Source of the DNA: Nibribacter ruber
Lineage (GTDB): Bacteria > Bacteroidota > Bacteroidia > Cytophagales > Hymenobacteraceae
Direction: 5' to 3'
Assembly: GCF_009913235.1 (NCBI RefSeq)
Contig: NZ_CP047897.1
Location: 4,029,001 to 4,093,000, forward strand
Length of the DNA stretch: 64,000 nt
Shown: one piece after another, positions 1-64,000 of the stretch
Layout: every line of letters starts with the position of its first letter
Numbering within the stretch: the first letter of the stretch is position 1
Made by a program: the position numbers and the translations under genes
Notes under the pieces: model-generated
Told to the model about the DNA's origin: nothing
Databases searched by the model: none
Seen by the model: the letters and a program-made list of their open reading frames with translations, nothing else

Positions 1-1
1 C

Positions 2-2140
2 AATGCCAGCTTGAAGGACGCCATCGTGCAGTTCGGGGGCTTTTGTACCGGTGAGTTCATCTCTAAAGAAGGTTTGCTCTTGACCAACCACCACTGCGGG
101 TATGATGCCATTGCGTCTAACTCAACTCCAGAAAATAACCTGTTGCGTGATGGCTTCTGGGCCAAAACCCGCCAGGAAGAAAGAAAGAACGAAGGTCTGT
201 TTGTAGACATTCTGGTGCGCATGGAAGACGTGTCTAGTCAGGTGTTGCAGGGCATCACGGCCCAGACCTCTGAGCAGGAGCGTACTAAATTGGTAGCTGA
301 GCGCACCAAGTCTCTGGCAGATGCCGCCAAGAACAACGGCCAGTACGTGGCCTATGTGCGTGATTTCTACAATGGCAACGAGTTCTACATGTTTGTCTAT
401 GAGCGTTTCTCAGACGTGCGTCTGGTAGGCACGCCGCCAGAAAGCATTGGTAAATTTGGGGGTGACACTGATAACTGGATGTGGCCGCGCCATACCGGTG
501 ACTTCTCTATGTTTAGAGTGTACATGAGCCCAGACGGAAAGCCGGCTACGTACTCAGACAAAAACGTGCCTTACAAGCCTAAGCACCACCTGCCTATCTC
601 TATGAGCGGCGTGAAAGAAGGCGATTTTTCTATGGTGTTCGGGTTCCCGGGCCGTACCACGCGTTTCATGGCCGGTTCTGGCCTGAGCATGGCGGTAGAT
701 CAGTCCAACCCAGCCCGTATCAAATTGCGCGAACGTCGTTTGGCCATCATGAAAGAAGCCATGGACGCCTCGCAGGCCAACCGCCTGAAACTGGCTTCCA
801 ACTACGCCAGCATCAGCAACTACTACAAGTACTACATCGGGCAGAACGAGGGCATCAAGCGCATGAAGACGCTGAACAAGAAAGCTACTGAAGAGAAAGC
901 CTTCCAAACCTGGGCCGATGCCGATGCCACCCGCAAAGGATTGTACGGCAGCGCGCTTTCTGACATCAATGCCTCGTATGCTGGTCAGCGCGAGTACAAC
1001 TTATCAGCGGTATACCGCTCAGAGGCTGCTCTGGCGCCTCAGTTGATGATGCACGCCTACCAGTACACGCCGGTCTACAACATGCTTAAAGACAACAAGG
1101 CAGACAAAGCCCAGCGCGATCAGATGTTGGCCGCCGTGAAGGAGATGAACGAAGAGTTCTACAAGAGCTATCTGGCTTCTACAGACCAAAAGATGTTTGC
1201 CGAGTTAATGCAGATGTACTACAATGACGTGCCCAAAGCACAGCATGGTGACATTTTCAAAGACCTGACTGGCAAGTACAAAGGAGACTTTAAGAAGTGG
1301 GCGGCAGACATCTACGGCAACTCTATCTTAAGCACTGAAGCGAAAGCCAACGCATTCCTGGCCAACCCAACGGCCAAGGCCTTGGAGAATGACCCGGCGT
1401 TCAAATTTGTGCGTGCCGTGAATCAGAACTACCAAACCAACATTCTGCCTAAACTAACCGAGTACAATGCGTCTCTGGCCAAGGCCAACCGTCTGTACGT
1501 GGCGGGTTTGCGTGAGATGAACCCTAACAAAGTGTACTACCCAGACGCAAACTCAACGCTTCGTCTAAGCTACGGTACCGTGAAAGGCTATGAGCCGCGT
1601 GACGGCGTGGAGTACAAGTATTACACCACGCTTGATGGTTTGGCCGCTAAAGAAGATCCCACCAACGAGGAGTTCATTGTACCTGCCAAATTGATGGAAC
1701 TGGCCGCTAAGAAAGACTATGGCAAATACGCAGACAACGGCGAAATGCGTGTGGCATTCATCACCAACAATGACATCACGGGCGGTAACTCTGGTTCGCC
1801 GGTGATCAACGGCCGTGGTGAGCTGATGGGTCTGGCCTTTGACGGAAACTGGGAAGCCATGACCGGTGACCTGGTGTTTGACCCAGAGTACAAGCGCTGC
1901 ATCAACGTAGACATCAAGTACGTGCTCTTTATCATGGACAAACTGGGCAACGCCAGTCACTTGATCAATGAGATGACCCTGGTGAACAATGGCAATCCCA
2001 ACACCCAGTTCAACCCGTCCTTGAATGACGTGAAAATGGACGGCAAGACCGAGATTGAAACGCCTACCGAAGAGATCAAAATCAAGAAGAAAGGCAAAGA
2101 AACCAAGATCAAACGCGAAACTAAGAAGCAGAAGAACTAA
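2..2140 (+). CDS. S46 family dipeptidyl-peptidase, DPP7-like (5' end outside window)
   Basis: Secreted or periplasmic serine exopeptidase of the S46 family, which removes dipeptides from peptide N-termini. The reading frame is open to the left window edge (N-A-S precede L-K-D), so the signal peptide and true start lie upstream; the TTG at base 11 is not the start. Family landmarks are present: the catalytic His motif TNHHCGY near the N-terminus, the Asp motif in WPRHTGDFS (about residue 164 counted from base 11), and the catalytic Ser in GGNSGSPV (about residue 594). Eighteen residues after that Ser is Gly in FDGNW; in the characterised P. gingivalis enzymes Gly at this site marks DPP7 (hydrophobic preference) and Arg marks DPP11 (acidic preference), so a DPP7-type specificity is inferred. 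The protein ends in an unusual Lys-rich tail. It is followed by a repeat copy and a strong terminator. Confidence 0.93.
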   Translation, partial: NASLKDAIVQFGGFCTGEFISKEGLLLTNHHCGYDAIASNSTPENNLLRDGFWAKTRQEERKNEGLFVDILVRMEDVSSQVLQGITAQTSEQERTKLVAERTKSLADAAKNNGQYVAYVRDFYNGNEFYMFVYERFSDVRLVGTPPESIGKFGGDTDNWMWPRHTGDFSMFRVYMSPDGKPATYSDKNVPYKPKHHLPISMSGVKEGDFSMVFGFPGRTTRFMAGSGLSMAVDQSNPARIKLRERRLAIMKEAMDASQANRLKLASNYASISNYYKYYIGQNEGIKRMKTLNKKATEEKAFQTWADADATRKGLYGSALSDINASYAGQREYNLSAVYRSEAALAPQLMMHAYQYTPVYNMLKDNKADKAQRDQMLAAVKEMNEEFYKSYLASTDQKMFAELMQMYYNDVPKAQHGDIFKDLTGKYKGDFKKWAADIYGNSILSTEAKANAFLANPTAKALENDPAFKFVRAVNQNYQTNILPKLTEYNASLAKANRLYVAGLREMNPNKVYYPDANSTLRLSYGTVKGYEPRDGVEYKYYTTLDGLAAKEDPTNEEFIVPAKLMELAAKKDYGKYADNGEMRVAFITNNDITGGNSGSPVINGRGELMGLAFDGNWEAMTGDLVFDPEYKRCINVDIKYVLFIMDKLGNASHLINEMTLVNNGNPNTQFNPSLNDVKMDGKTEIETPTEEIKIKKKGKETKIKRETKKQKN

Positions 2141-2141
2141 C

Positions 2142-2179
2142 CGTTTTTCGGCTGGTTTCCAGAAAATACCCAAAAAACG
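2142..2179. repeat. Interspersed palindrome family R, copy 1 (degenerate)
   Basis: Imperfect inverted repeat CGTTTTTCGG...CAAAAAACG starting one base after the stop of the S46 peptidase gene. It overlaps the left arm of the following intrinsic terminator. It is a diverged member of the approximately 38-bp palindrome found across the window. Confidence 0.7.
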
Positions 2180-2210
2180 CCCGGTGCTCTAAGCGCCGGG
2201 CGTTTTTGTT
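2176..2210 (+). terminator. Rho-independent terminator of the S46 peptidase gene
   Basis: GC-rich stem AACGCCCGGTGC / GCGCCGGGCGTT with loop TCTAA, followed by TTTTTGTTTT. It serves the peptidase gene and could also stop the converging small gene. Confidence 0.85.
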
Positions 2211-2240
2211 TTAGATTAGAATAAGGGTTGGGCTCAAGCT

Positions 2241-2441
2241 CTATTGGCAATGTACGTAGCAAAGCACTTGCTCGCATTTTCCCCATTGCTTGTTCTTGCA
2301 CTGTTTGCCGGTAGACTTGGCCGTGGCGGTGCATTGGGGATTGTAAGCAGATACGGCTTTAGGCGCGGCGCTGGGAGAAGAAAACGACAGCATCAAACCA
2401 ACGCTGGCCGCCAGCGACAAAGAGGTAAAAAATCTTTTCAT
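2241..2441 (-). CDS. Small secreted Cys-rich protein (66 aa), DUF5763-like pattern
   Basis: A 66-residue protein with a signal peptide (MKRFF then a hydrophobic run to about residue 24, SAAPKA). The mature part has four Cys in the arrangement QCTATAKSTGKQC...C...CYVHC. This resembles the small Bacteroidota family with C-x-A-T-x-x-G-x-x-C...C-x-x-H (DUF5763-like), a likely metal-binding or disulfide-knotted fold of unknown role. The assignment to that family is from memory of the pattern. It stands alone, convergent with the S46 peptidase. The longer plus-strand frame across the same bases has no signal peptide or family pattern and is regarded as a shadow. Confidence 0.75.
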   Translation of the reverse strand: MKRFFTSLSLAASVGLMLSFSSPSAAPKAVSAYNPQCTATAKSTGKQCKNKQWGKCEQVLCYVHCQ

Positions 2442-2483
2442 GACAGTTCTGGGTTAGGTAGGTTTTTCATAAATATAGTAAAA

Positions 2484-2517
2484 GTAAATATAAGCCGGGT
2501 ACCAATTTTGGAGCAAA
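2484..2517 (-). promoter_or_regulatory. Candidate promoter of the small Cys-rich gene
   Basis: On the minus strand, TTTG (2514-2517) and TATATTTA near 2485-2492 resemble the Bacteroidota TTTG / TAnnTTTG boxes with a 21-nt spacer. The spacer is slightly long and the last base of the -7 box is off consensus. Confidence 0.25.
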
Positions 2518-2553
2518 GCACGTAGGAGGAAAACTGTCCAACCCCCTGAGCCT

Positions 2554-3384
2554 ATGATGCATACTCTACGCTTAGTCCTGCTTCTCTTCATCCTTCTATT
2601 TGGAGGGATCGCTCATGCTCAGTTATACAATGCGCCCGCTGGGGCCAGAAGCATGGGCTTGGGCGGCGCCTCGGTGACCTTGACAGACGTATGGGCTCTT
2701 TCCAATAACCCGGCGGGAACGGCTGCACTAAAACAACCCACATTAGGAGGCTTTGCCATCAACCGGTTTGGCCTGCAGGAACTCACCACCGTAGGGCTGT
2801 TGGCCGTGCTCCCGACTGCCAGGTGGGGGACGCTGGGATTGGACTTGCAGCGGTTTGGAGGCGAGTTGTACAATGAGCAACGCCTGGGTTTGGGTATTGC
2901 ACATCAGTTGGGGCAGGTACGATTAGGGTTGAAGGCAGACGTGTTGCAGGTGCGGGTCAAAGAATGGGGCAGCCGAAAAGCCATCGCCCTGAGCCTGGGC
3001 GGTCAATCAGAAGTCATACCGGGGCTTACGTTTGGGGCGCACATCTACAACCTGAACCAAGCCAAACTGGCTGAGTTTGAAGACGAGCGCTTGCCCACGG
3101 TCATGAAGATGGGCATAGGCTACCAGGCGGCAACCAAAGTATTGCTGCTTTTAGAGGCTGAAAAAGAACTGGAGCACCCGGCCGCCGTGAAAGCTGGGGT
3201 GGAATACCAGGTCCTGCCAGCCCTGGCCTTTAGAACCGGCTTTCATTCGGGTACCCGCTCTGGTACGGCAGGGGTGGGGGTCACCTTCCAAAAGTTTCAG
3301 GTGGCCTATGCCTTGGGCGCGCAGAGCAGGCTGGGCTTGACCAATTCCTTGTCCTTGACCTATCAATGGGAGCGGCAGCCATGA
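2554..3384 (+). CDS. PorV/PorQ-like outer-membrane beta-barrel protein
   Basis: A 276-residue secreted protein with a clear signal peptide (hydrophobic run at residues 7-20, cleavage near AHA-Q). After it comes the motif GARSMGLGGA...SNNPAGTA typical of the PorV/PorQ and UPF0164 group of FadL-like barrels. The rest is alternating amphipathic strands ending in a plausible terminal strand, LSLTYQWERQP. The stop TGA overlaps the ATG of the next gene (ATGA at 3381-3384), so the two are probably translated together as an outer-membrane pair. Family is seen; the exact function (T9SS accessory or simple porin) is not shown. Confidence 0.75.
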   Translation: MMHTLRLVLLLFILLFGGIAHAQLYNAPAGARSMGLGGASVTLTDVWALSNNPAGTAALKQPTLGGFAINRFGLQELTTVGLLAVLPTARWGTLGLDLQRFGGELYNEQRLGLGIAHQLGQVRLGLKADVLQVRVKEWGSRKAIALSLGGQSEVIPGLTFGAHIYNLNQAKLAEFEDERLPTVMKMGIGYQAATKVLLLLEAEKELEHPAAVKAGVEYQVLPALAFRTGFHSGTRSGTAGVGVTFQKFQVAYALGAQSRLGLTNSLSLTYQWERQP

Positions 3385-5474
3385 AGCGTTTTTGGCTTGT
3401 TTTTCTGGTTTTAGCCCTAAAACAGCTGTCTTCCTGGGCGCAGGAAGTGCCGCGGCCGGCAGTAGATGTGGAACTGTTGGTGCAGGAGCTTTTTGCCGAG
3501 CAGACAGATGAAAACGCAGTGGCTTATGAAGACTTGTATGAAACGCTGCTGCAGTACTACCGCCAACCCTTAGACTTAAACATGGCCACCCGCGAAGAAC
3601 TGCGCGGGCTTTGGCTGCTTTCTGAAGCCCAGATTAGCGCCCTGCTCCAGCACATAGCAGACAATGGTCGGCTCTTGACCCTGTATGAACTGCAGGCCGT
3701 GCCTACGTTTGACATGATCACCATCAGGCGGTTGCTGCCGTTTGTGACGGTGCAGTCCTTGGGGCAGGTGGGGCAAAAGACGTGGGCAGAACGGTTGCGG
3801 CAGGCCGAGAACCATTCATTGCTGCTACGGTATGACCGCACGGTGCAGGAGCGCAAAGGTTACACTCCGCCGGAGGGTCGCTCTCTAACGCGCTACATGG
3901 GCTCACCGGACAAGTATTTGCTGAGATATCGGCTAAGCCAGCCCAAGGACTTTAGCTTCGGGATTACCGCTGAGAAGGACGCCGGCGAGCAGTTTACCTG
4001 GCGCTCGGGCCAACGGCAGTATGGCTTTGACTTCTACTCCTTCCACGCGCAGTTGTATGACAGAGGCTCTTTTAAAACCATTGCCGTGGGGGACTATCAG
4101 CTGCAGTTTGGTCAGGGATTACTGCTTTCCAGCGGACTGGGCGTGGGCAAGGGTTCAGAAACCATCACTACCGTGCGCCGAAGCCAACTGGGTATCCGGC
4201 CTCATACCTCTGCCATGGAAACCAATTTCTTCAGGGGCATGGGCGCCACCCACCGCTGGCGAAGAGTACATACCACTTTGTTCTATTCCAACCGAAAAGT
4301 GGATGCCACCGTCAATGAGGAAGTTGAGCAAGAAGCAGAAGGATTGTCTGAAGTAGGGTTGGCGGGTAGCATCCAGACCTCGGGCCTGCACCGCACGCCC
4401 ACCGAACTAGAAAATAGACAGCGCGCCCGGGAGCAGGTGGCCGGCGGAGATGTAACTTACCGCAATCCCACACAGACCTTGGGCATTGGCCTTACAGCTC
4501 TGGTGACGCATTACAACATCAACTTACAAAAACGCCCGGAGCCTTACAATCAATACACTTTCTCTGGTCGGCAGAATACGGGAGTGGGCGTTCATTACAG
4601 CTACCTGTGGCAGAATTTCAACTTCTTCGGGGAGACGGCCAGGTCTGACAATGGCGGCGTGGGTACGGTCAACGGTCTGCTGGCCAGCCTGTCTGAACGG
4701 GTGGAGATGGCCTTTGTCTATCGCTACTACGCCAGAGACTTCCAGAGTCTGTATGGGAACGCATTCGGGGAAAGCAGCCGCAACCAGAACGAGGCCGGTT
4801 TTTACACGGGCCTTAAGCTGAAACTCAGTACCCGCTGGCAGCTCACGGCCTTCTATGACAGGTTCAGTTTTCCCTGGCTCCGGTACCGCGTAGACGCTCC
4901 CTCAGATGGCCAAGAGTATCTGCTGCGCCTGCAATTTGTGCCTTCCAAAACCACCTTGCTCTACGTTCAGTTTCAGGAGGAGCGCAAGGCCCGCAATGAG
5001 ACCGTAGAAGGGGAGGCCCTGGCCCTGGTGAGCGAGACCCGTGCCCAACGGATGCTGATGTTGCTGGACGTAAGCCCGCTGCCCTCGCTCCGGTTAAGGT
5101 CCCGTCTGCAGATGAGCCAATTTGAGCAATCGGGCAAGGTGGAGAAAGGCTACCTCATGGCCCAAGACGCCACCTGGGAACGAAACAAAACCCGTCTCAG
5201 CGCCCGCTACTCCCTCTTTGACACAGACGGTTACGATGCCCGCCAATACGCCCCAGAGCAGGATGTTCTCTTTGCGTTCTCCATCCCTGTGTTCACCGGC
5301 CAGGGTACGCATGTCTATTTTTTAGCTCAGCAGCAACTTTCCCGGCAGCTAGACATGTGGTTTAAACTCAGCCACACCCATTACAGAAATCAGGACACCG
5401 TCAGTTCAGGACTGGAAGAAATCCAAGGCCCCAGAAGAACGGACGTGCGGTTGCAAATTAGGTATCGTTTTTAG
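3381..5474 (+). CDS. Helix-hairpin-helix domain outer-membrane protein
   Basis: About 698 residues. I chose ATG 3381 because it makes an ATGA overlap with the upstream gene and starts a signal peptide (MKRFWLVFLVLALKQ, AQ cleavage near residue 21); an in-frame ATG at 3366 would precede it. Residues about 50-110 hold a helix-hairpin-helix region (PLDLNMATREEL ... LSEAQI ... LLTLYELQAV) as in the ComEA-like fold, and the long remainder has the alternating pattern of an outer-membrane barrel (many Tyr/Phe/Arg, ending LQIRYRF). This architecture is common in Bacteroidota and uncharacterised. The last codons (CGT TTT TAG) form the left arm of a palindromic repeat. Codons 3-8 (CGT TTT TGG CTT GTT TTT) also match the half-element. 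Confidence 0.75.
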   Translation: MKRFWLVFLVLALKQLSSWAQEVPRPAVDVELLVQELFAEQTDENAVAYEDLYETLLQYYRQPLDLNMATREELRGLWLLSEAQISALLQHIADNGRLLTLYELQAVPTFDMITIRRLLPFVTVQSLGQVGQKTWAERLRQAENHSLLLRYDRTVQERKGYTPPEGRSLTRYMGSPDKYLLRYRLSQPKDFSFGITAEKDAGEQFTWRSGQRQYGFDFYSFHAQLYDRGSFKTIAVGDYQLQFGQGLLLSSGLGVGKGSETITTVRRSQLGIRPHTSAMETNFFRGMGATHRWRRVHTTLFYSNRKVDATVNEEVEQEAEGLSEVGLAGSIQTSGLHRTPTELENRQRAREQVAGGDVTYRNPTQTLGIGLTALVTHYNINLQKRPEPYNQYTFSGRQNTGVGVHYSYLWQNFNFFGETARSDNGGVGTVNGLLASLSERVEMAFVYRYYARDFQSLYGNAFGESSRNQNEAGFYTGLKLKLSTRWQLTAFYDRFSFPWLRYRVDAPSDGQEYLLRLQFVPSKTTLLYVQFQEERKARNETVEGEALALVSETRAQRMLMLLDVSPLPSLRLRSRLQMSQFEQSGKVEKGYLMAQDATWERNKTRLSARYSLFDTDGYDARQYAPEQDVLFAFSIPVFTGQGTHVYFLAQQQLSRQLDMWFKLSHTHYRNQDTVSSGLEEIQGPRRTDVRLQIRYRF

Positions 5475-5505
5475 GCTGTTTTCAGGGAAATAGGCCAAAA
5501 ACGAT
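5464..5505. repeat. Family R palindrome, copy 2 (between convergent genes)
   Basis: ATCGTTTTTAGGC ... GGCCAAAAACGAT. The left arm contains the final Arg-Phe-stop codons of the helix-hairpin-helix protein gene. It lies between that gene and the convergent GT39-like gene, so it may work as a bidirectional terminator. Confidence 0.85.
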
Positions 5506-5514
5506 GGTGCGCTA

Positions 5515-7092
5515 TTATAATCCTCCCACGGGTGGTTCTGCCGTTATCTGTTTCTTGGGTATTGGCAGAGGCGGAATCTCATAAATAAAAAAGGAGAAGG
5601 TGTTGATGTAGTTTCCTTTGTATTCCTTTAAAAGTATCACGGGCGTAGTATGCCATTGATAAGGAATTTCATTCCTGGAAATGTAAATCACAGGAGCCTG
5701 TCTCTGTTGGGCAATGGCCCCGGCCCAATCTAACAACACAAATTTGCGGGGGTTGTGGTCTTCTAGGAAATTCAGGACATAGAAGCTTCTGTAGTTCCCA
5801 TTGGGCAGGTGGAAAATAGGCTGACCATAATAGGCTGTAATGTTGGAAGAGGTAACTTCATCTTCTGTCACTATGATGGCATGTGAAGGCAAGGTCTTCA
5901 GGTATTCGGCTACTTGTTTGCCTGGGAAAAAAGGGTATTTAACCTCTATATACAAGGCATAAACGCCAGCCGCTACCTGCAACACCGCGCAGACAAGCAA
6001 TAGTTTAGCAAACCATTTCTTCGTCCAAAGGTGAAATCTTTGTAATAAAAGTGGATAAGAGGAATGCTCTTCCTTCTGATAAAAAGAAGCAATCCAATAA
6101 AAGGCCAGAGTGAAGATGAAATAATGGGCGTGATGGCGTAGGCTTCCTTCAAACTTCAAGTAAAAGAAGAAGAACAGCGTGGCAAAAAGCAGAAGGAATA
6201 AATACAGCAGCCTCTTAACCCCCAACAGACCGCCCGCAATCACTAGGAACAACACTCCGGAGAGGACTATTTCTTTGGAGTTGTTAAGCAGCGAGGTATT
6301 CCAAAAATTAACGATAAACGACGGAATGGGCACGAAGGCCTGCCACAAACGAGTCCCTGACTGGAAGAAGTAGTAGGGCATGGTAAGCGGGAAAAACTCC
6401 TTATGCGGCTCTACCGGGCGCAGCATGCTCCAAAAAGAAAAGCCACAACCCAAGGCCCAGAGGAAACCACCCATTATTTTCTGCGAGGTGGAAATAGGTG
6501 CCCAGTGGGGTGACTCCTTCCAGATTTTGAAAGCCTCAGAGAGCAGGAGCAATCCTAGCACGCCAGACATGAGAAACCCGAAGAGGTTGGTCTGGGCGTT
6601 GAGAATCAGCAACAGCACATAGCCATACCAGTGCGTGAAGCGCTTGGGGTAAAAGGTGCAGATGAGAAAAAGCGTAAGCAGTTCAATGGCATACAACCTG
6701 CTAATCAACCCATACTCAAACAGGCCATAGTACCCGAAGCAAATCAAAAGCTTGGTCACTCTGGGGAAAGGTGCGTTTCTGAGAAACACGAATACGAAAC
6801 CCAACGCACAAGCCCATTGGGTTATTTTTAAGGCCTGCAGGTTGTCCGTGAAACGCGTGATGACATACAAGAGGCTGTACCAGAGATTGGGGTGTCCCTC
6901 AAACTGTTTGTTCGTGAGCAAGTCTGTGTAAGAATTGCTGTAGAGGGCCAGGAGCCAGGGTTCCGTTTCGTCAAACCAAAGCTCATGGTACTGCATGAAA
7001 AACGCCAGCGCCACGCCATACAGAGCTGTGAAGACAAGGGCAAACGTAGTGTGGTTGGGTAGGAACGGTTTATCGTTCGGCAGAGTCCTCAT
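5515..7092 (-). CDS. GT39/ArnT-like integral membrane glycosyltransferase
   Basis: A 525-residue polytopic protein with about ten hydrophobic segments. Near the N-terminus it has the first-loop acidic motif of GT-C enzymes (LWFDETEPW) and EGHPNLWY, typical of the PMT/ArnT class that uses polyprenyl-phosphate sugar donors. The C-terminal third is a soluble domain (from about residue 385, [12 protein letters not shown]). The first 23 bases overlap the end of the upstream FAD enzyme gene, so the two are probably one transcription unit read leftwards. The acceptor is unknown. Confidence 0.7.
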
Positions 7093-8668
7093 GGTATTCC
7101 TGTTCCGTGTTTACCTCCCAGAGGTTGGATTTGTCTGTGCGGCCGTTGGCGATGTTCTCAACCGCAAGCATGGCCGTAAGCATGGAGTGGTCTTGGTTGT
7201 TGTACTTGTGCATGCCGTTTCTTCCCACCAGAAACAGGTTCTCAATGCCGTCCAAGAACTGCTGTACCACCGGGAACTGCGCGTAAGACCCGAAGTAAGC
7301 CGGATAGGCCTTCGGCATTTTAAAAACGGTGCTGTCTATTACCTGATCAGAGGAGATGATGCCCAGTTTGTCAAGTTCATTGATGGCCAGCTCTTTTAAC
7401 TCGGCCTCGGTCATGTGCCAGAGGGCGTCTTCTCCCTGGCAGAAATACTCTACGCCCAGCCACACCGTTTCTGGGTTTTGGACCAGATACGGGCTCCAGT
7501 TGTTGAAAATCTGTAATCGGCCGGCCAGCACGTCTGGTTCCTGAATGTAAATCCAGTTGTCCTGGATGAGTTCTGCGTCCCCTTCTTTGATGGCCAGCTT
7601 GTGCAGCAGGATGCCCACCGTTAGAAAATTTCGGTAGGGGAGGTGTTCACTGATTTCGCGCACCTCTTGCGGCGCGGCCTCGCCCAAGGCAATGACCAGG
7701 TCCCGGATGGGCATGGTAGAAATCACATAGTCCGGCGAGATGGTATAGTCTTGCTTGGTGGCGGCATCATGAATGGTTGCGGACGTAATCCTGTTCCCCT
7801 CCAACTGCAGACCCACTACCTTTTGCTGCAGGTGTACTTCGCCGCCCTGGGCCTGCACTTTGCGGCTCACCACTTCCCATAAATGCCCAGGCCCCAGTTT
7901 GGGATAGAGAAACTGCTCAATAAGCGAGGTCTGGGTTTTCTTCTGGGTGAAGTCTCCCTTGGGCGTGAAAAACTGCTGACGCAGGAAATGCTTGACCGCC
8001 TCTGTAATAGAAAGGGCTTTGATGCGCTGGGCGCCCCATTCGGCGCTTATCTGCTGGCAGGGCACGCCCCAAACCTTTTCTGTATAGGACTTGAAAAAGG
8101 TCTTGTACAGGTGCTTGCCAAACCGATTGATGAAAAAGTCCTCTAAGTTGCGTTCCTTCTTGAGGGGCAACACCACTTGCTTCATGTAGCTGAAGCCCGC
8201 CTTCGCCGACCATACCCAGCCCAACTGAGAAAGCGTAGCCAGGGAAAAAGAGAGCGGGTAGTCAAAAAACTGTCTTCTAAAGAAAATCCTGGATTTGCGC
8301 TGGCGCAGCAGCATCACATCTTCTGGGTTCTGACTGTCTACCGCCTCTTGTACCGGAACCACTCTTGATTTCCCCTGATAGGAGAGGTTGCCCACCGTCT
8401 GGCCCGGCTCCAGATGGAGGGGCAGAATGGACAGCCACCAGTCCATGACACGGTCAGACTTGGAGAAGAACCGGTGCCCGCCAATGTCCATACGGTTGCC
8501 CTTGTACTCAATGGTCGCTGAAATGCCGCCTACGCGCTCTGTTGCCTCCACCACCACCGGGTGCACCGAAGTGTGCTGCAAAAACTCAAAAGCAGCTGTA
8601 AGACCAGCAGGGCCGGCTCCAATGATGAGAGCCGTGGGTGATGAGGGCATAGCGTCAGGGAAAGTCAA
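7070..8668 (-). CDS. NAD(P)/FAD-dependent oxidoreductase (amine-oxidase / UDP-galactopyranose-mutase-like fold)
   Basis: 532 residues with an N-terminal Rossmann dinucleotide-binding motif [17 protein letters not shown] (about residues 13-29), a second Gly/Arg patch ([10 protein letters not shown]), and the motif [14 protein letters not shown] shared by FAD enzymes of the protoporphyrinogen-oxidase/UGM-like superfamily found beside glycan genes. A C-terminal FAD segment ([19 protein letters not shown]) is also visible. Start options are Met1 or Met6 six codons in. It lies upstream of and overlaps the GT39-like gene, which suggests a sugar or polyprenyl-linked substrate; this is inference. Confidence 0.72.
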
Positions 8669-8802
8669 CTCAAAGATAATCAGTTTGCCCGTAACCCCTA
8701 AATCCTACCCCGGAGAATGAGATGAGTAAAGGGAAAGTTGAGTAGACTATTTAAGCACATGTATATCCCATCTGCCCTTAACCTTTTATAAATTTTGGCT
8801 GA

Positions 8803-8864
8803 ACCCAATCGAGTCGTTTTTGGCCTGTTTTCCGGAAAACAGGCCAAAAACGACTCGATTGGGT
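8803..8864. repeat. Family R palindrome, copy 3: 62-bp perfect palindrome
   Basis: A perfect 62-bp palindrome centred on CC|GG at 8833/8834. The core is the family sequence. The outer 12 bases on each side (ACCCAATCGAGT and its complement) are specific to this locus. It lies in the 221-bp gap between sigZ and the FAD oxidoreductase gene, both on the minus strand. Confidence 0.95.
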
Positions 8865-8889
8865 ATAATAGAAAGTAATTCTTTTAAGA

Positions 8890-9516
8890 CTAGCAGTTTT
8901 GCAAGGCAGAACAATCTGGCCTAATCTCAGCGCTTACCAATCGGCCCTTTCGGTCAAGTTCCAGATGACAACATTCCAAGAAGACCGCTTTCAATTTCTC
9001 GCGCCCTCGTTGTATTCTTGACTTGGCGCCTGATAGAGAAAGACCCAGTTGGTTGGCAATTTCTTGTTGCGGGATTCCTTCTAAATCAGACAATCGCAAA
9101 GGCTCTGCGTACTTTTTAGGTATTAGGTTTAAGAGCGGAAGAATGCACGCTTCCAAGCTGTGAAACGGGTTTTCTTCTGTTATGTCCACCACGTCTGTTT
9201 CCTCTAGTAATGGACTTGTGTGTTTCTCTTTGCGGTAAAAATCAGTTACCACATGACGGCTAATCTCATAGAGCCAAGCCCGAACGTTCTTTACGTTGGG
9301 CAGGGTTTCGCAATGGCGGTGTACCTTCAGGAGTACTTGCTGTGAAAGGTCTTCGGCGTCTGCTGTATTGGCTACTCTGTTCTTTATAAATCCCAGCAGC
9401 GCCTTCTCATAGGAAAGAAACACCATGGCCGCCTCTGTACAAGGATCATGAGCAGCCGTGGTGGGTGATGGGCTGCAAGAAGAGTTATTGGTGCAATTTG
9501 GAGATGATGGAGCCAT
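8890..9516 (-). CDS. sigZ: RNA polymerase sigma factor SigZ (ECF sigma-70)
   Basis: 208 residues. Region 2 (FIKNRVANTADAEDLSQQVL then VRAWLYEISRHVVTDFYRK) and region 4 (LSDLEGIPQQEIANQLGLS, AKSRIQRGREKLK) of an ECF sigma factor are clear. The tail after region 4 carries the features of the SigZ family: a paired Cys (LECCHLELDRKGRLVS) and later Cys (PDCSALQNC). The N-terminus is also Cys-containing and of low complexity, so the start could be internal; Met1 is kept because sigma region 2 begins soon after residue 30. SigZ genes in Bacteroidota are often near arsenic or metal genes, and an ArsI/GNAT pair lies 5 kb away. Confidence 0.88.
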   Translation of the reverse strand: MAPSSPNCTNNSSCSPSPTTAAHDPCTEAAMVFLSYEKALLGFIKNRVANTADAEDLSQQVLLKVHRHCETLPNVKNVRAWLYEISRHVVTDFYRKEKHTSPLLEETDVVDITEENPFHSLEACILPLLNLIPKKYAEPLRLSDLEGIPQQEIANQLGLSLSGAKSRIQRGREKLKAVFLECCHLELDRKGRLVSAEIRPDCSALQNC

Positions 9517-9539
9517 GGCATTATAGATGTAGATGAGGT

Positions 9540-9575
9540 GTTTTTAGTCTGTTTTGGCTGAAACAGGCCAAAAAC
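9540..9575. repeat. Family R palindrome, copy 4, at the 5' side of sigZ
   Basis: GTTTTTAGTCTGTTTT ... AAACAGGCCAAAAAC, 24 bases before the sigZ start codon. Because it is in a 5' leader or promoter region and not after a gene, simple terminator function is not enough to explain this copy. Confidence 0.85.
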
Positions 9576-9576
9576 G

Positions 9577-9871
9577 AAAATTTCTGAGTTTATAGTGAAA
9601 ATAGAAATTCCTTGCCGCTTCGCAAGAAGGATTATAGCTGTTCCACTATGTTGGGTACTGAGAGGATGACGCAAGTATTCTTAAAAAGACGCAGGGAATA
9701 GTGAGGATTTTCGAAAATTCTATTGCTGGGTAGACCAAATTTAAGGAAAGGAGCGAGTCTTATGTTTTATTCAAGAGGCGCTTGGGATTCTTTTGTTCTT
9801 CCTCCGCATGATTTTGTACCTTGCTTACGTTTGTTTCGGCGAATATTTTCAATTAAGACCTTAATGTTTGC
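9577..9871. other. Divergent intergenic region between sigZ and the ketoisomerase operon
   Basis: About 300 bases, AT-rich. It must hold the promoters for sigZ (leftward) and the glycan operon (rightward). TAATGTTTGC lies directly before the ATG at 9872 and resembles a -7 box with one extra base. I see no ORF, RNA gene or strong hairpin here. Confidence 0.5.
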
Positions 9872-10300
9872 ATGAACACCCAAGACAAAACAGATAAGAG
9901 AAGGCAGCCCTACCTGTTAGTGTTTCCAGAAATAGGAGCGCAAGAAGTGGGCTTTATTTCTGTTGCGGAGAATACGGGTTTTCTGCCCTTTGAGGTGAAA
10001 AGAGTATTCTGGACGTATCATACGCCAGAAAGTATACTGCGTGGGAGGCATGCGCACTATACCACAGAGCAGATTATTGTGGCGGTGCATGGCCGTATTC
10101 TGGTCACTACCGAGCAGGCAGATGGAGAAGTACAGGTTTTTGTGCTGGATACTCCTGGTCAAGGCGTGTATGTGCCGCCTAACGTCTGGCATACCATGCA
10201 ATATTCTGGCAATGCCGTGCAATTAGTTCTGGCCTCAACCGTCTTTGACGAGGCCGATTACATACGAGATGTAGAAAAATTTAAGCAAGTATGGAAGTAG
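9872..10300 (+). CDS. FdtA/QdtA-type sugar 3,4-ketoisomerase (WxcM-like cupin)
   Basis: 142 residues, the normal size for the family. Members isomerise dTDP-4-keto-6-deoxyglucose to the 3-keto sugar on the way to dTDP-3-amino-3,6-dideoxyhexoses. The cupin signatures are visible: RVFWTYHTP, RGRHAHYTTEQ (catalytic His), GVYVPPNVWHTMQYS and LVLASTVFDEADYIRD. It opens a four-gene rightward operon; its end overlaps the acetyltransferase start by 10 bases. The usual partner aminotransferase (FdtB type) is absent from the window, so the pathway must be completed elsewhere. Confidence 0.85.
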   Translation: MNTQDKTDKRRQPYLLVFPEIGAQEVGFISVAENTGFLPFEVKRVFWTYHTPESILRGRHAHYTTEQIIVAVHGRILVTTEQADGEVQVFVLDTPGQGVYVPPNVWHTMQYSGNAVQLVLASTVFDEADYIRDVEKFKQVWK

Positions 10301-11232
10301 CATTCACTGATCTGTTGCAACACCGCGAACCTCTATTGGCTTTTTACAGCCCCTACAGTTTTGTGAGAGAGATAAAAGTGGCAGATCAGTTTGAGGTCTT
10401 TGTTAAAAGTAAGATTGACCAGTTTGGCAGTCATGATTACTTGCGCCAGTTTACGGTGTCTGTGCAAGGGAATGACTTTGTTTTTCTATATGAGTACCTC
10501 CCCTGGGATAGTGATTATTTCAAAAGGAATTGCTTTAAGTTATTTACCGTCCTTTTTGTCACCCAAAACGCAACGGCTTTGGTAGAAGCTATTTTCCTGT
10601 TTAAGCAGAAGCTGCAAGAGGTGGAGAATGTGTACTGTTTTATGGAAATTCCCACAGAAGACATATTCTTATTGCAATGTCTGAATGAAGCCGGACTGAA
10701 GTTGGTAGAAACCCGTTTCCATTACTTCAAAAAGAATTTGGCCGCTTTTGAAGGGCCTCGGTATTCTGTAAGAAAGGCCAATGCAGAAGATAGTGCTATG
10801 GTGGCCAAAATCGCTGCTGAAAATAGAAATGCCTATGATAGATTACATGCAGATCATGCTTTTTCTGAGCAGGAGGCAGATGAGTATCTGGGAACGTACG
10901 CTGCTGCAGCAGTGAACGGGTTTTGCCATCAGGTACTTGTACCCAATGTTCCTAATCTGCCTGTAGCCTCATTTATTGCCTATGATCACTACCGGAAAAT
11001 ATCGCCTAAGCATACTGTTAGCTTGGTATATGCCAGATTAGCTGCGGTATCTCCAGAAAATAGAGGGTGGTATGTAAAACTACTGACCGAAGTTATACAC
11101 GCGGCCAAAGAGGAACAGGCTACCTACTTAAAGATTACCACCCAGTCTACCAACAAGGCCGTGATTAAGACCTTTGAGAGCCTGGGATGCAACTTTGGGG
11201 CAACCACTCATATTTTATCCTTCAATCGTTAA
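10291..11232 (+). CDS. GNAT acetyltransferase, WecD-like (amino-sugar N-acetylation candidate)
   Basis: 313 residues. The N-terminal half carries LPWDSDYF, which matches the LxWDSxFF motif of WecD-type dTDP-4-amino-sugar acetyltransferases. The C-terminal half (from about residue 155) is a GNAT fold with RLAAVSPENRGWYVKLLTEV as the acetyl-CoA loop, although the classical Q/RxxGxG is degenerate. The start overlaps the upstream ketoisomerase gene. Position and motif together suggest N-acetylation of the amino sugar made with the FdtA product; this is inference. Confidence 0.7.
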   Translation: MEVAFTDLLQHREPLLAFYSPYSFVREIKVADQFEVFVKSKIDQFGSHDYLRQFTVSVQGNDFVFLYEYLPWDSDYFKRNCFKLFTVLFVTQNATALVEAIFLFKQKLQEVENVYCFMEIPTEDIFLLQCLNEAGLKLVETRFHYFKKNLAAFEGPRYSVRKANAEDSAMVAKIAAENRNAYDRLHADHAFSEQEADEYLGTYAAAAVNGFCHQVLVPNVPNLPVASFIAYDHYRKISPKHTVSLVYARLAAVSPENRGWYVKLLTEVIHAAKEEQATYLKITTQSTNKAVIKTFESLGCNFGATTHILSFNR

Positions 11233-11239
11233 TTTAGGA

Positions 11240-12169
11240 ATGCCACTACTTTCTGTTATTGTCCCGTGCTACTTCAATGAAGCCAATATTCCTGTCACGG
11301 TGCCCAGATTGTTGGAGAACGAGAAGCTTTTCACGCAGGAGGTTGATTTTGAGTATGTTTTTGTGGACGATGGCTCTAAAGATAACACCCTGCAGCAACT
11401 GCTGCTAGCCAGGGAAAAATACGGCTCTAAAATTAAGGTTGTACAACTGGCTAAAAACGTGGGCTCTTATACCGCCATTATGGCCGGCATGGAATACGCC
11501 ACTGGTAATTGCCTAGTCATTATCTCCGCTGACCTGCAAGACCCCCCCGAGCTCATGGTGAAGATGTATGACTATTGGCAAGCCGGAATCAAGCTGGTTT
11601 TAGGGAGTAGAGAAGATAGAAAAGACCCTTTTGCTAAGCGGCTGTTCGCCAACATCTTCCATAAAATCATGCAGAAAGTTGCCTTTCAGCACCTACCGCC
11701 TGGTGGTTTTGATTATGTTTTCTTTGACAAGAGAATAAAGGAGGAGGTTCTGAAAATAAAAGACCACAACAGCAATGTATTGTACTTGATGGCATGGCTT
11801 GGGTTTGATTACGTCACCATCCCGTATACCCGCGGAAGACGGGAGATAGGAACTTCAAAATGGACATTTAGTAAGAATGTGAAGCTATTTTTAGATTCTA
11901 TCTTGTCTTTTTCTTACTTCCCGGTGCGGGTTATTTCTGGGGTTGGAATTGCCTTAGGATTGATTGCCTTCTGCTACGCCTTGTTTTTGATCATTGCCAA
12001 GCTGAGCGGTGCGTATATGGTGGAGGGGTGGTCTTCTCTCATGGTAGTATTGCTGTTCGTGTCGGCTTTCCAGATGATTGCTTTGGGGGTGATAGGGGAA
12101 TATGTGTGGCGTGGGCTGGATGCTACCAGAAAAAGGCCTTTGTATATTGTAGAAAAGGCCTTTTTATAA
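11240..12169 (+). CDS. GT2 glycosyltransferase, polyprenyl-phosphate (DPM1/GtrB) type
   Basis: I place the start at ATG 11240, eight bases after the preceding stop, because the GT2 domain begins there (MPLLSVIVPCYFNE). A longer frame opens at 11174 inside the upstream gene. The catalytic motifs are VFVDDGSKDNT, SADLQDPPE (DxD-like) and GRREIGTSKW. Two transmembrane helices (about residues 230-255 and 265-295) close the protein, as in GtrB/ArnC-type enzymes that transfer a sugar onto polyprenyl phosphate at the inner membrane. The downstream multi-spanning protein could be its partner transferase. Confidence 0.85.
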   Translation: MPLLSVIVPCYFNEANIPVTVPRLLENEKLFTQEVDFEYVFVDDGSKDNTLQQLLLAREKYGSKIKVVQLAKNVGSYTAIMAGMEYATGNCLVIISADLQDPPELMVKMYDYWQAGIKLVLGSREDRKDPFAKRLFANIFHKIMQKVAFQHLPPGGFDYVFFDKRIKEEVLKIKDHNSNVLYLMAWLGFDYVTIPYTRGRREIGTSKWTFSKNVKLFLDSILSFSYFPVRVISGVGIALGLIAFCYALFLIIAKLSGAYMVEGWSSLMVVLLFVSAFQMIALGVIGEYVWRGLDATRKRPLYIVEKAFL

Positions 12170-12181
12170 TTCCTTAGAGTT

Positions 12182-13978
12182 ATGATGGTAACCGTCTTAC
12201 TGGTAGGGAGCGCCTTCTTTATATTTTTTTATCTCGTTGGTACCTTCCTGCTGCATAAAAGCCTTAAAAGGAAGTTGAGCCTACTGCAGCACGTGCTCTG
12301 TTTTTGGGTAGGGCTTCTTTTCGCGGTTTCTTTGTATGCGGTGATAAAGACGGTTTTTGTAACGGTCCTTATCTTGGTGTTGCCGCTACTTTTCCTATAC
12401 TGGAAGAATCTCCTCCAATACAATAGAGTAGAGAAAGGAGTATCGTCTCTTGCTTTTATTTTATCCTCCGTTGGTCTTTTCCTGCTGGTGTTCTTTTTAC
12501 AGGTCAACTTTTCCCTGGAGGTGCTCCAAAACCCTGTTCCCTATATAGCGCATCTGCATCCCTTTCAAGGCGAAGTATACATCTACAGTACCATTCTGAG
12601 CTTGCTGCATTATGAAAGCGTTGAGACGGTAAGCCTAGAATCTGTCCTGCACGGTTTCACGGGAGTCTCTATGTACCATTTTCTGGAGTTCTGGCTAGGA
12701 AGTCTGTTCAAATTGGTCTTCAATGCCAAGAGTGATATTGTGCTTTTCTTTTTTGTGTACCCTGTGTTCAAAGCCTTTACGCTGCTCACCTTCGGGGCGG
12801 TGTTAGCAGGTGTCGTTAAGGATAGGGTAGGGTATGTTCTGGTAGGGATCCTCCTTTTCTGTTTTGCTGTGTTTGGTTTCCTCTGGATCACAGCTCCCAT
12901 AGGGAAGATTCATTTAAGGGATATGATCATGCTGCCCATCCTGGTATTGGTGTTTAAAGCGCTATATGACAGGGAGTATGAAGTAGCCTTGTTTTTATTG
13001 TGTACAGCCACTGTTGAATACATCCTCTTTCTACCGGCGCTACTCCTCACGACAGCCATGTTCTGGACCAGATTAGAGAGAAAATCAATGTGGGTGCTAC
13101 TGGGCTTCTTGGTAGGTTACGTTCTCTTTTATATTCTTTTTCAGGAGCGGGTGGAAAACAAGTATTTCCATACAGATTACATGTCTGTGTTGTATTCCTT
13201 CATAAGTCTTGAAAAACTCAAGGAACTGTATAGAGTGCTGTTAATGGCATTTTTAACCTATCCAATCAGAATTGTACTGGCCTTCTATATACTGCATAGC
13301 TTTGAGACTTTACGGGCGAGGAAGGTAGCCTTTGATGCAGCAGTTTGGATGGTCTTGTTTTTTGTTGGTTATCACATTGCCTCGGCCTTAATGGGGGACT
13401 TGTCACTAGATGCCTGGCAGCTAAAACAGGTAGCCGTTAATCTCTCTTTGGTGGCCTTTCTCTTTGTGCTATACCATTTACTTGCGAAAAGGCAGTATGC
13501 CTTCTGTATTATATTGATCCTCTTTTTGAGCGATTACAAATTTCCTTTTGAAAAAATCAGTTTTGAGGAGGAATATAGCATTGAACTGGAAAGTAAACTG
13601 GCTAGTATCAGTGGAAGTAAACCAGTGAAGGGCTTTTTCATTGATGAGAATTTAGGCTTGCCAGAGAAGTGGGCCTTGTTCTATTATCCTACACACGCTG
13701 TAAAGTATGCCCGGGCTAATGACTATAGGTTCTATTTGTTTAACTATGACATTGCGTACCTCAAAGAGTCTATAGATAACTACCCTCCCGCAGAGAAAAA
13801 TATATTAAATAATATTATTTATCCTCTCTTTCCCACGGAAGTTGAAGTGCTCCAAAATGCCAGGCAAAATGATGTATCTGTAATCTGGGTTAGCAAAAAA
13901 TCTAAGTATTTGAAGGCCTTTGTTGAAAAGAAGCCTCTATATGACCTTGGGGACTATTTAGTCTACCACATCAAATAA
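12182..13978 (+). CDS. Large polytopic membrane protein, possible GT-C enzyme
   Basis: 598 residues with about a dozen hydrophobic segments up to residue 450 and a soluble C-terminal domain of about 140 residues. I do not recognise a named family. It follows the polyprenyl-phosphate GT2 by 12 bases, and the topology (many helices, one long loop near residues 100-150, soluble tail) would fit a GT-C glycosyltransferase that uses the GT2 product. No acidic GT-C motif is clear enough to be sure. It is the last gene of the operon and ends 63 bases before a long palindrome. Confidence 0.6.
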   Translation: MMVTVLLVGSAFFIFFYLVGTFLLHKSLKRKLSLLQHVLCFWVGLLFAVSLYAVIKTVFVTVLILVLPLLFLYWKNLLQYNRVEKGVSSLAFILSSVGLFLLVFFLQVNFSLEVLQNPVPYIAHLHPFQGEVYIYSTILSLLHYESVETVSLESVLHGFTGVSMYHFLEFWLGSLFKLVFNAKSDIVLFFFVYPVFKAFTLLTFGAVLAGVVKDRVGYVLVGILLFCFAVFGFLWITAPIGKIHLRDMIMLPILVLVFKALYDREYEVALFLLCTATVEYILFLPALLLTTAMFWTRLERKSMWVLLGFLVGYVLFYILFQERVENKYFHTDYMSVLYSFISLEKLKELYRVLLMAFLTYPIRIVLAFYILHSFETLRARKVAFDAAVWMVLFFVGYHIASALMGDLSLDAWQLKQVAVNLSLVAFLFVLYHLLAKRQYAFCIILILFLSDYKFPFEKISFEEEYSIELESKLASISGSKPVKGFFIDENLGLPEKWALFYYPTHAVKYARANDYRFYLFNYDIAYLKESIDNYPPAEKNILNNIIYPLFPTEVEVLQNARQNDVSVIWVSKKSKYLKAFVEKKPLYDLGDYLVYHIK

Positions 13979-14041
13979 TAGTAAGAAAATATACGGATGG
14001 AAAAGGCAAGTAAAAGAACAAAGCAACTATGCTCGTTTAGC

Positions 14042-14111
14042 TTTAAGTTTACGGCCTCGTTTTTGGGCTATTTTCCAGAAAATAGCCCAAAAACGAGGCC
14101 GTAAACTTAAA
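14042..14111. repeat. Family R palindrome, copy 5: about 70-bp near-perfect palindrome
   Basis: Arms of 34 bases flank a central CA mismatch at 14076/14077; everything else pairs. The core matches the family. The outer 16 bases (TTTAAGTTTACGGCCT and its complement) occur only here. The right arm includes the stop codon (14107-14109) of the convergent GNAT gene. It sits exactly between two convergent genes. Confidence 0.95.
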
Positions 14112-14616
14112 CACCTACTGTGTGGCTTCTGCGCTCAAGTAAGTACGTATCGCGCCATTGGCCGTGTAGCTGTCCTATCCGCTCACGCAAGCCTACCATC
14201 CTAAAACCGTTTTTCAGATGCATGGCTACGCTGGCTTCATTTTCCTTCAGGATTCCTGCCTGTAGGGTCCAAATGCCGTTCTGTTCTGAGGAGGTGATTA
14301 GCGCCTGAAGCAAAAGACTACCTATGCCCTGGTTTCTAGCAGATTCTTCAATGTAGACGCTCACTTCGGCCACGCCTCCATACACGCATCTCCCAGAAAC
14401 AGGGCTTAGCGCTGCCCAACCTACCACCTGACCAGTACCAGAGACTGCCACCCACCTACTATGAGGCAAGTGCCCTTGGTCCCAATATTGCCAAGTTGGA
14501 GCTTTTGTCTCAAGCGTAGCGTTCTGGCTGGCAATGCCTTGGTCATAAATAGACGTCACACTGGGAAAATGTGCGGCGGTTAATGGTTGAATGGCTGCTT
14601 TGGTCTGGGTTTCCAT
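14107..14616 (-). CDS. GNAT N-acetyltransferase, ArsN1/phosphinothricin-acetyltransferase-like
   Basis: 169 residues. The sequence follows the ArsN/Pat pattern closely: IYDQGIASQNATLET, GWAALSPVSGR, YGGVAEVSVYI, acetyl-CoA loop RNQGIGSLLLQAL, GIWTLQAGILKEN and GQWRDTYLLERRS. These enzymes acetylate phosphinothricin or, for ArsN1, arsinothricin. It lies directly downstream of an ArsI-like gene (13-base gap), which supports a role in organoarsenical detoxification over general herbicide-type resistance. The substrate is inference. The stop codon lies inside the palindrome at 14042-14111. Confidence 0.8.
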   Translation of the reverse strand: METQTKAAIQPLTAAHFPSVTSIYDQGIASQNATLETKAPTWQYWDQGHLPHSRWVAVSGTGQVVGWAALSPVSGRCVYGGVAEVSVYIEESARNQGIGSLLLQALITSSEQNGIWTLQAGILKENEASVAMHLKNGFRMVGLRERIGQLHGQWRDTYLLERRSHTVGV

Positions 14617-14629
14617 TTTACTTGTAGAA

Positions 14630-15055
14630 TTAGGCGATTATTGATTCTTTGGGAGCGCAGCAGGAGGTGACGGCTTCCGTTCCTCCATAAGTGGTGCTTT
14701 CTCCAAATGTATAAAAAGCTTCCCATTCCACTCCTTGCGGGTCTTGGATCCAAGACTTTTCTGACTTTGCGTAACAGCACGTAGTCGTACCTTCCTCTCT
14801 AATTGTACCCTTTGCCTTCACCAGGCGGCTGTAAATTTCCTGAAGTTCCTCTGGAGATTCTGCCTGGATACCAAGATGTTCTATGCCCGTCTGGGTGCTT
14901 CGTTGCGAAATGGCAAAATTGATTCTGGGGTCTTCCAGCATCCATTTGGCATAGTCTGGTTTAACTACGGTAGGCTCTGCTGCAAATAAGGCGGTGTAGA
15001 AGGAGATGGAATCATGTAAGTTGGCAACGCTTAGATTAAGGTGGAATCTTTTCAT
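14630..15055 (-). CDS. ArsI/CadI-family dioxygenase (organoarsenical C-As lyase candidate)
   Basis: 141 residues, a vicinal-oxygen-chelate fold protein. Predicted iron ligands His5, His60 and Glu112 and the arsenical-binding Cys pair Cys93-Cys94 (TTCCYA) occupy the places of H5, H62, E115 and C96-C97 of characterised ArsI. A further Cys pair lies near the C-terminus (TSCCAPK). ArsI cleaves the carbon-arsenic bond of trivalent organoarsenicals. It is first in a two-gene operon with the GNAT gene. No ArsR, ArsM or arsenite pump lies beside it in the window. Confidence 0.85.
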   Translation of the reverse strand: MKRFHLNLSVANLHDSISFYTALFAAEPTVVKPDYAKWMLEDPRINFAISQRSTQTGIEHLGIQAESPEELQEIYSRLVKAKGTIREEGTTTCCYAKSEKSWIQDPQGVEWEAFYTFGESTTYGGTEAVTSCCAPKESIIA

Positions 15056-15460
15056 GGCTTTGTTTTTTATGGTTTCTGTTGAGGAGACGGAGACCTTTGT
15101 GAAAAGACGCAGCTTTTCTTAAATATTTTGTCTGGTTCTTAAAGTAGGCAATAATAGAGCCTGAATGTGATGTCCAATGGTAGTAAAAGGAAGCTTTGAC
15201 CCTTTTAATGACGCCACCAGAGTAGTCTGGTTTTGAAGTTCCTAGAGGATTTCTTTCTTTAAAATCTCGACCTTCTTTTAATATAGTATTTTTTAAATAT
15301 TTATGTTTGGCTGATGCTGCCGTGCTCTCAAGCGTTTATTTTTTGTAATAAATTGAATCAATGTGCGTTGGGGGAATGTTAAGCAAGTTGCCACATCGAG
15401 GGGGTGGGAAGGCCGAATGGTAATCAGACAGCCCTTCAAAACCTTTTCGGTTATTAATCG
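15056..15460. other. AT-rich intergenic region between divergent arsI and asnB
   Basis: About 400 bases without a convincing ORF. It should hold the leftward arsI promoter and sequences upstream of the polysaccharide locus. I see no family R palindrome and no strong terminator. It marks the left edge of the region that lacks the repeats. Confidence 0.5.
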
Positions 15461-15468
15461 TAACTTTG
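15461..15468 (+). promoter_or_regulatory. TAACTTTG -7 box directly before asnB
   Basis: TAACTTTG is a perfect match to the Bacteroidota TAnnTTTG -7 element and ends 7 bases before the ATG at 15476. No convincing -33 TTTG is present 19 bases upstream. If used, transcription would begin at or just before the start codon. Confidence 0.45.
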
Positions 15469-15475
15469 CGGCAAT

Positions 15476-17383
15476 ATGTGCGGAATATCAGGAATCTATG
15501 CTTTTACCGAAGAGGGCCGCAAAGCCATCGGACGTTTACCCCATACAACAGATGCCCTTCAGCAACGTGGACCAGATTCTCAGGGTCATTTTACCCACGG
15601 GAATGTAGGATTAGGCCACCGAAGACTCTCCATCATTGATGTTAGCGATGTGGCTTGTCAGCCTATGGTGGACGAGGCGGAGCGCTATGTCATAGTCTTT
15701 AACGGGGAGATTTTTAATTTCCAGGAGTTACGCCAACAGCTTATCTCTCAGGGATATTCTTTCTTCTCGCAGTCAGATACCGAAGTCCTTCTTAAACTAT
15801 ACATCCAACAGGGACCTGAGTTCTTAAAGAAGCTGAATGGTTTCTTTGCCTTCGCTATTTATGACAAGGAGGAGGAGACGCTTTTTGTGGCTCGTGACCG
15901 CATGGGGGTGAAACCGTTGTTGATGTTTCAGGACGAAGACAAGCTGGTTTTTGCTTCAGAAATGAAGTCCATACTGGAGTTTGGCATTCCGCGCAAGTTG
16001 GACTATGTGTCTTTATATGAGTACCTACAGCTAAACTATATTCCTGCGCCAGCCTCCATCTTCAAAGGAGTAAAGAAGCTCATGCCCGGGCACTATTTAC
16101 GTGTAGGCAAAAAAGGAAAGACTGAGATTAAGCGCTGGTACAAAATTCCATATGACGAGAAGAAGGCCAAAAACAATTCTCTCTCTTATGAGGCCCAGCA
16201 GAAGAAGCTGGTTGATTTGATGGATGGGGCTGTGCAACGCCGGATGATCTCTGATGTGCCTTTGGGTGCCTTTTTGAGCGGTGGTATTGATTCTTCGGTA
16301 ATTGTGGCTTTGGCCTCAAGACACACGCAGCACTTAAATACTTTCTCAATTGGGTACAAAGATGAACCCTTCTTTGACGAAACGAAGTATGCAAAGCTGG
16401 TGGCGGACAAGTACAAGACCAACCACACCGTCTTCTCCCTTACCAATAATGATTTGTATGAGCACCTGTTCAGGGCGCTTGATTATATAGATGAGCCATT
16501 TGCAGATTCATCTGCGTTGGCTGTGAATATTTTGAGTTATCACACCCGTCAAAAGGTGACGGTGGCTTTGTCTGGTGATGGCGCAGATGAACTGTTTGCC
16601 GGCTACAACAAGCACATGGCCGAGTACAAGGTACGGAAGGGCGGTTTTGTAGCAGAAACAGTAGCGGCATTGCTTCCTGTTTGGGAAATGATGCCTAAGT
16701 CGCGCAGTTCATCTTTCGGGAACCGCATACGCCAATTTCAGCGTTTCGGTGAGGGCATGAATTTGTCTGCCAAAGACCGGTACTGGCGCTGGGCCACTTT
16801 TGCTACTGAGGACGATGCCAAGTCATTGTTAAGTGGCAAGGTAAAGCGCACTCTATCTAAGGATGTGTATAAAAAACGGCGCCAGAAGATATTGAGTCAC
16901 CTTTCGCAGAAGGGAGACATTAATGAGGTGCTCTTGACAGACATGAACCTGGTTCTGCCCAATGATATGTTGACCAAGGTGGATCTCATGTCTATGGCTA
17001 ACAGCTTAGAGGTGCGTACGCCTTTCTTAGATTATAAAGTAGTAAACTTTGCCTTCTCCTTACCTCAGTCATCTAAGATTGACGGTGGTATGAAGAAGAA
17101 AATAGTGCAGGATGCTTTTAGAGGTATGTTGCCACCTGAACTATACAAACGGCCTAAGCACGGTTTTGAGGTGCCGCTCCTGAAGTGGTTCCAGAATGAG
17201 CTGAAGCCCATGATTATGGATGACCTGCTGTCAGATTCTTTTATAGAGGCACAAGGCATCTTTAATGTAAAAGAGATTCAAAGATTAAAGATGCAACTGT
17301 TCTCCAGCAACCTTGGTGATATCCATGCCCGCATTTGGGCTTTGGTGGTCTTCCAGCACTGGTGGAAAAAGTGGATGATGTAA
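15476..17383 (+). CDS. asnB: Asparagine synthase (glutamine-hydrolysing) family amidotransferase, copy 1
   Basis: 635 residues, full length. Class II glutamine amidotransferase domain with the essential N-terminal Cys2 (MCGISGIYAF), RRLSIID and FNGEIFN motifs; then a synthetase domain with the ATP-binding SGGIDSS loop at residues 268-274 and the acceptor-side LSGDGADELFAGY. The family makes Asn from Asp, but members inside polysaccharide loci often amidate sugar acids. It lies directly upstream of UDP-glucose dehydrogenase and UDP-xylose synthase, with a second paralogue after them, so amidation of a uronic acid is a reasonable inference. The gene symbol reflects the family, not a proven Asn role. 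Confidence 0.88.
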   Translation: MCGISGIYAFTEEGRKAIGRLPHTTDALQQRGPDSQGHFTHGNVGLGHRRLSIIDVSDVACQPMVDEAERYVIVFNGEIFNFQELRQQLISQGYSFFSQSDTEVLLKLYIQQGPEFLKKLNGFFAFAIYDKEEETLFVARDRMGVKPLLMFQDEDKLVFASEMKSILEFGIPRKLDYVSLYEYLQLNYIPAPASIFKGVKKLMPGHYLRVGKKGKTEIKRWYKIPYDEKKAKNNSLSYEAQQKKLVDLMDGAVQRRMISDVPLGAFLSGGIDSSVIVALASRHTQHLNTFSIGYKDEPFFDETKYAKLVADKYKTNHTVFSLTNNDLYEHLFRALDYIDEPFADSSALAVNILSYHTRQKVTVALSGDGADELFAGYNKHMAEYKVRKGGFVAETVAALLPVWEMMPKSRSSSFGNRIRQFQRFGEGMNLSAKDRYWRWATFATEDDAKSLLSGKVKRTLSKDVYKKRRQKILSHLSQKGDINEVLLTDMNLVLPNDMLTKVDLMSMANSLEVRTPFLDYKVVNFAFSLPQSSKIDGGMKKKIVQDAFRGMLPPELYKRPKHGFEVPLLKWFQNELKPMIMDDLLSDSFIEAQGIFNVKEIQRLKMQLFSSNLGDIHARIWALVVFQHWWKKWMM

Positions 17384-17425
17384 ACATGTAGTGAGTATGA
17401 TCTAAACTTTACTAAAACCTGGTTT

Positions 17426-18772
17426 ATGAAAATAGCAGTAATAGGAACAGGATATGTTGGCCTTGTTACCGGGGCTTGTTTTGCCGAAGTAGGTATTGAC
17501 GTGACATGTGTAGATATAGACGCGAAAAAAATTGCGTCTTTAGAACAAGGAGTCATTCCAATATACGAGCCTGGTTTAAATGAAATAGTATCAAGGAACG
17601 TATCAAAAAACAGGCTTAGCTTTTCTACAGAGCTAGCAAAAGTTATTCCTGGCTGTGATGTAGTTTTTATTGCCGTTGGAACCCCTCCAGGTGAAGATGG
17701 AAGTGCTGATTTGAAATACGTGCTTGCGGTTGCTAGAGAAATCGGCAGATCAATGTGTGACTATTTAGTTGTAGTTACTAAAAGCACAGTGCCAGTTGGT
17801 ACTGCCAAAAAAGTTAAAAGTTCTATTGAAGAAGAACTCAAATTACGAGATTCTACCTTAACGTTTGATATTGCTTCAAATCCAGAGTTCTTAAAAGAAG
17901 GTGCAGCCATTGAGGATTTTCTAAAGCCTGATAGAATCATCATTGGGGTAGAGTCTGAAGAAGCAGAAGATGTAATGCGTAAGCTTTATAAGCCATTTCT
18001 GCTAAATGGACATCCCATCATCTTTATGGATGTTCCTTCGGCTGAAATGACGAAGTATGCGGCTAACTCTATGTTGGCAACTAAAATTAGCTTTATGAAT
18101 GATATTGCTAATTTATGTGAAATAATGGGTGCTGATGTAAACATGGTCAGGAGAGGCATTGGGAGTGACAGCCGGATTGGTAATAAGTTCATCTATCCAG
18201 GTATTGGCTACGGGGGGTCCTGCTTTCCGAAGGATGTGAAAGCGCTAATCAAGACGGCTGCTGAGCATGGCTATGATATGCAAGTGCTCAAATCAGTTGA
18301 GTCAGTAAATGAATTCCAGAAGTCCGTTATGTTTAACAAAATTAAGCGGCACTTTAATGGTGAACTCTCTGGGAAGGTAGTGGCACTTTGGGGGCTGTCA
18401 TTTAAACCTAAGACGGATGATATGCGTGAAGCACCCTCCTTAGTAATCATAGAAAAATTGCTAGAGGCAGGTGCTCAAGTTAAGGCATATGACCCTGTGG
18501 CCATGAAAGAAGCTCAACATATCATCGGGGATAGAATTGAGTATGTTCATGATGAATATGAAGCACTCATAGACGCGGATGCTCTTATGGTAGTAACTGA
18601 ATGGCCCGAATTTAGATCTCCGAACTTTCAAGTGGTTGGGAAACTGCTTAAGAATAAAGTAATCTTTGACGGCCGCAATATATATGATGCCAAAGAATTG
18701 CAGGAGTTAGGTTTTGCCTATCAAGGAATAGGCGTACATGAGGTTGTACCTATAATAGAAACTACCAATTAA
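17426..18772 (+). CDS. ugd: UDP-glucose 6-dehydrogenase
   Basis: 448 residues. Oxidises UDP-glucose to UDP-glucuronate with two NAD+. It shows the N-terminal Rossmann motif [17 protein letters not shown], the Lys motif in [10 protein letters not shown], the central-helix residues around [12 protein letters not shown], and the catalytic Cys266 in [10 protein letters not shown]. The C-terminal domain contains the sugar-binding [17 protein letters not shown]. It ends directly at the ATG of the UDP-xylose synthase gene, which uses its product. The base composition is AT-richer than in the flanking housekeeping genes. Confidence 0.93.
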
Positions 18773-19747
18773 ATGGCAGAAAGAAAACGTGTTTTAATTA
18801 CGGGTGGTGCTGGGTTTTTGGGATCTCATTTGTGTGATCGTTTCATAGCAGAGGATTATCATGTCATCGCTATGGATAATTTGATAACTGGAGATCTTAA
18901 GAACATAGAGCACTTATTCAAATTAGAGCAGTTTGAGTTCTACCATCATGACGTTTCTAAGTTTGTCTTTGTACCTGGACATTTAGATTATATACTTCAT
19001 TTCGCGTCACCAGCCTCTCCCATTGATTACTTAAGGATTCCTATTCAAACATTGAAGGTCGGTTCTTTAGGAACGCACAATTTATTAGGTCTAGCAAAGG
19101 AGAAAAAGGCAAGGATTCTAATTGCCTCAACTTCTGAAGTTTATGGAGATCCTGAGGTGCACCCGCAAATAGAAGAATATTGGGGAAATGTAAACCCAGT
19201 GGGCCCGAGAGGGTGTTATGATGAGGCGAAGAGATTCCAAGAAGCTATTACAATGGCATACCATATGCATCATGGTTTAGAAACGAGGATTGTTCGCATT
19301 TTTAACACATATGGTCCCAGAATGCGTCTTAATGATGGACGTGTACTTCCAGCATTTATGAGTCAGGCATTGCGGGGAGAAGAACTTTCTATTTTTGGAG
19401 ATGGATCGCAAACTAGGTCATTTTGTTATGTGGATGATTTAGTGGAAGGCATTTACCGATTATTATTAAGTGATTATGCTTTACCAGTAAATATTGGAAA
19501 CCCAGATGAAATAACCATTAAGCAGTTTGCTGAGGAAATTTGCCAATTGACAGGAGTAGAACTAAAACTCGGCTACCAACAATTGCCTGAAAATGACCCG
19601 CAAAAAAGACGGCCTGATATCACCAAAGCAAAAGAAATTTTAGGCTGGGAGCCAAAGATAAGTAGATCTGAGGGGCTGGAGAAAACTTTAATTTACTTTA
19701 ATGAATTTTTGAAAGTTACTTCTAATAATAAAGAGTACATCAATTAA
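18773..19747 (+). CDS. uxs: UDP-glucuronate decarboxylase (UDP-xylose synthase)
   Basis: 324 residues, an extended short-chain dehydrogenase. NAD-binding [11 protein letters not shown] lies near the N-terminus, [14 protein letters not shown] and [19 protein letters not shown] are diagnostic of UXS enzymes, and the catalytic pair is Tyr149/Lys153. It converts UDP-glucuronate from the adjacent Ugd to UDP-xylose for the surface polysaccharide. The start codon follows the ugd stop with no gap, so translation is probably coupled. Confidence 0.92.
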
Positions 19748-19776
19748 TCTGAGTCAAGAGAGGATAAAATAATTTT

Positions 19777-21657
19777 ATGTGTGGAATTGCAGGAATAGTT
19801 TCTGTTAATAAGAGTAATGTTAGCAAGGGGCTATTAAAATCAATGACTGATGCAATCGCGCATAGAGGTCCTGATGGTGAAGGGCATTGGATTTCTGAAA
19901 ATCAATTTGTAGGATTGGGGCATAGAAGGTTGGCGATACTTGATCTTTCAGATGAAGGATCCCAGCCAATGCACTTGGGCAGTCGGTATACAATTGTTTT
20001 TAATGGCGAAATTTACAACTATTTAGAAATTAAGGAATCATTATTAAGTAAGGGGTATAACTTTATTTCTAACACAGATACAGAAGTATTATTAACTCTT
20101 TACCATGAAAAAAAGGAGGCATGCCTAAATGCTTTAGATGGCATGTTCTCGTTTGCTATCTTTGATAGCTTAGAGAATACTATTTTTTGTGCTAGAGACA
20201 GATTTGGTGAAAAGCCATTTTTTTATGCCCTTAAAAAGGGGAATACTTTCATTTTTGGTTCGGAGATGAAAGCGTTATGGGCCGCAGGTGTTGAGAGAGA
20301 GAATAATGAAGGTATGATAATTAATTACCTGAATTATGGATTCTTAGAAAACCCAGAAGAAAAAGAAGAGACCTTTTACAAAGGAATTTTCAGGTTGCCT
20401 GCCTCATCTTTCCTTAAAATCACGTTAGATGATTTTAAAATTGAGAAAAAGACTTATTGGGATATTAACGCTTCCGTTCAAAATATAGAAATAAGTCTTG
20501 AAGAAGCAATACATAAATTTCGTGATTTGTTTCTTTCTTCAATTGCAAAAAGATTGCGTTCAGATGTAAAAGTTGGCAGTAGCTTATCAGGTGGGTTGGA
20601 TAGCTCTTTAGTAGTTACCGCGATCAATACATTAGATGAAAAACTTGGAATTAAACGTAATACGTTTTCAGCTCGTTTTCCTGGATTTCATAAAGATGAA
20701 AGTACTTACCAAGATTTAATTATTGAAAAGACTAATGTTGCTCCATTTTTTGTAGAGCCTACCAAGGATTCTATGAATTCATATTTAGACCAAGTTGCCT
20801 ACCATCAAGAAGAGCCATTTGGGTCAGCAAGTGTGATAGCACAATTTGAAGTATTTAAACTTGCAAAAGACCACCAAACAACTGTTCTTTTAGACGGCCA
20901 AGGAGCAGATGAAATCCTTGCAGGGTACCATTCCTACTTTCGTCCTTTTTTCATGGAGTTGAAAAATGCTAACAAGTTAGAATATTCTAATGAGTTTAAC
21001 TCATATAAGTCACTTCATCAAAATAACGTAATAAACCCCTTGCTTGAATTTACTTTGAGAGATACCATTTATAGGAGGGTGTCAGATAAGTTGCATTCTC
21101 AAATTAAGCATGCTTATTCAAAAATAGAAAAGTTTAATTTTCTTAGTGGACAGAATATTTTAGCTTCCACAAGGAAGAAATACACTAAATTTAGTGTAGA
21201 TACAGATTTTAGAACTTTAAATTCTGCTTTATATTATAGCACTAAGTCATATGGGCTTGAGCAATTATTGAGATATGCAGATAGAAATTCTATGGCTCAT
21301 GGCATTGAGGTGAGACTACCATTTCTATCGCATGAATTAGTGGAATTTGTCTTCAGTCTTTCTAAAAATTATAAAATAAGTAAGGGCTGGACTAAATATC
21401 TTATGAGAATAGCTTTTAATGATCTTTTGCCAAAGGAAATTGCGTGGAGAAGTGATAAGATTGGATATGAACCACCTCAGAAGAATAAATTAAATGTTAG
21501 GTATTTTGAAGATAAGCTGGTTAGTTCAATTGAAAAGCTGAATAAAAACAATTATATCACCAATAAAGCAACACGTAATTTTAAGGATAGCGGCTTTAAT
21601 GGCCTTGCTGATTTGCAAGTTTGGAGACTAGCTATGATTGATTACCTTTTAAAATGA
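19777..21657 (+). CDS. Asparagine synthase family amidotransferase, copy 2
   Basis: 626 residues. It has the same two-domain plan as the copy at 15.5-17.4 kb: Cys2 (MCGIAGIVSV), HRRLAILDLSDEG, FNGEIYNY, then ATP loop SGGLDSS at residues 271-277 and LDGQGADEILAGY. Sequence identity with the first copy is clearly limited, and this gene is much AT-richer, so the two are not a recent duplication. It may amidate a sugar acid of the polysaccharide; the substrate is unknown. It is followed by a converging NeuA gene after a 44-base gap. Confidence 0.87.
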   Translation: MCGIAGIVSVNKSNVSKGLLKSMTDAIAHRGPDGEGHWISENQFVGLGHRRLAILDLSDEGSQPMHLGSRYTIVFNGEIYNYLEIKESLLSKGYNFISNTDTEVLLTLYHEKKEACLNALDGMFSFAIFDSLENTIFCARDRFGEKPFFYALKKGNTFIFGSEMKALWAAGVERENNEGMIINYLNYGFLENPEEKEETFYKGIFRLPASSFLKITLDDFKIEKKTYWDINASVQNIEISLEEAIHKFRDLFLSSIAKRLRSDVKVGSSLSGGLDSSLVVTAINTLDEKLGIKRNTFSARFPGFHKDESTYQDLIIEKTNVAPFFVEPTKDSMNSYLDQVAYHQEEPFGSASVIAQFEVFKLAKDHQTTVLLDGQGADEILAGYHSYFRPFFMELKNANKLEYSNEFNSYKSLHQNNVINPLLEFTLRDTIYRRVSDKLHSQIKHAYSKIEKFNFLSGQNILASTRKKYTKFSVDTDFRTLNSALYYSTKSYGLEQLLRYADRNSMAHGIEVRLPFLSHELVEFVFSLSKNYKISKGWTKYLMRIAFNDLLPKEIAWRSDKIGYEPPQKNKLNVRYFEDKLVSSIEKLNKNNYITNKATRNFKDSGFNGLADLQVWRLAMIDYLLK

Positions 21658-21701
21658 TGTAATTTATTATTAATCACCTTTGAATGTCACTATTAAGGTT
21701 T

Positions 21702-22400
21702 TTAAAGTGATAACCTTCCTGTGCTAATTAAAAAATTTAAGTATTCTAAATCTGCTGAGGTGTCAATGTTGACTCCTTCCTCCATTATATAAGGTAAGGA
21801 TTGGTTGTCAATGATCTTACCGCTTTCTAGCATATTTTTAATTCTTATGATATATATGGCTCCATTAAGTTTGTATGCACTTGACATTGCTTGGCGTGGT
21901 ATTTCCGAGGATGTTCCTTTAATAAAACTAGTTAAATAGCCTTTTTTAGAAATTTTTTTCAGTTTATATGGATGGGGTTCTATAAGTTTAGAAACAGAAA
22001 CAATGCTTGAGGCTTGAGGGTTCTTGTTAAGAATCTGAAGCATATTGCTAATGTCTTCTGGTTTGCGAACTGGTGAGGTTGGTTGTAATAACACTAGATA
22101 ATCAAATTCCTTGTTTATTTTTTTTAATTGCTTTACTATGTCTATAAGAGTATCAATAGTTTTAGCTGAATCAGAAGCTAAATCTGGGTTTCTCAACCCT
22201 AAAGATTTTGCTCCGCAATTAATAGCGGTTTCTTGATAAGTTTCTGAGTCAGTGCTAATATATGTTTCTGATATATCTGGGCAATTTTTGGCAGTTTCAA
22301 TTGCATAACATAATAATGGTTTTCCATTTATAAGATAAATATTTTTATCTTTGACGCCTTTTGAACCACTGCGTGCTGGAATAACTGCAAATGCATCCAT
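21702..22400 (-). CDS. neuA: Acylneuraminate cytidylyltransferase (CMP-nonulosonate synthetase)
   Basis: 232 residues from the Met at 22400 (MDAFAVIPARSGSKGV); the frame is open further upstream, but the nucleotide-binding motif starts here. Typical motifs are IPARSGSKGVKDKN, TYISTDSETY, VLLQPTSPVR and KLNGAIYI. It activates a sialic-acid-like sugar to CMP-sugar. It is transcribed leftwards, away from neuB-neuC, which is unusual because these genes are normally in one operon. It is very AT-rich, unlike neuB and neuC, pointing to a different donor. The C-terminus has no added esterase domain. Confidence 0.88.
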   Translation of the reverse strand: MDAFAVIPARSGSKGVKDKNIYLINGKPLLCYAIETAKNCPDISETYISTDSETYQETAINCGAKSLGLRNPDLASDSAKTIDTLIDIVKQLKKINKEFDYLVLLQPTSPVRKPEDISNMLQILNKNPQASSIVSVSKLIEPHPYKLKKISKKGYLTSFIKGTSSEIPRQAMSSAYKLNGAIYIIRIKNMLESGKIIDNQSLPYIMEEGVNIDTSADLEYLNFLISTGRLSL

Positions 22401-22551
22401 ATTAATTGAGTTAGTTTTAATAGTTAAAATATTGCAATTGTTTAAAAATAGAACGTTTATATATTTTAACCTGCATATATTGGGTATAAATATAAGTTGT
22501 TTTAGTGACTTGTTTAAGTATTTTCCATCACATTTAACTAGATAAAGGTTA

Positions 22552-23565
22552 ATGCAAGCAAACATCGTAGAAGTTATTGTTGAAATAGCTCAGGCTCATG
22601 AAGGCAGCTTGGGAATTCTACATTCTTACATAGATGCGGTTGCCGAAACTGGCGCCAATGTGATTAAATTTCAGACCCATATTGCCGAAGCCGAAAGTAG
22701 CGCGTTTGAGCCGTTCAGGGTGAAATTCTCGTATGAAGACACCACGCGTTACGATTACTGGAAGCGCATGGAATTTACCGAAGAACAGTGGAGTGGCATA
22801 AAGGAACACTGCGAGCGTGTAGGCGTGGAGTTTATGAGTTCCCCTTTTTCGCAGGCTGCCGTAGATTTGCTGGAGCGCCTGAATGTAAAGCGGTACAAAA
22901 TTGCTTCCGGCGAACTGAATAATTTTCTGATGTTGGAAAAAATTGCCAAAACCGGTAAGCCAATCATTCTTTCTTCCGGCATGGGTTCTTATGCCGAAAT
23001 TGAGCGTACCTTAGCCTTTCTGAAACCTTTCGGTAACGAACTTTCCCTGATGCAGTGCACTACTGCATACCCAACCCGTCCAGACCAAATCGGCTTGAAC
23101 GTGATTTCTGAAATGCAGGAGAAATTTGGATTAAAAATTGGCCTTTCCGACCACTCCGGCACTATTTTCCCATCACTGGCAGCCGTTACCCTGGGGGCAG
23201 AATTAGTTGAGGTGCATGCCGTATTTCACAAAAAAATGTTCGGTCCAGATACTATTGCCTCCCTTACCCTAGAGGAGCTTACAGAATTAGTGCGTGGAGT
23301 GAAATTTATTTCCGAAGCTCGGGGCTGTACGATAGATAAAAACCAGAACCAGCAATACTCAGATCTAAAAAGGATATTTGAGAAATCATTGGCAGTAAAT
23401 AAAGCCCTTCCGGAAGGGCATGTGTTGACTATGGAAGATTTAGAAAGTAAGAAACCAGCCAATCACGGAATTCCGGCAAATGAATATAAATCTGTAATTG
23501 GCAAGCGCCTGAAAAAGGGGTTAGTGAAATATGCTTTCCTTACCGCCGAAGACATTGAGTTATGA
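22552..23565 (+). CDS. neuB: N-acetylneuraminate (nonulosonate) synthase
   Basis: 337 residues. Condenses phosphoenolpyruvate with an N-acetyl-mannosamine-type sugar. Motifs of the NeuB TIM barrel are VEIAQAHEGSLG, IKFQTHIAEAE, FMSSPFS, KIASGELNN and LSDHSGTIFPSLAAV. The C-terminal SAF (antifreeze-like) domain is present (from about residue 275, KSLAVNKALPEGHVLT). The stop overlaps the neuC start (ATGA). The base composition is more GC-rich than the divergent neuA 151 bases away. Confidence 0.92.
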   Translation: MQANIVEVIVEIAQAHEGSLGILHSYIDAVAETGANVIKFQTHIAEAESSAFEPFRVKFSYEDTTRYDYWKRMEFTEEQWSGIKEHCERVGVEFMSSPFSQAAVDLLERLNVKRYKIASGELNNFLMLEKIAKTGKPIILSSGMGSYAEIERTLAFLKPFGNELSLMQCTTAYPTRPDQIGLNVISEMQEKFGLKIGLSDHSGTIFPSLAAVTLGAELVEVHAVFHKKMFGPDTIASLTLEELTELVRGVKFISEARGCTIDKNQNQQYSDLKRIFEKSLAVNKALPEGHVLTMEDLESKKPANHGIPANEYKSVIGKRLKKGLVKYAFLTAEDIEL

Positions 23566-24722
23566 AGAAAAGAAATATTTGCGTAGTAATTACTGCCCGG
23601 CCGAGCTATAGCCGGGTAAAAACTGCCTTATTAGCTATCCGGGAGCATCCGGAACTTAATTTACAATTAGTAATTGCTGCCTCCGCCCTGTTAGATCGAT
23701 ACGGAAGTGTAGTAAAATACATTGAAGACGACGGACTGGAAATTACCCGGAAAATATACACGGTGCTGGAGGGGGAGAACCTGATCTCGATGGCAAAAAC
23801 AACGGGTATTGGTATTTCCGAACTGGCAACTGTTTTTGATGACCTGAAACCGGACGTGGTAGTAACCATTGCCGACCGGTACGAAACCATTTCTACAGCT
23901 ATTGCGGCTTCCTACATGAACATTCCGCTGGCGCATATTCAGGGTGGAGAAGTTACAGGTAACATCGATGAAAAAGTTCGTCATGCTATAACCAAGCTTT
24001 CTGACCTGCACCTGGTAACCACCCCAATGGCGGCCGAAAGGGTAATTAAAATGGGTGAAAACCCTGTAAATGTTTATACCACGGGTTGCCCGTCTATAGA
24101 CCTAGCCGCCGAAGTAAAGGCAAATCCAGCCTTAGACTTTGACCCGATATCCAAATATGGTGGGGTAGGGGCCGAAATTAAAATTGAGCCAGGTAAGTAT
24201 CTGGTAGTAATGCAGCATCCGGTTACTACTTCGCACGAACATGCACAAGAAGAAATAAATGCTACGCTGGATGCTATTCTGGAACTGGACATGCCAACCA
24301 TGCTTTTCTGGCCAAACGTAGATGCTGGCTCAGACGGAACTTCCCGCGCGATCCGGATCTTCCGCGAAAAACACCGGGATAATAAATTGCATTATTTTAA
24401 GAATATGAAGGGCACCGACTTCCTACGAATATTAAGTAATAGTCTTTGCCTTATTGGTAACTCCAGCGTTGGAATCCGGGAGTGCTCTTACCTGGGTGTA
24501 CCGGTAGTTAACTTAGGTAACCGACAGAACCGCCGCGACCGTGGCCCTAACGTGCTGGATGTAGACTATAATAAGGATGCCATTGTTCAGGCGGTACGCC
24601 ACCAGATGCAGCATGGTCCTTATGAAAGCGATTATATTTATGGCAATGGAAATGCCGGAATAAGTATTGCCGAGGTTTTGGCAAATGCTCCCCTAGGAAT
24701 TGAAAAAGTGTTAATGTATTAA
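23562..24722 (+). CDS. neuC: UDP-N-acetylglucosamine 2-epimerase (hydrolysing)
   Basis: 386 residues, GT-B-like epimerase fold. Releases ManNAc (or a related sugar) from UDP-GlcNAc to feed NeuB. The motifs VVITARPSYSRVK, VVTIADRYETIS, HIQGGEVTGNIDEKVRHAI and IGNSSVGIRECSYLGVPV are those of NeuC/LegG enzymes. It overlaps neuB by four bases. No legionaminic or pseudaminic acid dehydratase or aminotransferase is in the window, so Neu5Ac is the simplest inferred product. A terminator follows. Confidence 0.92.
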   Translation: MKKRNICVVITARPSYSRVKTALLAIREHPELNLQLVIAASALLDRYGSVVKYIEDDGLEITRKIYTVLEGENLISMAKTTGIGISELATVFDDLKPDVVVTIADRYETISTAIAASYMNIPLAHIQGGEVTGNIDEKVRHAITKLSDLHLVTTPMAAERVIKMGENPVNVYTTGCPSIDLAAEVKANPALDFDPISKYGGVGAEIKIEPGKYLVVMQHPVTTSHEHAQEEINATLDAILELDMPTMLFWPNVDAGSDGTSRAIRIFREKHRDNKLHYFKNMKGTDFLRILSNSLCLIGNSSVGIRECSYLGVPVVNLGNRQNRRDRGPNVLDVDYNKDAIVQAVRHQMQHGPYESDYIYGNGNAGISIAEVLANAPLGIEKVLMY

Positions 24723-24742
24723 TTTATTTTAATTACCGGTGA

Positions 24743-24778
24743 AACATAAAGGGCTTTTAACAGTCCTTTATGTTTTTT
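24743..24778 (+). terminator. Terminator after neuBC
   Basis: Stem AACATAAAGG / CCTTTATGTT with a 12-base loop, then a T run. It closes the neuBC unit, so the following gene has its own promoter. Confidence 0.75.
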
Positions 24779-24960
24779 AAGACTTAAGCAAATCTCGGTT
24801 TAAAATACAGGTGACTTTCGGCAACCTGATAAACCTAAAGGATGGTTGGCAGAATTTTCTAATAAAACTTAATTCTTTCACCAAAAAAAAAGCGATAAGC
24901 AGTTATTTCGTTAATAGATTTAGCCTTTCGGCTCTTCTTTGATTTTTTTCAGAAGCTTTT

Positions 24961-26463
24961 ATGGCTGAAATTGATAAGTTTTTTGAATTAATTAATAAAA
25001 TTGAACGCAAATATCCGGTTCAGGAATGGACAATAAATGGGATAGATGCATGGCCTTTTGTAAGGGTTCAGATTAGGGATATTGCCCTAAAGGTTAACGT
25101 TAAGGGAAAATGTGTAAAAAATGCCCATGTAAAATCAAAATCCGAATTAATTTTCGAAAAATTAAAAGTATTTATTGCTTCCATAAGGGCCATTTTTACT
25201 GTTTTTAATCCTTTTAAAAGGATCAAAGTTTTCTTACTTGGTTATGTTGCACACCGGCAGAATATAAATAATGTCTGGAATAACCGGTTTTATGAATTTC
25301 TGTTGCAAAATTTACATGGCAGAACGGCAGTTTTGCTTGAATTGAAGAAAACAGACTATGTAAAACCACGGTATAATGAGCAGTTTGTCTGTGAATTTAG
25401 TGAACTGGCTTTTCTTTATCGGAGTATAGCCAGAATGTTTGCTTCTAAAACTCCTAAATCTATTCTGCCTCAGTTCAGGGAGGTGATTGAGGATATTTCT
25501 GAAACGTATCCGGAGATTAATAGGATAACTGTCCCATTTATTGAAAATTACTTTAATGAAATCAGAAATTTAAAAGGTCTGTTTTCTGCAATTCTTAAAT
25601 TTAATAAACCGGAGGCAGTTCTATTACTTTCTTATTATAGTTTCGAGGCAACTGCATTGGTTTTAGCGGCAAATGTACTTGGTATTCCCTCGGTAGATAT
25701 GCAGCACGGGGTTCAGGGCGACTACCACATAGGATACGGTAACTTCTTTCTTAAAGAAAAGAAAAATTATAATACTTTGCCTGCTGTTTTTTGGAACTGG
25801 GATATGGGTTCTGCAAAGGCAATTAAAAAATGGTCGAAAGGGTCAAAACATAAACCATTTGTAGGCGGAAATACATGGCTGGAATTCTGGGGGAATAGCA
25901 AAGAGTTTAATGCTCTTTATAAAAATGAAATTTCGCAGGAAAAGAAGAATGTACTTATCTCCCTCCAGCCTTCCTTCGATTATAATAGTGAAGCTTTATT
26001 AAACTTAATTGCAAGTGCTACTATTAATGGAACCTGGTTTATTAGGGTGCATCCCCGGCAATTAGCTTTTTTTCAGGAAATACAAACTTATTTCACCGGA
26101 CTGGCCAGAACTGGTGGTAAACAGATCGAAGTTTCAAAAGCAACAACTTTACCTCTGCCCGTTTTATTAGAAACCTCATTAGTTCATATTACCTTTCATT
26201 CTTCTGTGGCAATTGAAGCAGCCAGCTTTAACATTCCCACTGTTTTTCTTTTGGATGAAGCTAAAGATATGTACAAAGGCCTAATACCAGCGGAGCTATT
26301 ATTTACCATAGAAAGCCTTTCTAAAAATGAACAAGTAGCCAGATTTGAACAAGTTTATTATAGTCAGGCTAAGGGAGTAAATAATAATAATAATAATAAT
26401 AATGTAATACAGAAAAGTAAAACAATTGATGATTTCCTAGAATTCTGGAACACTAAAAATTAG
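24961..26463 (+). CDS. Putative glycosyltransferase (GT-B-like) of the polysaccharide locus
   Basis: 500 residues, soluble. I do not recognise a named family with certainty. The central SVDMQHGVQGDYHIGYGN, later FVGGNTWLEFWG, WFIRVHPRQ and HSSVAIEAASFNIPTVFLLDEA are arranged as in GT-B capsule, sialyl or CDP-glycerol-type transferases (nucleotide-sugar-binding C-terminal domain). Its place after neuBC makes a sialyltransferase role possible but unproven. Near the C-terminus a run of eight Asn is encoded by an (AAT)8 tract. The 238 bases upstream hold the neuC terminator and presumably a promoter. Confidence 0.6.
   Translation: MAEIDKFFELINKIERKYPVQEWTINGIDAWPFVRVQIRDIALKVNVKGKCVKNAHVKSKSELIFEKLKVFIASIRAIFTVFNPFKRIKVFLLGYVAHRQNINNVWNNRFYEFLLQNLHGRTAVLLELKKTDYVKPRYNEQFVCEFSELAFLYRSIARMFASKTPKSILPQFREVIEDISETYPEINRITVPFIENYFNEIRNLKGLFSAILKFNKPEAVLLLSYYSFEATALVLAANVLGIPSVDMQHGVQGDYHIGYGNFFLKEKKNYNTLPAVFWNWDMGSAKAIKKWSKGSKHKPFVGGNTWLEFWGNSKEFNALYKNEISQEKKNVLISLQPSFDYNSEALLNLIASATINGTWFIRVHPRQLAFFQEIQTYFTGLARTGGKQIEVSKATTLPLPVLLETSLVHITFHSSVAIEAASFNIPTVFLLDEAKDMYKGLIPAELLFTIESLSKNEQVARFEQVYYSQAKGVNNNNNNNNVIQKSKTIDDFLEFWNTKN
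26380..26403 (+). repeat. (AAT)8 trinucleotide tract coding for eight Asn
   Basis: Eight perfect AAT units inside the putative glycosyltransferase gene, flanked by GTA codons. Changes in unit number would alter only the Asn count, not the frame. Confidence 0.95.
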
Positions 26464-26480
26464 TATTTAGGTTTATAATA

Positions 26481-27920
26481 ATGTTAAAAAAGCTTTTTGG
26501 CCGGATTGGTTTGTATGGTTTAGCCCCCCATGTACCCAAGATTGCCAGTATTTTCATTTTACCCATAATTACCAAGAGCCTGACGCCGAGCGATTACGGT
26601 ATTTATGGTCTGATCACAGCTTATACTGCAGCTTTAGGAGCCTTGCAAACATTAGGTATTAATGTGGTGCTGGCTAACTCTTTTTACAAATCTCCTAATC
26701 AATATAAGTGGCTATGGCGGCAAATCCATGGTTTTATGAGTTTGTATTCTGTTTTCTTTGCTTTCGTTCTGGCTACAATATTATATTTTGTAATACCCGA
26801 AGAAGCCAACGAAAACAAGTTAACCCTGATATTGCTTGTATGTTCCCCAATTGCGCTGTTTTCTGCCACAGAAACAATTGTATTCAGATTTTTTCATTTA
26901 AGCCAGAAGGCTTTAAACCTGGCACTCAGAACGGTCTTTATTGGGTTCCTGACGGTATTTTTAAACTGGTACACTATTTCGGTTCTTAAGTTAGGGTATA
27001 TGGGTTGGTTCTACACCACCTTTATTACCAGCATCGTAAGCTTTGTTATTTATGCTTATGCCATTTATTTTAAATATAAACTCACGCCCATATTTAACTT
27101 TAAAAGGAAGACCATAAAAAATGTGTTGAGAATTTCCCTTCCAACAGTTCCGCATTTTTATTCCGGCTACCTGTTAAATACCTCTAACAGGGTGGTAATG
27201 GATATTAACAAAGTAAATGTAGGTAGCATTGGTTTATTTAACCTGGCTGCAACATTTGGCGGATATTTTTCTATTCTTGGCGATGCTCTGGGTATGGCAG
27301 TAAGTCCGATCTACCTGCAATTGTTTAAAAAAGCAGAAAAGCCAGATACCCGGGAAGCTGCGCTGGAGCAAGTCAGATTTATAACTTTTCTGCTTCAGGC
27401 AATTTTCTTTGTTCTGGCTTTTGTGGTTAGTATCTGGATAAAGGAGATATTTTTTGTTCTTATTAAAAATGAAGAGTTGCGGAAATCGTATGTTCTGGCA
27501 ATTATTCTGATCATGGGTTATTGCTACCGTCCTATGTACCTAGGAGTAATTAACCGGTATTTCTATTTAGAGAAGTCCAAATCGTTGTGGAAGATATCCT
27601 TCGTTGCCGGGGTATTGAACGTTTTGCTCAATTTGATCTTTATTCCTCTGTTTGGTGTAAATGCAGCAGCCTTAGTTACCTTTTTTAGCTTATTGTATAT
27701 GGGTTATTCCGGTTATTTCCTTAAAGAATACAAGGCTATTAGAACGCTTAACTATTATCCAGCTTATTGGCTGATTGCAAATATTGGTTTAGCTGTGCTG
27801 GCTTATGTGGTTGCTGAAACTTTTATTTATGTTAAAATATTAACTACCATAGCCTTGCTTGCAGTTCTTGGGTATTTATTCTTGAAGAATAAAAAGAATT
27901 TAGGCTTAGCATTAGATTAA
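26481..27920 (+). CDS. Oligosaccharide flippase (Wzx-like, MOP superfamily)
   Basis: 479 residues with about 12-14 hydrophobic segments. The N-terminal pattern IASIFILPIITKSLTPSDYGIYGLI is the typical first helix and loop of polysaccharide flippases (Polysacc_synt family). It would move lipid-linked repeat units across the inner membrane. It begins 17 bases after the preceding gene, probably in the same operon. Confidence 0.85.
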   Translation: MLKKLFGRIGLYGLAPHVPKIASIFILPIITKSLTPSDYGIYGLITAYTAALGALQTLGINVVLANSFYKSPNQYKWLWRQIHGFMSLYSVFFAFVLATILYFVIPEEANENKLTLILLVCSPIALFSATETIVFRFFHLSQKALNLALRTVFIGFLTVFLNWYTISVLKLGYMGWFYTTFITSIVSFVIYAYAIYFKYKLTPIFNFKRKTIKNVLRISLPTVPHFYSGYLLNTSNRVVMDINKVNVGSIGLFNLAATFGGYFSILGDALGMAVSPIYLQLFKKAEKPDTREAALEQVRFITFLLQAIFFVLAFVVSIWIKEIFFVLIKNEELRKSYVLAIILIMGYCYRPMYLGVINRYFYLEKSKSLWKISFVAGVLNVLLNLIFIPLFGVNAAALVTFFSLLYMGYSGYFLKEYKAIRTLNYYPAYWLIANIGLAVLAYVVAETFIYVKILTTIALLAVLGYLFLKNKKNLGLALD

Positions 27921-28038
27921 GGCCTGAGGCTTTGGTTTTTTTATGAAAAGGAAAATTTTGAAATTAAACTTTAGGAGATAAAGAGCTTTCATCATTAAAT
28001 GAAGGTGTTAAAAGCTGGATTGTTTTTATTGGATTAGT

Positions 28039-28722
28039 ATGATAAAAGAATTTTTAAACAGGGTAATTTCATCCCTGAAGTTTAGAATTAATAATGCGAA
28101 TTCAATATCGAAGGCGACAAAGATTCATCCATCTGCTACTATTATTGGTTCGGTGATAAATGGTAATAGCATCCACATTGAAGCGGGTACTAAAATTGTA
28201 CATGCCAACTTAGTGGGTAATATCCGGGTTGGAAATAGCACCGCTATAAATGGACCAAATACCCTTCTAATTTCTAAAATCAATTCCATTAATATTGGCG
28301 CCTATTGCTCTATAGCTGCTAATGTTACTATTCAGGAGTATAATCACAATTTCGATACTATTTCCACTTATTACATCAACAAAAAGATATTCATGGCCGG
28401 GGAAGATCCGGATATTTTTTCTAAAGGTGATATTGTAATTGGAAACGATGTCTGGATTGGGGCGCATTCTATTGTACTTTCCGGCGTTACTATCGGCAAT
28501 GGGGCAATAATTGGGGCAAACAGTGTGGTAACTAAAGATCTGCCTCCTTATTCTATTGCTGTTGGAACGCCGGCTAAAGTAATAAAATACCGGTTTGAGC
28601 CGGAAATAATAGAAAAGCTGCAACAGATACAATGGTGGAACTGGGATAAAGATAAGTTTAATAAGAACCGCCAATTGTTCCAGGGCAAATTAACCACCGA
28701 CAAATTAGACACTCTTGTTTAA
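28039..28722 (+). CDS. Left-handed beta-helix acyltransferase (CatB/xenobiotic acetyltransferase-like)
   Basis: 227 residues. Many hexapeptide turns are visible ([54 protein letters not shown]), ending with the family signature [20 protein letters not shown]. The catalytic His is probably in EYNHNFDT. It would O-acetylate (or otherwise acylate) a sugar of the polysaccharide. It is separated from the flippase by 118 bases. Confidence 0.82.
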
Positions 28723-28852
28723 TGATGATCTTTTACCGGAACAGAATGGCTCGGTTTTGAAATACTATAATGCTGGTGTAGGGCAAAAAATAAGTAAAGG
28801 AATTTTTACTGGTCTAAATTGTTCATTTGTATAGCAATCATTCAAAACGAAT

Positions 28853-29755
28853 ATGATTTCAATTATTATACCCACCTATAACCGCGATGAGATGCTAGGC
28901 TTAACCTTGGTATCGGTAGTTAATGCTATAGAGGGGATAAAAGCAGAAGTTCTGGTAATCAACGACTCTCCGGGCAGAATCCCGCATGTACCCGCGGAAA
29001 TTGCCTCAAAAGTTCAAGTTTTACAGAATCCAAAACGGGGTGTTGGGGCAGCTAGGAACTTTGGAGTAGAAAGCAGCAAAGGTGATTATATTATTTTTCT
29101 AGACGATGATTTTCTAGTAACCCAGGAATGTCTGCTTGGTTTGCGTCAGCTTTTGATTGAGCACCCAGATAAGATATTCAATGCTGCCTGGATCTATCCA
29201 CCCGACCTTTTAGATGAGATCAGGAATCAGAAGTTTGGCCGCTACCTGATAAGCGAAGGATTTACTTCGCTGCAAGATAGAATGAAAGGGTTGAGTTGGA
29301 ATAATGAAACAATTTTTGAAAGATCTAAGGGTGTAAGCAGCGGGATCTTAGCTATTAGCCGGGAGAATTTCATAAAGACTGGTGGCTATGCAGCCGAAAT
29401 GGTTTTTGGGAATGATGGAGATTTCTCTCTCCGGATCAAGTCTGCTGGGTTAAAGCCTTATATTGCTCCAACAATTACTGCCTTTCATAACGAACGCGAT
29501 AAAATGAAGCTGGAGCTCTGGCTAAACCGGAGAAAATTTGGAATCAGGCAATTGGTGAAACACAATATGGTAGAACAGCCCCAATTTCCTCTCTATAAAA
29601 AGGCTGTATTAAGCTTTCTGAGTAAAAATAAGGGCATTCTTAATGCCTTGGAAAAGGCTGTACCCAATATGTCCGCATTCGATTGGGCCTATAAATCGGT
29701 AGTAAATGCATTATTTGCAGTTTATTTATTTGAAGCCTATACCTCTGAAAACTAG
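28853..29755 (+). CDS. GT2 family glycosyltransferase
   Basis: 300 residues. A GT-A fold GT2 domain from the first residue: MISIIIPTYNRDEM, NDSPGRI, GVGAARNFGVESSKGDYIIFLDDDF (DxD-type metal site), then ASRENF-like and FGNDGDFSLRIKSAG (ED-type base region). The C-terminal 60 residues are helical. It is coupled to the following GT4 gene through a TAGTG overlap at 29753-29757. Confidence 0.85.
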   Translation: MISIIIPTYNRDEMLGLTLVSVVNAIEGIKAEVLVINDSPGRIPHVPAEIASKVQVLQNPKRGVGAARNFGVESSKGDYIIFLDDDFLVTQECLLGLRQLLIEHPDKIFNAAWIYPPDLLDEIRNQKFGRYLISEGFTSLQDRMKGLSWNNETIFERSKGVSSGILAISRENFIKTGGYAAEMVFGNDGDFSLRIKSAGLKPYIAPTITAFHNERDKMKLELWLNRRKFGIRQLVKHNMVEQPQFPLYKKAVLSFLSKNKGILNALEKAVPNMSAFDWAYKSVVNALFAVYLFEAYTSEN

Positions 29756-30960
29756 TGAACGTTTTACTTATTACGCAAACGCTTACCAAAGGCGGGTCTG
29801 AAAGAACAGTAGCCAAGCTAAGTAATTTACTAGCTCCCATTTTTAATGTTTATATCCTGATCATAGATAAGTCTAAACCCATAGATTATCCTTATGCCGG
29901 CCAATTGCTTTTTTTTGAAGACTTTAAGCCTGGAAATAAAACCGGCCTTTGGTCTAAGATCAAAACTTTTAAAGCGATCAAGAAAAAGTTTGCTATCAAT
30001 ACCTCGATAAGTTTCTTGGAAGGACCAAATTTTAATAATATCCTTTCGCGAAACGGTGATAAAGTGCTGGTAAGTGTAAGAGGTCATAAATCTTCTTTTT
30101 TTAAAACCAAGGGCCTGAAATGGAAAGCCGAAGAATACGCCATTAAATTACTTTATAATTTTTCTGATGCTGTGGTAGCGGCTAGCCAAGGAATTGCTGA
30201 AGACTTGGTCACTAATTTTAACCTAAAGCCAGCCAAGGTCCGTGCTATCCCCAATTTTTACGAAATTCCAGAAATTGAATCGCAAGCCCAACAAAGGTTA
30301 CCAGAATACGATTTTATTTTTGCGAATTGTCAGGTATTGGTTACTAGCGGTCGGTTATCTTTCTCAAAGGGGCAAAACCATTTACTGAAGATTTTTTTGA
30401 ACCTTAAGACACAATATCCAAAGCTTAAGTTAATGATTTTAGGTGATGGTGAACTTTATGAGTACCTCTTAAAATTTGCGGTTGAGCACAATTTGAAAGT
30501 ATATTCTTGGAATGATTCCGTGGTACCTGATGAGTCTTATGACTTGTTTTTCCTGGGCTTTGTTTCTAACCCTTTTGCCTTTATCTCTAAAAGTACGGTT
30601 TTTGTTTTTACCTCTTATTGGGAGGGTTTTCCGAATGCGCTAGCAGAAGCAATTGTTTGTAATACTCCTGTAATTAGTAGTGATTGTTTAAGCGGTCCTC
30701 GAGAAATTCTCTTTTCAAATTTATCTTATACTGAAACTGTATCTTATCCTTTAAAAAGTGCTAGTGGTTATCTTCTTCCTAATTTAAATGTAGCAAATGG
30801 TAGTGAATTAGAGGAGGTGTATACTATTTGGCAAACAAGTATAGCTTCTGTTTTAGATTCTGGAAGGAATAGCGAATTATTATTTACTAATGAAGAGTTC
30901 TTGCAAAGATTTAATAAAGAGAAGATTGGTAAAATGTGGATTGATTTGATAAATGAATAG
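29755..30960 (+). CDS. GT4 family glycosyltransferase (GTG start)
   Basis: 401 residues. The start GTG shares its first base with the previous stop (TAGTG), which decides the start. GT-B fold: N-terminal LLITQTLTKGGSERTVAKLS, C-terminal VTSGRLSFSKGQNHLL, LGDGELYEYL and FVFTSYWEGFPNALAEAIVCNTPVISSD (Ex7E motif). The last 130 codons are visibly AT-richer than the rest, so this gene may straddle a recombination junction. Donor and acceptor sugars are unknown. Confidence 0.85.
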   Translation: MNVLLITQTLTKGGSERTVAKLSNLLAPIFNVYILIIDKSKPIDYPYAGQLLFFEDFKPGNKTGLWSKIKTFKAIKKKFAINTSISFLEGPNFNNILSRNGDKVLVSVRGHKSSFFKTKGLKWKAEEYAIKLLYNFSDAVVAASQGIAEDLVTNFNLKPAKVRAIPNFYEIPEIESQAQQRLPEYDFIFANCQVLVTSGRLSFSKGQNHLLKIFLNLKTQYPKLKLMILGDGELYEYLLKFAVEHNLKVYSWNDSVVPDESYDLFFLGFVSNPFAFISKSTVFVFTSYWEGFPNALAEAIVCNTPVISSDCLSGPREILFSNLSYTETVSYPLKSASGYLLPNLNVANGSELEEVYTIWQTSIASVLDSGRNSELLFTNEEFLQRFNKEKIGKMWIDLINE

Positions 30961-31037
30961 TTTTATATATTATAAGATTCATGATTAAGTGATTCTTTTA
31001 AAGGTCATTCTAAATGAAAATATCTTTGTATTAATTT

Positions 31038-32264
31038 ATGCATGAAATAAAGAGTGTCTTATTTATATCATATGATGGTATGACTGACCCTTTGGGGCAG
31101 TCCCAAGTCTTGCCTTATTTGGCAGGGTTAAGCAAAAAAGGGTATGAAATTACCTTGTTGTCCTGTGAAAAAAAGCAACGCTATGCCCAAACCAAAGGCA
31201 TTATTGAAAAAATCACAAAGGAGCATAATATTGACTGGCGGCCCATTTTCTTTACCACCTCCCCTCCGGTGCTGGCGAAGTATTATGATCTATATCAGTT
31301 GAAAAGGAAAGCCGAGGTGCTTCACAAAGAGAAGTTATTCAGCTTAGTCCATTGCCGTAGTTATGTTAGTGCTGCGGTAGGCCTATACCTGAAGAAGAAG
31401 TACCAAATAAAATTGCTGTTTGACATGCGTGGCTTCTGGGTGGACGAAAGAGTTGATGGAGGCGCTTGGAACCTGAAGAATCCTCTTTTTAAGTTTGCTT
31501 ACCGGCAGTACAAAATTAAGGAGGCGGAATACATTGCCAATTCAGATGCTATTATTAGCTTAACAGAGGCTGGGAAAAAAGAAATTCAAACATGGGACAG
31601 TTACCAACAGGCCCGTATTCAGGTAATTCCCTGCAGTGCTGACTTTCAGCATTTCAGTTTATCCACTCCTTCCATTAAAGCCCAGGCAAGAAATATGCTA
31701 GGCTTGCATGAAGGGGCACTGGTCATCAGTTACTTAGGATCAGTTGGAGCTTGGTACATGTTGGAAGAAATGCTAGAACTTTTGGCCCTGATCAAGCACA
31801 ACTATCCCAAGGCGGTTTTCCTATTTGTTACCCCGGAGCCTGCCTCCCTTATATTGCAACATGCTGAAAAACATGGTTTTTCTAGCAAAGATTTTGTCAT
31901 TAAATCAGCCTCTCGGGCCGAAGTTCCTTTGTTTATAGCTGCGTCTGATGTTAACCTATTTTTTATAAAGCAGAGTTATTCAAAGATAGCAAGTTCCCCC
32001 ACAAAGTTAGGGGAAATATTGGCTATGGGGATTCCTGTCATCTGCAATTCTAAGGTGGGGGATGTAGAACAAATAGTCAATGATACTAACTCTGGTGTTG
32101 TTATTAACTCTTTTGACAAAGAGAGCTATAAGCGCGTAGTTGCTGCAATTCCTTCCCTTTTAACCAAGGCACCAGAAACTATAAGGGCCAACGCCTTTGA
32201 GTACTATACATTAGATAACGCCATTGAGAAGTATGCTGAAGTTTACAGCGAATTGCTGAGCTAA
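31038..32264 (+). CDS. GT4-like glycosyltransferase
   Basis: 408 residues. N-terminal VLFISYDGMTDPLGQSQVLP with the donor-independent Gly-rich loop, middle LLFDMRGFWVDERVDGGAW, linker NSDAIISLTEAGKKEI, and C-terminal VISYLGSVGAWYMLEEML, SPTKLGEILAMGIPVICN. This is the pattern of GT4 enzymes common in Bacteroidota capsule loci. It follows the previous gene by 77 bases. The substrate is unknown. Confidence 0.82.
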   Translation: MHEIKSVLFISYDGMTDPLGQSQVLPYLAGLSKKGYEITLLSCEKKQRYAQTKGIIEKITKEHNIDWRPIFFTTSPPVLAKYYDLYQLKRKAEVLHKEKLFSLVHCRSYVSAAVGLYLKKKYQIKLLFDMRGFWVDERVDGGAWNLKNPLFKFAYRQYKIKEAEYIANSDAIISLTEAGKKEIQTWDSYQQARIQVIPCSADFQHFSLSTPSIKAQARNMLGLHEGALVISYLGSVGAWYMLEEMLELLALIKHNYPKAVFLFVTPEPASLILQHAEKHGFSSKDFVIKSASRAEVPLFIAASDVNLFFIKQSYSKIASSPTKLGEILAMGIPVICNSKVGDVEQIVNDTNSGVVINSFDKESYKRVVAAIPSLLTKAPETIRANAFEYYTLDNAIEKYAEVYSELLS

Positions 32265-32369
32265 TAGTACTCTTACACTATTTCTGGTAATTGTTATAAC
32301 GGTGCCACAGTTTTGCCCTGCCTTTTTTTTCGGAAAGGTTTGGGTTATTGTGGCTTATTTTTACCTTAT

Positions 32370-33434
32370 ATGAAAATTCTTTTTGTAGTGCCTTATCCTT
32401 ATGGAAAGGCGCCTTCCCAACGGTTCAGGTTTGAGCAATATTTAGGGCTTTTGGAAGAGGCCGGTGGTGAGTATGAGTTTGCCCCATTCCTAGATGTACA
32501 TACGTGGCAAATCCTCTACAACCCTGGACATGTGATTCAGAAAGTGGTCGGAATTTTAAAAGGCTTCCTTAAAAGAATAAGCCTGCTATTCTCGTTGGCT
32601 AAGTTTGATTTCATTTTTATTCATCGGGAAGCCACCCCTATAGGACCTCCTTTCTTTGAATGGATTGTGGCCAAGGTATTTGGGAAGAAAGTCATCTATG
32701 ATTTTGATGACGCCATTTGGGTGCCTAATACCTCTGTGTCAAATAAGATAGTTGCAGGAATCAAATGGCACCACAAAGTAGAGTCTATCTGCAAATGGGC
32801 CTACAAGGTGAGCTGTGGCAATAGTTACCTTCAAAGTTATGCCCTCCAATTCAACCCAAACTCTATTGTAAACCCTACAACCATTGATACCGTTCACCTG
32901 CACAACCAAATAAAGGACCAGCACACTTATGATGTTGTAATAGGATGGACTGGCACTCATTCTACTATGAAGTACTTGGACCTTGTAATTCCTGTGCTTA
33001 AAAAGTTGGAAGAGAAATATAAATTTATTTTCAAAGTTATTTCAAACCAGCCTCCTCAATTTAATCTGAAATCTCTGGAATTTACGCCGTGGCAGAAGGA
33101 AACAGAGATACAGGACCTATTATCATTTAACGTAGGTATCATGCCTTTGGAAGATGACCAGTGGGCCAAAGGGAAGTGTGCTTTTAAGGCTTTGCAATAT
33201 ATGGCTTTGGGTATTCCTGCAATAGTATCACCCGTAGGTATGAATACCGAAGTAGTAGATGATGGCATAAATGGTTTTATATGCCAATCAGCTGATGAGT
33301 GGTATATAAAGTTAGAAGGTATTATTTTAGATTCTGAGATGAGAAGTAAATTAGGTAGGGCTGCAAGAAAAAAAATTGAAAATCACTATGCTGTGACAGC
33401 TAATCGCTTAACCTTCTTAGGTCTTTTTAAGTGA
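32370..33434 (+). CDS. GT4-like glycosyltransferase
   Basis: 354 residues from ATG 32370 (MKILFVVPYPYGKAPSQRF); the frame opens earlier at 32313, but the domain starts here. The N-terminal half has FIFIHREATPIGPPFFEWI and KVIYDFDDAIW, typical of a GT4 subgroup. The C-terminal half has IGWTGTHSTMKYLD, GIMPLEDDQWAKGKCAFKALQYMALGIPAI. The last 49 bases overlap the end of the convergent membrane protein gene. The substrate is unknown. Confidence 0.8.
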   Translation: MKILFVVPYPYGKAPSQRFRFEQYLGLLEEAGGEYEFAPFLDVHTWQILYNPGHVIQKVVGILKGFLKRISLLFSLAKFDFIFIHREATPIGPPFFEWIVAKVFGKKVIYDFDDAIWVPNTSVSNKIVAGIKWHHKVESICKWAYKVSCGNSYLQSYALQFNPNSIVNPTTIDTVHLHNQIKDQHTYDVVIGWTGTHSTMKYLDLVIPVLKKLEEKYKFIFKVISNQPPQFNLKSLEFTPWQKETEIQDLLSFNVGIMPLEDDQWAKGKCAFKALQYMALGIPAIVSPVGMNTEVVDDGINGFICQSADEWYIKLEGIILDSEMRSKLGRAARKKIENHYAVTANRLTFLGLFK

Positions 33435-34732
33435 GATTGCATAATGTACAAAGCAGCCAAGTAAAATGGCATAATTGGTATTTTGTATCTCACAAGCGTG
33501 CCGAAGTTGCCACTATTTGTGCCTACGCCAAAGGCAAGGATAATAGAGAATATTAAGCAAAAGCTTAAGATAGGCTTTGAAGCAATGAATTTTATACTTT
33601 TAAAGAATCCCACTTTATAGAAAAATATAAAAGTAAGGTATATAAACAAGCTAGACTCTATAGCTGACAATAACATTATGGGGTTCCTCACTTCCCAAAT
33701 GAAAGGTCTGTAAAGTGCCACCACTACCGCTTGGGGTCCAACAGTAGCCAAGCTGGCTAAGCTACCATCAAATATACCAATATCATAGGCAGATCCAGTT
33801 ACTACCTGTTTGGTAAGGTATATACTATTGATTTTACTTTGCTCTCCCAATTTTTCTACATCATACTTCTCATCTCCTTCTGTTAACCCCGTGGCGCTTA
33901 AATAAGCAAAGGCAACGCCTAGTAAAATAGCGAAAGGTTTAGTGACGGCTCTTATTGTAGCGTTTTTTATGCGTTTATTGTTCTCATTAAATACCCACAG
34001 CAAGGCGGGGGGAATGAAAGCAAGTAGGATATAAATTTTTATGGAGGCTAGAAAGTAAATTGAAATAAGTACTATTACCCCTGTCTGAAAAATTTGCTTT
34101 TTCTCTATGAATAGTTTGTAAAAACCATAGAACGCCCAGCCCAAAAAACCAATTGCTAAAGAGTCTTTTAATAGTCCAGAGCCCCAAAAAAATACCGAAG
34201 GGAGAAAAAAGACGGAAATCGCCAGTCTTCTATGGAGGGATGGGTATAACTTATGGAAGGTAATGTACATTTGCCACATTCCTGTAAAGCTTATGAATGC
34301 AAAACATAAGGCTATTGAGGAATAGGTGTGAAATGTTAATATTGAAAAGAATGAGGTTATTTTAAGGATGATAAACTCTGTTGGTGCTTTGTACCAGATC
34401 ATAGGGGTGGTATACACTAATGTCTCTTGGTCATATTGACCGTAAGCAAGCATCAATTTAAACCATAGCCTAGGCGAATCTATAAAAGCAGCATGGAGTA
34501 AATTGCTTTGATGGAAATAAAGAAAAGTATCCCCACTGCCTTTGCTAGTGCCATTGCCATAGTAGAATTGATAAATTATTCCTACTCCAATTGCGCCTAT
34601 AAATTTTACCGAAAGAGCGGGTATGAAATATTTTTTGTTTAATTTATTAGTAAATTTTGGTCTAGCCCAAAATGCAATTGCATATAAAATAATAAGAAAA
34701 ATTGGAGTAATTAATAAGTCCTTAAAATCCAT
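33386..34732 (-). CDS. Polytopic membrane protein, possible Wzy-type O-antigen polymerase
   Basis: 448 residues with about ten to twelve hydrophobic segments and a large central periplasmic loop (about residues 265-320, hydrophilic). No firm family motif. The topology (long loop between late helices) and the position in a locus with a flippase and several transferases fit a Wzy-type polymerase, which is otherwise missing; this is inference. It is AT-rich. Its 3' end overlaps the 3' end of the convergent GT4 gene by 49 bases. Confidence 0.6.
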   Translation of the reverse strand: MDFKDLLITPIFLIILYAIAFWARPKFTNKLNKKYFIPALSVKFIGAIGVGIIYQFYYGNGTSKGSGDTFLYFHQSNLLHAAFIDSPRLWFKLMLAYGQYDQETLVYTTPMIWYKAPTEFIILKITSFFSILTFHTYSSIALCFAFISFTGMWQMYITFHKLYPSLHRRLAISVFFLPSVFFWGSGLLKDSLAIGFLGWAFYGFYKLFIEKKQIFQTGVIVLISIYFLASIKIYILLAFIPPALLWVFNENNKRIKNATIRAVTKPFAILLGVAFAYLSATGLTEGDEKYDVEKLGEQSKINSIYLTKQVVTGSAYDIGIFDGSLASLATVGPQAVVVALYRPFIWEVRNPIMLLSAIESSLFIYLTFIFFYKVGFFKSIKFIASKPILSFCLIFSIILAFGVGTNSGNFGTLVRYKIPIMPFYLAALYIMQSHLKRPKKVKRLAVTA

Positions 34733-34745
34733 TTTTGTACTTGCG

Positions 34746-36020
34746 CTATCTTACCCTTTTATTTTTTCTTAAATACGCCTTCGCCTCTTTTTCGGCATCA
34801 GATTTACCACCTGCCAGTTTGAGGACGGTCTCATAATAAGCTTTCGCCTGCCTTACGTTCTTCTCCTTGTCGCTCATTCTAGCCAAGTTCACAAAAGAGG
34901 CAATATAATACCCAGACTCCTGTTCACCACTCTGCTCAGCAAAGCTAATGCATTGTTTGTAATAGTCCTTGGCGGCCGCAAAGTCTTTGTATTTGTTCTG
35001 ATAGATATAGCCCAGGTAAAAACTAGCATAGCGTCCGCTGATGGCTTCGTAGCCAAACGTCTTTTTCTTGACCTTTTCCAAAATGGCCAAGGAGGTGGAT
35101 TCTACCGCCGGGAAGTTACCCTGGGTAAAGGCCATGCGGGCGAAAAACCGTTGGAAGTAGGGGTTGTCTGGATACGTAGCCGCTAGGTATTGCGCTAAGG
35201 ACATGGCGGCGGCGTCATTCTTGGCATCGTTGGCATAGATCTTCATCAAGAAGAACTTAGACTCGGTGCCGGTATAGAAGCCGTTGAAGGCCACTTGTTG
35301 TAATTGACGCAGGCCTAGTGCTTTGTTGCCGTTCGGGAAGAAGAGGAGAACTGGCCGTAAAAGCTTGTAATTCTCCTTGATCCACACGGCATAATAATTG
35401 AACAAGCCTTCGCCAAAGAGAAATTCATCACTCAAGCCATTCGCCTTTCTACTTTTCTGCAAGTAATCCAACGCCCGGTTGCTCATGATGGCCGCCTTGC
35501 GCCAGTTCTTTCGCTCGGCTTGTAGCCGTGCGCCAAAGCCATTGGCCGCCGACAAGAAGAAAGCCGCCTCCAGATTGTTTTTGTCTGCATCGTAGAGGTT
35601 CTCTGCGTATGTGATAGTAGTATCCATATAGGCCATGAAGGTGGCGTCATAGCGGGTGTCCCTGATGTTAGAAGGTACCATTTTCCACCAGTTGCTCAAG
35701 CCCAGCAGGAAATAGGGCATGGGGTGCTTAGGGTACCGGCGTTTCAAGGACTTAAACTGCTTTTCAGCGGTCTCAAACTTGAAGTTGTACATGTTGTCTA
35801 CCGCACCGCCCAGCTCGTTTTTAATGTCCTCATTCAGCAAAAGCCACCCTTTAATGTTCAAGGCCTGCGGAAGAACTTCCACGGAATCCAGAATAATTGA
35901 CCGCTTCAAAGAGTCCAAGAGTTGCTGGTCGATCTGCTGTTGTTTAGTGGTGTCCTGAACTTGCGCAAAAGCTGTAGAAATACAGAAGAAGGGCAGTAGG
36001 AAGAAAAATATCTTTTTCAT
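34746..36020 (-). CDS. Secreted tetratricopeptide-repeat protein
   Basis: 424 residues with a signal peptide (MKKIFFFLLPFFCISTAFAQ). TPR-type helices recur through the protein (e.g. FKFETAEKQFKSLKRRYPKHPMPYFLLG; YASFYLGYIYQNKYKDFAAAKDYYKQC). Periplasmic or outer-membrane-associated scaffold of unknown partners. Base composition returns here to that of the housekeeping genes, so this gene marks the right edge of the transferred polysaccharide locus. A half-copy of the family R repeat lies 10 bases before its start codon. Confidence 0.75.
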   Translation of the reverse strand: MKKIFFFLLPFFCISTAFAQVQDTTKQQQIDQQLLDSLKRSIILDSVEVLPQALNIKGWLLLNEDIKNELGGAVDNMYNFKFETAEKQFKSLKRRYPKHPMPYFLLGLSNWWKMVPSNIRDTRYDATFMAYMDTTITYAENLYDADKNNLEAAFFLSAANGFGARLQAERKNWRKAAIMSNRALDYLQKSRKANGLSDEFLFGEGLFNYYAVWIKENYKLLRPVLLFFPNGNKALGLRQLQQVAFNGFYTGTESKFFLMKIYANDAKNDAAAMSLAQYLAATYPDNPYFQRFFARMAFTQGNFPAVESTSLAILEKVKKKTFGYEAISGRYASFYLGYIYQNKYKDFAAAKDYYKQCISFAEQSGEQESGYYIASFVNLARMSDKEKNVRQAKAYYETVLKLAGGKSDAEKEAKAYLRKNKRVR

Positions 36021-36030
36021 TCAATTTCTC

Positions 36031-36049
36031 GAAAACAGGCCAAAAACGG
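36031..36049. repeat. Family R half-element, copy 6
   Basis: Only the right arm GAAAACAGGCCAAAAACGG is present, 10 bases upstream of the TPR gene start on the minus strand. No left arm is visible. It is the first family member to the right of the 22-kb repeat-free stretch. Confidence 0.75.
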
Positions 36050-36144
36050 TTATATAGCCCGCCAAGGTAAAGGGTTTAGGGTAAGACGTATCAGCTCCCA
36101 CAACAAGTACATGCTAAACTAGGTTTCATACCGAGGTATCAGCT

Positions 36145-36193
36145 AGAATGTTTTTGCCTTGTTTTGGTAAAAGTAGGCTAAAATTGACATTCT
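36145..36193. repeat. Family R palindrome, copy 7 (strongly diverged)
   Basis: AGAATGTTTTTGCCTTGTTTTGG ... GGCTAAAATTGACATTCT pairs over outer AGAATG/CATTCT and part of the core. It resembles the family but with several substitutions. It lies in the gap between the divergent TPR and M42 genes. Confidence 0.55.
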
Positions 36194-36319
36194 GCAGAGA
36201 CATGTCCTGCTTAAAATACAATTCCTTGATTGGGCCTTCTTATATTTAAGCCATATTTCCCAATGTCAGCAAAGACCCTTGGCAATCTAGCCTGTGCATG
36301 GATAATTAAACAATCAATT

Positions 36320-37234
36320 ATGAAACTACTCAAACAGCTCTGCCAGGTACATGCCCCATCGGGGAACGAGGTTCAAATGAAAGAATTCCTGTTGAACTAT
36401 GTGAAAGAGAATCAAAAACATTGGAAGGTGCATCCTCAGGTTATCCACGGAAAAGGCTTTCAAGACTGCCTGTTGTTAGTGTTCGGGCAACCGCGCACCG
36501 TCATCTTCGCCCACATGGATTCCATCGGGTTTATGGTTCGGTACGGCAAGCAGTTAGTTAGAATTGGCGGTCCGGTAGCCGAGGACGGTTTTACCTTGGT
36601 AGGGGAGGACAACCAGGGAAAAATAGAGTGCACGCTAAGGATAGACGAAGAAGAGCGTCAACTAACCTATGAATTTGAGCGCGAAATAGAACGCGGCACC
36701 GAGCTGGTATTTAAGTGTGATTTCAGGGAGACCGAAGAAACCGTTCAGTCTTGCTACATGGACAACAGGTTGGGTGTCTGGAGTGCTTTACAGGTGGCCG
36801 AAACGCTGGAGAATGGCATTCTGGCCTTCGGGTGCTGGGAAGAGACCGGCGGCGGTTCTGTAGGCTACTTGGCCAAGTACATTCATGAGCAGTTTGGAGT
36901 GACGCAGGCGCTCGTCTCAGACATCACGTGGGTAACCGAAGGCGTGCAGGCCGGGAATGGAGTGGCAATCTCACTTCGGGATTCTTTGATTCCTCGCCGG
37001 AGCTATGTACAGAAGATTATCCAGATAGCCAAAGAAGCGCAGATTCCCTTCCAGGTGGAAGTGGAGGACGCTGGCGGTTCAGATGGTAAGGAACTGCAGT
37101 ACGGCAACATCCCCTGGGATTGGTGCTTTATTGGTGCGCCAGAAGACTATGTACATTCACCAGATGAGATAGTTCACAAACGCGACATTCAGGCGATGGT
37201 AGATTTGTATAAGGTCTTGATGCAGAAACTATAA
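36320..37234 (+). CDS. M42-family metallopeptidase (glutamyl aminopeptidase type)
   Basis: 304 residues from ATG 36320 (MKLLKQLCQVHAPSGNE); the frame opens 90 bases earlier, but the domain starts here. All metal-site motifs of the M42/M20 co-catalytic fold are visible: AHMDSIGF, CYMDNRLG (bridging Asp), WEETGGGS (catalytic Glu pair), VSDITW and YVHSPDE. Hence it is a likely active two-metal aminopeptidase acting in the cytoplasm. It is shorter than the usual approximately 340-360 residues. Confidence 0.8.
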   Translation: MKLLKQLCQVHAPSGNEVQMKEFLLNYVKENQKHWKVHPQVIHGKGFQDCLLLVFGQPRTVIFAHMDSIGFMVRYGKQLVRIGGPVAEDGFTLVGEDNQGKIECTLRIDEEERQLTYEFEREIERGTELVFKCDFRETEETVQSCYMDNRLGVWSALQVAETLENGILAFGCWEETGGGSVGYLAKYIHEQFGVTQALVSDITWVTEGVQAGNGVAISLRDSLIPRRSYVQKIIQIAKEAQIPFQVEVEDAGGSDGKELQYGNIPWDWCFIGAPEDYVHSPDEIVHKRDIQAMVDLYKVLMQKL

Positions 37235-37383
37235 TCCTGCGTGCATAGAGTATAGAGGATATTTGTTTTTTAGTAGAGAAACATTAGCTTGCACAACAGA
37301 CATAACCAATGTCTGACGTCAAAGTTACCAGTATCACTGCTAATGATTTGATTTTACAAGCCGATTGATTGGTCTCCAGTTTT
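37235..37383. other. Left part of the gap between M42 peptidase and hppA
   Basis: The whole gap is 330 bases (37235-37564). Apart from the palindrome at 37384-37423 I see no ORF, RNA or clear terminator. The part after the palindrome must contain the hppA promoter; TACCTTTT at 37528-37535 is a partial -7 match. Confidence 0.45.
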
Positions 37384-37423
37384 CCGTTTTTGGCCTGTTT
37401 CCTAGAAAACAGGCCAAAAACGG
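37384..37423. repeat. Family R palindrome, copy 8 (near-perfect core)
   Basis: CCGTTTTTGGCCTGTTT ... AAAACAGGCCAAAAACGG. One of the best core copies; arms pair over about 17 bases with a short central bulge (CCTAG). Confidence 0.93.
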
Positions 37424-37564
37424 CGAAAGGCAACAAGAAGTCTTAGAAAGAGAATCCAGAGACAAGCACGGAGAAGAGGGGAGTTAGGCCATTGGCAGGG
37501 AAGAAACAGCTTACGCGTACGCTTACCATTACCTTTTACTAACACACAAACCAACCAATTCTCT

Positions 37565-39811
37565 ATGCAGACCATTCTTTACGCGATTCCCGCTTTTGGC
37601 CTGCTGGCACTTTTGTACACCGCCGTGAAATCGGCGTGGGTGAGCAAGCAGGACGCCGGCCATGAGCACATGAGCACCATTGCCCGCTACATTGCTGAGG
37701 GCGCCATGGCCTTTCTCAAGGCCGAATACAAAGTCCTTACCTATTTTGTCATCATCGCCTCGCTCTTCCTGTTTTATCTGGGGTTTGCAAGTGAGAAATC
37801 TTCGCCATTAATTGTCTTGGCCTTCGTTATCGGGGCTTTCTTTTCGGCTTTGGCCGGATTTATAGGTATGCGAATTGCCACTAAAGCCAACGTGCGTACT
37901 GCCCAGGCGGCACGTACCAGCTTGTCCAAAGCGCTTGATGTATCATTTGGCGGCGGTGCCGTGATGGGCATGGGCGTGGCAGGTTTGGCGGTTCTGGGCT
38001 TAGGCTCCCTGTTCATTGCCTTCTATTACTACTTCGTGCAGCAACATGGGGCCGGAGCCAGCAGTGAGGAAATGGAACGCGCCTTAGAGGTGTTGACTGG
38101 TTTCTCTTTAGGTGCCGAAAGTATTGCCCTTTTTGCCCGCGTGGGCGGCGGTATTTACACCAAAGCCGCCGACGTAGGAGCTGACCTGGTAGGAAAAGTA
38201 GAAGCCGGCATCCCCGAAGATGACCCTAGAAACCCCGCTACCATCGCAGACAACGTAGGCGACAACGTGGGTGACGTGGCCGGAATGGGCGCCGACTTGT
38301 TCGGGTCTTATGTGGCCACCATTCTGGCTACTATGGTATTGGGCCGTGAGATAACCGTGACAGATGACTTCGGAGGTTTGTCTCCTATCATTCTTCCTAT
38401 GCTGATTGCTGGTCTGGGAATCATCTTCTCCATGATTGGCACCTTGTTCGTGCGCGTAAAAGAAGGCGGAAGCGTGCAGGCGGCCTTGAACATGGGCAAC
38501 TGGTCATCTGTGGCGCTAACTGCCATTGCTTCTTACTTTATAGTGGATTTTATGTTGCCAGAGCGTTTGAGCCTGCGCGGGTTTGAGTTCACCTCCAAGG
38601 ACGTGTTCTATGCCATCATCATCGGGCTGATTGTAGGCACGCTTATTTCTCTTATTACTGAATATTACACGGCTATGGGCCGGAAGCCGGTGAATTCCAT
38701 CGTGCAACAGTCCTCTACGGGCGCGGCTACCAATATTATTGCCGGTTTGAGCGTGGGGATGATGAGTACCTGCATGCCGATTATCGTGTTGGCGGCGGGT
38801 ATTGTGTTCTCTTATGCCGTGGCGGGAATCTACGGCGTGGCGATTGCGGCGGCTGGCATGATGGCCACCACGGCCATGCAATTAGCCATTGACGCCTTCG
38901 GACCTATTGCCGACAACGCTGGTGGTATTGCAGAGATGAGTGAACTGCCCAAGGAAGTGCGCGAGCGCACCGATATTCTGGATGCCGTTGGAAACACCAC
39001 TGCCGCTACCGGTAAAGGATTTGCCATTGCCTCTGCGGCCTTGACGTCCTTGGCCTTGTTTGCCGCATTCGTGGGAATCTCAGGCATCAGCACCATTGAC
39101 TTGTACAAAGCGCCAGTGTTGGCTGGTCTGTTCATTGGTGGTATGATTCCATTTGTGTTCTCTGCTTTGGCTATCAGTGCGGTGGGTAGAGCGGCCATGG
39201 CCATGGTGCAGGAAGTGCGCCGTCAATTCAGAGAGATTCCGGGCATCATGGAAGGAACGGGCAAACCCGAATATGACAAATGCGTGGCCATTTCTACCAA
39301 AGCGGCTATCAGGGAAATGATGTTGCCAGGTGCTATTGCGCTCATCGTGCCTTTGATTGTAGGTTTTGGATTGCGCGGTGTTTTTGACGAAGTATCCAGC
39401 GCCGAGATTCTGGGCGGTGTTCTGGCAGGCGTTACAGTTTCTGGCGTGTTAATGGCCCTGTTCCAATCCAACGCAGGCGGTGCCTGGGATAACGCGAAGA
39501 AGTCGTTTGAGAAAGGCGTGATGATTAACGGTGTGATGGAATACAAAGGCTCAGACCCGCACAAAGCGTCTGTAACCGGCGACACCGTGGGTGACCCGTT
39601 CAAAGATACCTCTGGCCCGTCCATGAACATCTTGATCAAATTGATGTCCATCGTTTCTTTGGTGATTGCCCCGCACATCGCTGTGCGTGACACAGCCGCT
39701 CCGGCGCCTGAGAACCGCTTGGATGCCACCGAAACTACGGGTCAACTACATAAAGTAGATGCTGAGAAAACAATTGAATACAAAGCACCCGCTACTCCGG
39801 TAAAAGGCTAA
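37565..39811 (+). CDS. hppA: Membrane-bound proton/sodium-translocating pyrophosphatase
   Basis: 748 residues with about 16 transmembrane helices. Couples hydrolysis of pyrophosphate to ion export. The pyrophosphate/Mg site motifs are clear: GGGIYTKAADVGADLVGKVE, DNVGDNVGDVAGMGADLFGS and the C-terminal TGDTVGDPFKDTSGPS. The segment VGNTTAATGKGFAI has Ala, not Lys, at the position that separates K+-dependent from K+-independent enzymes, so a K+-dependent type is inferred. Which ion is pumped cannot be decided from the sequence alone. It is monocistronic, with a terminator behind it. Confidence 0.95.
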   Translation: MQTILYAIPAFGLLALLYTAVKSAWVSKQDAGHEHMSTIARYIAEGAMAFLKAEYKVLTYFVIIASLFLFYLGFASEKSSPLIVLAFVIGAFFSALAGFIGMRIATKANVRTAQAARTSLSKALDVSFGGGAVMGMGVAGLAVLGLGSLFIAFYYYFVQQHGAGASSEEMERALEVLTGFSLGAESIALFARVGGGIYTKAADVGADLVGKVEAGIPEDDPRNPATIADNVGDNVGDVAGMGADLFGSYVATILATMVLGREITVTDDFGGLSPIILPMLIAGLGIIFSMIGTLFVRVKEGGSVQAALNMGNWSSVALTAIASYFIVDFMLPERLSLRGFEFTSKDVFYAIIIGLIVGTLISLITEYYTAMGRKPVNSIVQQSSTGAATNIIAGLSVGMMSTCMPIIVLAAGIVFSYAVAGIYGVAIAAAGMMATTAMQLAIDAFGPIADNAGGIAEMSELPKEVRERTDILDAVGNTTAATGKGFAIASAALTSLALFAAFVGISGISTIDLYKAPVLAGLFIGGMIPFVFSALAISAVGRAAMAMVQEVRRQFREIPGIMEGTGKPEYDKCVAISTKAAIREMMLPGAIALIVPLIVGFGLRGVFDEVSSAEILGGVLAGVTVSGVLMALFQSNAGGAWDNAKKSFEKGVMINGVMEYKGSDPHKASVTGDTVGDPFKDTSGPSMNILIKLMSIVSLVIAPHIAVRDTAAPAPENRLDATETTGQLHKVDAEKTIEYKAPATPVKG

Positions 39812-39836
39812 GCCTCTGCCGGTCATAGTCCATATA

Positions 39837-39867
39837 AAAGCCCTTTTCTCTGGAAGAGGGCTTTTTG
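39837..39867 (+). terminator. Terminator after hppA
   Basis: AAAAGCCCTTTTCTC / GAAGAGGGCTTTTT hairpin with T run, 26 bases after the hppA stop. Confidence 0.8.
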
Positions 39868-39920
39868 CTTTTATATTCAAGCGGTTTTCCCCATTTTTGA
39901 ATTCGTCTTTCGTTACTGCA

Positions 39921-40457
39921 ATGCTTCAACCCATCACCATCCACGATAAACAGTTCAGTCTTTACATACCCGAGCGCCGCATCCAGCACAGCGTAGAAGT
40001 GGTGGCCGCCCGAATTAGCCATGACTACCGGGGCAAACAGCCCTTGTTTCTGGCGGTGCTCAACGGTTCGTTCATGTTCGCCTCTGACCTCATGAAGGAG
40101 ATGAGCATACCGTGTGAGATTTCTTTCATCAAGCTTTCTTCTTATGCAGACATGAAAAGCACGGGTAAGGTCAAAGAAATCATGGGCCTGAACCAGGAAA
40201 TTGAAGGCCGTCATGTGGTAATAGTGGAGGATATTGTAGACACCGGAAACACCATTGCCGGTTTGTTGCCGCAGTTACGTGAGAAAGGCGTGGCATCGGT
40301 AGAAGTGGCTACTATGCTCATCAAGCCAGAGTGTCTGGAGCACAACCTTTCCATCAAGTATCCGGCCATCTCGGTACCGGGTGAGTTTGTGGTAGGCTAC
40401 GGGCTAGATTACAACGGCTTGGGACGTAACCTTAGAGACATCTATAAAGTAATGTAG
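39921..40457 (+). CDS. hpt: Hypoxanthine phosphoribosyltransferase
   Basis: 178 residues from ATG 39921 (MLQPITIHDKQF); an upstream TTG-started frame is less likely. Purine salvage: converts hypoxanthine or guanine with PRPP to IMP or GMP. The PRPP-binding motif VVIVEDIVDTGNTI, the N-terminal LAVLNGSFMFASDL and the C-terminal VGYGLDYNGLGRNLRDIYK are diagnostic. It precedes adk, another purine-nucleotide gene, but a repeat and a promoter separate the two. Confidence 0.93.
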   Translation: MLQPITIHDKQFSLYIPERRIQHSVEVVAARISHDYRGKQPLFLAVLNGSFMFASDLMKEMSIPCEISFIKLSSYADMKSTGKVKEIMGLNQEIEGRHVVIVEDIVDTGNTIAGLLPQLREKGVASVEVATMLIKPECLEHNLSIKYPAISVPGEFVVGYGLDYNGLGRNLRDIYKVM

Positions 40458-40471
40458 CGTCTAAAGCCTTC

Positions 40472-40509
40472 CGTTTTTGGCCTGTTTTCCAGAAATCAGT
40501 CCATAAACG
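40472..40509. repeat. Family R palindrome, copy 9
   Basis: CGTTTTTGGCCTGTTTTCC then AGAAATCAGTCCATAAACG. The left arm is canonical; the right arm carries four changes, so the stem is imperfect. It lies just after the hpt stop. Confidence 0.88.
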
Positions 40510-40542
40510 CGAGCCCCCTGCCAGGAACTCTTCCTATAGTCC

Positions 40543-40573
40543 TGTGGTTTGCAAGATTTAATTCTTATTTTTG
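40543..40573 (+). promoter_or_regulatory. Promoter of adk
   Basis: TGTG (40543-40546), 19-base spacer, TATTTTTG (40566-40573): a good Bacteroidota TTTG-N19-TAnnTTTG match with one -33 mismatch. It ends 22 bases before the adk ATG. The tex promoter has the same CTGTGGTTTG + TAT(T/C)TTTG layout. Confidence 0.5.
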
Positions 40574-40595
40574 CTCTTTCTCTACCAATCAACAC

Positions 40596-41177
40596 ATGCT
40601 GAACATCGTACTATTTGGTCCTCCAGGTGCAGGCAAAGGCACACAAAGCCAGAAACTGATTGAAAAGTATCAGCTTATCCACCTGTCTACTGGTGATTTG
40701 CTGCGCTCTGAAATCGCGCAAGGAACCCAATTGGGTCTTCAGGCGAAGAAACTCATGGACGAGGGCCTTCTGGTGCCAGATGAAGTGGTGATTGGCATGA
40801 TTGAAAGCAAAATTGCTGACAACCGGACTGCCGCTGGTTTTATCTTTGACGGCTTCCCACGTACCGTTCCTCAGGCCGAAGCGTTAGACCAGCTCTTGGA
40901 GAAATACGACCAAGGGATCAGCTGCATGATTGCTCTGCAAGTTGATGAGGAGGAACTGACAAAGCGTCTATTGCTACGCGGTAAGACCTCAGGCAGACCA
41001 GACGATGCTGATGAGACTCTAATCAGAAAGCGCGTGCAGGAATACAACACCAAAACCACTCCGGTGGCCGACTATTACGCCCAACAAGGCAAGTTCTATG
41101 CGGTAGACGGAATTGGCGAGATAGAAGAAATCTTCACTAAGAGTTGTGAAATTATAGAGGCTTGCCAAGTGGCTTAA
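40596..41177 (+). CDS. adk: Adenylate kinase
   Basis: 193 residues, the short form without an inserted zinc-type LID. P-loop FGPPGAGKGT (residues 7-16), HLSTGDLLRSE, GFIFDGFPRTVPQAEAL and the LID arginines in LLLRGKTSGRPDD. It balances AMP, ADP and ATP in the cytoplasm. It has its own promoter and terminator. Confidence 0.96.
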   Translation: MLNIVLFGPPGAGKGTQSQKLIEKYQLIHLSTGDLLRSEIAQGTQLGLQAKKLMDEGLLVPDEVVIGMIESKIADNRTAAGFIFDGFPRTVPQAEALDQLLEKYDQGISCMIALQVDEEELTKRLLLRGKTSGRPDDADETLIRKRVQEYNTKTTPVADYYAQQGKFYAVDGIGEIEEIFTKSCEIIEACQVA

Positions 41178-41204
41178 CCTCCTTTTAAAATAAACCTATT
41201 GTCT

Positions 41205-41240
41205 AAAAACCATCTGGTACTCCAATGCCAGATGGTTTTT
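41205..41240 (+). terminator. Terminator after adk
   Basis: Perfect stem AAAAACCATCTGG / CCAGATGGTTTTT around a 10-base loop, with a T-rich end. Confidence 0.88.
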
Positions 41241-41372
41241 ATGTTATTAATCTGTTAGGAGTTAAGGTTGCCATAGACTGCTTAAGAGTAGTTTACAAAG
41301 TGCAAAGCGTCAAAAATCTTACATCTTTTGGCGCAACTCTTAATTTCTAATTTCTAATTTTTAATTAAAGAA

Positions 41373-42368
41373 ATGTCGTCATCCAATTTCATCGACTACG
41401 TTAAAATATGTTGCCGTTCTGGGCACGGTGGCGCAGGCTCTGCCCACTTGCACCGGGACAAAAAGAACGCCAAAGGCGGGCCTGACGGGGGCGATGGTGG
41501 CCGTGGTGGTCATATCATCCTCAAAGGAAATTCTCAGCTTTGGACCTTGTTGCACTTGCAGTTCCAAAAACACGTGATTGCCAAGCCAGGCGGTTCTGGC
41601 GGGTCCAGCCATTCTACGGGTGCTAATGGTGATGATATCATCCTAGAGGTGCCCATTGGGACTATTGCCCGTGATGCAGAAACCGGCGAGATGAAAGCTG
41701 AAATCACGGAGCATGACCAAGAGATAATCATTACGCCCGGCGGAAGGGGAGGCCTGGGCAACGCCCACTTCAAGTCGCCTACCAACCAGACGCCGCGCCA
41801 CGCCCAACCCGGCGAGCCCGGCTTAGAGGAATGGACCATTCTGGAGTTGAAATTGTTGGCAGACGTGGGTCTGGTAGGCTTCCCGAACGCCGGTAAGTCT
41901 ACGTTGCTGTCTGTGGTATCGGCGGCTACGCCTAAAATTGCCAATTACCCGTTCACCACCTTGGTGCCTAACCTGGGCGTAGTGGCGTACCGCGACTACA
42001 AATCCTTCGTGATGGCAGACATCCCGGGGATTATTGAAGGCGCCTCTGAGGGTAAAGGATTGGGGATTAGGTTCTTGAAACACATTGAGCGCAATTCCAT
42101 TCTGCTGTTCATGATATCTGCAGAAAGCCCAGACATAGCCGCCGAATACGAGGTATTGGTAAACGAATTGCGCACGTTTAACCCAGAACTCTTGCAGAAA
42201 CAACGCCTTCTGGCCGTGACCAAGTCTGATTTGTTGGACGAGGAACTGGAAGCCGAAATGCGCGCCACTCTGCCCAAAGACCTTCCGGCCATTTTCATTT
42301 CCAGCATGACCAACAAGAACATCATGCAGTTGAAGGACATGATTTGGAAAGCCTTGCAAGAAGCATAA
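41373..42368 (+). CDS. obg: GTPase Obg/CgtA
   Basis: 331 residues. Gly-rich Obg domain at the N-terminus ([28 protein letters not shown]), then a G domain with G1 GFPNAGKST (residues 169-177), G3 [10 protein letters not shown]4 TKSD and G5 ISS. It ends without the C-terminal OCT domain, as in many Bacteroidota. It acts in ribosome assembly and the stress response. It stands alone with a 195-base upstream gap that holds the adk terminator. Confidence 0.95.
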
Positions 42369-42370
42369 CA

Positions 42371-42507
42371 AGCCTCACCCCCTAACCCCCTCTCCAGTTG
42401 AGAGGGGGAACTCACCATGCCGTTTTTAGCCTGATTTCCAGAAAACAGGCCAAAAACGCCGAAAGAGAAAAGTCCCTCTCCACGGGGGAGGGATTTAGGG
42501 TGGGGCT
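42371..42507. repeat. Composite inverted repeat enclosing a family R copy
   Basis: Outer imperfect arms AGCCTCACCCCCTAACCCCC (from 42371) and GGATTTAGGGTGGGGCT (to 42507) face each other. The left arm runs into a perfect hairpin CCCCCTCTC-CAGTT-GAGAGGGGG (42386-42408) and the right arm contains CCCTC...GAGGG. A family R palindrome occupies the middle. It starts three bases after the obg stop. Confidence 0.75.
42420..42459. repeat. Family R palindrome, copy 10
   Basis: CCGTTTTTAGCCTGATTTCC then AGAAAACAGGCCAAAAACG. It is nested inside the inverted repeat at 42371-42507. Confidence 0.9.
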
Positions 42508-42653
42508 ACTGCCAAGTCTTCGGCCCGAAACCAGACCTAATAGAGGAGAATTGTGTCAGAATGACAGAAGAACGGGTTTGGCAAAGTAGTTGCCTTTCCT
42601 TTGGCACCAAGAGAACACTAATTGATTAGAAAATATAATCTGTCAGGATAGAT

Positions 42654-43226
42654 ATGAGTAAAGCAACCGAACAACATCCTCAAGAACAAGAAAATATACA
42701 ACCAGAACACCATGAAGGCCTTGAGGCTCCCACTCCAGAGCACGAGGAAGAGCAGATTGGTGAAACAGAAGGACCGACGGCAGAAGACAAAGGCGTCTCT
42801 GAGTTGGATGAACTGAAAGATAAGTTCCTGCGTCTGCAGGCCGAGTTTGACAACTTCAGACGCCGCACTTCTAAGGAGCGCCTGGAGCTGTTCAAGACTG
42901 CTAACCAAGAGCTAATGGTTGCCTTGATTCCGGTGCTGGATGATTTGGAGCGTGCCCAGGCTGCCATGAAAGATGCCCAGGACGTGAACGCGGTACGGGA
43001 AGGTGTAGAACTTATTTTCGCCAAATTCTTAGGGCTGCTCCAGCAGAAGGGCTTAAAGCCAATGGACGCCGTTGGGCAGCCGTTTGACGCCGATATTCAT
43101 GAGGCCATCACCCAGATTCCGGCGCCCAATGAAGACATGAAAGGAAAAGTTATTGACCAGGTGGAGAAAGGCTATTACCTCAATGAGAAGGTAGTTCGCT
43201 TTGCGAAAGTGGTGATAGGAGCATAA
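42654..43226 (+). CDS. grpE: Nucleotide exchange factor GrpE
   Basis: 190 residues. An acidic, disordered N-terminus (about 45 residues) is followed by the coiled coil with LKDKFLRLQAEFDNFRRRTSKER and the beta-wing part KPMDAVGQPFDADIHEAI and YYLNEKVVRFAKVVIG. It releases ADP from DnaK. It is six bases upstream of dnaJ; dnaK is not in the window. Confidence 0.96.
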   Translation: MSKATEQHPQEQENIQPEHHEGLEAPTPEHEEEQIGETEGPTAEDKGVSELDELKDKFLRLQAEFDNFRRRTSKERLELFKTANQELMVALIPVLDDLERAQAAMKDAQDVNAVREGVELIFAKFLGLLQQKGLKPMDAVGQPFDADIHEAITQIPAPNEDMKGKVIDQVEKGYYLNEKVVRFAKVVIGA

Positions 43227-43232
43227 GAAGCC

Positions 43233-44387
43233 ATGGCAACTAAGAGAGATTATTATGAAGTGCTAGGCGTCTCTAAGGGGGCCGCGCAGGATGAAATCAA
43301 GAAGGCGTACCGCAAGATTGCCATCAAGTTTCACCCTGACAAAAACCCAGACGACCCTACCGCCGAGGACAAGTTCAAAGAGGCCGCAGAAGCCTATGAG
43401 GTCCTGAGCGATGAGCAGAAACGCCAGCGCTATGACCAATTCGGGCATCAGGGCATGAACGGCGGCTTCGGTGGTGGCGGCGGTGGCATGAACATGGAGG
43501 ACATCTTCTCCCAGTTCGGTGACATCTTCGGTGGCGGCGGTGGAGGCGGCTTTGAAAGCTTCTTCGGCGGCGGACAGCGTGGCGGCAAGAGAATGCGCAA
43601 AGGCAGTAACCTGCGCATCAAGCTTAAGCTGAACCTGGAAGAAGTAGCCAAAGGCGTTGAGAAGAAAATCAAAGTAAAACGCTACGAAGCCTGTAATACC
43701 TGTGATGGTAACGGTTCTAAAAACGGAACCGCCTTACAGACTTGCGGTACCTGCCAAGGCCAGGGCCAGGTGAAACGCGTTGTGAACACCATGCTGGGTC
43801 AGATGGTGTCTGCGTCTACTTGTCCTACTTGTCACGGTGAGGGCAAGATGGTCAGCCAGAAGTGCGATGTGTGCCACGGCGAAGGTCGTCAGTTGCGTGA
43901 AGAGGTTATCTCTATCAACGTACCGGCGGGTGTAGCAGACGGCATGCAACTCTCAATGAGCGGCAAAGGTAACGTGCCAGAGCGTGGCGGTATCCCGGGT
44001 GACTTACTGATTCAGATTGAAGAAGAAGAGCATCCAACCCTGCGCCGTGACGGCAACAACGTCATGTTTGAGCAATACGTGAGCATTGTAGACGCTACCT
44101 TGGGCACCAGCCTGGAAGTACCAACCATTGAAGGCAAAGTGAAGATTAAGATTGACCCAGGCACGCAGTCGGGTAAAATTCTTAGATTGCGCGGCAAAGG
44201 TATTCCAGAGGTGAACGGCTATGGCAAAGGTGACCAGTTGATTCACATCAATGTCTGGACGCCAAAAAACGTGAACGCCGAGGAACGCCAGATTCTAGAG
44301 AAACTACGTGACTCTCAGAACTTCGCGCCAAACCCAGGCAAGAACGAGAAAGGCTTCTTCGAGAAAATGAAGGAGTACTTTCAATAG
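43233..44387 (+). CDS. dnaJ: Chaperone DnaJ
   Basis: 384 residues. J domain with HPD at residues 34-36 ([10 protein letters not shown]), Gly/Phe-rich linker (about residues 75-115), four CxxCxGxG zinc repeats ([32 protein letters not shown]) and the C-terminal substrate domain. A full-length type I DnaJ, co-transcribed with grpE. Confidence 0.97.
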
Positions 44388-44436
44388 GTAGTCGCGAGTC
44401 TTGAGTCGCGAGTTCTGAGTTTAGATAGACATATCT

Positions 44437-44475
44437 AACGGCTGCTTTCCATTTGGAGAGTGGCCGTTGTCGTTT
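44437..44475 (+). terminator. Terminator after grpE-dnaJ
   Basis: Stem AACGGC..CTTTCC / GGAGAG..GCCGTT with an ATTT loop, followed by GTCGTTTT. Its 3' end runs into the next family R copy. Confidence 0.65.
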
Positions 44476-44507
44476 TCGGGCTATTTTCTGGGAATCAGGC
44501 CAAAAAC
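44471..44507. repeat. Family R palindrome, copy 11
   Basis: CGTTTTCGGGCTATTTTCTGG then GAATCAGGCCAAAAAC. It lies three bases left of the second-family element at 44511-44628. Confidence 0.82.
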
Positions 44508-44510
44508 CCA

Positions 44511-44628
44511 CTCGCTTGCCTCTGGCAAGTGTGAGCAACGGCTGGCCTCTGGCCGACTAAAGATAAAACCCATGATTCACTAGCGGCGAGACGCCGCATG
44601 CTCCTCACACTCGCCAGAGGCGAGCGAG
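44511..44628. repeat. Second repeat family (B), copy 1: long inverted repeat of mini-hairpins
   Basis: Arms CTCGCTTGCCTCTGGCAAG.. (44511-44535) and ..CTCGCCAGAGGCGAGCGAG (44604-44628) pair at 23 of 25 positions. Each arm is itself a hairpin (CTTGCC-TCT-GGCAAG; CTCGCC-AGA-GGCGAG). Inside are further TCT/AGA-loop hairpins: GGCC-TCT-GGCC and GCGGCG-AGA-CGCCGC. It is homologous in layout and length to the element at 48686-48810. Most of the 424-base gap between dnaJ and the ABC genes is this composite. Confidence 0.85.
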
Positions 44629-44725
44629 GGAATGCAACAGTCCTGTCCTCAAGTAAAAAGCCATTTATAAAGTTTTTCAAGGACACATCACCTGTATAGC
44701 CTTACTCTGTATATCACGCAAATCT

Positions 44726-44762
44726 CGTTTTGGGCTTAAATTCTGGAAATCAGGCTAAAAAC
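44726..44762. repeat. Family R palindrome, copy 12 (diverged)
   Basis: CGTTTTGGGCTTAAATTCTGG then AAATCAGGCTAAAAAC. It closes the composite region before the ABC transporter genes. Confidence 0.75.
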
Positions 44763-44811
44763 AGTGTGGATTCGCTTTGCACCATGCCTTGCTTTGAAGT
44801 AGCTTAGCATA

Positions 44812-45750
44812 TTGGATTTAAACCACTTTGCATTGCAACCAATTCTACAAATAAAAGGCGTCAGCAAGCAGTATGAAGCCCACAGAGCCCTCAATAACGT
44901 TTCCTTTGACGTGCCCACGGGAAGCATCTTCGGGTTGCTGGGGCCTAACGGGGCGGGCAAGACCTCGCTCATCAGAATCATTACTCAGATTACCGCCGCT
45001 GATGAAGGCCAAGTGCTATTAGACGGTGAGCCATTACGACCTGAGCACATTCAGCAAGTAGGCTATTTACCTGAGGAGCGTGGCCTTTACAAAAAGATGA
45101 AGGTAGGCGAGCAGTTAATCTACTTAGCCAGGCTCCGGGGCCTGACCAAAGCCGATGCCACCGCCAAAATCAAAACCTGGGCAGACCGCCTGAATCTGCG
45201 AGAGTGGCTCAACAAAAACGTGGAGGACCTCTCTAAAGGAATGCAACAGAAGGTGCAGTTCATTGCCACTGTCTTGCATGAGCCCAAGCTGTTGATTTTG
45301 GATGAACCGTTTTCGGGCTTCGACCCAGTCAACGCCAACATCATCCGGGATGAAATCCTGAAGCTGAAGGAACAGGGCTGTACCATCATTTTCTCTACCC
45401 ACCGCATGGAATCTGTAGAGCAGTTGTGTGACCACATTGCGCTCATCCATAAGTCTGAGAAGGTGCTAGACGGAAGCCTGAAATCCATCAAAGCCGATTA
45501 CAAGAACCATCTTTACACGCTAGAGGGCGAAGGCAAACTTCTCATCACCTCGCCAGATTTCAAAGTCATTCAGCAACAGCAGGAGGGCAATCATTTCAAG
45601 GCCGAGGTGCAGTTGGAACCCAACATCAGCCCGAATGACTTGCTAAGATATTTATTAGACCGCGTGGAGGTACATTGCTTTCAGGAGAAGGTGCCCAGCA
45701 TTCATGATATTTTCATTAAAACCGTAACAGAGGAGGTACACCATGGGTAA
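44812..45750 (+). CDS. ABC transporter ATP-binding protein (ABC-2/NatA type)
   Basis: About 312 residues. Walker A LLGPNGAGKTS, Q-loop in GYLPEERGLY, signature LSKGMQQK, Walker B LLILDEPFSGFDP and the His switch STHRME. The C-terminal extension is as in NatA/CcmA-type exporters. No ATG or GTG precedes the domain: an in-frame TAG lies at 44800, so the start must be TTG 44812 or TTG 44833 (or a rarer codon); TTG 44833 gives MQPILQIKGVSK, closer to the usual family N-terminus. It overlaps the permease gene by eight bases. Confidence 0.92.
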   Translation: MDLNHFALQPILQIKGVSKQYEAHRALNNVSFDVPTGSIFGLLGPNGAGKTSLIRIITQITAADEGQVLLDGEPLRPEHIQQVGYLPEERGLYKKMKVGEQLIYLARLRGLTKADATAKIKTWADRLNLREWLNKNVEDLSKGMQQKVQFIATVLHEPKLLILDEPFSGFDPVNANIIRDEILKLKEQGCTIIFSTHRMESVEQLCDHIALIHKSEKVLDGSLKSIKADYKNHLYTLEGEGKLLITSPDFKVIQQQQEGNHFKAEVQLEPNISPNDLLRYLLDRVEVHCFQEKVPSIHDIFIKTVTEEVHHG

Positions 45751-47053
45751 GATTTGGTTGATTTTTCAGCGCGAGTACCTGGTGCGGGTAAGAAAGAAAA
45801 GCTTCATTGTCATGACCATCCTAGGGCCTCTGCTCATGGCCATGGTGATGGTGATACCCATTTGGCTGGCAACCATGTCAGATGACGCCAAAGTGATTCA
45901 GGTGCTGGATGAGAGCGGCATTCTGGCAAGTAAGTTAAAGTCTACCGAGGAGATTAAGTTTGTCACCGTGGGCGGCCCAGTGCAGAAAGCCAAAGACGAG
46001 TACCTGAAAACCGAGGACGCGGCCTTGCTGTATATTCCGCAACTGAACTTAGACAAGCCGCAGGGTATTCAGCTGTTCTCGCAGAAAAGCGCCAGCATTT
46101 CTCTGGCCTCTAAACTGGAGCGCCAAGTACAAAAAGAGGTGGAGGCCATCAAATTCTCTAAGTCGGGCATTGACCAGAAAGTGCTGGACCAGATTAAGAC
46201 CGATGTCAACATCAGCACCATTAACCTAAGCGCCGAGGGTGAGAAAAGCAGTAACGTGGGCGTGAACTCGGGGGCAGGCTTCTTTGGGGCGTTCCTGATT
46301 TACCTGTTTATCTTCATCTACGGCGCCCAGATTATGCGCGGCGTCATTGAGGAGAAAACCAGCCGAATTTTGGAGGTAATGGTGTCCTCAGTGAAGCCTT
46401 TCCAATTGATGGCCGGTAAGATTATGGGCATTGCGGCCGTGGGGCTCACGCAGTTCCTGCTCTGGATTATCCTGACTACTACCATCACCTCGGTGGTGTC
46501 CTCGCAGTTTGAGCTGGACCGTTTCTCGCAGGCTAACATTGGGCAGACCATGCAACAGATGGAAACCGAGAAGGACGCGACTCAAGCGCAGGAGGTGTCT
46601 GAAGTTTTGGGTGCCCTGGACAACCTCAACGTGCCCTTGCTGGTAGGGTGCTTCCTGTTCTACTTTTTAGGTGGCTATTTGCTGTATGGTGCCTTGTTCG
46701 GGGCGGTGGGCGCGGCCGTAGACTCAGAAACCGACAGTCAGCAGTTCATGCTTCCCATCACCATCCCGCTCATTTTATCCTTTATAGTGGCCCAGACCAT
46801 CATCATCAAAAACCCGAACGGCGCCGTGGCTTTCTGGATGTCCATGATACCTTTCACTTCCCCGGTGGTCATGATGTTGCGCCTTCCGTTTGGCGTACCG
46901 GGCTGGGAACTGGCCTTGTCTATGCTGTTGCTCATCTTCGGGTTTATTGGAACCACCTGGGTAGCCGCCCGCATTTACCGCGTAGGTATTTTGATGTACG
47001 GCAAAAAAGTCAACTATAGAGAACTCTCTAAGTGGCTGTTCTATAAGGGGTAA
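45743..47053 (+). CDS. ABC-2 type transporter permease (NatB-like)
   Basis: 436 residues. One N-terminal transmembrane helix (about residues 22-42), a large extracytoplasmic domain to about residue 175, then five to six helices. The motif FGAFLIYLFIFIYGAQIMRGVIEEK and SRILEVMVSSVKPFQLMAGK is typical of the NatB/YhaP ABC-2 permease class. It forms an exporter with the preceding ATPase; the substrate is unknown (Na+ or small-molecule efflux in relatives). Confidence 0.88.
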   Translation: MGKIWLIFQREYLVRVRKKSFIVMTILGPLLMAMVMVIPIWLATMSDDAKVIQVLDESGILASKLKSTEEIKFVTVGGPVQKAKDEYLKTEDAALLYIPQLNLDKPQGIQLFSQKSASISLASKLERQVQKEVEAIKFSKSGIDQKVLDQIKTDVNISTINLSAEGEKSSNVGVNSGAGFFGAFLIYLFIFIYGAQIMRGVIEEKTSRILEVMVSSVKPFQLMAGKIMGIAAVGLTQFLLWIILTTTITSVVSSQFELDRFSQANIGQTMQQMETEKDATQAQEVSEVLGALDNLNVPLLVGCFLFYFLGGYLLYGALFGAVGAAVDSETDSQQFMLPITIPLILSFIVAQTIIIKNPNGAVAFWMSMIPFTSPVVMMLRLPFGVPGWELALSMLLLIFGFIGTTWVAARIYRVGILMYGKKVNYRELSKWLFYKG

Positions 47054-47100
47054 TTTTTGCGAGTAATGATTAACGATGCTAGTTTAAACGCATTTGGATT

Positions 47101-47547
47101 ATGGAAGAATTCTCAATCAAAGGCGAGAACGGCAATTACTTGAAAATCACATTTCAAGAGATATTTGGGTTCCCAGAAAAAACTTGCCATTGGGGCGGAT
47201 ATGAATTAAGAGCCACTCTTGAAATTAAATCAGGTGATTTTACTGCAAAATCAAGTCTTTATACATCAACTGGTGAAATCTACGAGTTTTATACGATGCT
47301 TAGAGACTGCAATGAAAGGCTTTCAGGTTTAGCTAGTTTGGAGAACTTTGAAGGAGAACTGAAGCTGTCCATTCAATTTACGAATCTAGGGCAAGTTAAT
47401 GTCTCAGGAAGCCTTTCTAAGGTGGATGCACTGCACAATGAATTGAATTTTGAATTGAATTCCGACCAATCCTACATTACTGGAACTATCGATGAGCTTA
47501 AAAAGATTGTTGCCAAGTATGGAGGTATGAGTGGGCTTAAGAGTTAG
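47101..47547 (+). CDS. WapI-family immunity-like protein
   Basis: 148 residues, soluble. The pattern FSIKGENGNYLKI, GFPEKTCHWGGYELRATLEI, YEFYTMLRDCNERLSGLASLENFEG and ELNSDQSYITGTIDELKKIV fits the WapI-type immunity proteins that protect against polymorphic toxins. Family recall is from pattern, not search. It is AT-richer than its neighbours, and no toxin gene lies next to it, so it is an orphan immunity gene and possibly acquired. Confidence 0.65.
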   Translation: MEEFSIKGENGNYLKITFQEIFGFPEKTCHWGGYELRATLEIKSGDFTAKSSLYTSTGEIYEFYTMLRDCNERLSGLASLENFEGELKLSIQFTNLGQVNVSGSLSKVDALHNELNFELNSDQSYITGTIDELKKIVAKYGGMSGLKS

Positions 47548-47586
47548 TCTAAACTGATTTTAGTATAAAATTCTATTGGTTTTCAT

Positions 47587-47636
47587 TAGTGTCATTTTTG
47601 TCTTGTTTTCATGAAATCAGGCCAAAAACGACACTA
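47587..47636. repeat. Family R palindrome, copy 13 with locus-specific outer arms
   Basis: The core (ATTTTTGTCTTGTTTTC ... GAAATCAGGCCAAAAAC) is extended by TAGTGTC / GACACTA, which pair perfectly and occur only at this copy. It lies between the WapI-like gene and chaN. Confidence 0.88.
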
Positions 47637-47687
47637 TTAAAATTCCTCTTCCTGCATTTGAAATAAGCATTTGTTTTCAGATTGACT

Positions 47688-48560
47688 ATGAAAAAACTGC
47701 TGTCACTATTAATGGCCACTTTGTTTCTAATGTCTTTTAAGACAGACAAGCCGGCCTATAGATTATTCACTGGTAAAGGTAAGGCGGTGACGTATCAGAA
47801 GATGCTGAAGGAGCTGGCTAAGGCAGACGTGGTCTTCTTCGGGGAACAACACAATGACCCCATTGCCCACTGGCTACAACTGGAACTAGCCCAAGACCTG
47901 CACTTACTTCATAAAGGCAACTTGGTCATAGGCGCCGAAATGTGGGAAACTGACACCCAATCCGCGGTAGATTCCTTTTTGCTGGACCAACTGGATGAAC
48001 CTGTCTTTGTAGAGAGAAGTCGCGCCTGGCCCAACTTCGCCACCGACTATAAACCTATTCTTGCCTTCGCGAAGGAGCATCAAATCAAAGTGATTGCCAC
48101 CAATGCCCCTCGCAGGTTAGCCCGAATGGTAGCCAGAGAAGGACTGAAAGGCTTGGATGCTCAACCACAGACAGAGAAACAGTGGTTGGCGTTGTTGCCG
48201 CTCACGGTAGACATGGAATTGCCAAGCTACAAGAAAATGCGCGGCATGTTTGGCGATGCGCACGGTGCCTCTGCCTCGGCTAGCCAGATTATTGAAGCCC
48301 AAGCCCTGAAAGACGCGACTATGGCCCAGTCCATTCACCAGAACATCAAGCAAGGCCAGCGCTTTCTGCACCTCAATGGCTCGTATCACTCAGACCACCA
48401 CGAGGGCATTCTCTGGTATTTGAAACGACTTCGGCCGGAGTTAAAGGTGATGACCATTTCCACTGTATCGCAAGGACAGTTGGATAAGCTGGAGAAAGAA
48501 CATCTATCCAGAGCTGACATTGTTTTAGCTGTGCCAGCTACTATGACGAAAACCTATTAA
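47688..48560 (+). CDS. ChaN family protein (haem-binding/iron-uptake type)
   Basis: 290 residues from ATG 47688 (MKKLLSLLMATLFLMSFKT); a TTG six bases earlier also opens the frame. Signal peptide, then the ChaN/EreA-like fold with VVFFGEQHNDPIAHWLQ, VIGAEMWETD and the C-terminal RFLHLNGSYHSDHHEGI (conserved His). ChaN of Campylobacter binds haem at the outer membrane; no lipobox Cys is present here, so it is probably periplasmic. It stands alone between repeats. Confidence 0.82.
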   Translation: MKKLLSLLMATLFLMSFKTDKPAYRLFTGKGKAVTYQKMLKELAKADVVFFGEQHNDPIAHWLQLELAQDLHLLHKGNLVIGAEMWETDTQSAVDSFLLDQLDEPVFVERSRAWPNFATDYKPILAFAKEHQIKVIATNAPRRLARMVAREGLKGLDAQPQTEKQWLALLPLTVDMELPSYKKMRGMFGDAHGASASASQIIEAQALKDATMAQSIHQNIKQGQRFLHLNGSYHSDHHEGILWYLKRLRPELKVMTISTVSQGQLDKLEKEHLSRADIVLAVPATMTKTY

Positions 48561-48630
48561 GGTGCTAATGATTTAATGAGCTGATGTGCTAATTTTTTGA
48601 TTTGAAAATGTGAAAACGAAGTCAAGTTGT

Positions 48631-48668
48631 CGTTTTTAGCCTGTTTTCTGGAAATCAGGATAAAAATG
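48631..48668. repeat. Family R palindrome, copy 14
   Basis: CGTTTTTAGCCTGTTTTCTGG then AAATCAGGATAAAAATG. It lies 18 bases left of the second family B element. Confidence 0.85.
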
Positions 48669-48685
48669 ATTTTAAAAAAGTGATT

Positions 48686-48810
48686 CACTCGCTCGCGTCC
48701 CGCGAGTGTGAGCTACGAATGGCGTCCCGGCGCTTGTATAGCTGTTCTGATAATTTAAAGAAACAGCCAGAGGCTGATTGTTCCCCACACTCGCGGGACG
48801 CGAGCGAGTG
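48686..48810. repeat. Second repeat family (B), copy 2: perfect 25-bp inverted arms
   Basis: CACTCGCTCGCGTCCCGCG.. (48686-48710) and its exact complement (48786-48810) enclose 75 bases. Each arm folds alone (CTCGCG-TCC-CGCGAG). Inside are GGCGTCCCGGC and CAGCC-AGA-GGCTG. The layout equals the element at 44511-44628, but the loop triplets and stems differ in a coordinated way (GCCTCTGGC there, GCGTCCCGC here). Confidence 0.88.
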
Positions 48811-48817
48811 CTTAAAG

Positions 48818-48862
48818 TTTTTGTTTTTGGCCTGATTCCCAGAAAACAGCCCAAAAACAAAA
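48818..48862. repeat. Family R palindrome, copy 15
   Basis: TTTTTGTTTTTGGCCTGATTC ... GAAAACAGCCCAAAAACAAAA, seven bases after the family B element. The two family R copies on each side of B give an R-B-R composite. Confidence 0.88.
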
Positions 48863-48887
48863 GGCCTGCTCTTAAAGCAGGCCTTTT
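48859..48887. terminator. Bidirectional terminator at the 3' end of the IscA-type gene
   Basis: AAAAGGCCTGCT-CTTAA-AGCAGGCCTTTT, a strong stem with A and T runs on both sides. It lies 21 bases after the leftward IscA-type gene and may overlap the right arm of the preceding repeat. Confidence 0.82.
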
Positions 48888-48907
48888 GGCTATAAAAGAA
48901 AGGAGTG

Positions 48908-49258
48908 TTATGCAGAGAAAGAGCTTCCGCAACCGCAGGTGCTTTTGGCTTGGGGGTTGTTGAAGACAAATCCGCGGGCGTTCAAGCCGTCCTGGAAGTC
49001 TACCTCCATGCCCAGCACATACATAGCGTGCTTCTTGTCCATAATCAACTGAACACCGTCCAGCTGGAAAATCTCATCGGCGTCTTTGGGCTTGTCAAAA
49101 CCCAGCAAGTACGACATGCCTGAGCAACCGCCGCCTTGTACCCCAATCCGAAGGCCGTATTCGGCCGGAACGTTCTTATCTTTCAAAATCACTTTCACCT
49201 CTGCCAGTGCGCGTTCGGTGAGTGAAATAGGAGCTGTTTTTACAGTTGTGCTTTCCAT
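48908..49258 (-). CDS. HesB/IscA-family iron-sulfur cluster carrier
   Basis: 116 residues from the Met at 49258. An upstream Met at 49282 is rejected because it overlaps the TACCTTTG -7 box. The three ligand Cys of A-type carriers are present: Cys45 (GGGCSGMSY) and Cys108/Cys110 (TCGCGSSF). It delivers Fe-S clusters to apo-proteins (IscA/SufA/ErpA role; exact subtype not resolved). It is monocistronic, divergent from the 178-residue membrane-anchored protein. Confidence 0.92.
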   Translation of the reverse strand: MESTTVKTAPISLTERALAEVKVILKDKNVPAEYGLRIGVQGGGCSGMSYLLGFDKPKDADEIFQLDGVQLIMDKKHAMYVLGMEVDFQDGLNARGFVFNNPQAKSTCGCGSSFSA

Positions 49259-49279
49259 AGTAAATTGGCTTATGCGTGG

Positions 49280-49287
49280 CAAAGGTA
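49280..49287 (-). promoter_or_regulatory. -7 box of the IscA-type gene
   Basis: TACCTTTG on the minus strand, exact TAnnTTTG consensus, 21 bases before the ATG at 49258. No good TTTG lies 19 bases further upstream. Confidence 0.45.
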
Positions 49288-49412
49288 CTAAAAACTAGGC
49301 TGTTTTTATAAATCAACGCTATACTATAAGTAACCTGAAAACCCGTAAAATGATTCAGTAAAACGTTCTTCGTTTTTTAACGATATTTACAACCTAAACC
49401 TTCGCCAAACCT

Positions 49413-49949
49413 ATGACCTTAGATACCTCCACCTTGCTGTTAATCCTCGCCCTAAGCCTCATTCCAGCCTTGTTAGTGGGCGGCGGCATGTACCTGCTCA
49501 CCCAGCGGTACATGGAGCGCGACTACCGCAAACGCCTTTTGGAGATTCGCCTGAAGAACAGCGACGTCATCCTGCCCATCAGACTGCAGGCCTATGAGCG
49601 CGTGATTCTGTTTTTAGAGCGCATCACGCCTAGCAACTTACTTATCAGAGTAAGCCCGTCGGGCATGACCGCCCCCGAATTTCAGGCCCAGTTGTCCCAA
49701 GAAATTAGAGCCGAATACACCCACAACCTGTCCCAGCAACTGTACATGAGCGAAGCGGCTTGGCAACAGGTGAAGAAGGCCAAGGAAGACGTGGTGACCA
49801 TGATTAACCAGAATTACCAGACCCTACCAGAAAACAGCCGCGGCACCGACCTAGCCAAACGCGTCTTGGAAAATGTCCTGCACAATGACATTGACCCCAC
49901 CGCCCAAGCCCTTCAGTTCCTGAAAAGAGAACTGCACGAGATTTTCTAA
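49413..49949 (+). CDS. Conserved membrane-anchored protein of unknown function (178 aa)
   Basis: 178 residues. One N-terminal transmembrane helix (residues 8-28, LLLILALSLIPALLVGGGMYLL) then a helical, charged cytoplasmic domain with LPIRLQAYERVILFLERITPSNLL and TDLAKRVLENVLHNDIDPTAQALQFLKRELHEIF. I know similar sequences as conserved Bacteroidota proteins without assigned function. It is followed 17 bases later by a lipoprotein gene. Confidence 0.72.
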   Translation: MTLDTSTLLLILALSLIPALLVGGGMYLLTQRYMERDYRKRLLEIRLKNSDVILPIRLQAYERVILFLERITPSNLLIRVSPSGMTAPEFQAQLSQEIRAEYTHNLSQQLYMSEAAWQQVKKAKEDVVTMINQNYQTLPENSRGTDLAKRVLENVLHNDIDPTAQALQFLKRELHEIF

Positions 49950-49966
49950 TTCTCGGGCTCCCCCAG

Positions 49967-50857
49967 ATGAAAAAGAACTATTGGCTTATGGCCGCGCTGC
50001 TTTTTTTAGCCTCTGCCTGTGAGTCTCATAAAAAGACAGAAAGTGTACCCGTTCTCGCAGTGGCGCAACATGAGGCACATATGACAGAGACTTCGCATGA
50101 AGTAGATTTATTGAAGTTGTTCTCTCCTTACATCAAAGGTGTCTGGGTAAAGGCAGATTATATAGCAGAAGTAAGAAAGACGAAATCACCATTAGCGGCA
50201 TTTGCTAAGGTGGGAGAGATAAGCACCGTGCTTATTGACCCGAGTAAAGCAGTAGGCGATAGCTTAGAGGTGGGCTTCAGTCTTGGTAATCATGAAGGCG
50301 GCAGTTTCCAACTTCTTTTTAGGCCCGGAAGCCGCCAGAAATTTCTTCAAACCAACTATCCTGATTATGAGCATACTGGCCAGGCCAAGGAATTAGGGTT
50401 TCAGGTGGTTGGGAAGGATACTTTCCTGCTTATTGAAACCCTTAATAAGAATAAAGAACTGCTTAGGTCAGATAAGTATGTGAAAGCTTTTACTAGTCAA
50501 AGTGAAGAAGATGATGCATCCAGTGGACTTGACTACTTGGTTCGGAAAAATCTTATAGCAGGTACCTATGGTTACAGAGATATAAAGGGCAAAAGCATGA
50601 AAGTTGATTTTACCTCATCAGGCGGAGTAAAAGGCTTTCCCGGCTTTAAAAGTTATACCGTGATTACTGACTTTGCAGTGGCCATTGAAAACAACCTAGA
50701 TGTCCTCATTTTCAATTACGATGAAGAGAATCAAAAGAGCTTTGCCTACACCATTAAAGCTGACACTTTACATCTGTTTGATTATTATCTTGGAAAAGAC
50801 AGCCTGCATCTAGTAGAAGGAGCCTTAAAATACAAGCTTATCAGAATTGCTAAGTGA
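49967..50857 (+). CDS. Putative lipoprotein of unknown function (296 aa)
   Basis: 296 residues. The N-terminus MKKNYWLMAALLFLASACES has a lipobox (LASAC) at residue 18, so it is a predicted lipoprotein. No domain is recognised; the rest is mixed alpha/beta with many Lys/Glu. It is probably co-transcribed with the upstream membrane-anchored protein (17-base gap) and converges on the methyltransferase gene with nine bases between the stops. Confidence 0.72.
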   Translation: MKKNYWLMAALLFLASACESHKKTESVPVLAVAQHEAHMTETSHEVDLLKLFSPYIKGVWVKADYIAEVRKTKSPLAAFAKVGEISTVLIDPSKAVGDSLEVGFSLGNHEGGSFQLLFRPGSRQKFLQTNYPDYEHTGQAKELGFQVVGKDTFLLIETLNKNKELLRSDKYVKAFTSQSEEDDASSGLDYLVRKNLIAGTYGYRDIKGKSMKVDFTSSGGVKGFPGFKSYTVITDFAVAIENNLDVLIFNYDEENQKSFAYTIKADTLHLFDYYLGKDSLHLVEGALKYKLIRIAK

Positions 50858-50866
50858 TTCAACTGT

Positions 50867-51673
50867 TTACAAGTCCTTCATCATTTTCAAGGAGTACATC
50901 ATAGGCAGTTTCTCGTCCATGCCTTTAATACGCCAATAGCCGTCATTGCCTTGCTCCATGTTGGCGAAGCAGTTGTAATAGGAGTAAGGCAGTTCTTTAA
51001 ACTCCACCAATTGCAGCCTCTGTTGAAGTAGAGCGGTCATTACTTCACTTAAGGCGTGGTTCCAGGAATATTCGGTGTACTGGATAGGCGCGTCCCTGTC
51101 GGTGTAAGTACCGGTAGACTCTTCAATAATGGGGCCGCCGGTGTTAAAGTAGGGGTATTGAATGTGGCTGAAGTTATTGTCAAACATCCAAATGGCCGGA
51201 TGAAATTCTGCTATGAAAAACGTCCCGCCGGGCTTCAGGAAATGATTAACCACTTCTGCCCACTTGTCTAAATTTGGAAGCCAGCCAATGGTGCCGTAAG
51301 AGGTGAACACGATGTCATACTCGCCTTGCAGGTGTTGCGGCAGGTCATATACGTTACAGCAGACAAACTCGGCATCTAAGCCAAGTTCTTGGTTTAACTG
51401 CTCCGCCAATTCAATCGCCGCATCTGACAAATCTACCCCCGTAGCCTTCGCGCCCAACCTGGCCCAAGAAAGGGTGTCTTGCCCGAAATGGCATTGCAAA
51501 TGCAGAAGTTTCTTGCCGGTTACATCGCCCAAAGCCTCTAGCTCCAGCGCATTCAGACTGCTCTTACCCTGCTTAAAAGCTTCCAAATCATAGAATGCAG
51601 AGTCTTTGTGGACACCCGTTCTCAGGTTCCAGGCGTGTTTGTTCTGGGTGATGTAGTCTGGTTGGGTTTCCAT
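50867..51673 (-). CDS. Class I SAM-dependent methyltransferase
   Basis: 268 residues. SAM motif I is KLLHLQCHFGQDTLSWARLG with acidic residue TGVDLSDAAIELAE after it; motifs DIVFTSYGTIGWLPNL and FLKPGGTFFIAEFHP follow. Small-molecule or cofactor methyltransferase of unknown substrate. A family R copy begins three bases upstream of its start codon. Confidence 0.85.
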   Translation of the reverse strand: METQPDYITQNKHAWNLRTGVHKDSAFYDLEAFKQGKSSLNALELEALGDVTGKKLLHLQCHFGQDTLSWARLGAKATGVDLSDAAIELAEQLNQELGLDAEFVCCNVYDLPQHLQGEYDIVFTSYGTIGWLPNLDKWAEVVNHFLKPGGTFFIAEFHPAIWMFDNNFSHIQYPYFNTGGPIIEESTGTYTDRDAPIQYTEYSWNHALSEVMTALLQQRLQLVEFKELPYSYYNCFANMEQGNDGYWRIKGMDEKLPMMYSLKMMKDL

Positions 51674-51675
51674 GG

Positions 51676-51713
51676 CGTTTTTGGCTTATTTTGGTGAAAA
51701 TAGACAAAAAACG
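51676..51713. repeat. Family R palindrome, copy 16, at the methyltransferase start
   Basis: CGTTTTTGGCTTATTTTGG then TGAAAATAGACAAAAAACG. It must be in the promoter or 5' leader of the leftward methyltransferase gene, not after a gene. Confidence 0.85.
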
Positions 51714-51737
51714 GAAAATGAAGATGCTTCTCACAAT

Positions 51738-51974
51738 TGTCATCCTGAAAGGACTTAGTGGGCGAATGAGATGATCGTTTGAACAAGTGCCATTACAATT
51801 AAACACAGATTTCCCTTTGTAGAGACAACGGCACTGCCTTGTCTCCCGCGTATTCCTATCTTTTCATTCATTCACCTTCTAGCATAAACACCCCTCTGCG
51901 CTCCCCTCAAGGGGAGAATCTGCGCTTATGCTTGGGCCTATCTAGTTCGCTACCAAGGTCCTTTCAGGATGACA
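51738..51974. repeat. Third inverted-repeat family (C) in the gap before dinB
   Basis: Perfect 17-bp arms TGTCATCCTGAAAGGAC (51738-51754) and its complement (51958-51974). Between them is a second inverted pair AGCATAA / TTATGCT around CTCCCCTCAAGGGGAG (about 51882-51932). The whole 400-base gap between the methyltransferase and dinB genes is repeats plus AT-rich sequence; no ORF is seen. The remaining 100 bases to 52073 hold nothing I can name. Confidence 0.8.
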
Positions 51975-52073
51975 GAGAAGGAAAGGTTCTAGGATTAATT
52001 GACTATGATTAGAATGGGTCATTCATGATTTTAAAAAGTCTAATATCTAAATACTAGCTTCTAACATCTATTC

Positions 52074-53135
52074 TCAAAAAGGAAAAGACAGCTGGCCGCT
52101 TTGCTGTTGGCCGTAGCTCAGGTTAGATACCGTGATTCCCAGAAGTCGAATGGGTTTGGCCGGAAAGGCAGGGGAGTGTAACAGTTCGGCGGCGATGTCT
52201 AAGATCACGTCTTCGGTGCGGACGTTGGAGAAGAAGGTCTTACTGCGGGTGTTCAAAGTAAAGTCTTGGTACTTGAGTTTGAGCGTGACGGTTTTGCCAG
52301 AGGCTTCCAGGCGGTGCAGGTCATAGGCCACTTCCTCGGCAATACGTCTAAGTTCAGGGAGCATCTCTTCCTCGGTTTCCAAATCCTGGCCAAAGGTGCG
52401 TTCAGAGCCAATGCTTTTCCGAATGCGGTTGGGCTCTACCAGACGGTCATCCTGGGCGCGGGCAATCTGATAAAAGTAGGAGCCTGATTTACCGAAGTGC
52501 CTCCGCAAATCGGCCTCAGATCTTGCCTTTAAGTCGGCTCCGGTATGAATACCCAATTGTTTCATTTTGGCCGCGGTCACATCGCCAATGCCGTAAAATT
52601 TCTCAATGGGCAGGGCTTCTACAAAGGCCTCGGCCTCATCTGGCATGATGACCGTGATGCCGTCTGGTTTGTTGGTGCCAGAGGCTACCTTGGCCAGAAA
52701 CTTATTAAACGACACGCCCGCCGAAGCCGTCAGTCTGGTCTCCTGCTGAATCTCCTGCTTAATGCGCAAGGCAATGTACATGGCAGACTTCAGCCCGAAT
52801 TTATTCTCGGTCACATCCAGATAGGCCTCGTCCAGAGAAAGCGGTTCTACCAAATCTGTGTAGCGCAGAAAAATCTCGCGTATCTGCCTAGAGACTTGCT
52901 GGTACACCTCAAACCGCGTGGGCACCATGATCAAGGTAGGACACTTTCTAAAGGCAATGGAACTGGGCATGGCAGAATATACCCCAAACTGCCGTGCCTC
53001 ATAACTGGCCGCCGCCACCACACCCCGGGCCTTAGTGCCGCCTACTGCCACCGGCTTTCCGCGCAGCGCTGGGTTGTCCCGTTGCTCTACAGAGGCATAG
53101 AAAGCGTCCATGTCTATATGGATGATTTTGCGCAC
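52074..53135 (-). CDS. dinB: DNA polymerase IV
   Basis: 353 residues. Y-family translesion polymerase: IIHIDMDAFYASVEQRDNP at the N-terminus (catalytic Asp), LSLDEAYLDVT (second Asp/Glu pair), helix-hairpin-helix TAAKMKQLGIHTGADLKARS and the little-finger domain from about residue 235. The C-terminus is PF-rich (GQLSFPF), which resembles a beta-clamp-binding motif (QLSFPF). It acts in SOS or stress mutagenesis. Confidence 0.95.
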   Translation of the reverse strand: MRKIIHIDMDAFYASVEQRDNPALRGKPVAVGGTKARGVVAAASYEARQFGVYSAMPSSIAFRKCPTLIMVPTRFEVYQQVSRQIREIFLRYTDLVEPLSLDEAYLDVTENKFGLKSAMYIALRIKQEIQQETRLTASAGVSFNKFLAKVASGTNKPDGITVIMPDEAEAFVEALPIEKFYGIGDVTAAKMKQLGIHTGADLKARSEADLRRHFGKSGSYFYQIARAQDDRLVEPNRIRKSIGSERTFGQDLETEEEMLPELRRIAEEVAYDLHRLEASGKTVTLKLKYQDFTLNTRSKTFFSNVRTEDVILDIAAELLHSPAFPAKPIRLLGITVSNLSYGQQQSGQLSFPF

Positions 53136-53310
53136 GCAGTCTTAATAATTGGGGTAAGGGAATACAGTGAGTAGCCAACCTGATCTGAAAATTTTCTTAT
53201 AGAAAAACAGATTATACCATATTTCCAGAACCAGACGTTATGCCACACGTACTTACTGCGAATTTAACTCACTTATTCTACACCGTCTGCGAAAGACTAC
53301 GTAATCCTGT

Positions 53311-53318
53311 TATTTTTG
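53311..53318 (+). promoter_or_regulatory. -7 box of the 185-residue lipoprotein gene
   Basis: TATTTTTG, exact TAnnTTTG consensus, 28 bases before the ATG at 53347; 19 bases upstream of it is TGCG, a poor -33 match. Confidence 0.4.
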
Positions 53319-53346
53319 CACCAGAACATTCTTAATCCCTTTCACT

Positions 53347-53904
53347 ATGAAGATCAAATCTTTACTTTCCTTGGTAGTTTGCGGCGTGGCCAGCCAGTTC
53401 ATGATTGGCTGTAGCTCAGGCCAGTATTTTGACTATACGGTTGCCTCTAAGCCTGCCTATACCAAAGTAGCCCCCCAAGAAAACCTGATCACGGTGGCTC
53501 AAACCGAAGAAACCAGCCAGCCAGCAACGGCTCCTGTTGCGCCGGTAGCGCCCGCGCTGGAGGCCAGTGCCGCCACCGCCACTAGAAGCGCATCGGTGGC
53601 CCGTACTGCTCCCCTGACCACTGCCGCCGTTGAAAGAGCCGCTGCCTCCAACACCACTGCCAATGCTTTGGCCAGTGAAATGGCCGCCGCTAAGAGCGCC
53701 AAAGAGGTGAAGGCCGTTGTCAAGAAAATGAAGCGCGAAGCCAAAGAGTCTAAAAGACGTCTGGCCCTGAATCAATACGTGAAAATTGGTTTGATCTTAT
53801 TGATTGCCGGTTTGCTGTTTAGTGCCGTAGTATCTGGTCCGGTGGGCGCCATTGTAGCCATTGTCGGCTTGGTGTTCATCTTGCTGGGTGTGCTGGAGAT
53901 GTAG
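53347..53904 (+). CDS. Lipoprotein with Ala/Thr-rich linker and two C-terminal membrane helices
   Basis: 185 residues. Lipobox FMIGC (Cys22). A low-complexity Ala/Thr/Pro linker (about residues 58-105), a Lys-rich helical segment (KSAKEVKAVVKKMKREAKESKRR), then two adjacent hydrophobic stretches (YVKIGLILLIAGLLFSAVVS and VGAIVAIVGLVFILLGVL). A similar layout occurs in Bacteroidota proteins of unknown function. If the lipid anchor and both helices are real, the linker spans the periplasm, or the Cys is not used. Confidence 0.65.
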   Translation: MKIKSLLSLVVCGVASQFMIGCSSGQYFDYTVASKPAYTKVAPQENLITVAQTEETSQPATAPVAPVAPALEASAATATRSASVARTAPLTTAAVERAAASNTTANALASEMAAAKSAKEVKAVVKKMKREAKESKRRLALNQYVKIGLILLIAGLLFSAVVSGPVGAIVAIVGLVFILLGVLEM

Positions 53905-53922
53905 ACCGTTTTCTCATTTGAT

Positions 53923-53966
53923 AAAAACAGAAAAGCCCCGCTCTTGAGCGGGGCTTTTCTGTTTTT
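53923..53966. terminator. Strong bidirectional terminator
   Basis: AAAAACAGAAAAGCCCCGCT / AGCGGGGCTTTTCTGTTTTT, a long near-perfect stem. Its right end merges into the next family R copy. Confidence 0.9.
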
Positions 53967-53997
53967 GGGCTGTTTTAGCCAAAATAGGCCAAAAAAG
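53959..53997. repeat. Family R palindrome, copy 17
   Basis: CTGTTTTTGGGCTGTTTTAGCC then AAAATAGGCCAAAAAAG. It is fused to the 3' side of the preceding terminator, so the T run of the terminator is the start of the repeat. Confidence 0.8.
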
Positions 53998-54063
53998 AAT
54001 GAACGGCAGAAGATAGAATTACAGAAACGTAGAGTCTGAAATCTTGCTGCTTGTCTCTAAAAA

Positions 54064-54477
54064 TTAGTTGCTGTTGTCATACACGCCACTCTTCAAGCCG
54101 GGAGCTCCGCCCGGAGCGGCACCGGGTTCGGTAGAAAGGCCCATCTTCTTTTCGCGCTGCTGTTGGTATTTTAAGAACTGCGGCTGGGTCATTTGCTCCT
54201 TGAGGGCCATCAGGCGGGTGTTGCTAATCTGGTCCATCATGGTCTTCAGCTTTCTAGGATCGCCTTTCAGGTCTTTCCTGGCTTGTTCCATCTGCTGGAT
54301 GGCACGCAGGTTGATTTCCTCAATCTTCACTACCTGGGCACCGGTCAAACCCAAATGCTGACGCATGGAACTGGTCATGGCCTTGGCGCGGGCCTCCGGG
54401 GTGGTAGGAGTTGCAGTTTGCGCCGAGGCAGTATAAGAAGCTACCACTAAGGCGGCCAGTAAAAACAGTTTCTTCAT
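54064..54477 (-). CDS. Small secreted helical protein, Spy/CpxP-like
   Basis: 137 residues. Signal peptide (MKKLFLLAALVVASYTASAQ), then a helical region (RAKAMTSSMRQHLGLTGAQV ... EINLRAIQQMEQARKDL ... RLMALKEQMTQPQFLKYQQQRE) with the LTxxQ-type repeat of Spy/CpxP-like periplasmic proteins, and a Pro/Gly-rich tail. Role: possibly periplasmic chaperone or stress sensor; inference. TACCTTTG on the minus strand at 54570-54577 is a candidate promoter box. Confidence 0.72.
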   Translation of the reverse strand: MKKLFLLAALVVASYTASAQTATPTTPEARAKAMTSSMRQHLGLTGAQVVKIEEINLRAIQQMEQARKDLKGDPRKLKTMMDQISNTRLMALKEQMTQPQFLKYQQQREKKMGLSTEPGAAPGGAPGLKSGVYDNSN

Positions 54478-54632
54478 TTGGTGTATCGTTTTAAGAAGTC
54501 TAGGGCAAAGGTTGTTAGATAGTATGTCAAAGCCGAAGCCTTGCTAAATAGTTCCGGTTCTGGAGTAGCCAAAGGTACAAAAACCAAGCCATTTTTGAGC
54601 GTCAAACCAAGGCAATTGTGAGGTGTATAGAC

Positions 54633-54663
54633 TGTGGTTTGTTCTAATTAAGCCTTATCTTTG
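54633..54663 (+). promoter_or_regulatory. Promoter of tex
   Basis: TGTG (54633-54636), 19-base spacer, TATCTTTG (54656-54663). Spacing and boxes match the Bacteroidota consensus with one -33 mismatch, as before adk. The predicted leader is about 55 bases. Confidence 0.5.
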
Positions 54664-54723
54664 AAGTCTGTACAGCACGCAAAACGCCTGCTTTATTGAG
54701 TATTTGAATCATTTGTATTCCCC

Positions 54724-56976
54724 ATGTCAGAAATCCATTTCAAGAAGATTGCGGCTGAGCTGCAAGTGAGTGTGCGCCAGGTAGAAGCCACCGTCCAGCT
54801 GTTGGACGAAGGAGCCACGGTGCCCTTCGTGGCCCGTTACCGCAAAGAGGTGACTGGTAGTTTAGACGAAGTGGCCATCGCCTCCATCCGGGACCGCATA
54901 GAGCAGTTGAGAGAACTGGACAAGCGCCGCGAAAGCATTCTCAAGTCCCTCAGAGACCAGGAGAAACTCACACCAGAACTAGAAGCCCAGGTCCTGGCCG
55001 CCGATACCATGGCCGTGCTGGAAGATATTTACCTGCCCTACAAACCCAAGCGCCGTACGCGTGCCACCATCGCCCGTGAGAAAGGCCTGGAGCCGCTGGC
55101 TACTTTGTTATTTGAGCAAGCCAACGTGGACGTGACCGCAGAGGCCGCCGGTTATGTAAGCGAAGAAAAAGAAGTGAAGTCCACGGAGGAAGCCTTAGCC
55201 GGTGCCCGTGACATCATAGCCGAATGGGTAAACGAAAACCCAGAAGCCCGCGCCAACATAAGGACGCTGTTTGAGAAGAAAGGCGTGTTCAAGGCGCGTG
55301 TCATGCCAGGCAAAGAAGAAGAAGGCCAGAAGTTCAAAGACTACTTTGAGTGGGACGAACCCATTGAGAAAGCCCCAAGCCACCGTATTCTGGCCATGCG
55401 TCGCGGCGAAAAAGAAAACATTCTCATGCTAGACGCTCAACCCGAGGAAGAAGCTGCTATCAATATCTTAGAAGACCAGTTCGTGAAAGGCCACAATGCC
55501 GCCGCCGAGCAGGTGAAACTGGCTATTAGAGAAAGTTATAAGCGCATGCTGCGTTTGAGCATGGAAACCGAGGTGCGCATGTCTTCCAAGAAGCGCGCCG
55601 ATGAAGAAGCTATTAGAGTCTTTGCGGATAACCTTCGTCCCATGCTCTTGTCTGCGCCGCTGGGCCAGAAACGCGTGTTGGCCATTGACCCCGGCTTTAG
55701 AACCGGTTGTAAAGTAGTTGCCCTGGATGAGCAAGGCAAACTGTTGCATTATGAGGCCATCTTCCCGCACAACGGCGCCGGACAAGCCACCACGGCCGGT
55801 CACCAGGTTATGGCCATGTGCGCCAAATACCAGATTGAAGCCATCGCCATTGGCAACGGAACCGCCAGCCGCGAGACCGAGACCTTCGTGCAAAAACTAG
55901 GCTTACCCAAGGAGATTGCCGTGGTGATGGTGAACGAAAGCGGTGCCTCCATTTATTCGGCCTCAGACGTAGCCCGTGAGGAATTTCCAGACCAGGACAT
56001 CACCGTACGGGGCGCGGTTTCCATCGGTCGCAGACTCATGGACCCTTTGGCCGAACTGGTAAAACTAGACCCTAAATCTATTGGCGTAGGCCAGTACCAG
56101 CACGATGTTGACCAGAATGCCTTAAAGCACAGTCTGGACGATGTGGTGATGAGCTGCGTGAACGCCGTTGGCGTGGAAGTGAACACCGCCAGCAAGCAAC
56201 TCTTAACTTATGTATCTGGTTTAGGCCCGCAATTGGCACAGAACATTGTAGACTACCGCAACCAGAACGGACCGTTCAAAACCCGTAATGAACTGCGTAA
56301 AGTAGCCCGTTTGGGAGACAAAGCCTTTGAGCAGGCCGCTGGTTTCTTGCGCATCCGGGGCGGTAAGCACCCATTGGACGGCAGTGCGGTTCACCCAGAG
56401 CGTTACGCCTTGGTAGAGCAAATGGCCAAAGACGTAAATGCCACGGTAGAAGATTTGTTGAAGAACGCCGAGCTGCGCAAGCAGATTGATTTGAAGAAGT
56501 ACGTCTCTGACACCGTAGGTCTGCCTACGTTGCAGGATATTTTGAGCGAACTTTCCAAACCCGGCCGTGACCCGCGCGAAAGCTATGAGGCGTTCAGCTT
56601 CACAGAAGGGGTGAACGAAATCAAAGACCTGCGTACTGGCATGAAACTTCCGGGCATCATCACCAACATCACCGCCTTTGGCGCGTTTGTAGACATTGGG
56701 GTGCATCAGGACGGATTGGTACACGTGAGCCACTTGTCAGACCGCTTTGTGAGCAACCCGCATGACGTGGTAAAAGTGGGCCAGAAAGTGGAAGTGACCG
56801 TGCTGGAGGTAGAAGAAAGCCGCAAGCGCATTGCCCTTTCCATGAAAGGTGATCCGCAGGCCGCACGCCCAACTGGTGGGGCCGGAAAACCCAGAGCCGC
56901 CGCCCGCAAAGAGGAGCCTGCCCAGGAAGAAGACATGGCCACCAAGTTGAACAAACTCAAGAACATGTTCCGGTAA
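54724..56976 (+). CDS. tex: RNA-binding transcription accessory protein Tex
   Basis: 750 residues, full length. N-terminal helical domain (VATVPFVARYRKEVTGSLDE-type motif), YqgF/RNase H-like domain (VLAIDPGFRTGCKVVALD), helix-hairpin-helix pair (LLTYVSGLGPQLAQNIVDYR, FLRIRGG) and the C-terminal S1 domain (GIITNITAFGAFVDIGVHQD). It is thought to act on transcription or RNA under stress. The last 40 residues are a charged tail. Monocistronic with promoter and terminator. Confidence 0.96.
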   Translation: MSEIHFKKIAAELQVSVRQVEATVQLLDEGATVPFVARYRKEVTGSLDEVAIASIRDRIEQLRELDKRRESILKSLRDQEKLTPELEAQVLAADTMAVLEDIYLPYKPKRRTRATIAREKGLEPLATLLFEQANVDVTAEAAGYVSEEKEVKSTEEALAGARDIIAEWVNENPEARANIRTLFEKKGVFKARVMPGKEEEGQKFKDYFEWDEPIEKAPSHRILAMRRGEKENILMLDAQPEEEAAINILEDQFVKGHNAAAEQVKLAIRESYKRMLRLSMETEVRMSSKKRADEEAIRVFADNLRPMLLSAPLGQKRVLAIDPGFRTGCKVVALDEQGKLLHYEAIFPHNGAGQATTAGHQVMAMCAKYQIEAIAIGNGTASRETETFVQKLGLPKEIAVVMVNESGASIYSASDVAREEFPDQDITVRGAVSIGRRLMDPLAELVKLDPKSIGVGQYQHDVDQNALKHSLDDVVMSCVNAVGVEVNTASKQLLTYVSGLGPQLAQNIVDYRNQNGPFKTRNELRKVARLGDKAFEQAAGFLRIRGGKHPLDGSAVHPERYALVEQMAKDVNATVEDLLKNAELRKQIDLKKYVSDTVGLPTLQDILSELSKPGRDPRESYEAFSFTEGVNEIKDLRTGMKLPGIITNITAFGAFVDIGVHQDGLVHVSHLSDRFVSNPHDVVKVGQKVEVTVLEVEESRKRIALSMKGDPQAARPTGGAGKPRAAARKEEPAQEEDMATKLNKLKNMFR

Positions 56977-56979
56977 ACC

Positions 56980-57010
56980 AAAAGCCCCGCCATCAAAGCG
57001 GGGCTTTTTT
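56980..57010 (+). terminator. Terminator after tex
   Basis: AAAAGCCCCGC-CATCAAA-GCGGGGCTTTTTT, a strong stem with T run just after the tex stop. Confidence 0.9.
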
Positions 57011-57162
57011 ATGCCAGTACCAACATATTTATTATTATTGTAAACAGAGTGCAATCTTTTTATTGCTTCCTTACAAAACTATTGGCCTGTAAACAGGTAC
57101 TAAGTGGGTGAGAGAGTCCGCTCTGCCAATTCTGGCGGGGTATTGCACCTTATAACTGCCAC

Positions 57163-57597
57163 ATGGAAGAACCTTTAGCAACGTATACCATAGACACCAA
57201 CGGCGCCAGACGGGTCCTGACCCTGCATTGGCACGGGTTTGTGTCTAGTGAGGTATACCGCGAGGGCATGTTGGAGGCACTGAAAACATCCAGGCAGGGA
57301 GCCTATATCTGCTGGATCATGGACACCAAGGACATGAAAGTGATTCGGCAGATGGACCAGGAATGGACCGTAGCCACGTGGTTTCCGCAGTTTCAGTTAT
57401 TGGGTGTACAGAAGTTTGCCATTGTGGTTTCAGATGACATTTTCAACCAGATGGCCATCAGTAGCATGATTGCCAAGATTAGGCCCCACATTCAAGCCAC
57501 GGTGGAGTACTTTCAAACCCTGCAGGAAGCGGTGAACTGGGTGCAAGATCCTCAAGGCCTCTCAACCGACGATTTTGGCCTGTTTTCCATAAAATAA
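57163..57597 (+). CDS. STAS/SpoIIAA-like small cytoplasmic protein, C-terminus supplied by a repeat
   Basis: 144 residues. The pattern VLTLHWHGFVSSEVYREGMLEAL and CWIMDTKDMKVIRQMDQEWT resembles the STAS/SpoIIAA-like fold found in Bacteroidota; the fold is inferred. The last nine residues (DFGLFSIK plus stop) are encoded by the left half of a family R palindrome at 57570-57607, so the tail appears to be repeat-derived. A small gene follows after 21 bases. Confidence 0.65.
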   Translation: MEEPLATYTIDTNGARRVLTLHWHGFVSSEVYREGMLEALKTSRQGAYICWIMDTKDMKVIRQMDQEWTVATWFPQFQLLGVQKFAIVVSDDIFNQMAISSMIAKIRPHIQATVEYFQTLQEAVNWVQDPQGLSTDDFGLFSIK

Positions 57598-57607
57598 GCC
57601 AAAAACA
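57570..57607. repeat. Family R palindrome, copy 18, overlapping coding sequence
   Basis: CGATTTTGGCCTGTTTTCC then ATAAAATAAGCCAAAAAC. About 28 of its 38 bases are inside the STAS-like gene and code for its C-terminus and stop. Confidence 0.88.
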
Positions 57608-57618
57608 AATTCACGTGC

Positions 57619-57810
57619 ATGAACATCCGTAAAAAAGTAAAAGCAATTCTTCCCTTGGAGGGAGGCCGGTTTGCAGCCTTGGGCGTTTTTGTGAAAGCAG
57701 CTGAACAAGCCCAATGGACAGAGGCAGAAATACAATCCGTGATTGACGAAGTAATAGAAGCCGACGAGCAAGAGGCCCTGTCCATCCTGCAATCCTACAT
57801 TACCCACTAA
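57619..57810 (+). CDS. Small conserved-looking protein (63 aa), unknown
   Basis: 63 residues, cytoplasmic, acidic: [18 protein letters not shown] then [26 protein letters not shown] do not recognise it. It lies in a tight row (21 bases after the STAS-like gene, 11 before the next small gene) on the same strand, and the frame has even codon use, so it is probably a real gene in a three-gene unit. Confidence 0.6.
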
Positions 57811-57821
57811 CCACTGGTGCT

Positions 57822-58082
57822 ATGCCCTTGAACCCCAAACTGGAAGCTAAACTAAGCAAAGTGCTGGAGCCCAACGCCACGGTGCAGGACAGTTTTTCGG
57901 GGAAGGATTTGACCATCATCACAGATGCCAACGGCCATGCCAAAACTCTCTTTATTGGCAAGCGCAATCCAGATGGCAGCATCCAGGGCGAGCGCTACGT
58001 GCGCCGCTTGGTCTTGGAAGCCGATGGCAAAACCGTCAAAAGCAGCCACTGGGAAGCCAAAGGCAAAGTCTCCCGTGAGTGA
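57822..58082 (+). CDS. Small protein of unknown function (86 aa)
   Basis: 86 residues, basic, no signal peptide: LNPKLEAKLSKVLEPNATVQ, DGSIQGERYVRRLVLEADGK, HWEAKGKVSRE. Not recognised. The reading frame ends in the first unit of a (GTGA)n repeat, which supplies Glu and TGA. It is the last of the small-gene row before a response regulator. Confidence 0.6.
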   Translation: MPLNPKLEAKLSKVLEPNATVQDSFSGKDLTIITDANGHAKTLFIGKRNPDGSIQGERYVRRLVLEADGKTVKSSHWEAKGKVSRE

Positions 58083-58128
58083 GTGAGTGAGTGAGTGAGT
58101 GAGTGAGTGAGTGAGTGAGTGAGTGAGT
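58075..58128 (+). repeat. (GTGA)13.5 tetranucleotide repeat
   Basis: 54 bases of uninterrupted GTGA units, beginning inside the last codons of the 86-residue gene and ending where family R copy 19 begins. Each plus-strand frame meets TGA within four codons, so length changes cannot extend the protein; on the minus strand all three frames stay open. Confidence 0.95.
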
Positions 58129-58162
58129 TTTTGGGCTGTTTTCCTGAAAAGAAGCCAAAATC
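58127..58162. repeat. Family R palindrome, copy 19
   Basis: GTTTTTGGGCTGTTTTCC then TGAAAAGAAGCCAAAATCG. Its first two bases are shared with the end of the GTGA repeat. Confidence 0.82.
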
Positions 58163-58243
58163 GCCCTTGGTGCCCGCGCCTTCCGGAAGATTTCCCATCC
58201 CGTTTCAAAATTCCCAACTCTTTCCAGGTTTAGGTACGTACTT

Positions 58244-58259
58244 GCACAGAAACCTGTGC
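58244..58259. promoter_or_regulatory. Small inverted repeat ahead of the response regulator gene
   Basis: GCACAG-AAAC-CTGTGC, a perfect 6-bp stem ending four bases before the ATG at 58264. It could hide the translation start or act as an operator; this is inference. Confidence 0.35.
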
Positions 58260-58263
58260 GCCT

Positions 58264-58944
58264 ATGAAAATCCTGGTCATTGAAGACGAGCCAGACATGC
58301 TGGAAAATATGGTGCGTTCCCTAGAGCAGGAGCGCTACGTGGTGGAGTCTGCCCAAACCTATGACCAGGCCCTAGAAAAACTGGGCGTCTACGCGTATGA
58401 CTGCATTCTGCTGGACATCATGCTGCCCGGCGGAAGCGGCCTGGACCTACTGGAAGAACTCCAAAAACAGCAGAAGTCAGACAGTGTCATCATCGTGTCA
58501 GCGAAGAACTCCCTAGAGGACAAAGTGCTGGGCCTGGAACTGGGCGCCGATGATTACCTGGCCAAGCCGTTCCATCTGGCAGAACTGCACGCCCGCGTAA
58601 AATCTGTATTAAGAAGGAGGAAGTTTGAAGGCCAGAACCAGCAGCAGCTGGAAAATCTGCAGATAGACCTGGACAAGCGCCAGGCCTGGGTAAATGAGGA
58701 GGAACTGGCCCTCAACCGGAAGGAATATGACATTCTGCTGTACCTGGTTTCCAACAAAGACCGGTTGGTGAGCAAAACTGCGCTGGCAGAACACGTCTGG
58801 GGCGACAGCATTGACCAGGCAGACAACTTTGAATTCATCTATTCCCAGATCAAGAACCTGCGCAAGAAACTGAAGGACGCCGGTGCCTCGGTAGAAATTC
58901 AGGCTATCTATGGCATCGGGTATAAACTGGTCACCTCCTCATGA
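58264..58944 (+). CDS. OmpR/PhoB-type response regulator
   Basis: 226 residues. Receiver domain: acidic pair in VIEDEPDM, phospho-acceptor Asp51 (CILLDIMLPG), Ser/Thr site IIVSAKN and Lys101 (DDYLAKPFH). C-terminal winged helix with ALNRKEYDILLYLVSNKDRLVSK and the DNA-contact/wing part IYSQIKNLRKKLKDAG, GIGYKL. The stop overlaps the kinase start (ATGA at 58941), so it pairs with that sensor. The targets are unknown; the adjacent lipoprotein genes are candidates. Confidence 0.94.
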   Translation: MKILVIEDEPDMLENMVRSLEQERYVVESAQTYDQALEKLGVYAYDCILLDIMLPGGSGLDLLEELQKQQKSDSVIIVSAKNSLEDKVLGLELGADDYLAKPFHLAELHARVKSVLRRRKFEGQNQQQLENLQIDLDKRQAWVNEEELALNRKEYDILLYLVSNKDRLVSKTALAEHVWGDSIDQADNFEFIYSQIKNLRKKLKDAGASVEIQAIYGIGYKLVTSS

Positions 58945-60206
58945 AACTGCTCAACCACGTCACGGCCTACTTCGCTGCTATTCTTTTAGTGGTGTTAACC
59001 GCGTGGGCTACCATTTTCTATTATAACATGCTGGATGAAATCTATGACAGCATTGATGACGGCCTGGAGAACCAGAAAATCCTGGTCATGCAGAAAGCGC
59101 GGCAGGACAGCACCGTGCTGCAACAGAAAGACTTTGATGAAGGCTATTACAAGATAAGACCCATTGCACCTGCCCTTGGCCATCAATACAAAGACCGGTA
59201 CCAAGACACGCTCATGTACATGCAGAATGAGAAGGACTATGAACCGGTCAGGCTCTTGACCACTGTTTTTCAGCAAGGCGGGCAGTACTATGAAATGCGC
59301 CTGATCACGTCTATGGTGGAGGAAGATGACCTCATTGAAGACTTGCTGTATTCTCTGCTGTGGCTGTACCTGGGTTTGCTGGCTACTTTACTGTTGCTGA
59401 ATAACATCCTGCTCAAGCGCATCTGGAAACCATTTTACACCCTGGTCCATCGTCTGAGGAAATTTAAGCTGGACGGCGCTCAGCCTTTCACCTCGCCCAA
59501 ATCAAAAATTGAAGAGTTTGCCTTGCTGGGCCAGACTGTAGAAAAGCTATTGCAGAAGAACCTGGCCGTGTACCAAAGTCAGAAAATCTTTATTGAGAAC
59601 GCCTCGCATGAGTTGCAGACTCCGCTGGCCATTTCTCTGAACAAGCTGGAACTGCTGGCAGAAAGCCCCAACCTGCAGGAAAAGGAACTGGAGCAGATTG
59701 GCGGCATCTTGCAGAACCTGGAGCGCCTCACGCGCCTCAACAAGTCCCTGTTGCTGCTCTCCAAGATTGAAAACCGCCAGTTCCCAGAGGAGCAGGTACT
59801 ACAGCTCAACGCCACCGTAAAGACTGTTCTGCAGGATTTTGAAGACCAGATAGCCTACAAAAAGATCACCCTTACCCAGGAGCTAGACGATCACTGCTCA
59901 CTCACAATGAACCCAGACCTGGCCAATATGCTGGTGGTGAACCTGGTCAAGAACGCGCTGGTGCACAACGTACAGGGCGGGTTTATTGCCGTACGCCTCA
60001 CGGGGTCTACCTTGACCATTGAAAACTCGGGGCAGGCGGCGGGCTTAGACGCAGACCAACTATTCCAGCGGTTTTACAAAGGCAGTTCTGCTAACACCTC
60101 CACCGGTTTGGGCCTGGCCATTGTCAAAGCCATCTGTGATCTGTATGGTTTTACTATTAACTATGAGCATACTCAAAGCCACGTCCTTCAGGTGAAATTT
60201 AAATAA
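58941..60206 (+). CDS. Sensor histidine kinase
   Basis: 421 residues. Two transmembrane helices (about residues 8-29 and 135-160) flank a periplasmic sensor of about 105 residues. HisKA domain with the phospho-accepting His223 in FIENASHELQTPLA, then a HATPase domain with N-box LVVNLVKNALVHN, G1-type FENSGQ-like region and STGLGLAIVKAI. It would phosphorylate the response regulator encoded just upstream. The signal is unknown. Confidence 0.93.
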   Translation: MKLLNHVTAYFAAILLVVLTAWATIFYYNMLDEIYDSIDDGLENQKILVMQKARQDSTVLQQKDFDEGYYKIRPIAPALGHQYKDRYQDTLMYMQNEKDYEPVRLLTTVFQQGGQYYEMRLITSMVEEDDLIEDLLYSLLWLYLGLLATLLLLNNILLKRIWKPFYTLVHRLRKFKLDGAQPFTSPKSKIEEFALLGQTVEKLLQKNLAVYQSQKIFIENASHELQTPLAISLNKLELLAESPNLQEKELEQIGGILQNLERLTRLNKSLLLLSKIENRQFPEEQVLQLNATVKTVLQDFEDQIAYKKITLTQELDDHCSLTMNPDLANMLVVNLVKNALVHNVQGGFIAVRLTGSTLTIENSGQAAGLDADQLFQRFYKGSSANTSTGLGLAIVKAICDLYGFTINYEHTQSHVLQVKFK

Positions 60207-60212
60207 GTGGCT

Positions 60213-60260
60213 TCATCCGTTTTTGGCTTGTTTTCCAGGAAATAGACCAAAAACGGATGA
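60213..60260. repeat. Family R palindrome, copy 20 with outer arms
   Basis: TCATCCGTTTTTGGCTTG ... GACCAAAAACGGATGA. The outer TCATC/GATGA arms are specific to this locus and pair perfectly. It lies seven bases after the kinase stop. Confidence 0.92.
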
Positions 60261-60388
60261 GCTTAATCTGTCTTTTCCATCTTTGCCTCTACCTGAAAAA
60301 ATCATATGTTTTTTCTTGAATCAGGGGGAAATTCCCAATTGTTTCCTGTTTTGCCTTAGACCTTTGAGTCATTCATCATGTATAACTA

Positions 60389-60841
60389 ATGAAAATGACT
60401 ATGAAAGCTCTTTGGATAACCGTATTGGCCGTAGGCACTTCTTTAACCGGCTGCAGCCAGAAAATAAGCATGGCCAATATGCCCTCGGTAGTGCAGAACG
60501 GCCTTAAAACCCAATTCCCCAACGCCGTGAACCTGGAGTGGGAGAAGAACGGTGACATGTTTGAAGCCGAGTTTGACTTTACCCAGCAGGAGTACGCCGC
60601 CTTGGTAGACGCCACCGGCAAAGTAGTAGCCGTCAAACAAGAGATAGACGCCACGCAATTGCCCGAGCCCATCCTGCAACAGATAAAAACCAGCCACCAG
60701 GACTATACCCTGGATGACGTTGAAAAAGTAGAACGCGACGGCCAGGTGCTGTACCAGGTAGAGTTGCAGAAGACCATGCGGGAAGTAAAGCAAGTCTACA
60801 CCTCTGCAGGCGCTTCTTCCTCAGAGACTTTCTGGGACTAA
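60389..60841 (+). CDS. PepSY-like lipoprotein
   Basis: 150 residues (Met at 60389; ATG at 60401 is also possible). Lipobox SLTGC at about residue 22. The mature part has the PepSY-like/BLIP-like repeats: VQNGLKTQFPNAVNLEWEKNG ... YAALVDATGKVVAVKQEID and LPEPILQQIKTSHQDYTLDDV ... YQVELQ. Such proteins are often near two-component systems in Bacteroidota, as here. Envelope location; function unknown. Confidence 0.8.
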   Translation: MKMTMKALWITVLAVGTSLTGCSQKISMANMPSVVQNGLKTQFPNAVNLEWEKNGDMFEAEFDFTQQEYAALVDATGKVVAVKQEIDATQLPEPILQQIKTSHQDYTLDDVEKVERDGQVLYQVELQKTMREVKQVYTSAGASSSETFWD

Positions 60842-60855
60842 GCCCTAAAGTGGCA

Positions 60856-60903
60856 CTCTCCGTTTTTGGTCTGTTTTCTGGAAAAGAGGCCAAAAACGGA
60901 GAG
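60856..60903. repeat. Family R palindrome, copy 21 with outer arms
   Basis: CTCTCCGTTTTTGGTCTG ... GGCCAAAAACGGAGAG. Outer CTCTC/GAGAG arms pair and are unlike those of the other copies. The centre TTTTCTGG is in the opposite orientation to copy 20. Confidence 0.92.
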
Positions 60904-60967
60904 CTTTCCTCTTCTGTCAATGAGCAAAGGGAGAGTTAAATTCCGTCTAACCTAACATTAGAAAGCT

Positions 60968-61852
60968 ATGAAAACCATAAAAGGAATTATTTGCGGTCTG
61001 GTCCTGAGCACGTCACTGTTTGGTTGCGAGGCGCTGCAGGCAGACGCCAAAGAGAAAGGCAAGGAAAAGAAAGGACCGGTAGAGGCCGCTTCAAAGGCGG
61101 TGACCATTGCCCAGAAATGGGATGTGCCAGATATTCTGCGCGAAGTCTCAGGGATTGTGTACCTGGGCAATCACCAGTTTGCCTGCGTGCAGGATGAGGC
61201 CGGCGTCATTTTTCTGTACAACACCCAGACCAAGAACATAGACCGCCAGATTACGTTTGGCGCCGCCGGAGACTATGAAGGCATTGCTTTGGTAGGAGAT
61301 AACGCCTACGTGGTGCGCAGTGACGGGCAGTTGTTTGAGGTGACCAACATTCACTCCCAGCAAAACCAGGTCACCGAGTACCCAAGCGTCCTGACGCCTG
61401 AGCACAACGTAGAAGGCCTCACCTATGACCAGAAAAACAACCGCTTGCTGCTGGCCATCAAAGGCGAAGAAACCAACAGCCCCGCCTACAAAGGCGTGTA
61501 TGCGTTTGATCTGAGTTCTAAGAGACTGTCCAAAGAGCCGGTGTTCAAGCTGAGCCTGCAGGACCCGCTGCTGTTCCAGAAAAAGCAGAAGAGCCTGAGC
61601 AAAGTGTGGGAGCCCTCAGAAATTGCCATTCATCCTGTGACCGGAGAAATTTACCTGACAGAGGCCTCCAATCCGCAGCTGTTCATTCTGCACCCAGACG
61701 GGAAGATCAAGAACCGGTTCGCGTTGAACAAGCGGGATTTCTACAAACCAGAAGGAATTGCCTTCAGCCCGACCGGGGACTTATACATCTCCAATGAGGG
61801 AAAGAAGGACGCTGGTAACATTCTGCAAGTGACGTTGAAAGACGCGCAATAA
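60968..61852 (+). CDS. SdiA-regulated (YjiK-like) beta-propeller lipoprotein
   Basis: 294 residues. Lipobox SLFGC (Cys20). A Lys-rich linker, then the propeller-like region with LREVSGIVYLGNHQFACVQD, GDYEGIALVGDNAYVVRSDG, VEGLTYDQKNNRLLLAIKG, WEPSEIAIHPVTGEIYLTEA and PEGIAFSPTGDLYISNEG. This matches the SdiA-regulated domain family. Anchored in the envelope; the ligand is unknown. Confidence 0.82.
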   Translation: MKTIKGIICGLVLSTSLFGCEALQADAKEKGKEKKGPVEAASKAVTIAQKWDVPDILREVSGIVYLGNHQFACVQDEAGVIFLYNTQTKNIDRQITFGAAGDYEGIALVGDNAYVVRSDGQLFEVTNIHSQQNQVTEYPSVLTPEHNVEGLTYDQKNNRLLLAIKGEETNSPAYKGVYAFDLSSKRLSKEPVFKLSLQDPLLFQKKQKSLSKVWEPSEIAIHPVTGEIYLTEASNPQLFILHPDGKIKNRFALNKRDFYKPEGIAFSPTGDLYISNEGKKDAGNILQVTLKDAQ

Positions 61853-61878
61853 GTTAAAACTAGACCCTGGTTTTAAGC

Positions 61879-61926
61879 GGGAGCGTTTTTGGCTTGTTTT
61901 CCAGGAAACAGGCTAAAAACGCTCCC
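61879..61926. repeat. Family R palindrome, copy 22 with outer arms
   Basis: GGGAGCGTTTTTGGCTTG ... GGCTAAAAACGCTCCC. The outer GGGAG/CTCCC arms are specific to this locus. The right arm is followed by TTTT, so here it could also act as an ordinary terminator. Confidence 0.93.
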
Positions 61927-62188
61927 TTTTTTGTCTTCAGGACGATGGCTTGTCAAGGCTCTGGGGCAGGTTCACGCACCTGATCAGCACGGTTGGTTTT
62001 CATTTCTACAGCATTCTTTCAGGAAAAATTACGCATTTAATTAGGCGCGGGGCTTTACTTATTCAGGAAATACTATATTTTTAAGGAGTCTTGTTGACTG
62101 CCAGGCCCGTAGACGGCGGCAAAAGGGCAGAGGGAGAGAAGGCAGTACGCTTATTCAGAAATAGAACTAACGAAGCAGATAGAATACT
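61927..62188. other. Intergenic region before the inositol operon
   Basis: About 260 bases, AT-rich in the middle (TACTATATTTTTAAGG near 62070-62085 is a weak promoter-like patch). I see no ORF or further repeat. Confidence 0.4.
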
Positions 62189-63514
62189 ATGGAATATGAA
62201 GTAAGAAAAGCCGAAGGCAAGTTAGGCATCCTCATCCCGGGCCTGGGCGCGGTGGCCACCACCTTGATTGCCGGCGTAGAAGCCGTGAAGAAGGGCATCT
62301 CGCAACCCATTGGCTCCCTCACGCAAATGGGCAGAATACGCCTGGGCAAGCGCACCGAAGGCCGTCATCCGCTCATCAAGGATTTCGTACCGCTGGCCAA
62401 CCTGGAAGACATCGTCTTCGGGGGCTGGGACGTGTACGCCGACAACGTGTTTGAAGCCGCCATGCACGCCAAGGTGCTGGAACCGATGCTTTTGCACGCC
62501 GTGAAGCCGGAATTGGAAGCGCTTCAACCCATGAAGGCCGTTTTTGATAAATCCTACGCCAAGAACCTGGACGGTACCCACGTGAAAGAGGGTGCTCATA
62601 AGATGGAGCTGGCAGAGGCTCTTATGGAAGACATTAGAAACTTCAAAGAAGAACATGGCTGTGACCGTCTGGTGATGGTGTGGTGCGGTTCTACTGAGAA
62701 ATACATTGAGCCTTCTGCCGTTCACCAAACCATTGAGGCCTTTGAAGAAGGCTTGCTCAACAATGATCCCGCCATTGCGCCCAGCATGATTTATGCTTAT
62801 GCCGCCGTGAAGATGGGCGTGCCCTTCGCCAACGGAGCCCCTAACTTAACGGTAGACATCCCAGCCATTATAGAACTGGCCAAGGAGCATGAAATTGCCA
62901 TTTCGGGTAAGGACTTTAAAACCGGTCAGACGCTCATGAAAACCATCTTGGCCCCTGGTCTGCACGCCAGAGCCTTGGGCGTACGGGGTTGGTTCTCGTC
63001 TAACATCCTGGGTAACCGCGATGGCTACGTACTGGACGACCCGGACAATTTCAAGACCAAGGAAGTCTCCAAACTGAGCGTGCTGGATGAGATCTTCAAG
63101 CCAGAGTCCAACCCAGAACTCTACGGAGACATGTACCACAAGGTGCGCATCAACTACTATCCGCCGCACGGCGACAACAAAGAAAGCTGGGACAACATTG
63201 ACATCTTCGGGTGGTTGGGCTACCAGATGCAGATCAAAATCAACTTCCTTTGCCGTGACTCTATCTTGGCCGCGCCGTTGGTATTGGACCTAGCTTTGTT
63301 CTCAGACCTCGCCCAACGAGCCAACATGAGCGGCATCCAGGAATGGCTGTCCTTCTACTATAAATCGCCGCAGACCGCCGAAGGCCTCGCCCCCGAGCAT
63401 GACATCTTCAAGCAGCTCATGAAACTGCAGAACACCCTGCGCCACATGATGGGCGAAGATCTAATCACCCACCTGGGCCTTGACTACTACCAAGAACTGA
63501 TGGAAAGCCTGTAG
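62189..63514 (+). CDS. ino1: myo-Inositol-1-phosphate synthase
   Basis: 441 residues. Converts glucose 6-phosphate to inositol 3-phosphate with NAD+. N-terminal NAD motif LIPGLGAVATTLIAGV, then DIVFGGWDVYADN, LVMVWCGSTEKY, GVPFANGAPNLTVD, the core DFKTGQTLMKTILAP and LGVRGWFSSNILGNRDG, and KVRINYYPPHGDNKESWDN. The catalytic Lys are in GKDFKTGQT and the CRDS segment. It ends directly at the next ATG, so it is coupled to the PgpA-family gene. Confidence 0.94.
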   Translation: MEYEVRKAEGKLGILIPGLGAVATTLIAGVEAVKKGISQPIGSLTQMGRIRLGKRTEGRHPLIKDFVPLANLEDIVFGGWDVYADNVFEAAMHAKVLEPMLLHAVKPELEALQPMKAVFDKSYAKNLDGTHVKEGAHKMELAEALMEDIRNFKEEHGCDRLVMVWCGSTEKYIEPSAVHQTIEAFEEGLLNNDPAIAPSMIYAYAAVKMGVPFANGAPNLTVDIPAIIELAKEHEIAISGKDFKTGQTLMKTILAPGLHARALGVRGWFSSNILGNRDGYVLDDPDNFKTKEVSKLSVLDEIFKPESNPELYGDMYHKVRINYYPPHGDNKESWDNIDIFGWLGYQMQIKINFLCRDSILAAPLVLDLALFSDLAQRANMSGIQEWLSFYYKSPQTAEGLAPEHDIFKQLMKLQNTLRHMMGEDLITHLGLDYYQELMESL

Positions 63515-63967
63515 ATGATTAAAGCGCACTACCTCATTTCCTCCACGCTGGGCATTGGTTACCTAGGCAAAGGCGGCGGCACGGTAGCTGCCGTTGCCAC
63601 CTGTCTGGTCTGGTACGCCCTGCAAGCCAATGGGAATGAGGTAGTACTTTATCAAATTCTAGCCAGTTTGCTCATTACGTTGCTGGGCATTTGGTCGGCT
63701 AGTCAAGTGGAGCCATTCTGGGGCAAGGATGACAAGAAAGTGGTCATTGATGAGGTGGCCGGCATGTGCATTAGTCTTATTGCGGTGCCGTTGACCTGGC
63801 CGTACATGTTGGCGTCTTTGGTGCTGTTCCGGTTCTTTGACATTGCCAAGCCGCTCTTCATTAGAAAGGCAGAGCAGGTGAAAGGCGGGCTGGGCGTGAT
63901 GCTGGATGATGTGCTGGCCGGCATCTGTGCCAACCTGCTGCTACAGGTGGTTATTTATCTTACGTAA
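63515..63967 (+). CDS. PgpA-family lipid phosphatase
   Basis: 150 residues, about four membrane helices. Family motifs: GIGYLGKGGGTVAA, VVIDEVAGM (acidic catalytic site), FRFFDIAKP and GGLGVMLDDVLAG. In Bacteroidota inositol-lipid clusters a PgpA-like enzyme removes phosphate from phosphatidylinositol phosphate, and this gene abuts myo-inositol-phosphate synthase. That role is therefore a good inference; ordinary phosphatidylglycerophosphatase A is the alternative. Confidence 0.88.
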   Translation: MIKAHYLISSTLGIGYLGKGGGTVAAVATCLVWYALQANGNEVVLYQILASLLITLLGIWSASQVEPFWGKDDKKVVIDEVAGMCISLIAVPLTWPYMLASLVLFRFFDIAKPLFIRKAEQVKGGLGVMLDDVLAGICANLLLQVVIYLT

Positions 63968-63972
63968 AACGC

Positions 63973-64000
63973 ATGCTTACTTTTCTCAAAGCACAGACAA
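63973..64000 (+). CDS. Start of a further gene cut by the window edge
   Basis: ATG at 63973 five bases after the previous stop, giving MLTFLKAQT to the edge. Too short to name. By analogy with inositol-lipid loci it could be a GtrA-like or CDP-alcohol phosphotransferase gene. Confidence 0.4.

Follow-up and report, generated by a model that had tools for sequence, protein, structure and literature searches.

Numerous 38-bp palindromes at gene ends in Rufibacter genomes as candidate sites of a dimeric DNA-binding protein

Results

The window analysed here, a stretch of 64,000 nucleotides, contains 23 copies of a 38-bp palindrome, identified with a half-site pattern and a position weight matrix. 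The half-site pattern, with up to three mismatches, matches 40 times in the window vs. 0.45 times expected from shuffles. An earlier note on this DNA had described a family of about 22 copies; the motif is present at all 22 of the places it listed, and the matrix added a weak copy at 3387. The places are correct, although the core lies as much as about 16 bases away from the listed coordinate where extra complementary arms flank the 38 bp (8815 and 14058).

The copy at 2142..2179 lies directly after the stop of the gene 11-2140(+), the weak copy at 3387..3424 is located 3 bp after a stop at 3384, and the copies at 40472..40509 and 42421..42458 follow stops at 40457 and 42368 by 15 and 53 bp, respectively. 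Copies with outer arms are situated 46 bp after a stop at 47547 (47593..47630), 12 bp after a stop at 60206 (60218..60255), 20 bp after a stop at 60841 (60861..60898), and 32 bp after a stop at 61852 (61884..61921, followed by a T-tract). The copy at 8815..8852, whose core and outer arms are fully complementary, is 38 bp past the stop of the gene 8890-9516(-), and that at 57570..57607 overlaps the end of the ORF 57163-57597(+). Between convergent genes there are the copies at 5466..5503, which overlaps a stop at 5474, at 14058..14095, which has a complementary core and long outer arms (genes 12182-13978(+) and 14107-14616(-)), at 53960..53997, and at 48631..48668 and 48822..48859, to the left and right of a REPIN-like pair. 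Another REPIN-like pair is flanked by the copies at 44471..44508 (left) and 44726..44763 (right) in the same tandem gap; tandem gaps also contain the copies at 37385..37422, 51676..51713 (3 bp from the called start of the ORF 50867-51673(-)), and 58126..58163 (directly after a GTGA tandem repeat).

Three copies of the window lie in divergent gaps. The first, at 9539..9576, precedes the sigma-70-family gene 8890-9516(-) by 23 bp, in agreement with the previous assignment of a copy upstream of sigZ. The second, at 36011..36048, had been placed at 36031 as a half copy and is effectively a half site, with the core at 36011 and the right half intact; it overlaps the first bases of the ORF 34746-36020(-). 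The third, at 36149..36186, is diverged. The copies at 36011-36186 are indeed beside the ORF that had been taken for a TPR gene, but its TPR match is weak and falls below the Pfam cut-off. Some "upstream" copies, e.g., that at 47593, are also just 3' of the preceding gene. An AT-rich 22-kb stretch of the window is free of copies, and the comparison of the window with Rfam families gave no match at the gathering score.

Counted beyond the window, as had been proposed, the family is not limited to a few copies: the position weight matrix (score cut-off 10; best reversed-control score 5.8) finds 343 copies in 864 kb of the same genome, which extrapolates to about 1,730 copies per 4.35-Mb genome. 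The palindrome is present in 16 of 16 Rufibacter genomes, in an estimated thousand or more copies each. The 102 other genomes of the same order have 0-6 pattern matches each, similar to the control, and 394 further genomes of the phylum have no pattern matches; a search of viral contigs with one degenerate pattern gave no exact matches. De novo search revealed shared palindromes in six of six Rufibacter sets (20 to 60 kb; some nested in one another). Seven single-genome sets from outside Rufibacter, each of 20 to 60 kb, had none; a set in which three genomes of another genus were pooled yielded six palindromes, of which those shown are A/T-rich and at least two are terminator-like. A near-consensus copy outside the genus was observed at L048:9962 (genome G035), a few bases 3' of a short ORF. 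Binned into 40 stretches of 20 kb, the copies seem to be spread too evenly (variance/mean 0.54), but the intervals from one copy to the next give no such picture (coefficient of variation 1.04), and because these measures disagree, regular spacing is not relied on here. A literature search covering titles and the openings of abstracts found no earlier description of the Rufibacter 38-bp repeat.

In the genome of the window, gaps of 40-400 bp are filled in 28 of 35 convergent, 73 of 158 tandem, and 10 of 41 divergent cases; these gap classes are approximate, since the simple gene caller (about 82% of the sample called as coding) misses some genes of the window. The median distance of a copy in tandem gaps is 32 bp after the stop. 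Called genes contain 13 of 198 copies in this genome; for G004 and G009 the figures are 20 of 71 and 27 of 129, respectively. A copy is present within 250 bp of 150 of the 260 protein-coding ends vs. 6 of the 29 tRNA ends (p 1.5e-4) and, among the ends with a classical terminator, at 38 of 55 coding vs. 6 of 25 tRNA ends. Tandem gaps that contain both a terminator and a palindrome have the terminator ahead of the palindrome in 25 of 30 cases (five genomes pooled). T-runs within 35 nt are enriched but not a rule: in the genome of the window they accompany 33 of 88 copies in tandem gaps and 7 of 37 in convergent ones, and in the tandem gaps they follow 33 copies and precede 18.

The half-site in this genome is CGTTTTTGGSCTRTTTTC, with two T-tracts spaced by about one helical turn, and the centre is CA or TG in 212 of the 343 copies. 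Isolated half-sites are nearly absent: in 464 kb, 5 of 373 half-site matches stand alone, and the reversed control gives 4 matches. The majority of copies do not appear to be RNA hairpins, and their halves vary independently. At the freely varying pairs 7, 9, 10, 12, 13, and 16 there is no excess pairing (z 1.4, 0.5, -1.9, -3.1, -0.7, and -1.3, respectively), and covariation concerns positions 6 and 14 (z 5.5 and 4.9), both near-invariant. Splitting the copies by score revealed no hidden covariation at positions 7, 9, 10, 12, or 16; position 6 keeps a z of 4.4 in lower-scoring copies without arms, and position 13 reaches 3.2 in the top quarter and 1.5 without arms. Covariation was also found in G006 (positions 5 and 6, z 5.0 and 3.3) and in G001 (position 6, z 3.1). 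In R. ruber, 54 zero-mismatch copies among the matches listed show covariation of positions 7 and 9 (z 4.7 and 6.1), while in 59 copies selected without regard to match quality z is -0.9 and 1.5 at these positions and 2.8 at position 6. The half that is downstream with respect to transcription scores slightly higher in five of five genomes (by no more than 1.5 standard errors in any one genome and by about 2 for all combined), so that perfect symmetry of the site is not proved.

Complementary outer arms occur in 5-22% of copies, depending on the species, in seven genomes. In copies whose outer arms have at least 5 bp, the core covaries in all seven (z 3.1 to 9.0; 6 to 29 copies each), and this minority does look, from its sequence, like hairpins built round the core. 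In the copies without outer arms, which constitute 78-95% by species, the core has no clear pairing excess (z -3.6 to 1.8). The proposal that the palindromes are RNA-processing hairpins is not supported for the majority and may hold for the minority.

Comparison of filled and empty gaps, a check that had been suggested for mobility, indicates largely conserved positions and argues against it. In 12 testable orthologous gaps (the genome of the window included), tandem and convergent gaps are filled in 93 of 107 cases and divergent gaps in 3 of 48. The nine tandem or convergent gaps are filled in 16/16, 12/15, 8/13, 16/16, 4/8, 15/15, 10/12, 8/8, and 4/4 genomes, and the three divergent ones in 2/16, 1/16, and 0/16; the gap of the copy at 53960 is one of those filled in 16/16. 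Some gain and loss of copies occurs across the genus, the gaps 51673-52074 and 56976-57163 being those filled in only 8/13 and 4/8 genomes. Between the genome of the window and its close congener G007, 13 orthologous copies were kept for comparison and 10 of the 23 window copies dropped; constrained positions differ in 9 of 234 cases (3.8%) and flanks in 274 of 1326 (20.7%; p 3e-12), variable positions in 39 of 156, and the centre in 11 of 26. The T-tracts and some neighbouring bases are under purifying selection. The consensus is species-specific, differing genome-wide and in both halves, e.g., CGTTTTCGGGCTCATTTC in G013 and CGTTTAGGGGCTGTTTTT in G005, while the gaps are largely orthologous.

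A whole-genome search revealed three Y1_Tnp (RAYT-like) matches in the genome of the window, all outside the window; the remark of the earlier note that the window has no RAYT gene thus holds. G007 has no Y1_Tnp match and no REPIN pattern match in its whole genome, yet it carries 1,448 palindromes, and the linked RAYT gene that had been envisaged was not found. Y1_Tnp is also present in genera without palindromes. The genome of the window contains a separate REPIN-like family, which differs in sequence and is patchy. The palindrome consensus is symmetric, with CGTT or TGTT at both ends and no one-sided GTAG/CGTC tag.

Discussion

The conservation of positions while the spelling shifts across the genome points to the site of a DNA-binding protein, and not to a mobile repeat or a conventional terminator. 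Results of our analysis suggest, with a probability that we place just short of even, that each copy is a two-fold symmetric site of a putative abundant dimeric DNA-binding protein that would form a boundary at mRNA ends. From the sequence comparisons we infer both protein binding and a bidirectional boundary function. The dimer would bind the two half-sites and act in both directions, most likely as a roadblock halting RNA polymerase that reads past a stop codon or a leaky terminator, and would separate the neighbouring transcription unit. A minority of the copies have acquired a hairpin around the site, which may act at the RNA level too. The earlier note was right to include nucleoid-protein sites among its options, and its view that the family is interspersed and more than a set of terminators is supported, while binding itself is a prediction. 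A search for the protein among the basic ORFs with biased codon usage in the samples, with three genes as the codon reference, gave nothing usable. It is possible, although we consider it rather doubtful, that a single dimeric protein serves the whole genus as a boundary factor, blocking or insulating mRNA transcription units at their ends from either side at well above a thousand sites, and that its specificity has been rewritten more than once along with the sites.

By analogy, the palindromes could instead be topological sites, at which gyrase or a supercoil-buffering architectural protein would be recruited to the ends of translated genes, where positive supercoils accumulate. E. coli REP/BIME elements have been proposed as such sites. 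Convergent gaps that are mostly filled and divergent ones that are mostly empty, together with the lower number of copies after short untranslated tRNA genes, are consistent with this, and the T-/A-tracts about a helical turn apart and the CA/TG centre may suggest bent DNA. However, the consensus differs between species, which is unexpected for a conserved enzyme such as gyrase, and we regard this explanation as unlikely.

We also see only a small chance that the copies serve generally as RNA hairpins, either terminators or protectors of mRNA 3' ends. Their location after stop codons, the covariation in the outer-arm subset and at two positions of the zero-mismatch copies of R. ruber, and the enrichment of downstream T-runs in tandem gaps agree with such a role, but the great bulk of copies have neither outer arms nor a clear core pairing excess, most have no T-run within 35 nt, and classical terminators exist separately.

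A self-recognition sequence spread by molecular drive, comparable to the DNA uptake sequences (DUS) of Neisseriaceae, which form dialects, would account for the many copies and the species dialects, and the AT-rich stretch of the window without copies would fit as well. It is improbable in view of the near absence of isolated half-sites, the site length of 38 bp, the low share of copies inside called genes in the genome of the window (higher in G004 and G009), and the preference for protein-gene over tRNA ends. The REP/MITE-like mobile element of RAYT origin that had been put forward, although suggested by the dispersed, palindromic, intergenic, and high-copy character of the family and by three RAYT-like genes in the genome, was rejected as most improbable, since orthologous tandem and convergent gaps are mostly filled across the genus, G007 has its copies without Y1_Tnp matches or REPINs, and rates of change are unequal along the site.

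If the palindromes are indeed sites of a boundary protein, a bacterial genus uses a sequence-specific protein site, and not solely hairpins, to mark over half of the mRNA ends that could be tested. Its species would then be natural variants of such a system, in which changes of the protein could be matched to changes of the site. This would make it possible to study directly how specificity changes in a factor that has over a thousand sites, and to ask if protein roadblocks are a general way of ending transcription units in bacteria. On a weaker reading, the palindromes are a non-mobile family, and abundant intergenic palindromes need not be REPs.

Like REP/REPIN/BIME elements, the palindrome is short, very numerous, and intergenic, mainly between convergent and tandem genes, as is also reported for REPs (PMC3733652). 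It differs from them in having no one-sided GTAG/CGTC tag and no RAYT dependence, in its largely fixed positions, and in the lack of covariation between halves in most copies. With the DUS of Neisseriaceae, for which dialects, association with gene ends, and inverted pairs at terminators are described (PMC3630211), it shares very many copies, species dialects, and gene-end association; unlike DUS, it is a long obligate dyad with nearly no isolated halves and, in the genome of the window, few copies in called genes. As in the case of intrinsic terminators, the palindrome is often just 3' of stop codons and its symmetry could act from both sides, but it follows no T-tract rule, its sequence and not its pairing is conserved in most copies, and it is often 3' of a classical terminator and mostly absent after tRNA genes. 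To our knowledge, one specific 38-bp site per about 2.5 kb, with specificity that differs between species, is unusual for nucleoid-associated or global DNA-binding proteins. The palindrome nevertheless resembles the sites of such proteins in being a dyad with independent half-sites under selection.

Occurrence of the palindrome within the genus

All 22 places at which the earlier note had located the palindrome in the window were borne out, and a position weight matrix added one further, weak copy at 3387. In 864 kb of the Nibribacter ruber genome, which is a single contig of 4,352,178 bases, this matrix identified 343 copies scoring at least 10 (the top score in the reversed sequence being 5.8), far more than a few copies and equivalent by extrapolation to about 1,730 in the whole genome. 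Their consensus is CGTTTTTGG(C/G)CT(G/A)TTTTC-(CA or TG)-GAAAA(C/T)AG(G/C)CCAAAAACG.

The only named record matched by the exact 34-base core, in a genome_contigs scan from which the genome of the window and its closest relatives may be absent, was Rufibacter ruber, whose genome holds 1,717 pattern copies, and we take the genus of the 16 genomes compared here to be Rufibacter. A degenerate pattern occurs 88 to 1,717 times per genome in all 16, N. ruber included, and 0 to 6 times in the 102 genomes examined from the rest of the order, in which a control pattern occurs 0 to 4 times; a stricter pattern occurs 1,155 times in N. ruber and not at all in 394 other genomes of the phylum, no congener being among them. 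A low pattern count in a congener does not mean that palindromes are scarce there: matrices fitted to each genome, with cut-offs fixed from the reversed control, give 350 to 586 copies per Mb in the seven genomes for which at least 200 kb was sampled; the values of 450 to 950 per Mb in genomes sampled at 20 to 40 kb only are less certain. No prior description of this family was found in the literature searched.

The fitted consensus varies between species, in both half-sites. It is CGTTTTTGGCCTGTTTTC in N. ruber and its close congener G007, CGTTTTCGGGCTCATTTC in congener G013 (C in 92% at position 12 and A in 71% at position 13), and CGTTTAGGGGCTGTTTTT in congener G005 (A in 71% at position 5, G in 76% at position 6), and is looser in G004 and G009. 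Sites of N. ruber score on average 49.9 with their own matrix and 29.3 with that of G013, while sites of G013 score 51.5 with their own and 34.0 with that of N. ruber. N. ruber and G007 are paired in a tree of 14 joined proteins, in which the branch round G013 has weak support (0.365).

The AT-rich part of the window at 14100-36000 (39.5% G+C vs. 49.4%) looks like acquired DNA and contains no palindromes; a stretch of G007 (L045) is AT-rich too, and its first 12.5 kb are free of copies. A lone near-consensus copy in another genus (genome G035, L048:9962-9999), a few bases 3' of a short ORF, perhaps arrived with transferred Rufibacter DNA. At 58075-58132 of the window, a GTGA tandem repeat abuts a copy directly.

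Gene context and terminators

Among N. ruber gaps of 40 to 400 bp, copies are present in 28/35 convergent, 73/158 tandem and 10/41 divergent ones (33, 73 and 12 copies, respectively), and in six congeners 67-100%, 39-56% and 12-47% of such gaps are filled. In tandem gaps of N. ruber, the median distance from stop codon to copy is 32 bp. Copies within called genes number 13/198 in N. ruber, 20/71 in G004 and 27/129 in G009; in the latter two the cut-offs admit weaker matches or the gene caller may misplace genes.

Seven genomes contain 2.0 to 4.7 classical terminators per 20 kb. In tandem gaps with both a terminator and a copy, pooled from five genomes, the terminator precedes the copy in 25/30 cases (8/8, 6/9, 2/2, 5/5, 4/6). 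We compared coding 3' ends with gaps of at least 60 bp, from 464 kb of N. ruber, with tRNA ends from the whole genome (36 tRNA genes, excluding seven that have other genes of their cluster behind them; loci L114-L137, L020, L025 and L027), the gap classes being unmatched. A copy lies within 250 bp of 150/260 coding ends vs. 6/29 tRNA ends (p = 1.5e-4), and a terminator within 130 bp of 55/260 vs. 25/29 (p = 5e-12). The coding ends comprise 38 with both, 112 with a copy only, 17 with a terminator only and 93 with neither, so the two are not exclusive (p = 0.07). At terminator-bearing ends, a copy is present in 38/55 coding and 6/25 tRNA cases. The earlier note's view that the copies are not only terminators was upheld. 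The scarcity of copies after tRNA genes disfavours a general terminator role. It fits either control of mRNA read-through or a possible role of the palindromes as topological sites relieving supercoils generated by translated genes.

Pairing between half-sites

A hairpin function would lead one to expect covariation at paired positions. In the 343 N. ruber copies, z is 1.4, 0.5, -1.9, -3.1, -0.7 and -1.3 at the freely varying pairs 7, 9, 10, 12, 13 and 16, and 5.5 and 4.9 at the hardly variable positions 6 and 14; the centre is CA or TG, i.e., unpaired, in 212. When copies of G000 (N. ruber), G005, G004, G013, G007, G006 and G009 were divided by the presence of complementary outer arms of at least 5 bp, core covariation was found in those with arms (29, 18, 6, 20, 14, 21 and 6 copies, or 5-22%; z 3.1 to 9.0) and not in those without (169, 68, 108, 97, 91, 74 and 123 copies; z -3.6 to 1.8). 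A minority of copies thus resembles hairpins, and for the majority the proposal of RNA-processing hairpins is not supported. Certain results run counter to this division: there is covariation in G006 at positions 5 (z 5.0) and 6 (z 3.3) and in G001 at position 6 (3.1), position 6 retains z 4.4 in lower-scoring N. ruber copies without arms, and 54 zero-mismatch copies of Rufibacter ruber, a top tail of its 1,717, show covariation at position 7 (z 4.7) and position 9 (z 6.1). In 59 copies of that species not selected as best matches, z is -0.9 and 1.5 at these positions and 2.8 at position 6.

Isolated half-sites are nearly absent: of the 373 half-site matches in 464 kb only 5 are isolated, and the control yields 4 matches. 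The downstream half of tandem copies, in the sense of transcription, scores slightly higher in 5/5 genomes tested, an excess within 1.5 standard errors in each and of about 2 when combined.

Selection on bases and conservation of positions

Thirteen copies with clear orthologous flanks could be compared between N. ruber and G007, 10 of the 23 in the window being dropped. Only 9/234 bases differ at positions 2-6, 8, 11, 14 and 15, vs. 274/1,326 in flanks of up to 60 bp (p = 3e-12); the variable positions 7, 9, 10, 12, 13 and 16 differ at 39/156 and the centre at 11/26. Rates so unequal along the site argue against a dead repeat decaying neutrally.

Twelve gene gaps were scoreable in the 20 kb orthologous to 42,600-62,500 of the window, in N. 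ruber and all 15 congeners. Nine tandem or convergent gaps are filled in 16/16, 12/15, 8/13, 16/16, 4/8, 15/15, 10/12, 8/8 and 4/4 genomes (93/107), and three divergent gaps in 2/16, 1/16 and 0/16 (3/48). Most positions are thus conserved, some copies having been gained or lost, and this is one of the grounds on which a mobile element was rejected. Three RAYT-like genes are present in N. ruber, as is a REPIN-like family made up of inverted pairs of about ACTCGCTYGCCTCTGGCRAGTGTGAG, different in sequence from the palindrome, with pairs of 122-125 bp at 44509-44630 and 48686-48810 of the window and another at G000:C1:4297630-4297752. This family (40 half-element matches in N. ruber) is unevenly distributed among the congeners, and a RAYT-like gene is found about 120 bp away from one of its pairs. 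G007 has no Y1_Tnp match and no REPIN-like match, yet it has 1,448 palindromes, which, together with the kept positions, speaks against both the REP/MITE-like mobility and the linked RAYT-like gene considered in the earlier note. Where a REPIN-like pair of N. ruber is flanked by two copies, only a single copy is present in G007. Its left flank is like that of the first N. ruber copy and its right flank like that of the second one, an arrangement that recombination between these two copies would produce.

Putative function and comparison with known systems

The dyad, the few isolated halves, the independence of the halves, the selection on bases and the dialects form the pattern expected of the site of a putative dimeric DNA-binding protein, which, judged from sequence, is the most likely reading. 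A listing of sampled ORFs by composition and codon usage, with a codon reference of three genes, revealed no such protein. The dimer would occupy each palindrome, and the bound site may act as a bidirectional boundary, either halting RNA polymerase as a backup or serving as an insulator. This role is suggested because there is usually one copy per gap, placed after mRNA genes, common to convergent pairs and often behind a terminator.

The family differs from intrinsic terminators in failing their T-tract test and from REP elements in failing the three REP features tested. Dialects are shared with the uptake sequences of Neisseriaceae; those, however, are single, partly intragenic units, unlike the palindromes described here.
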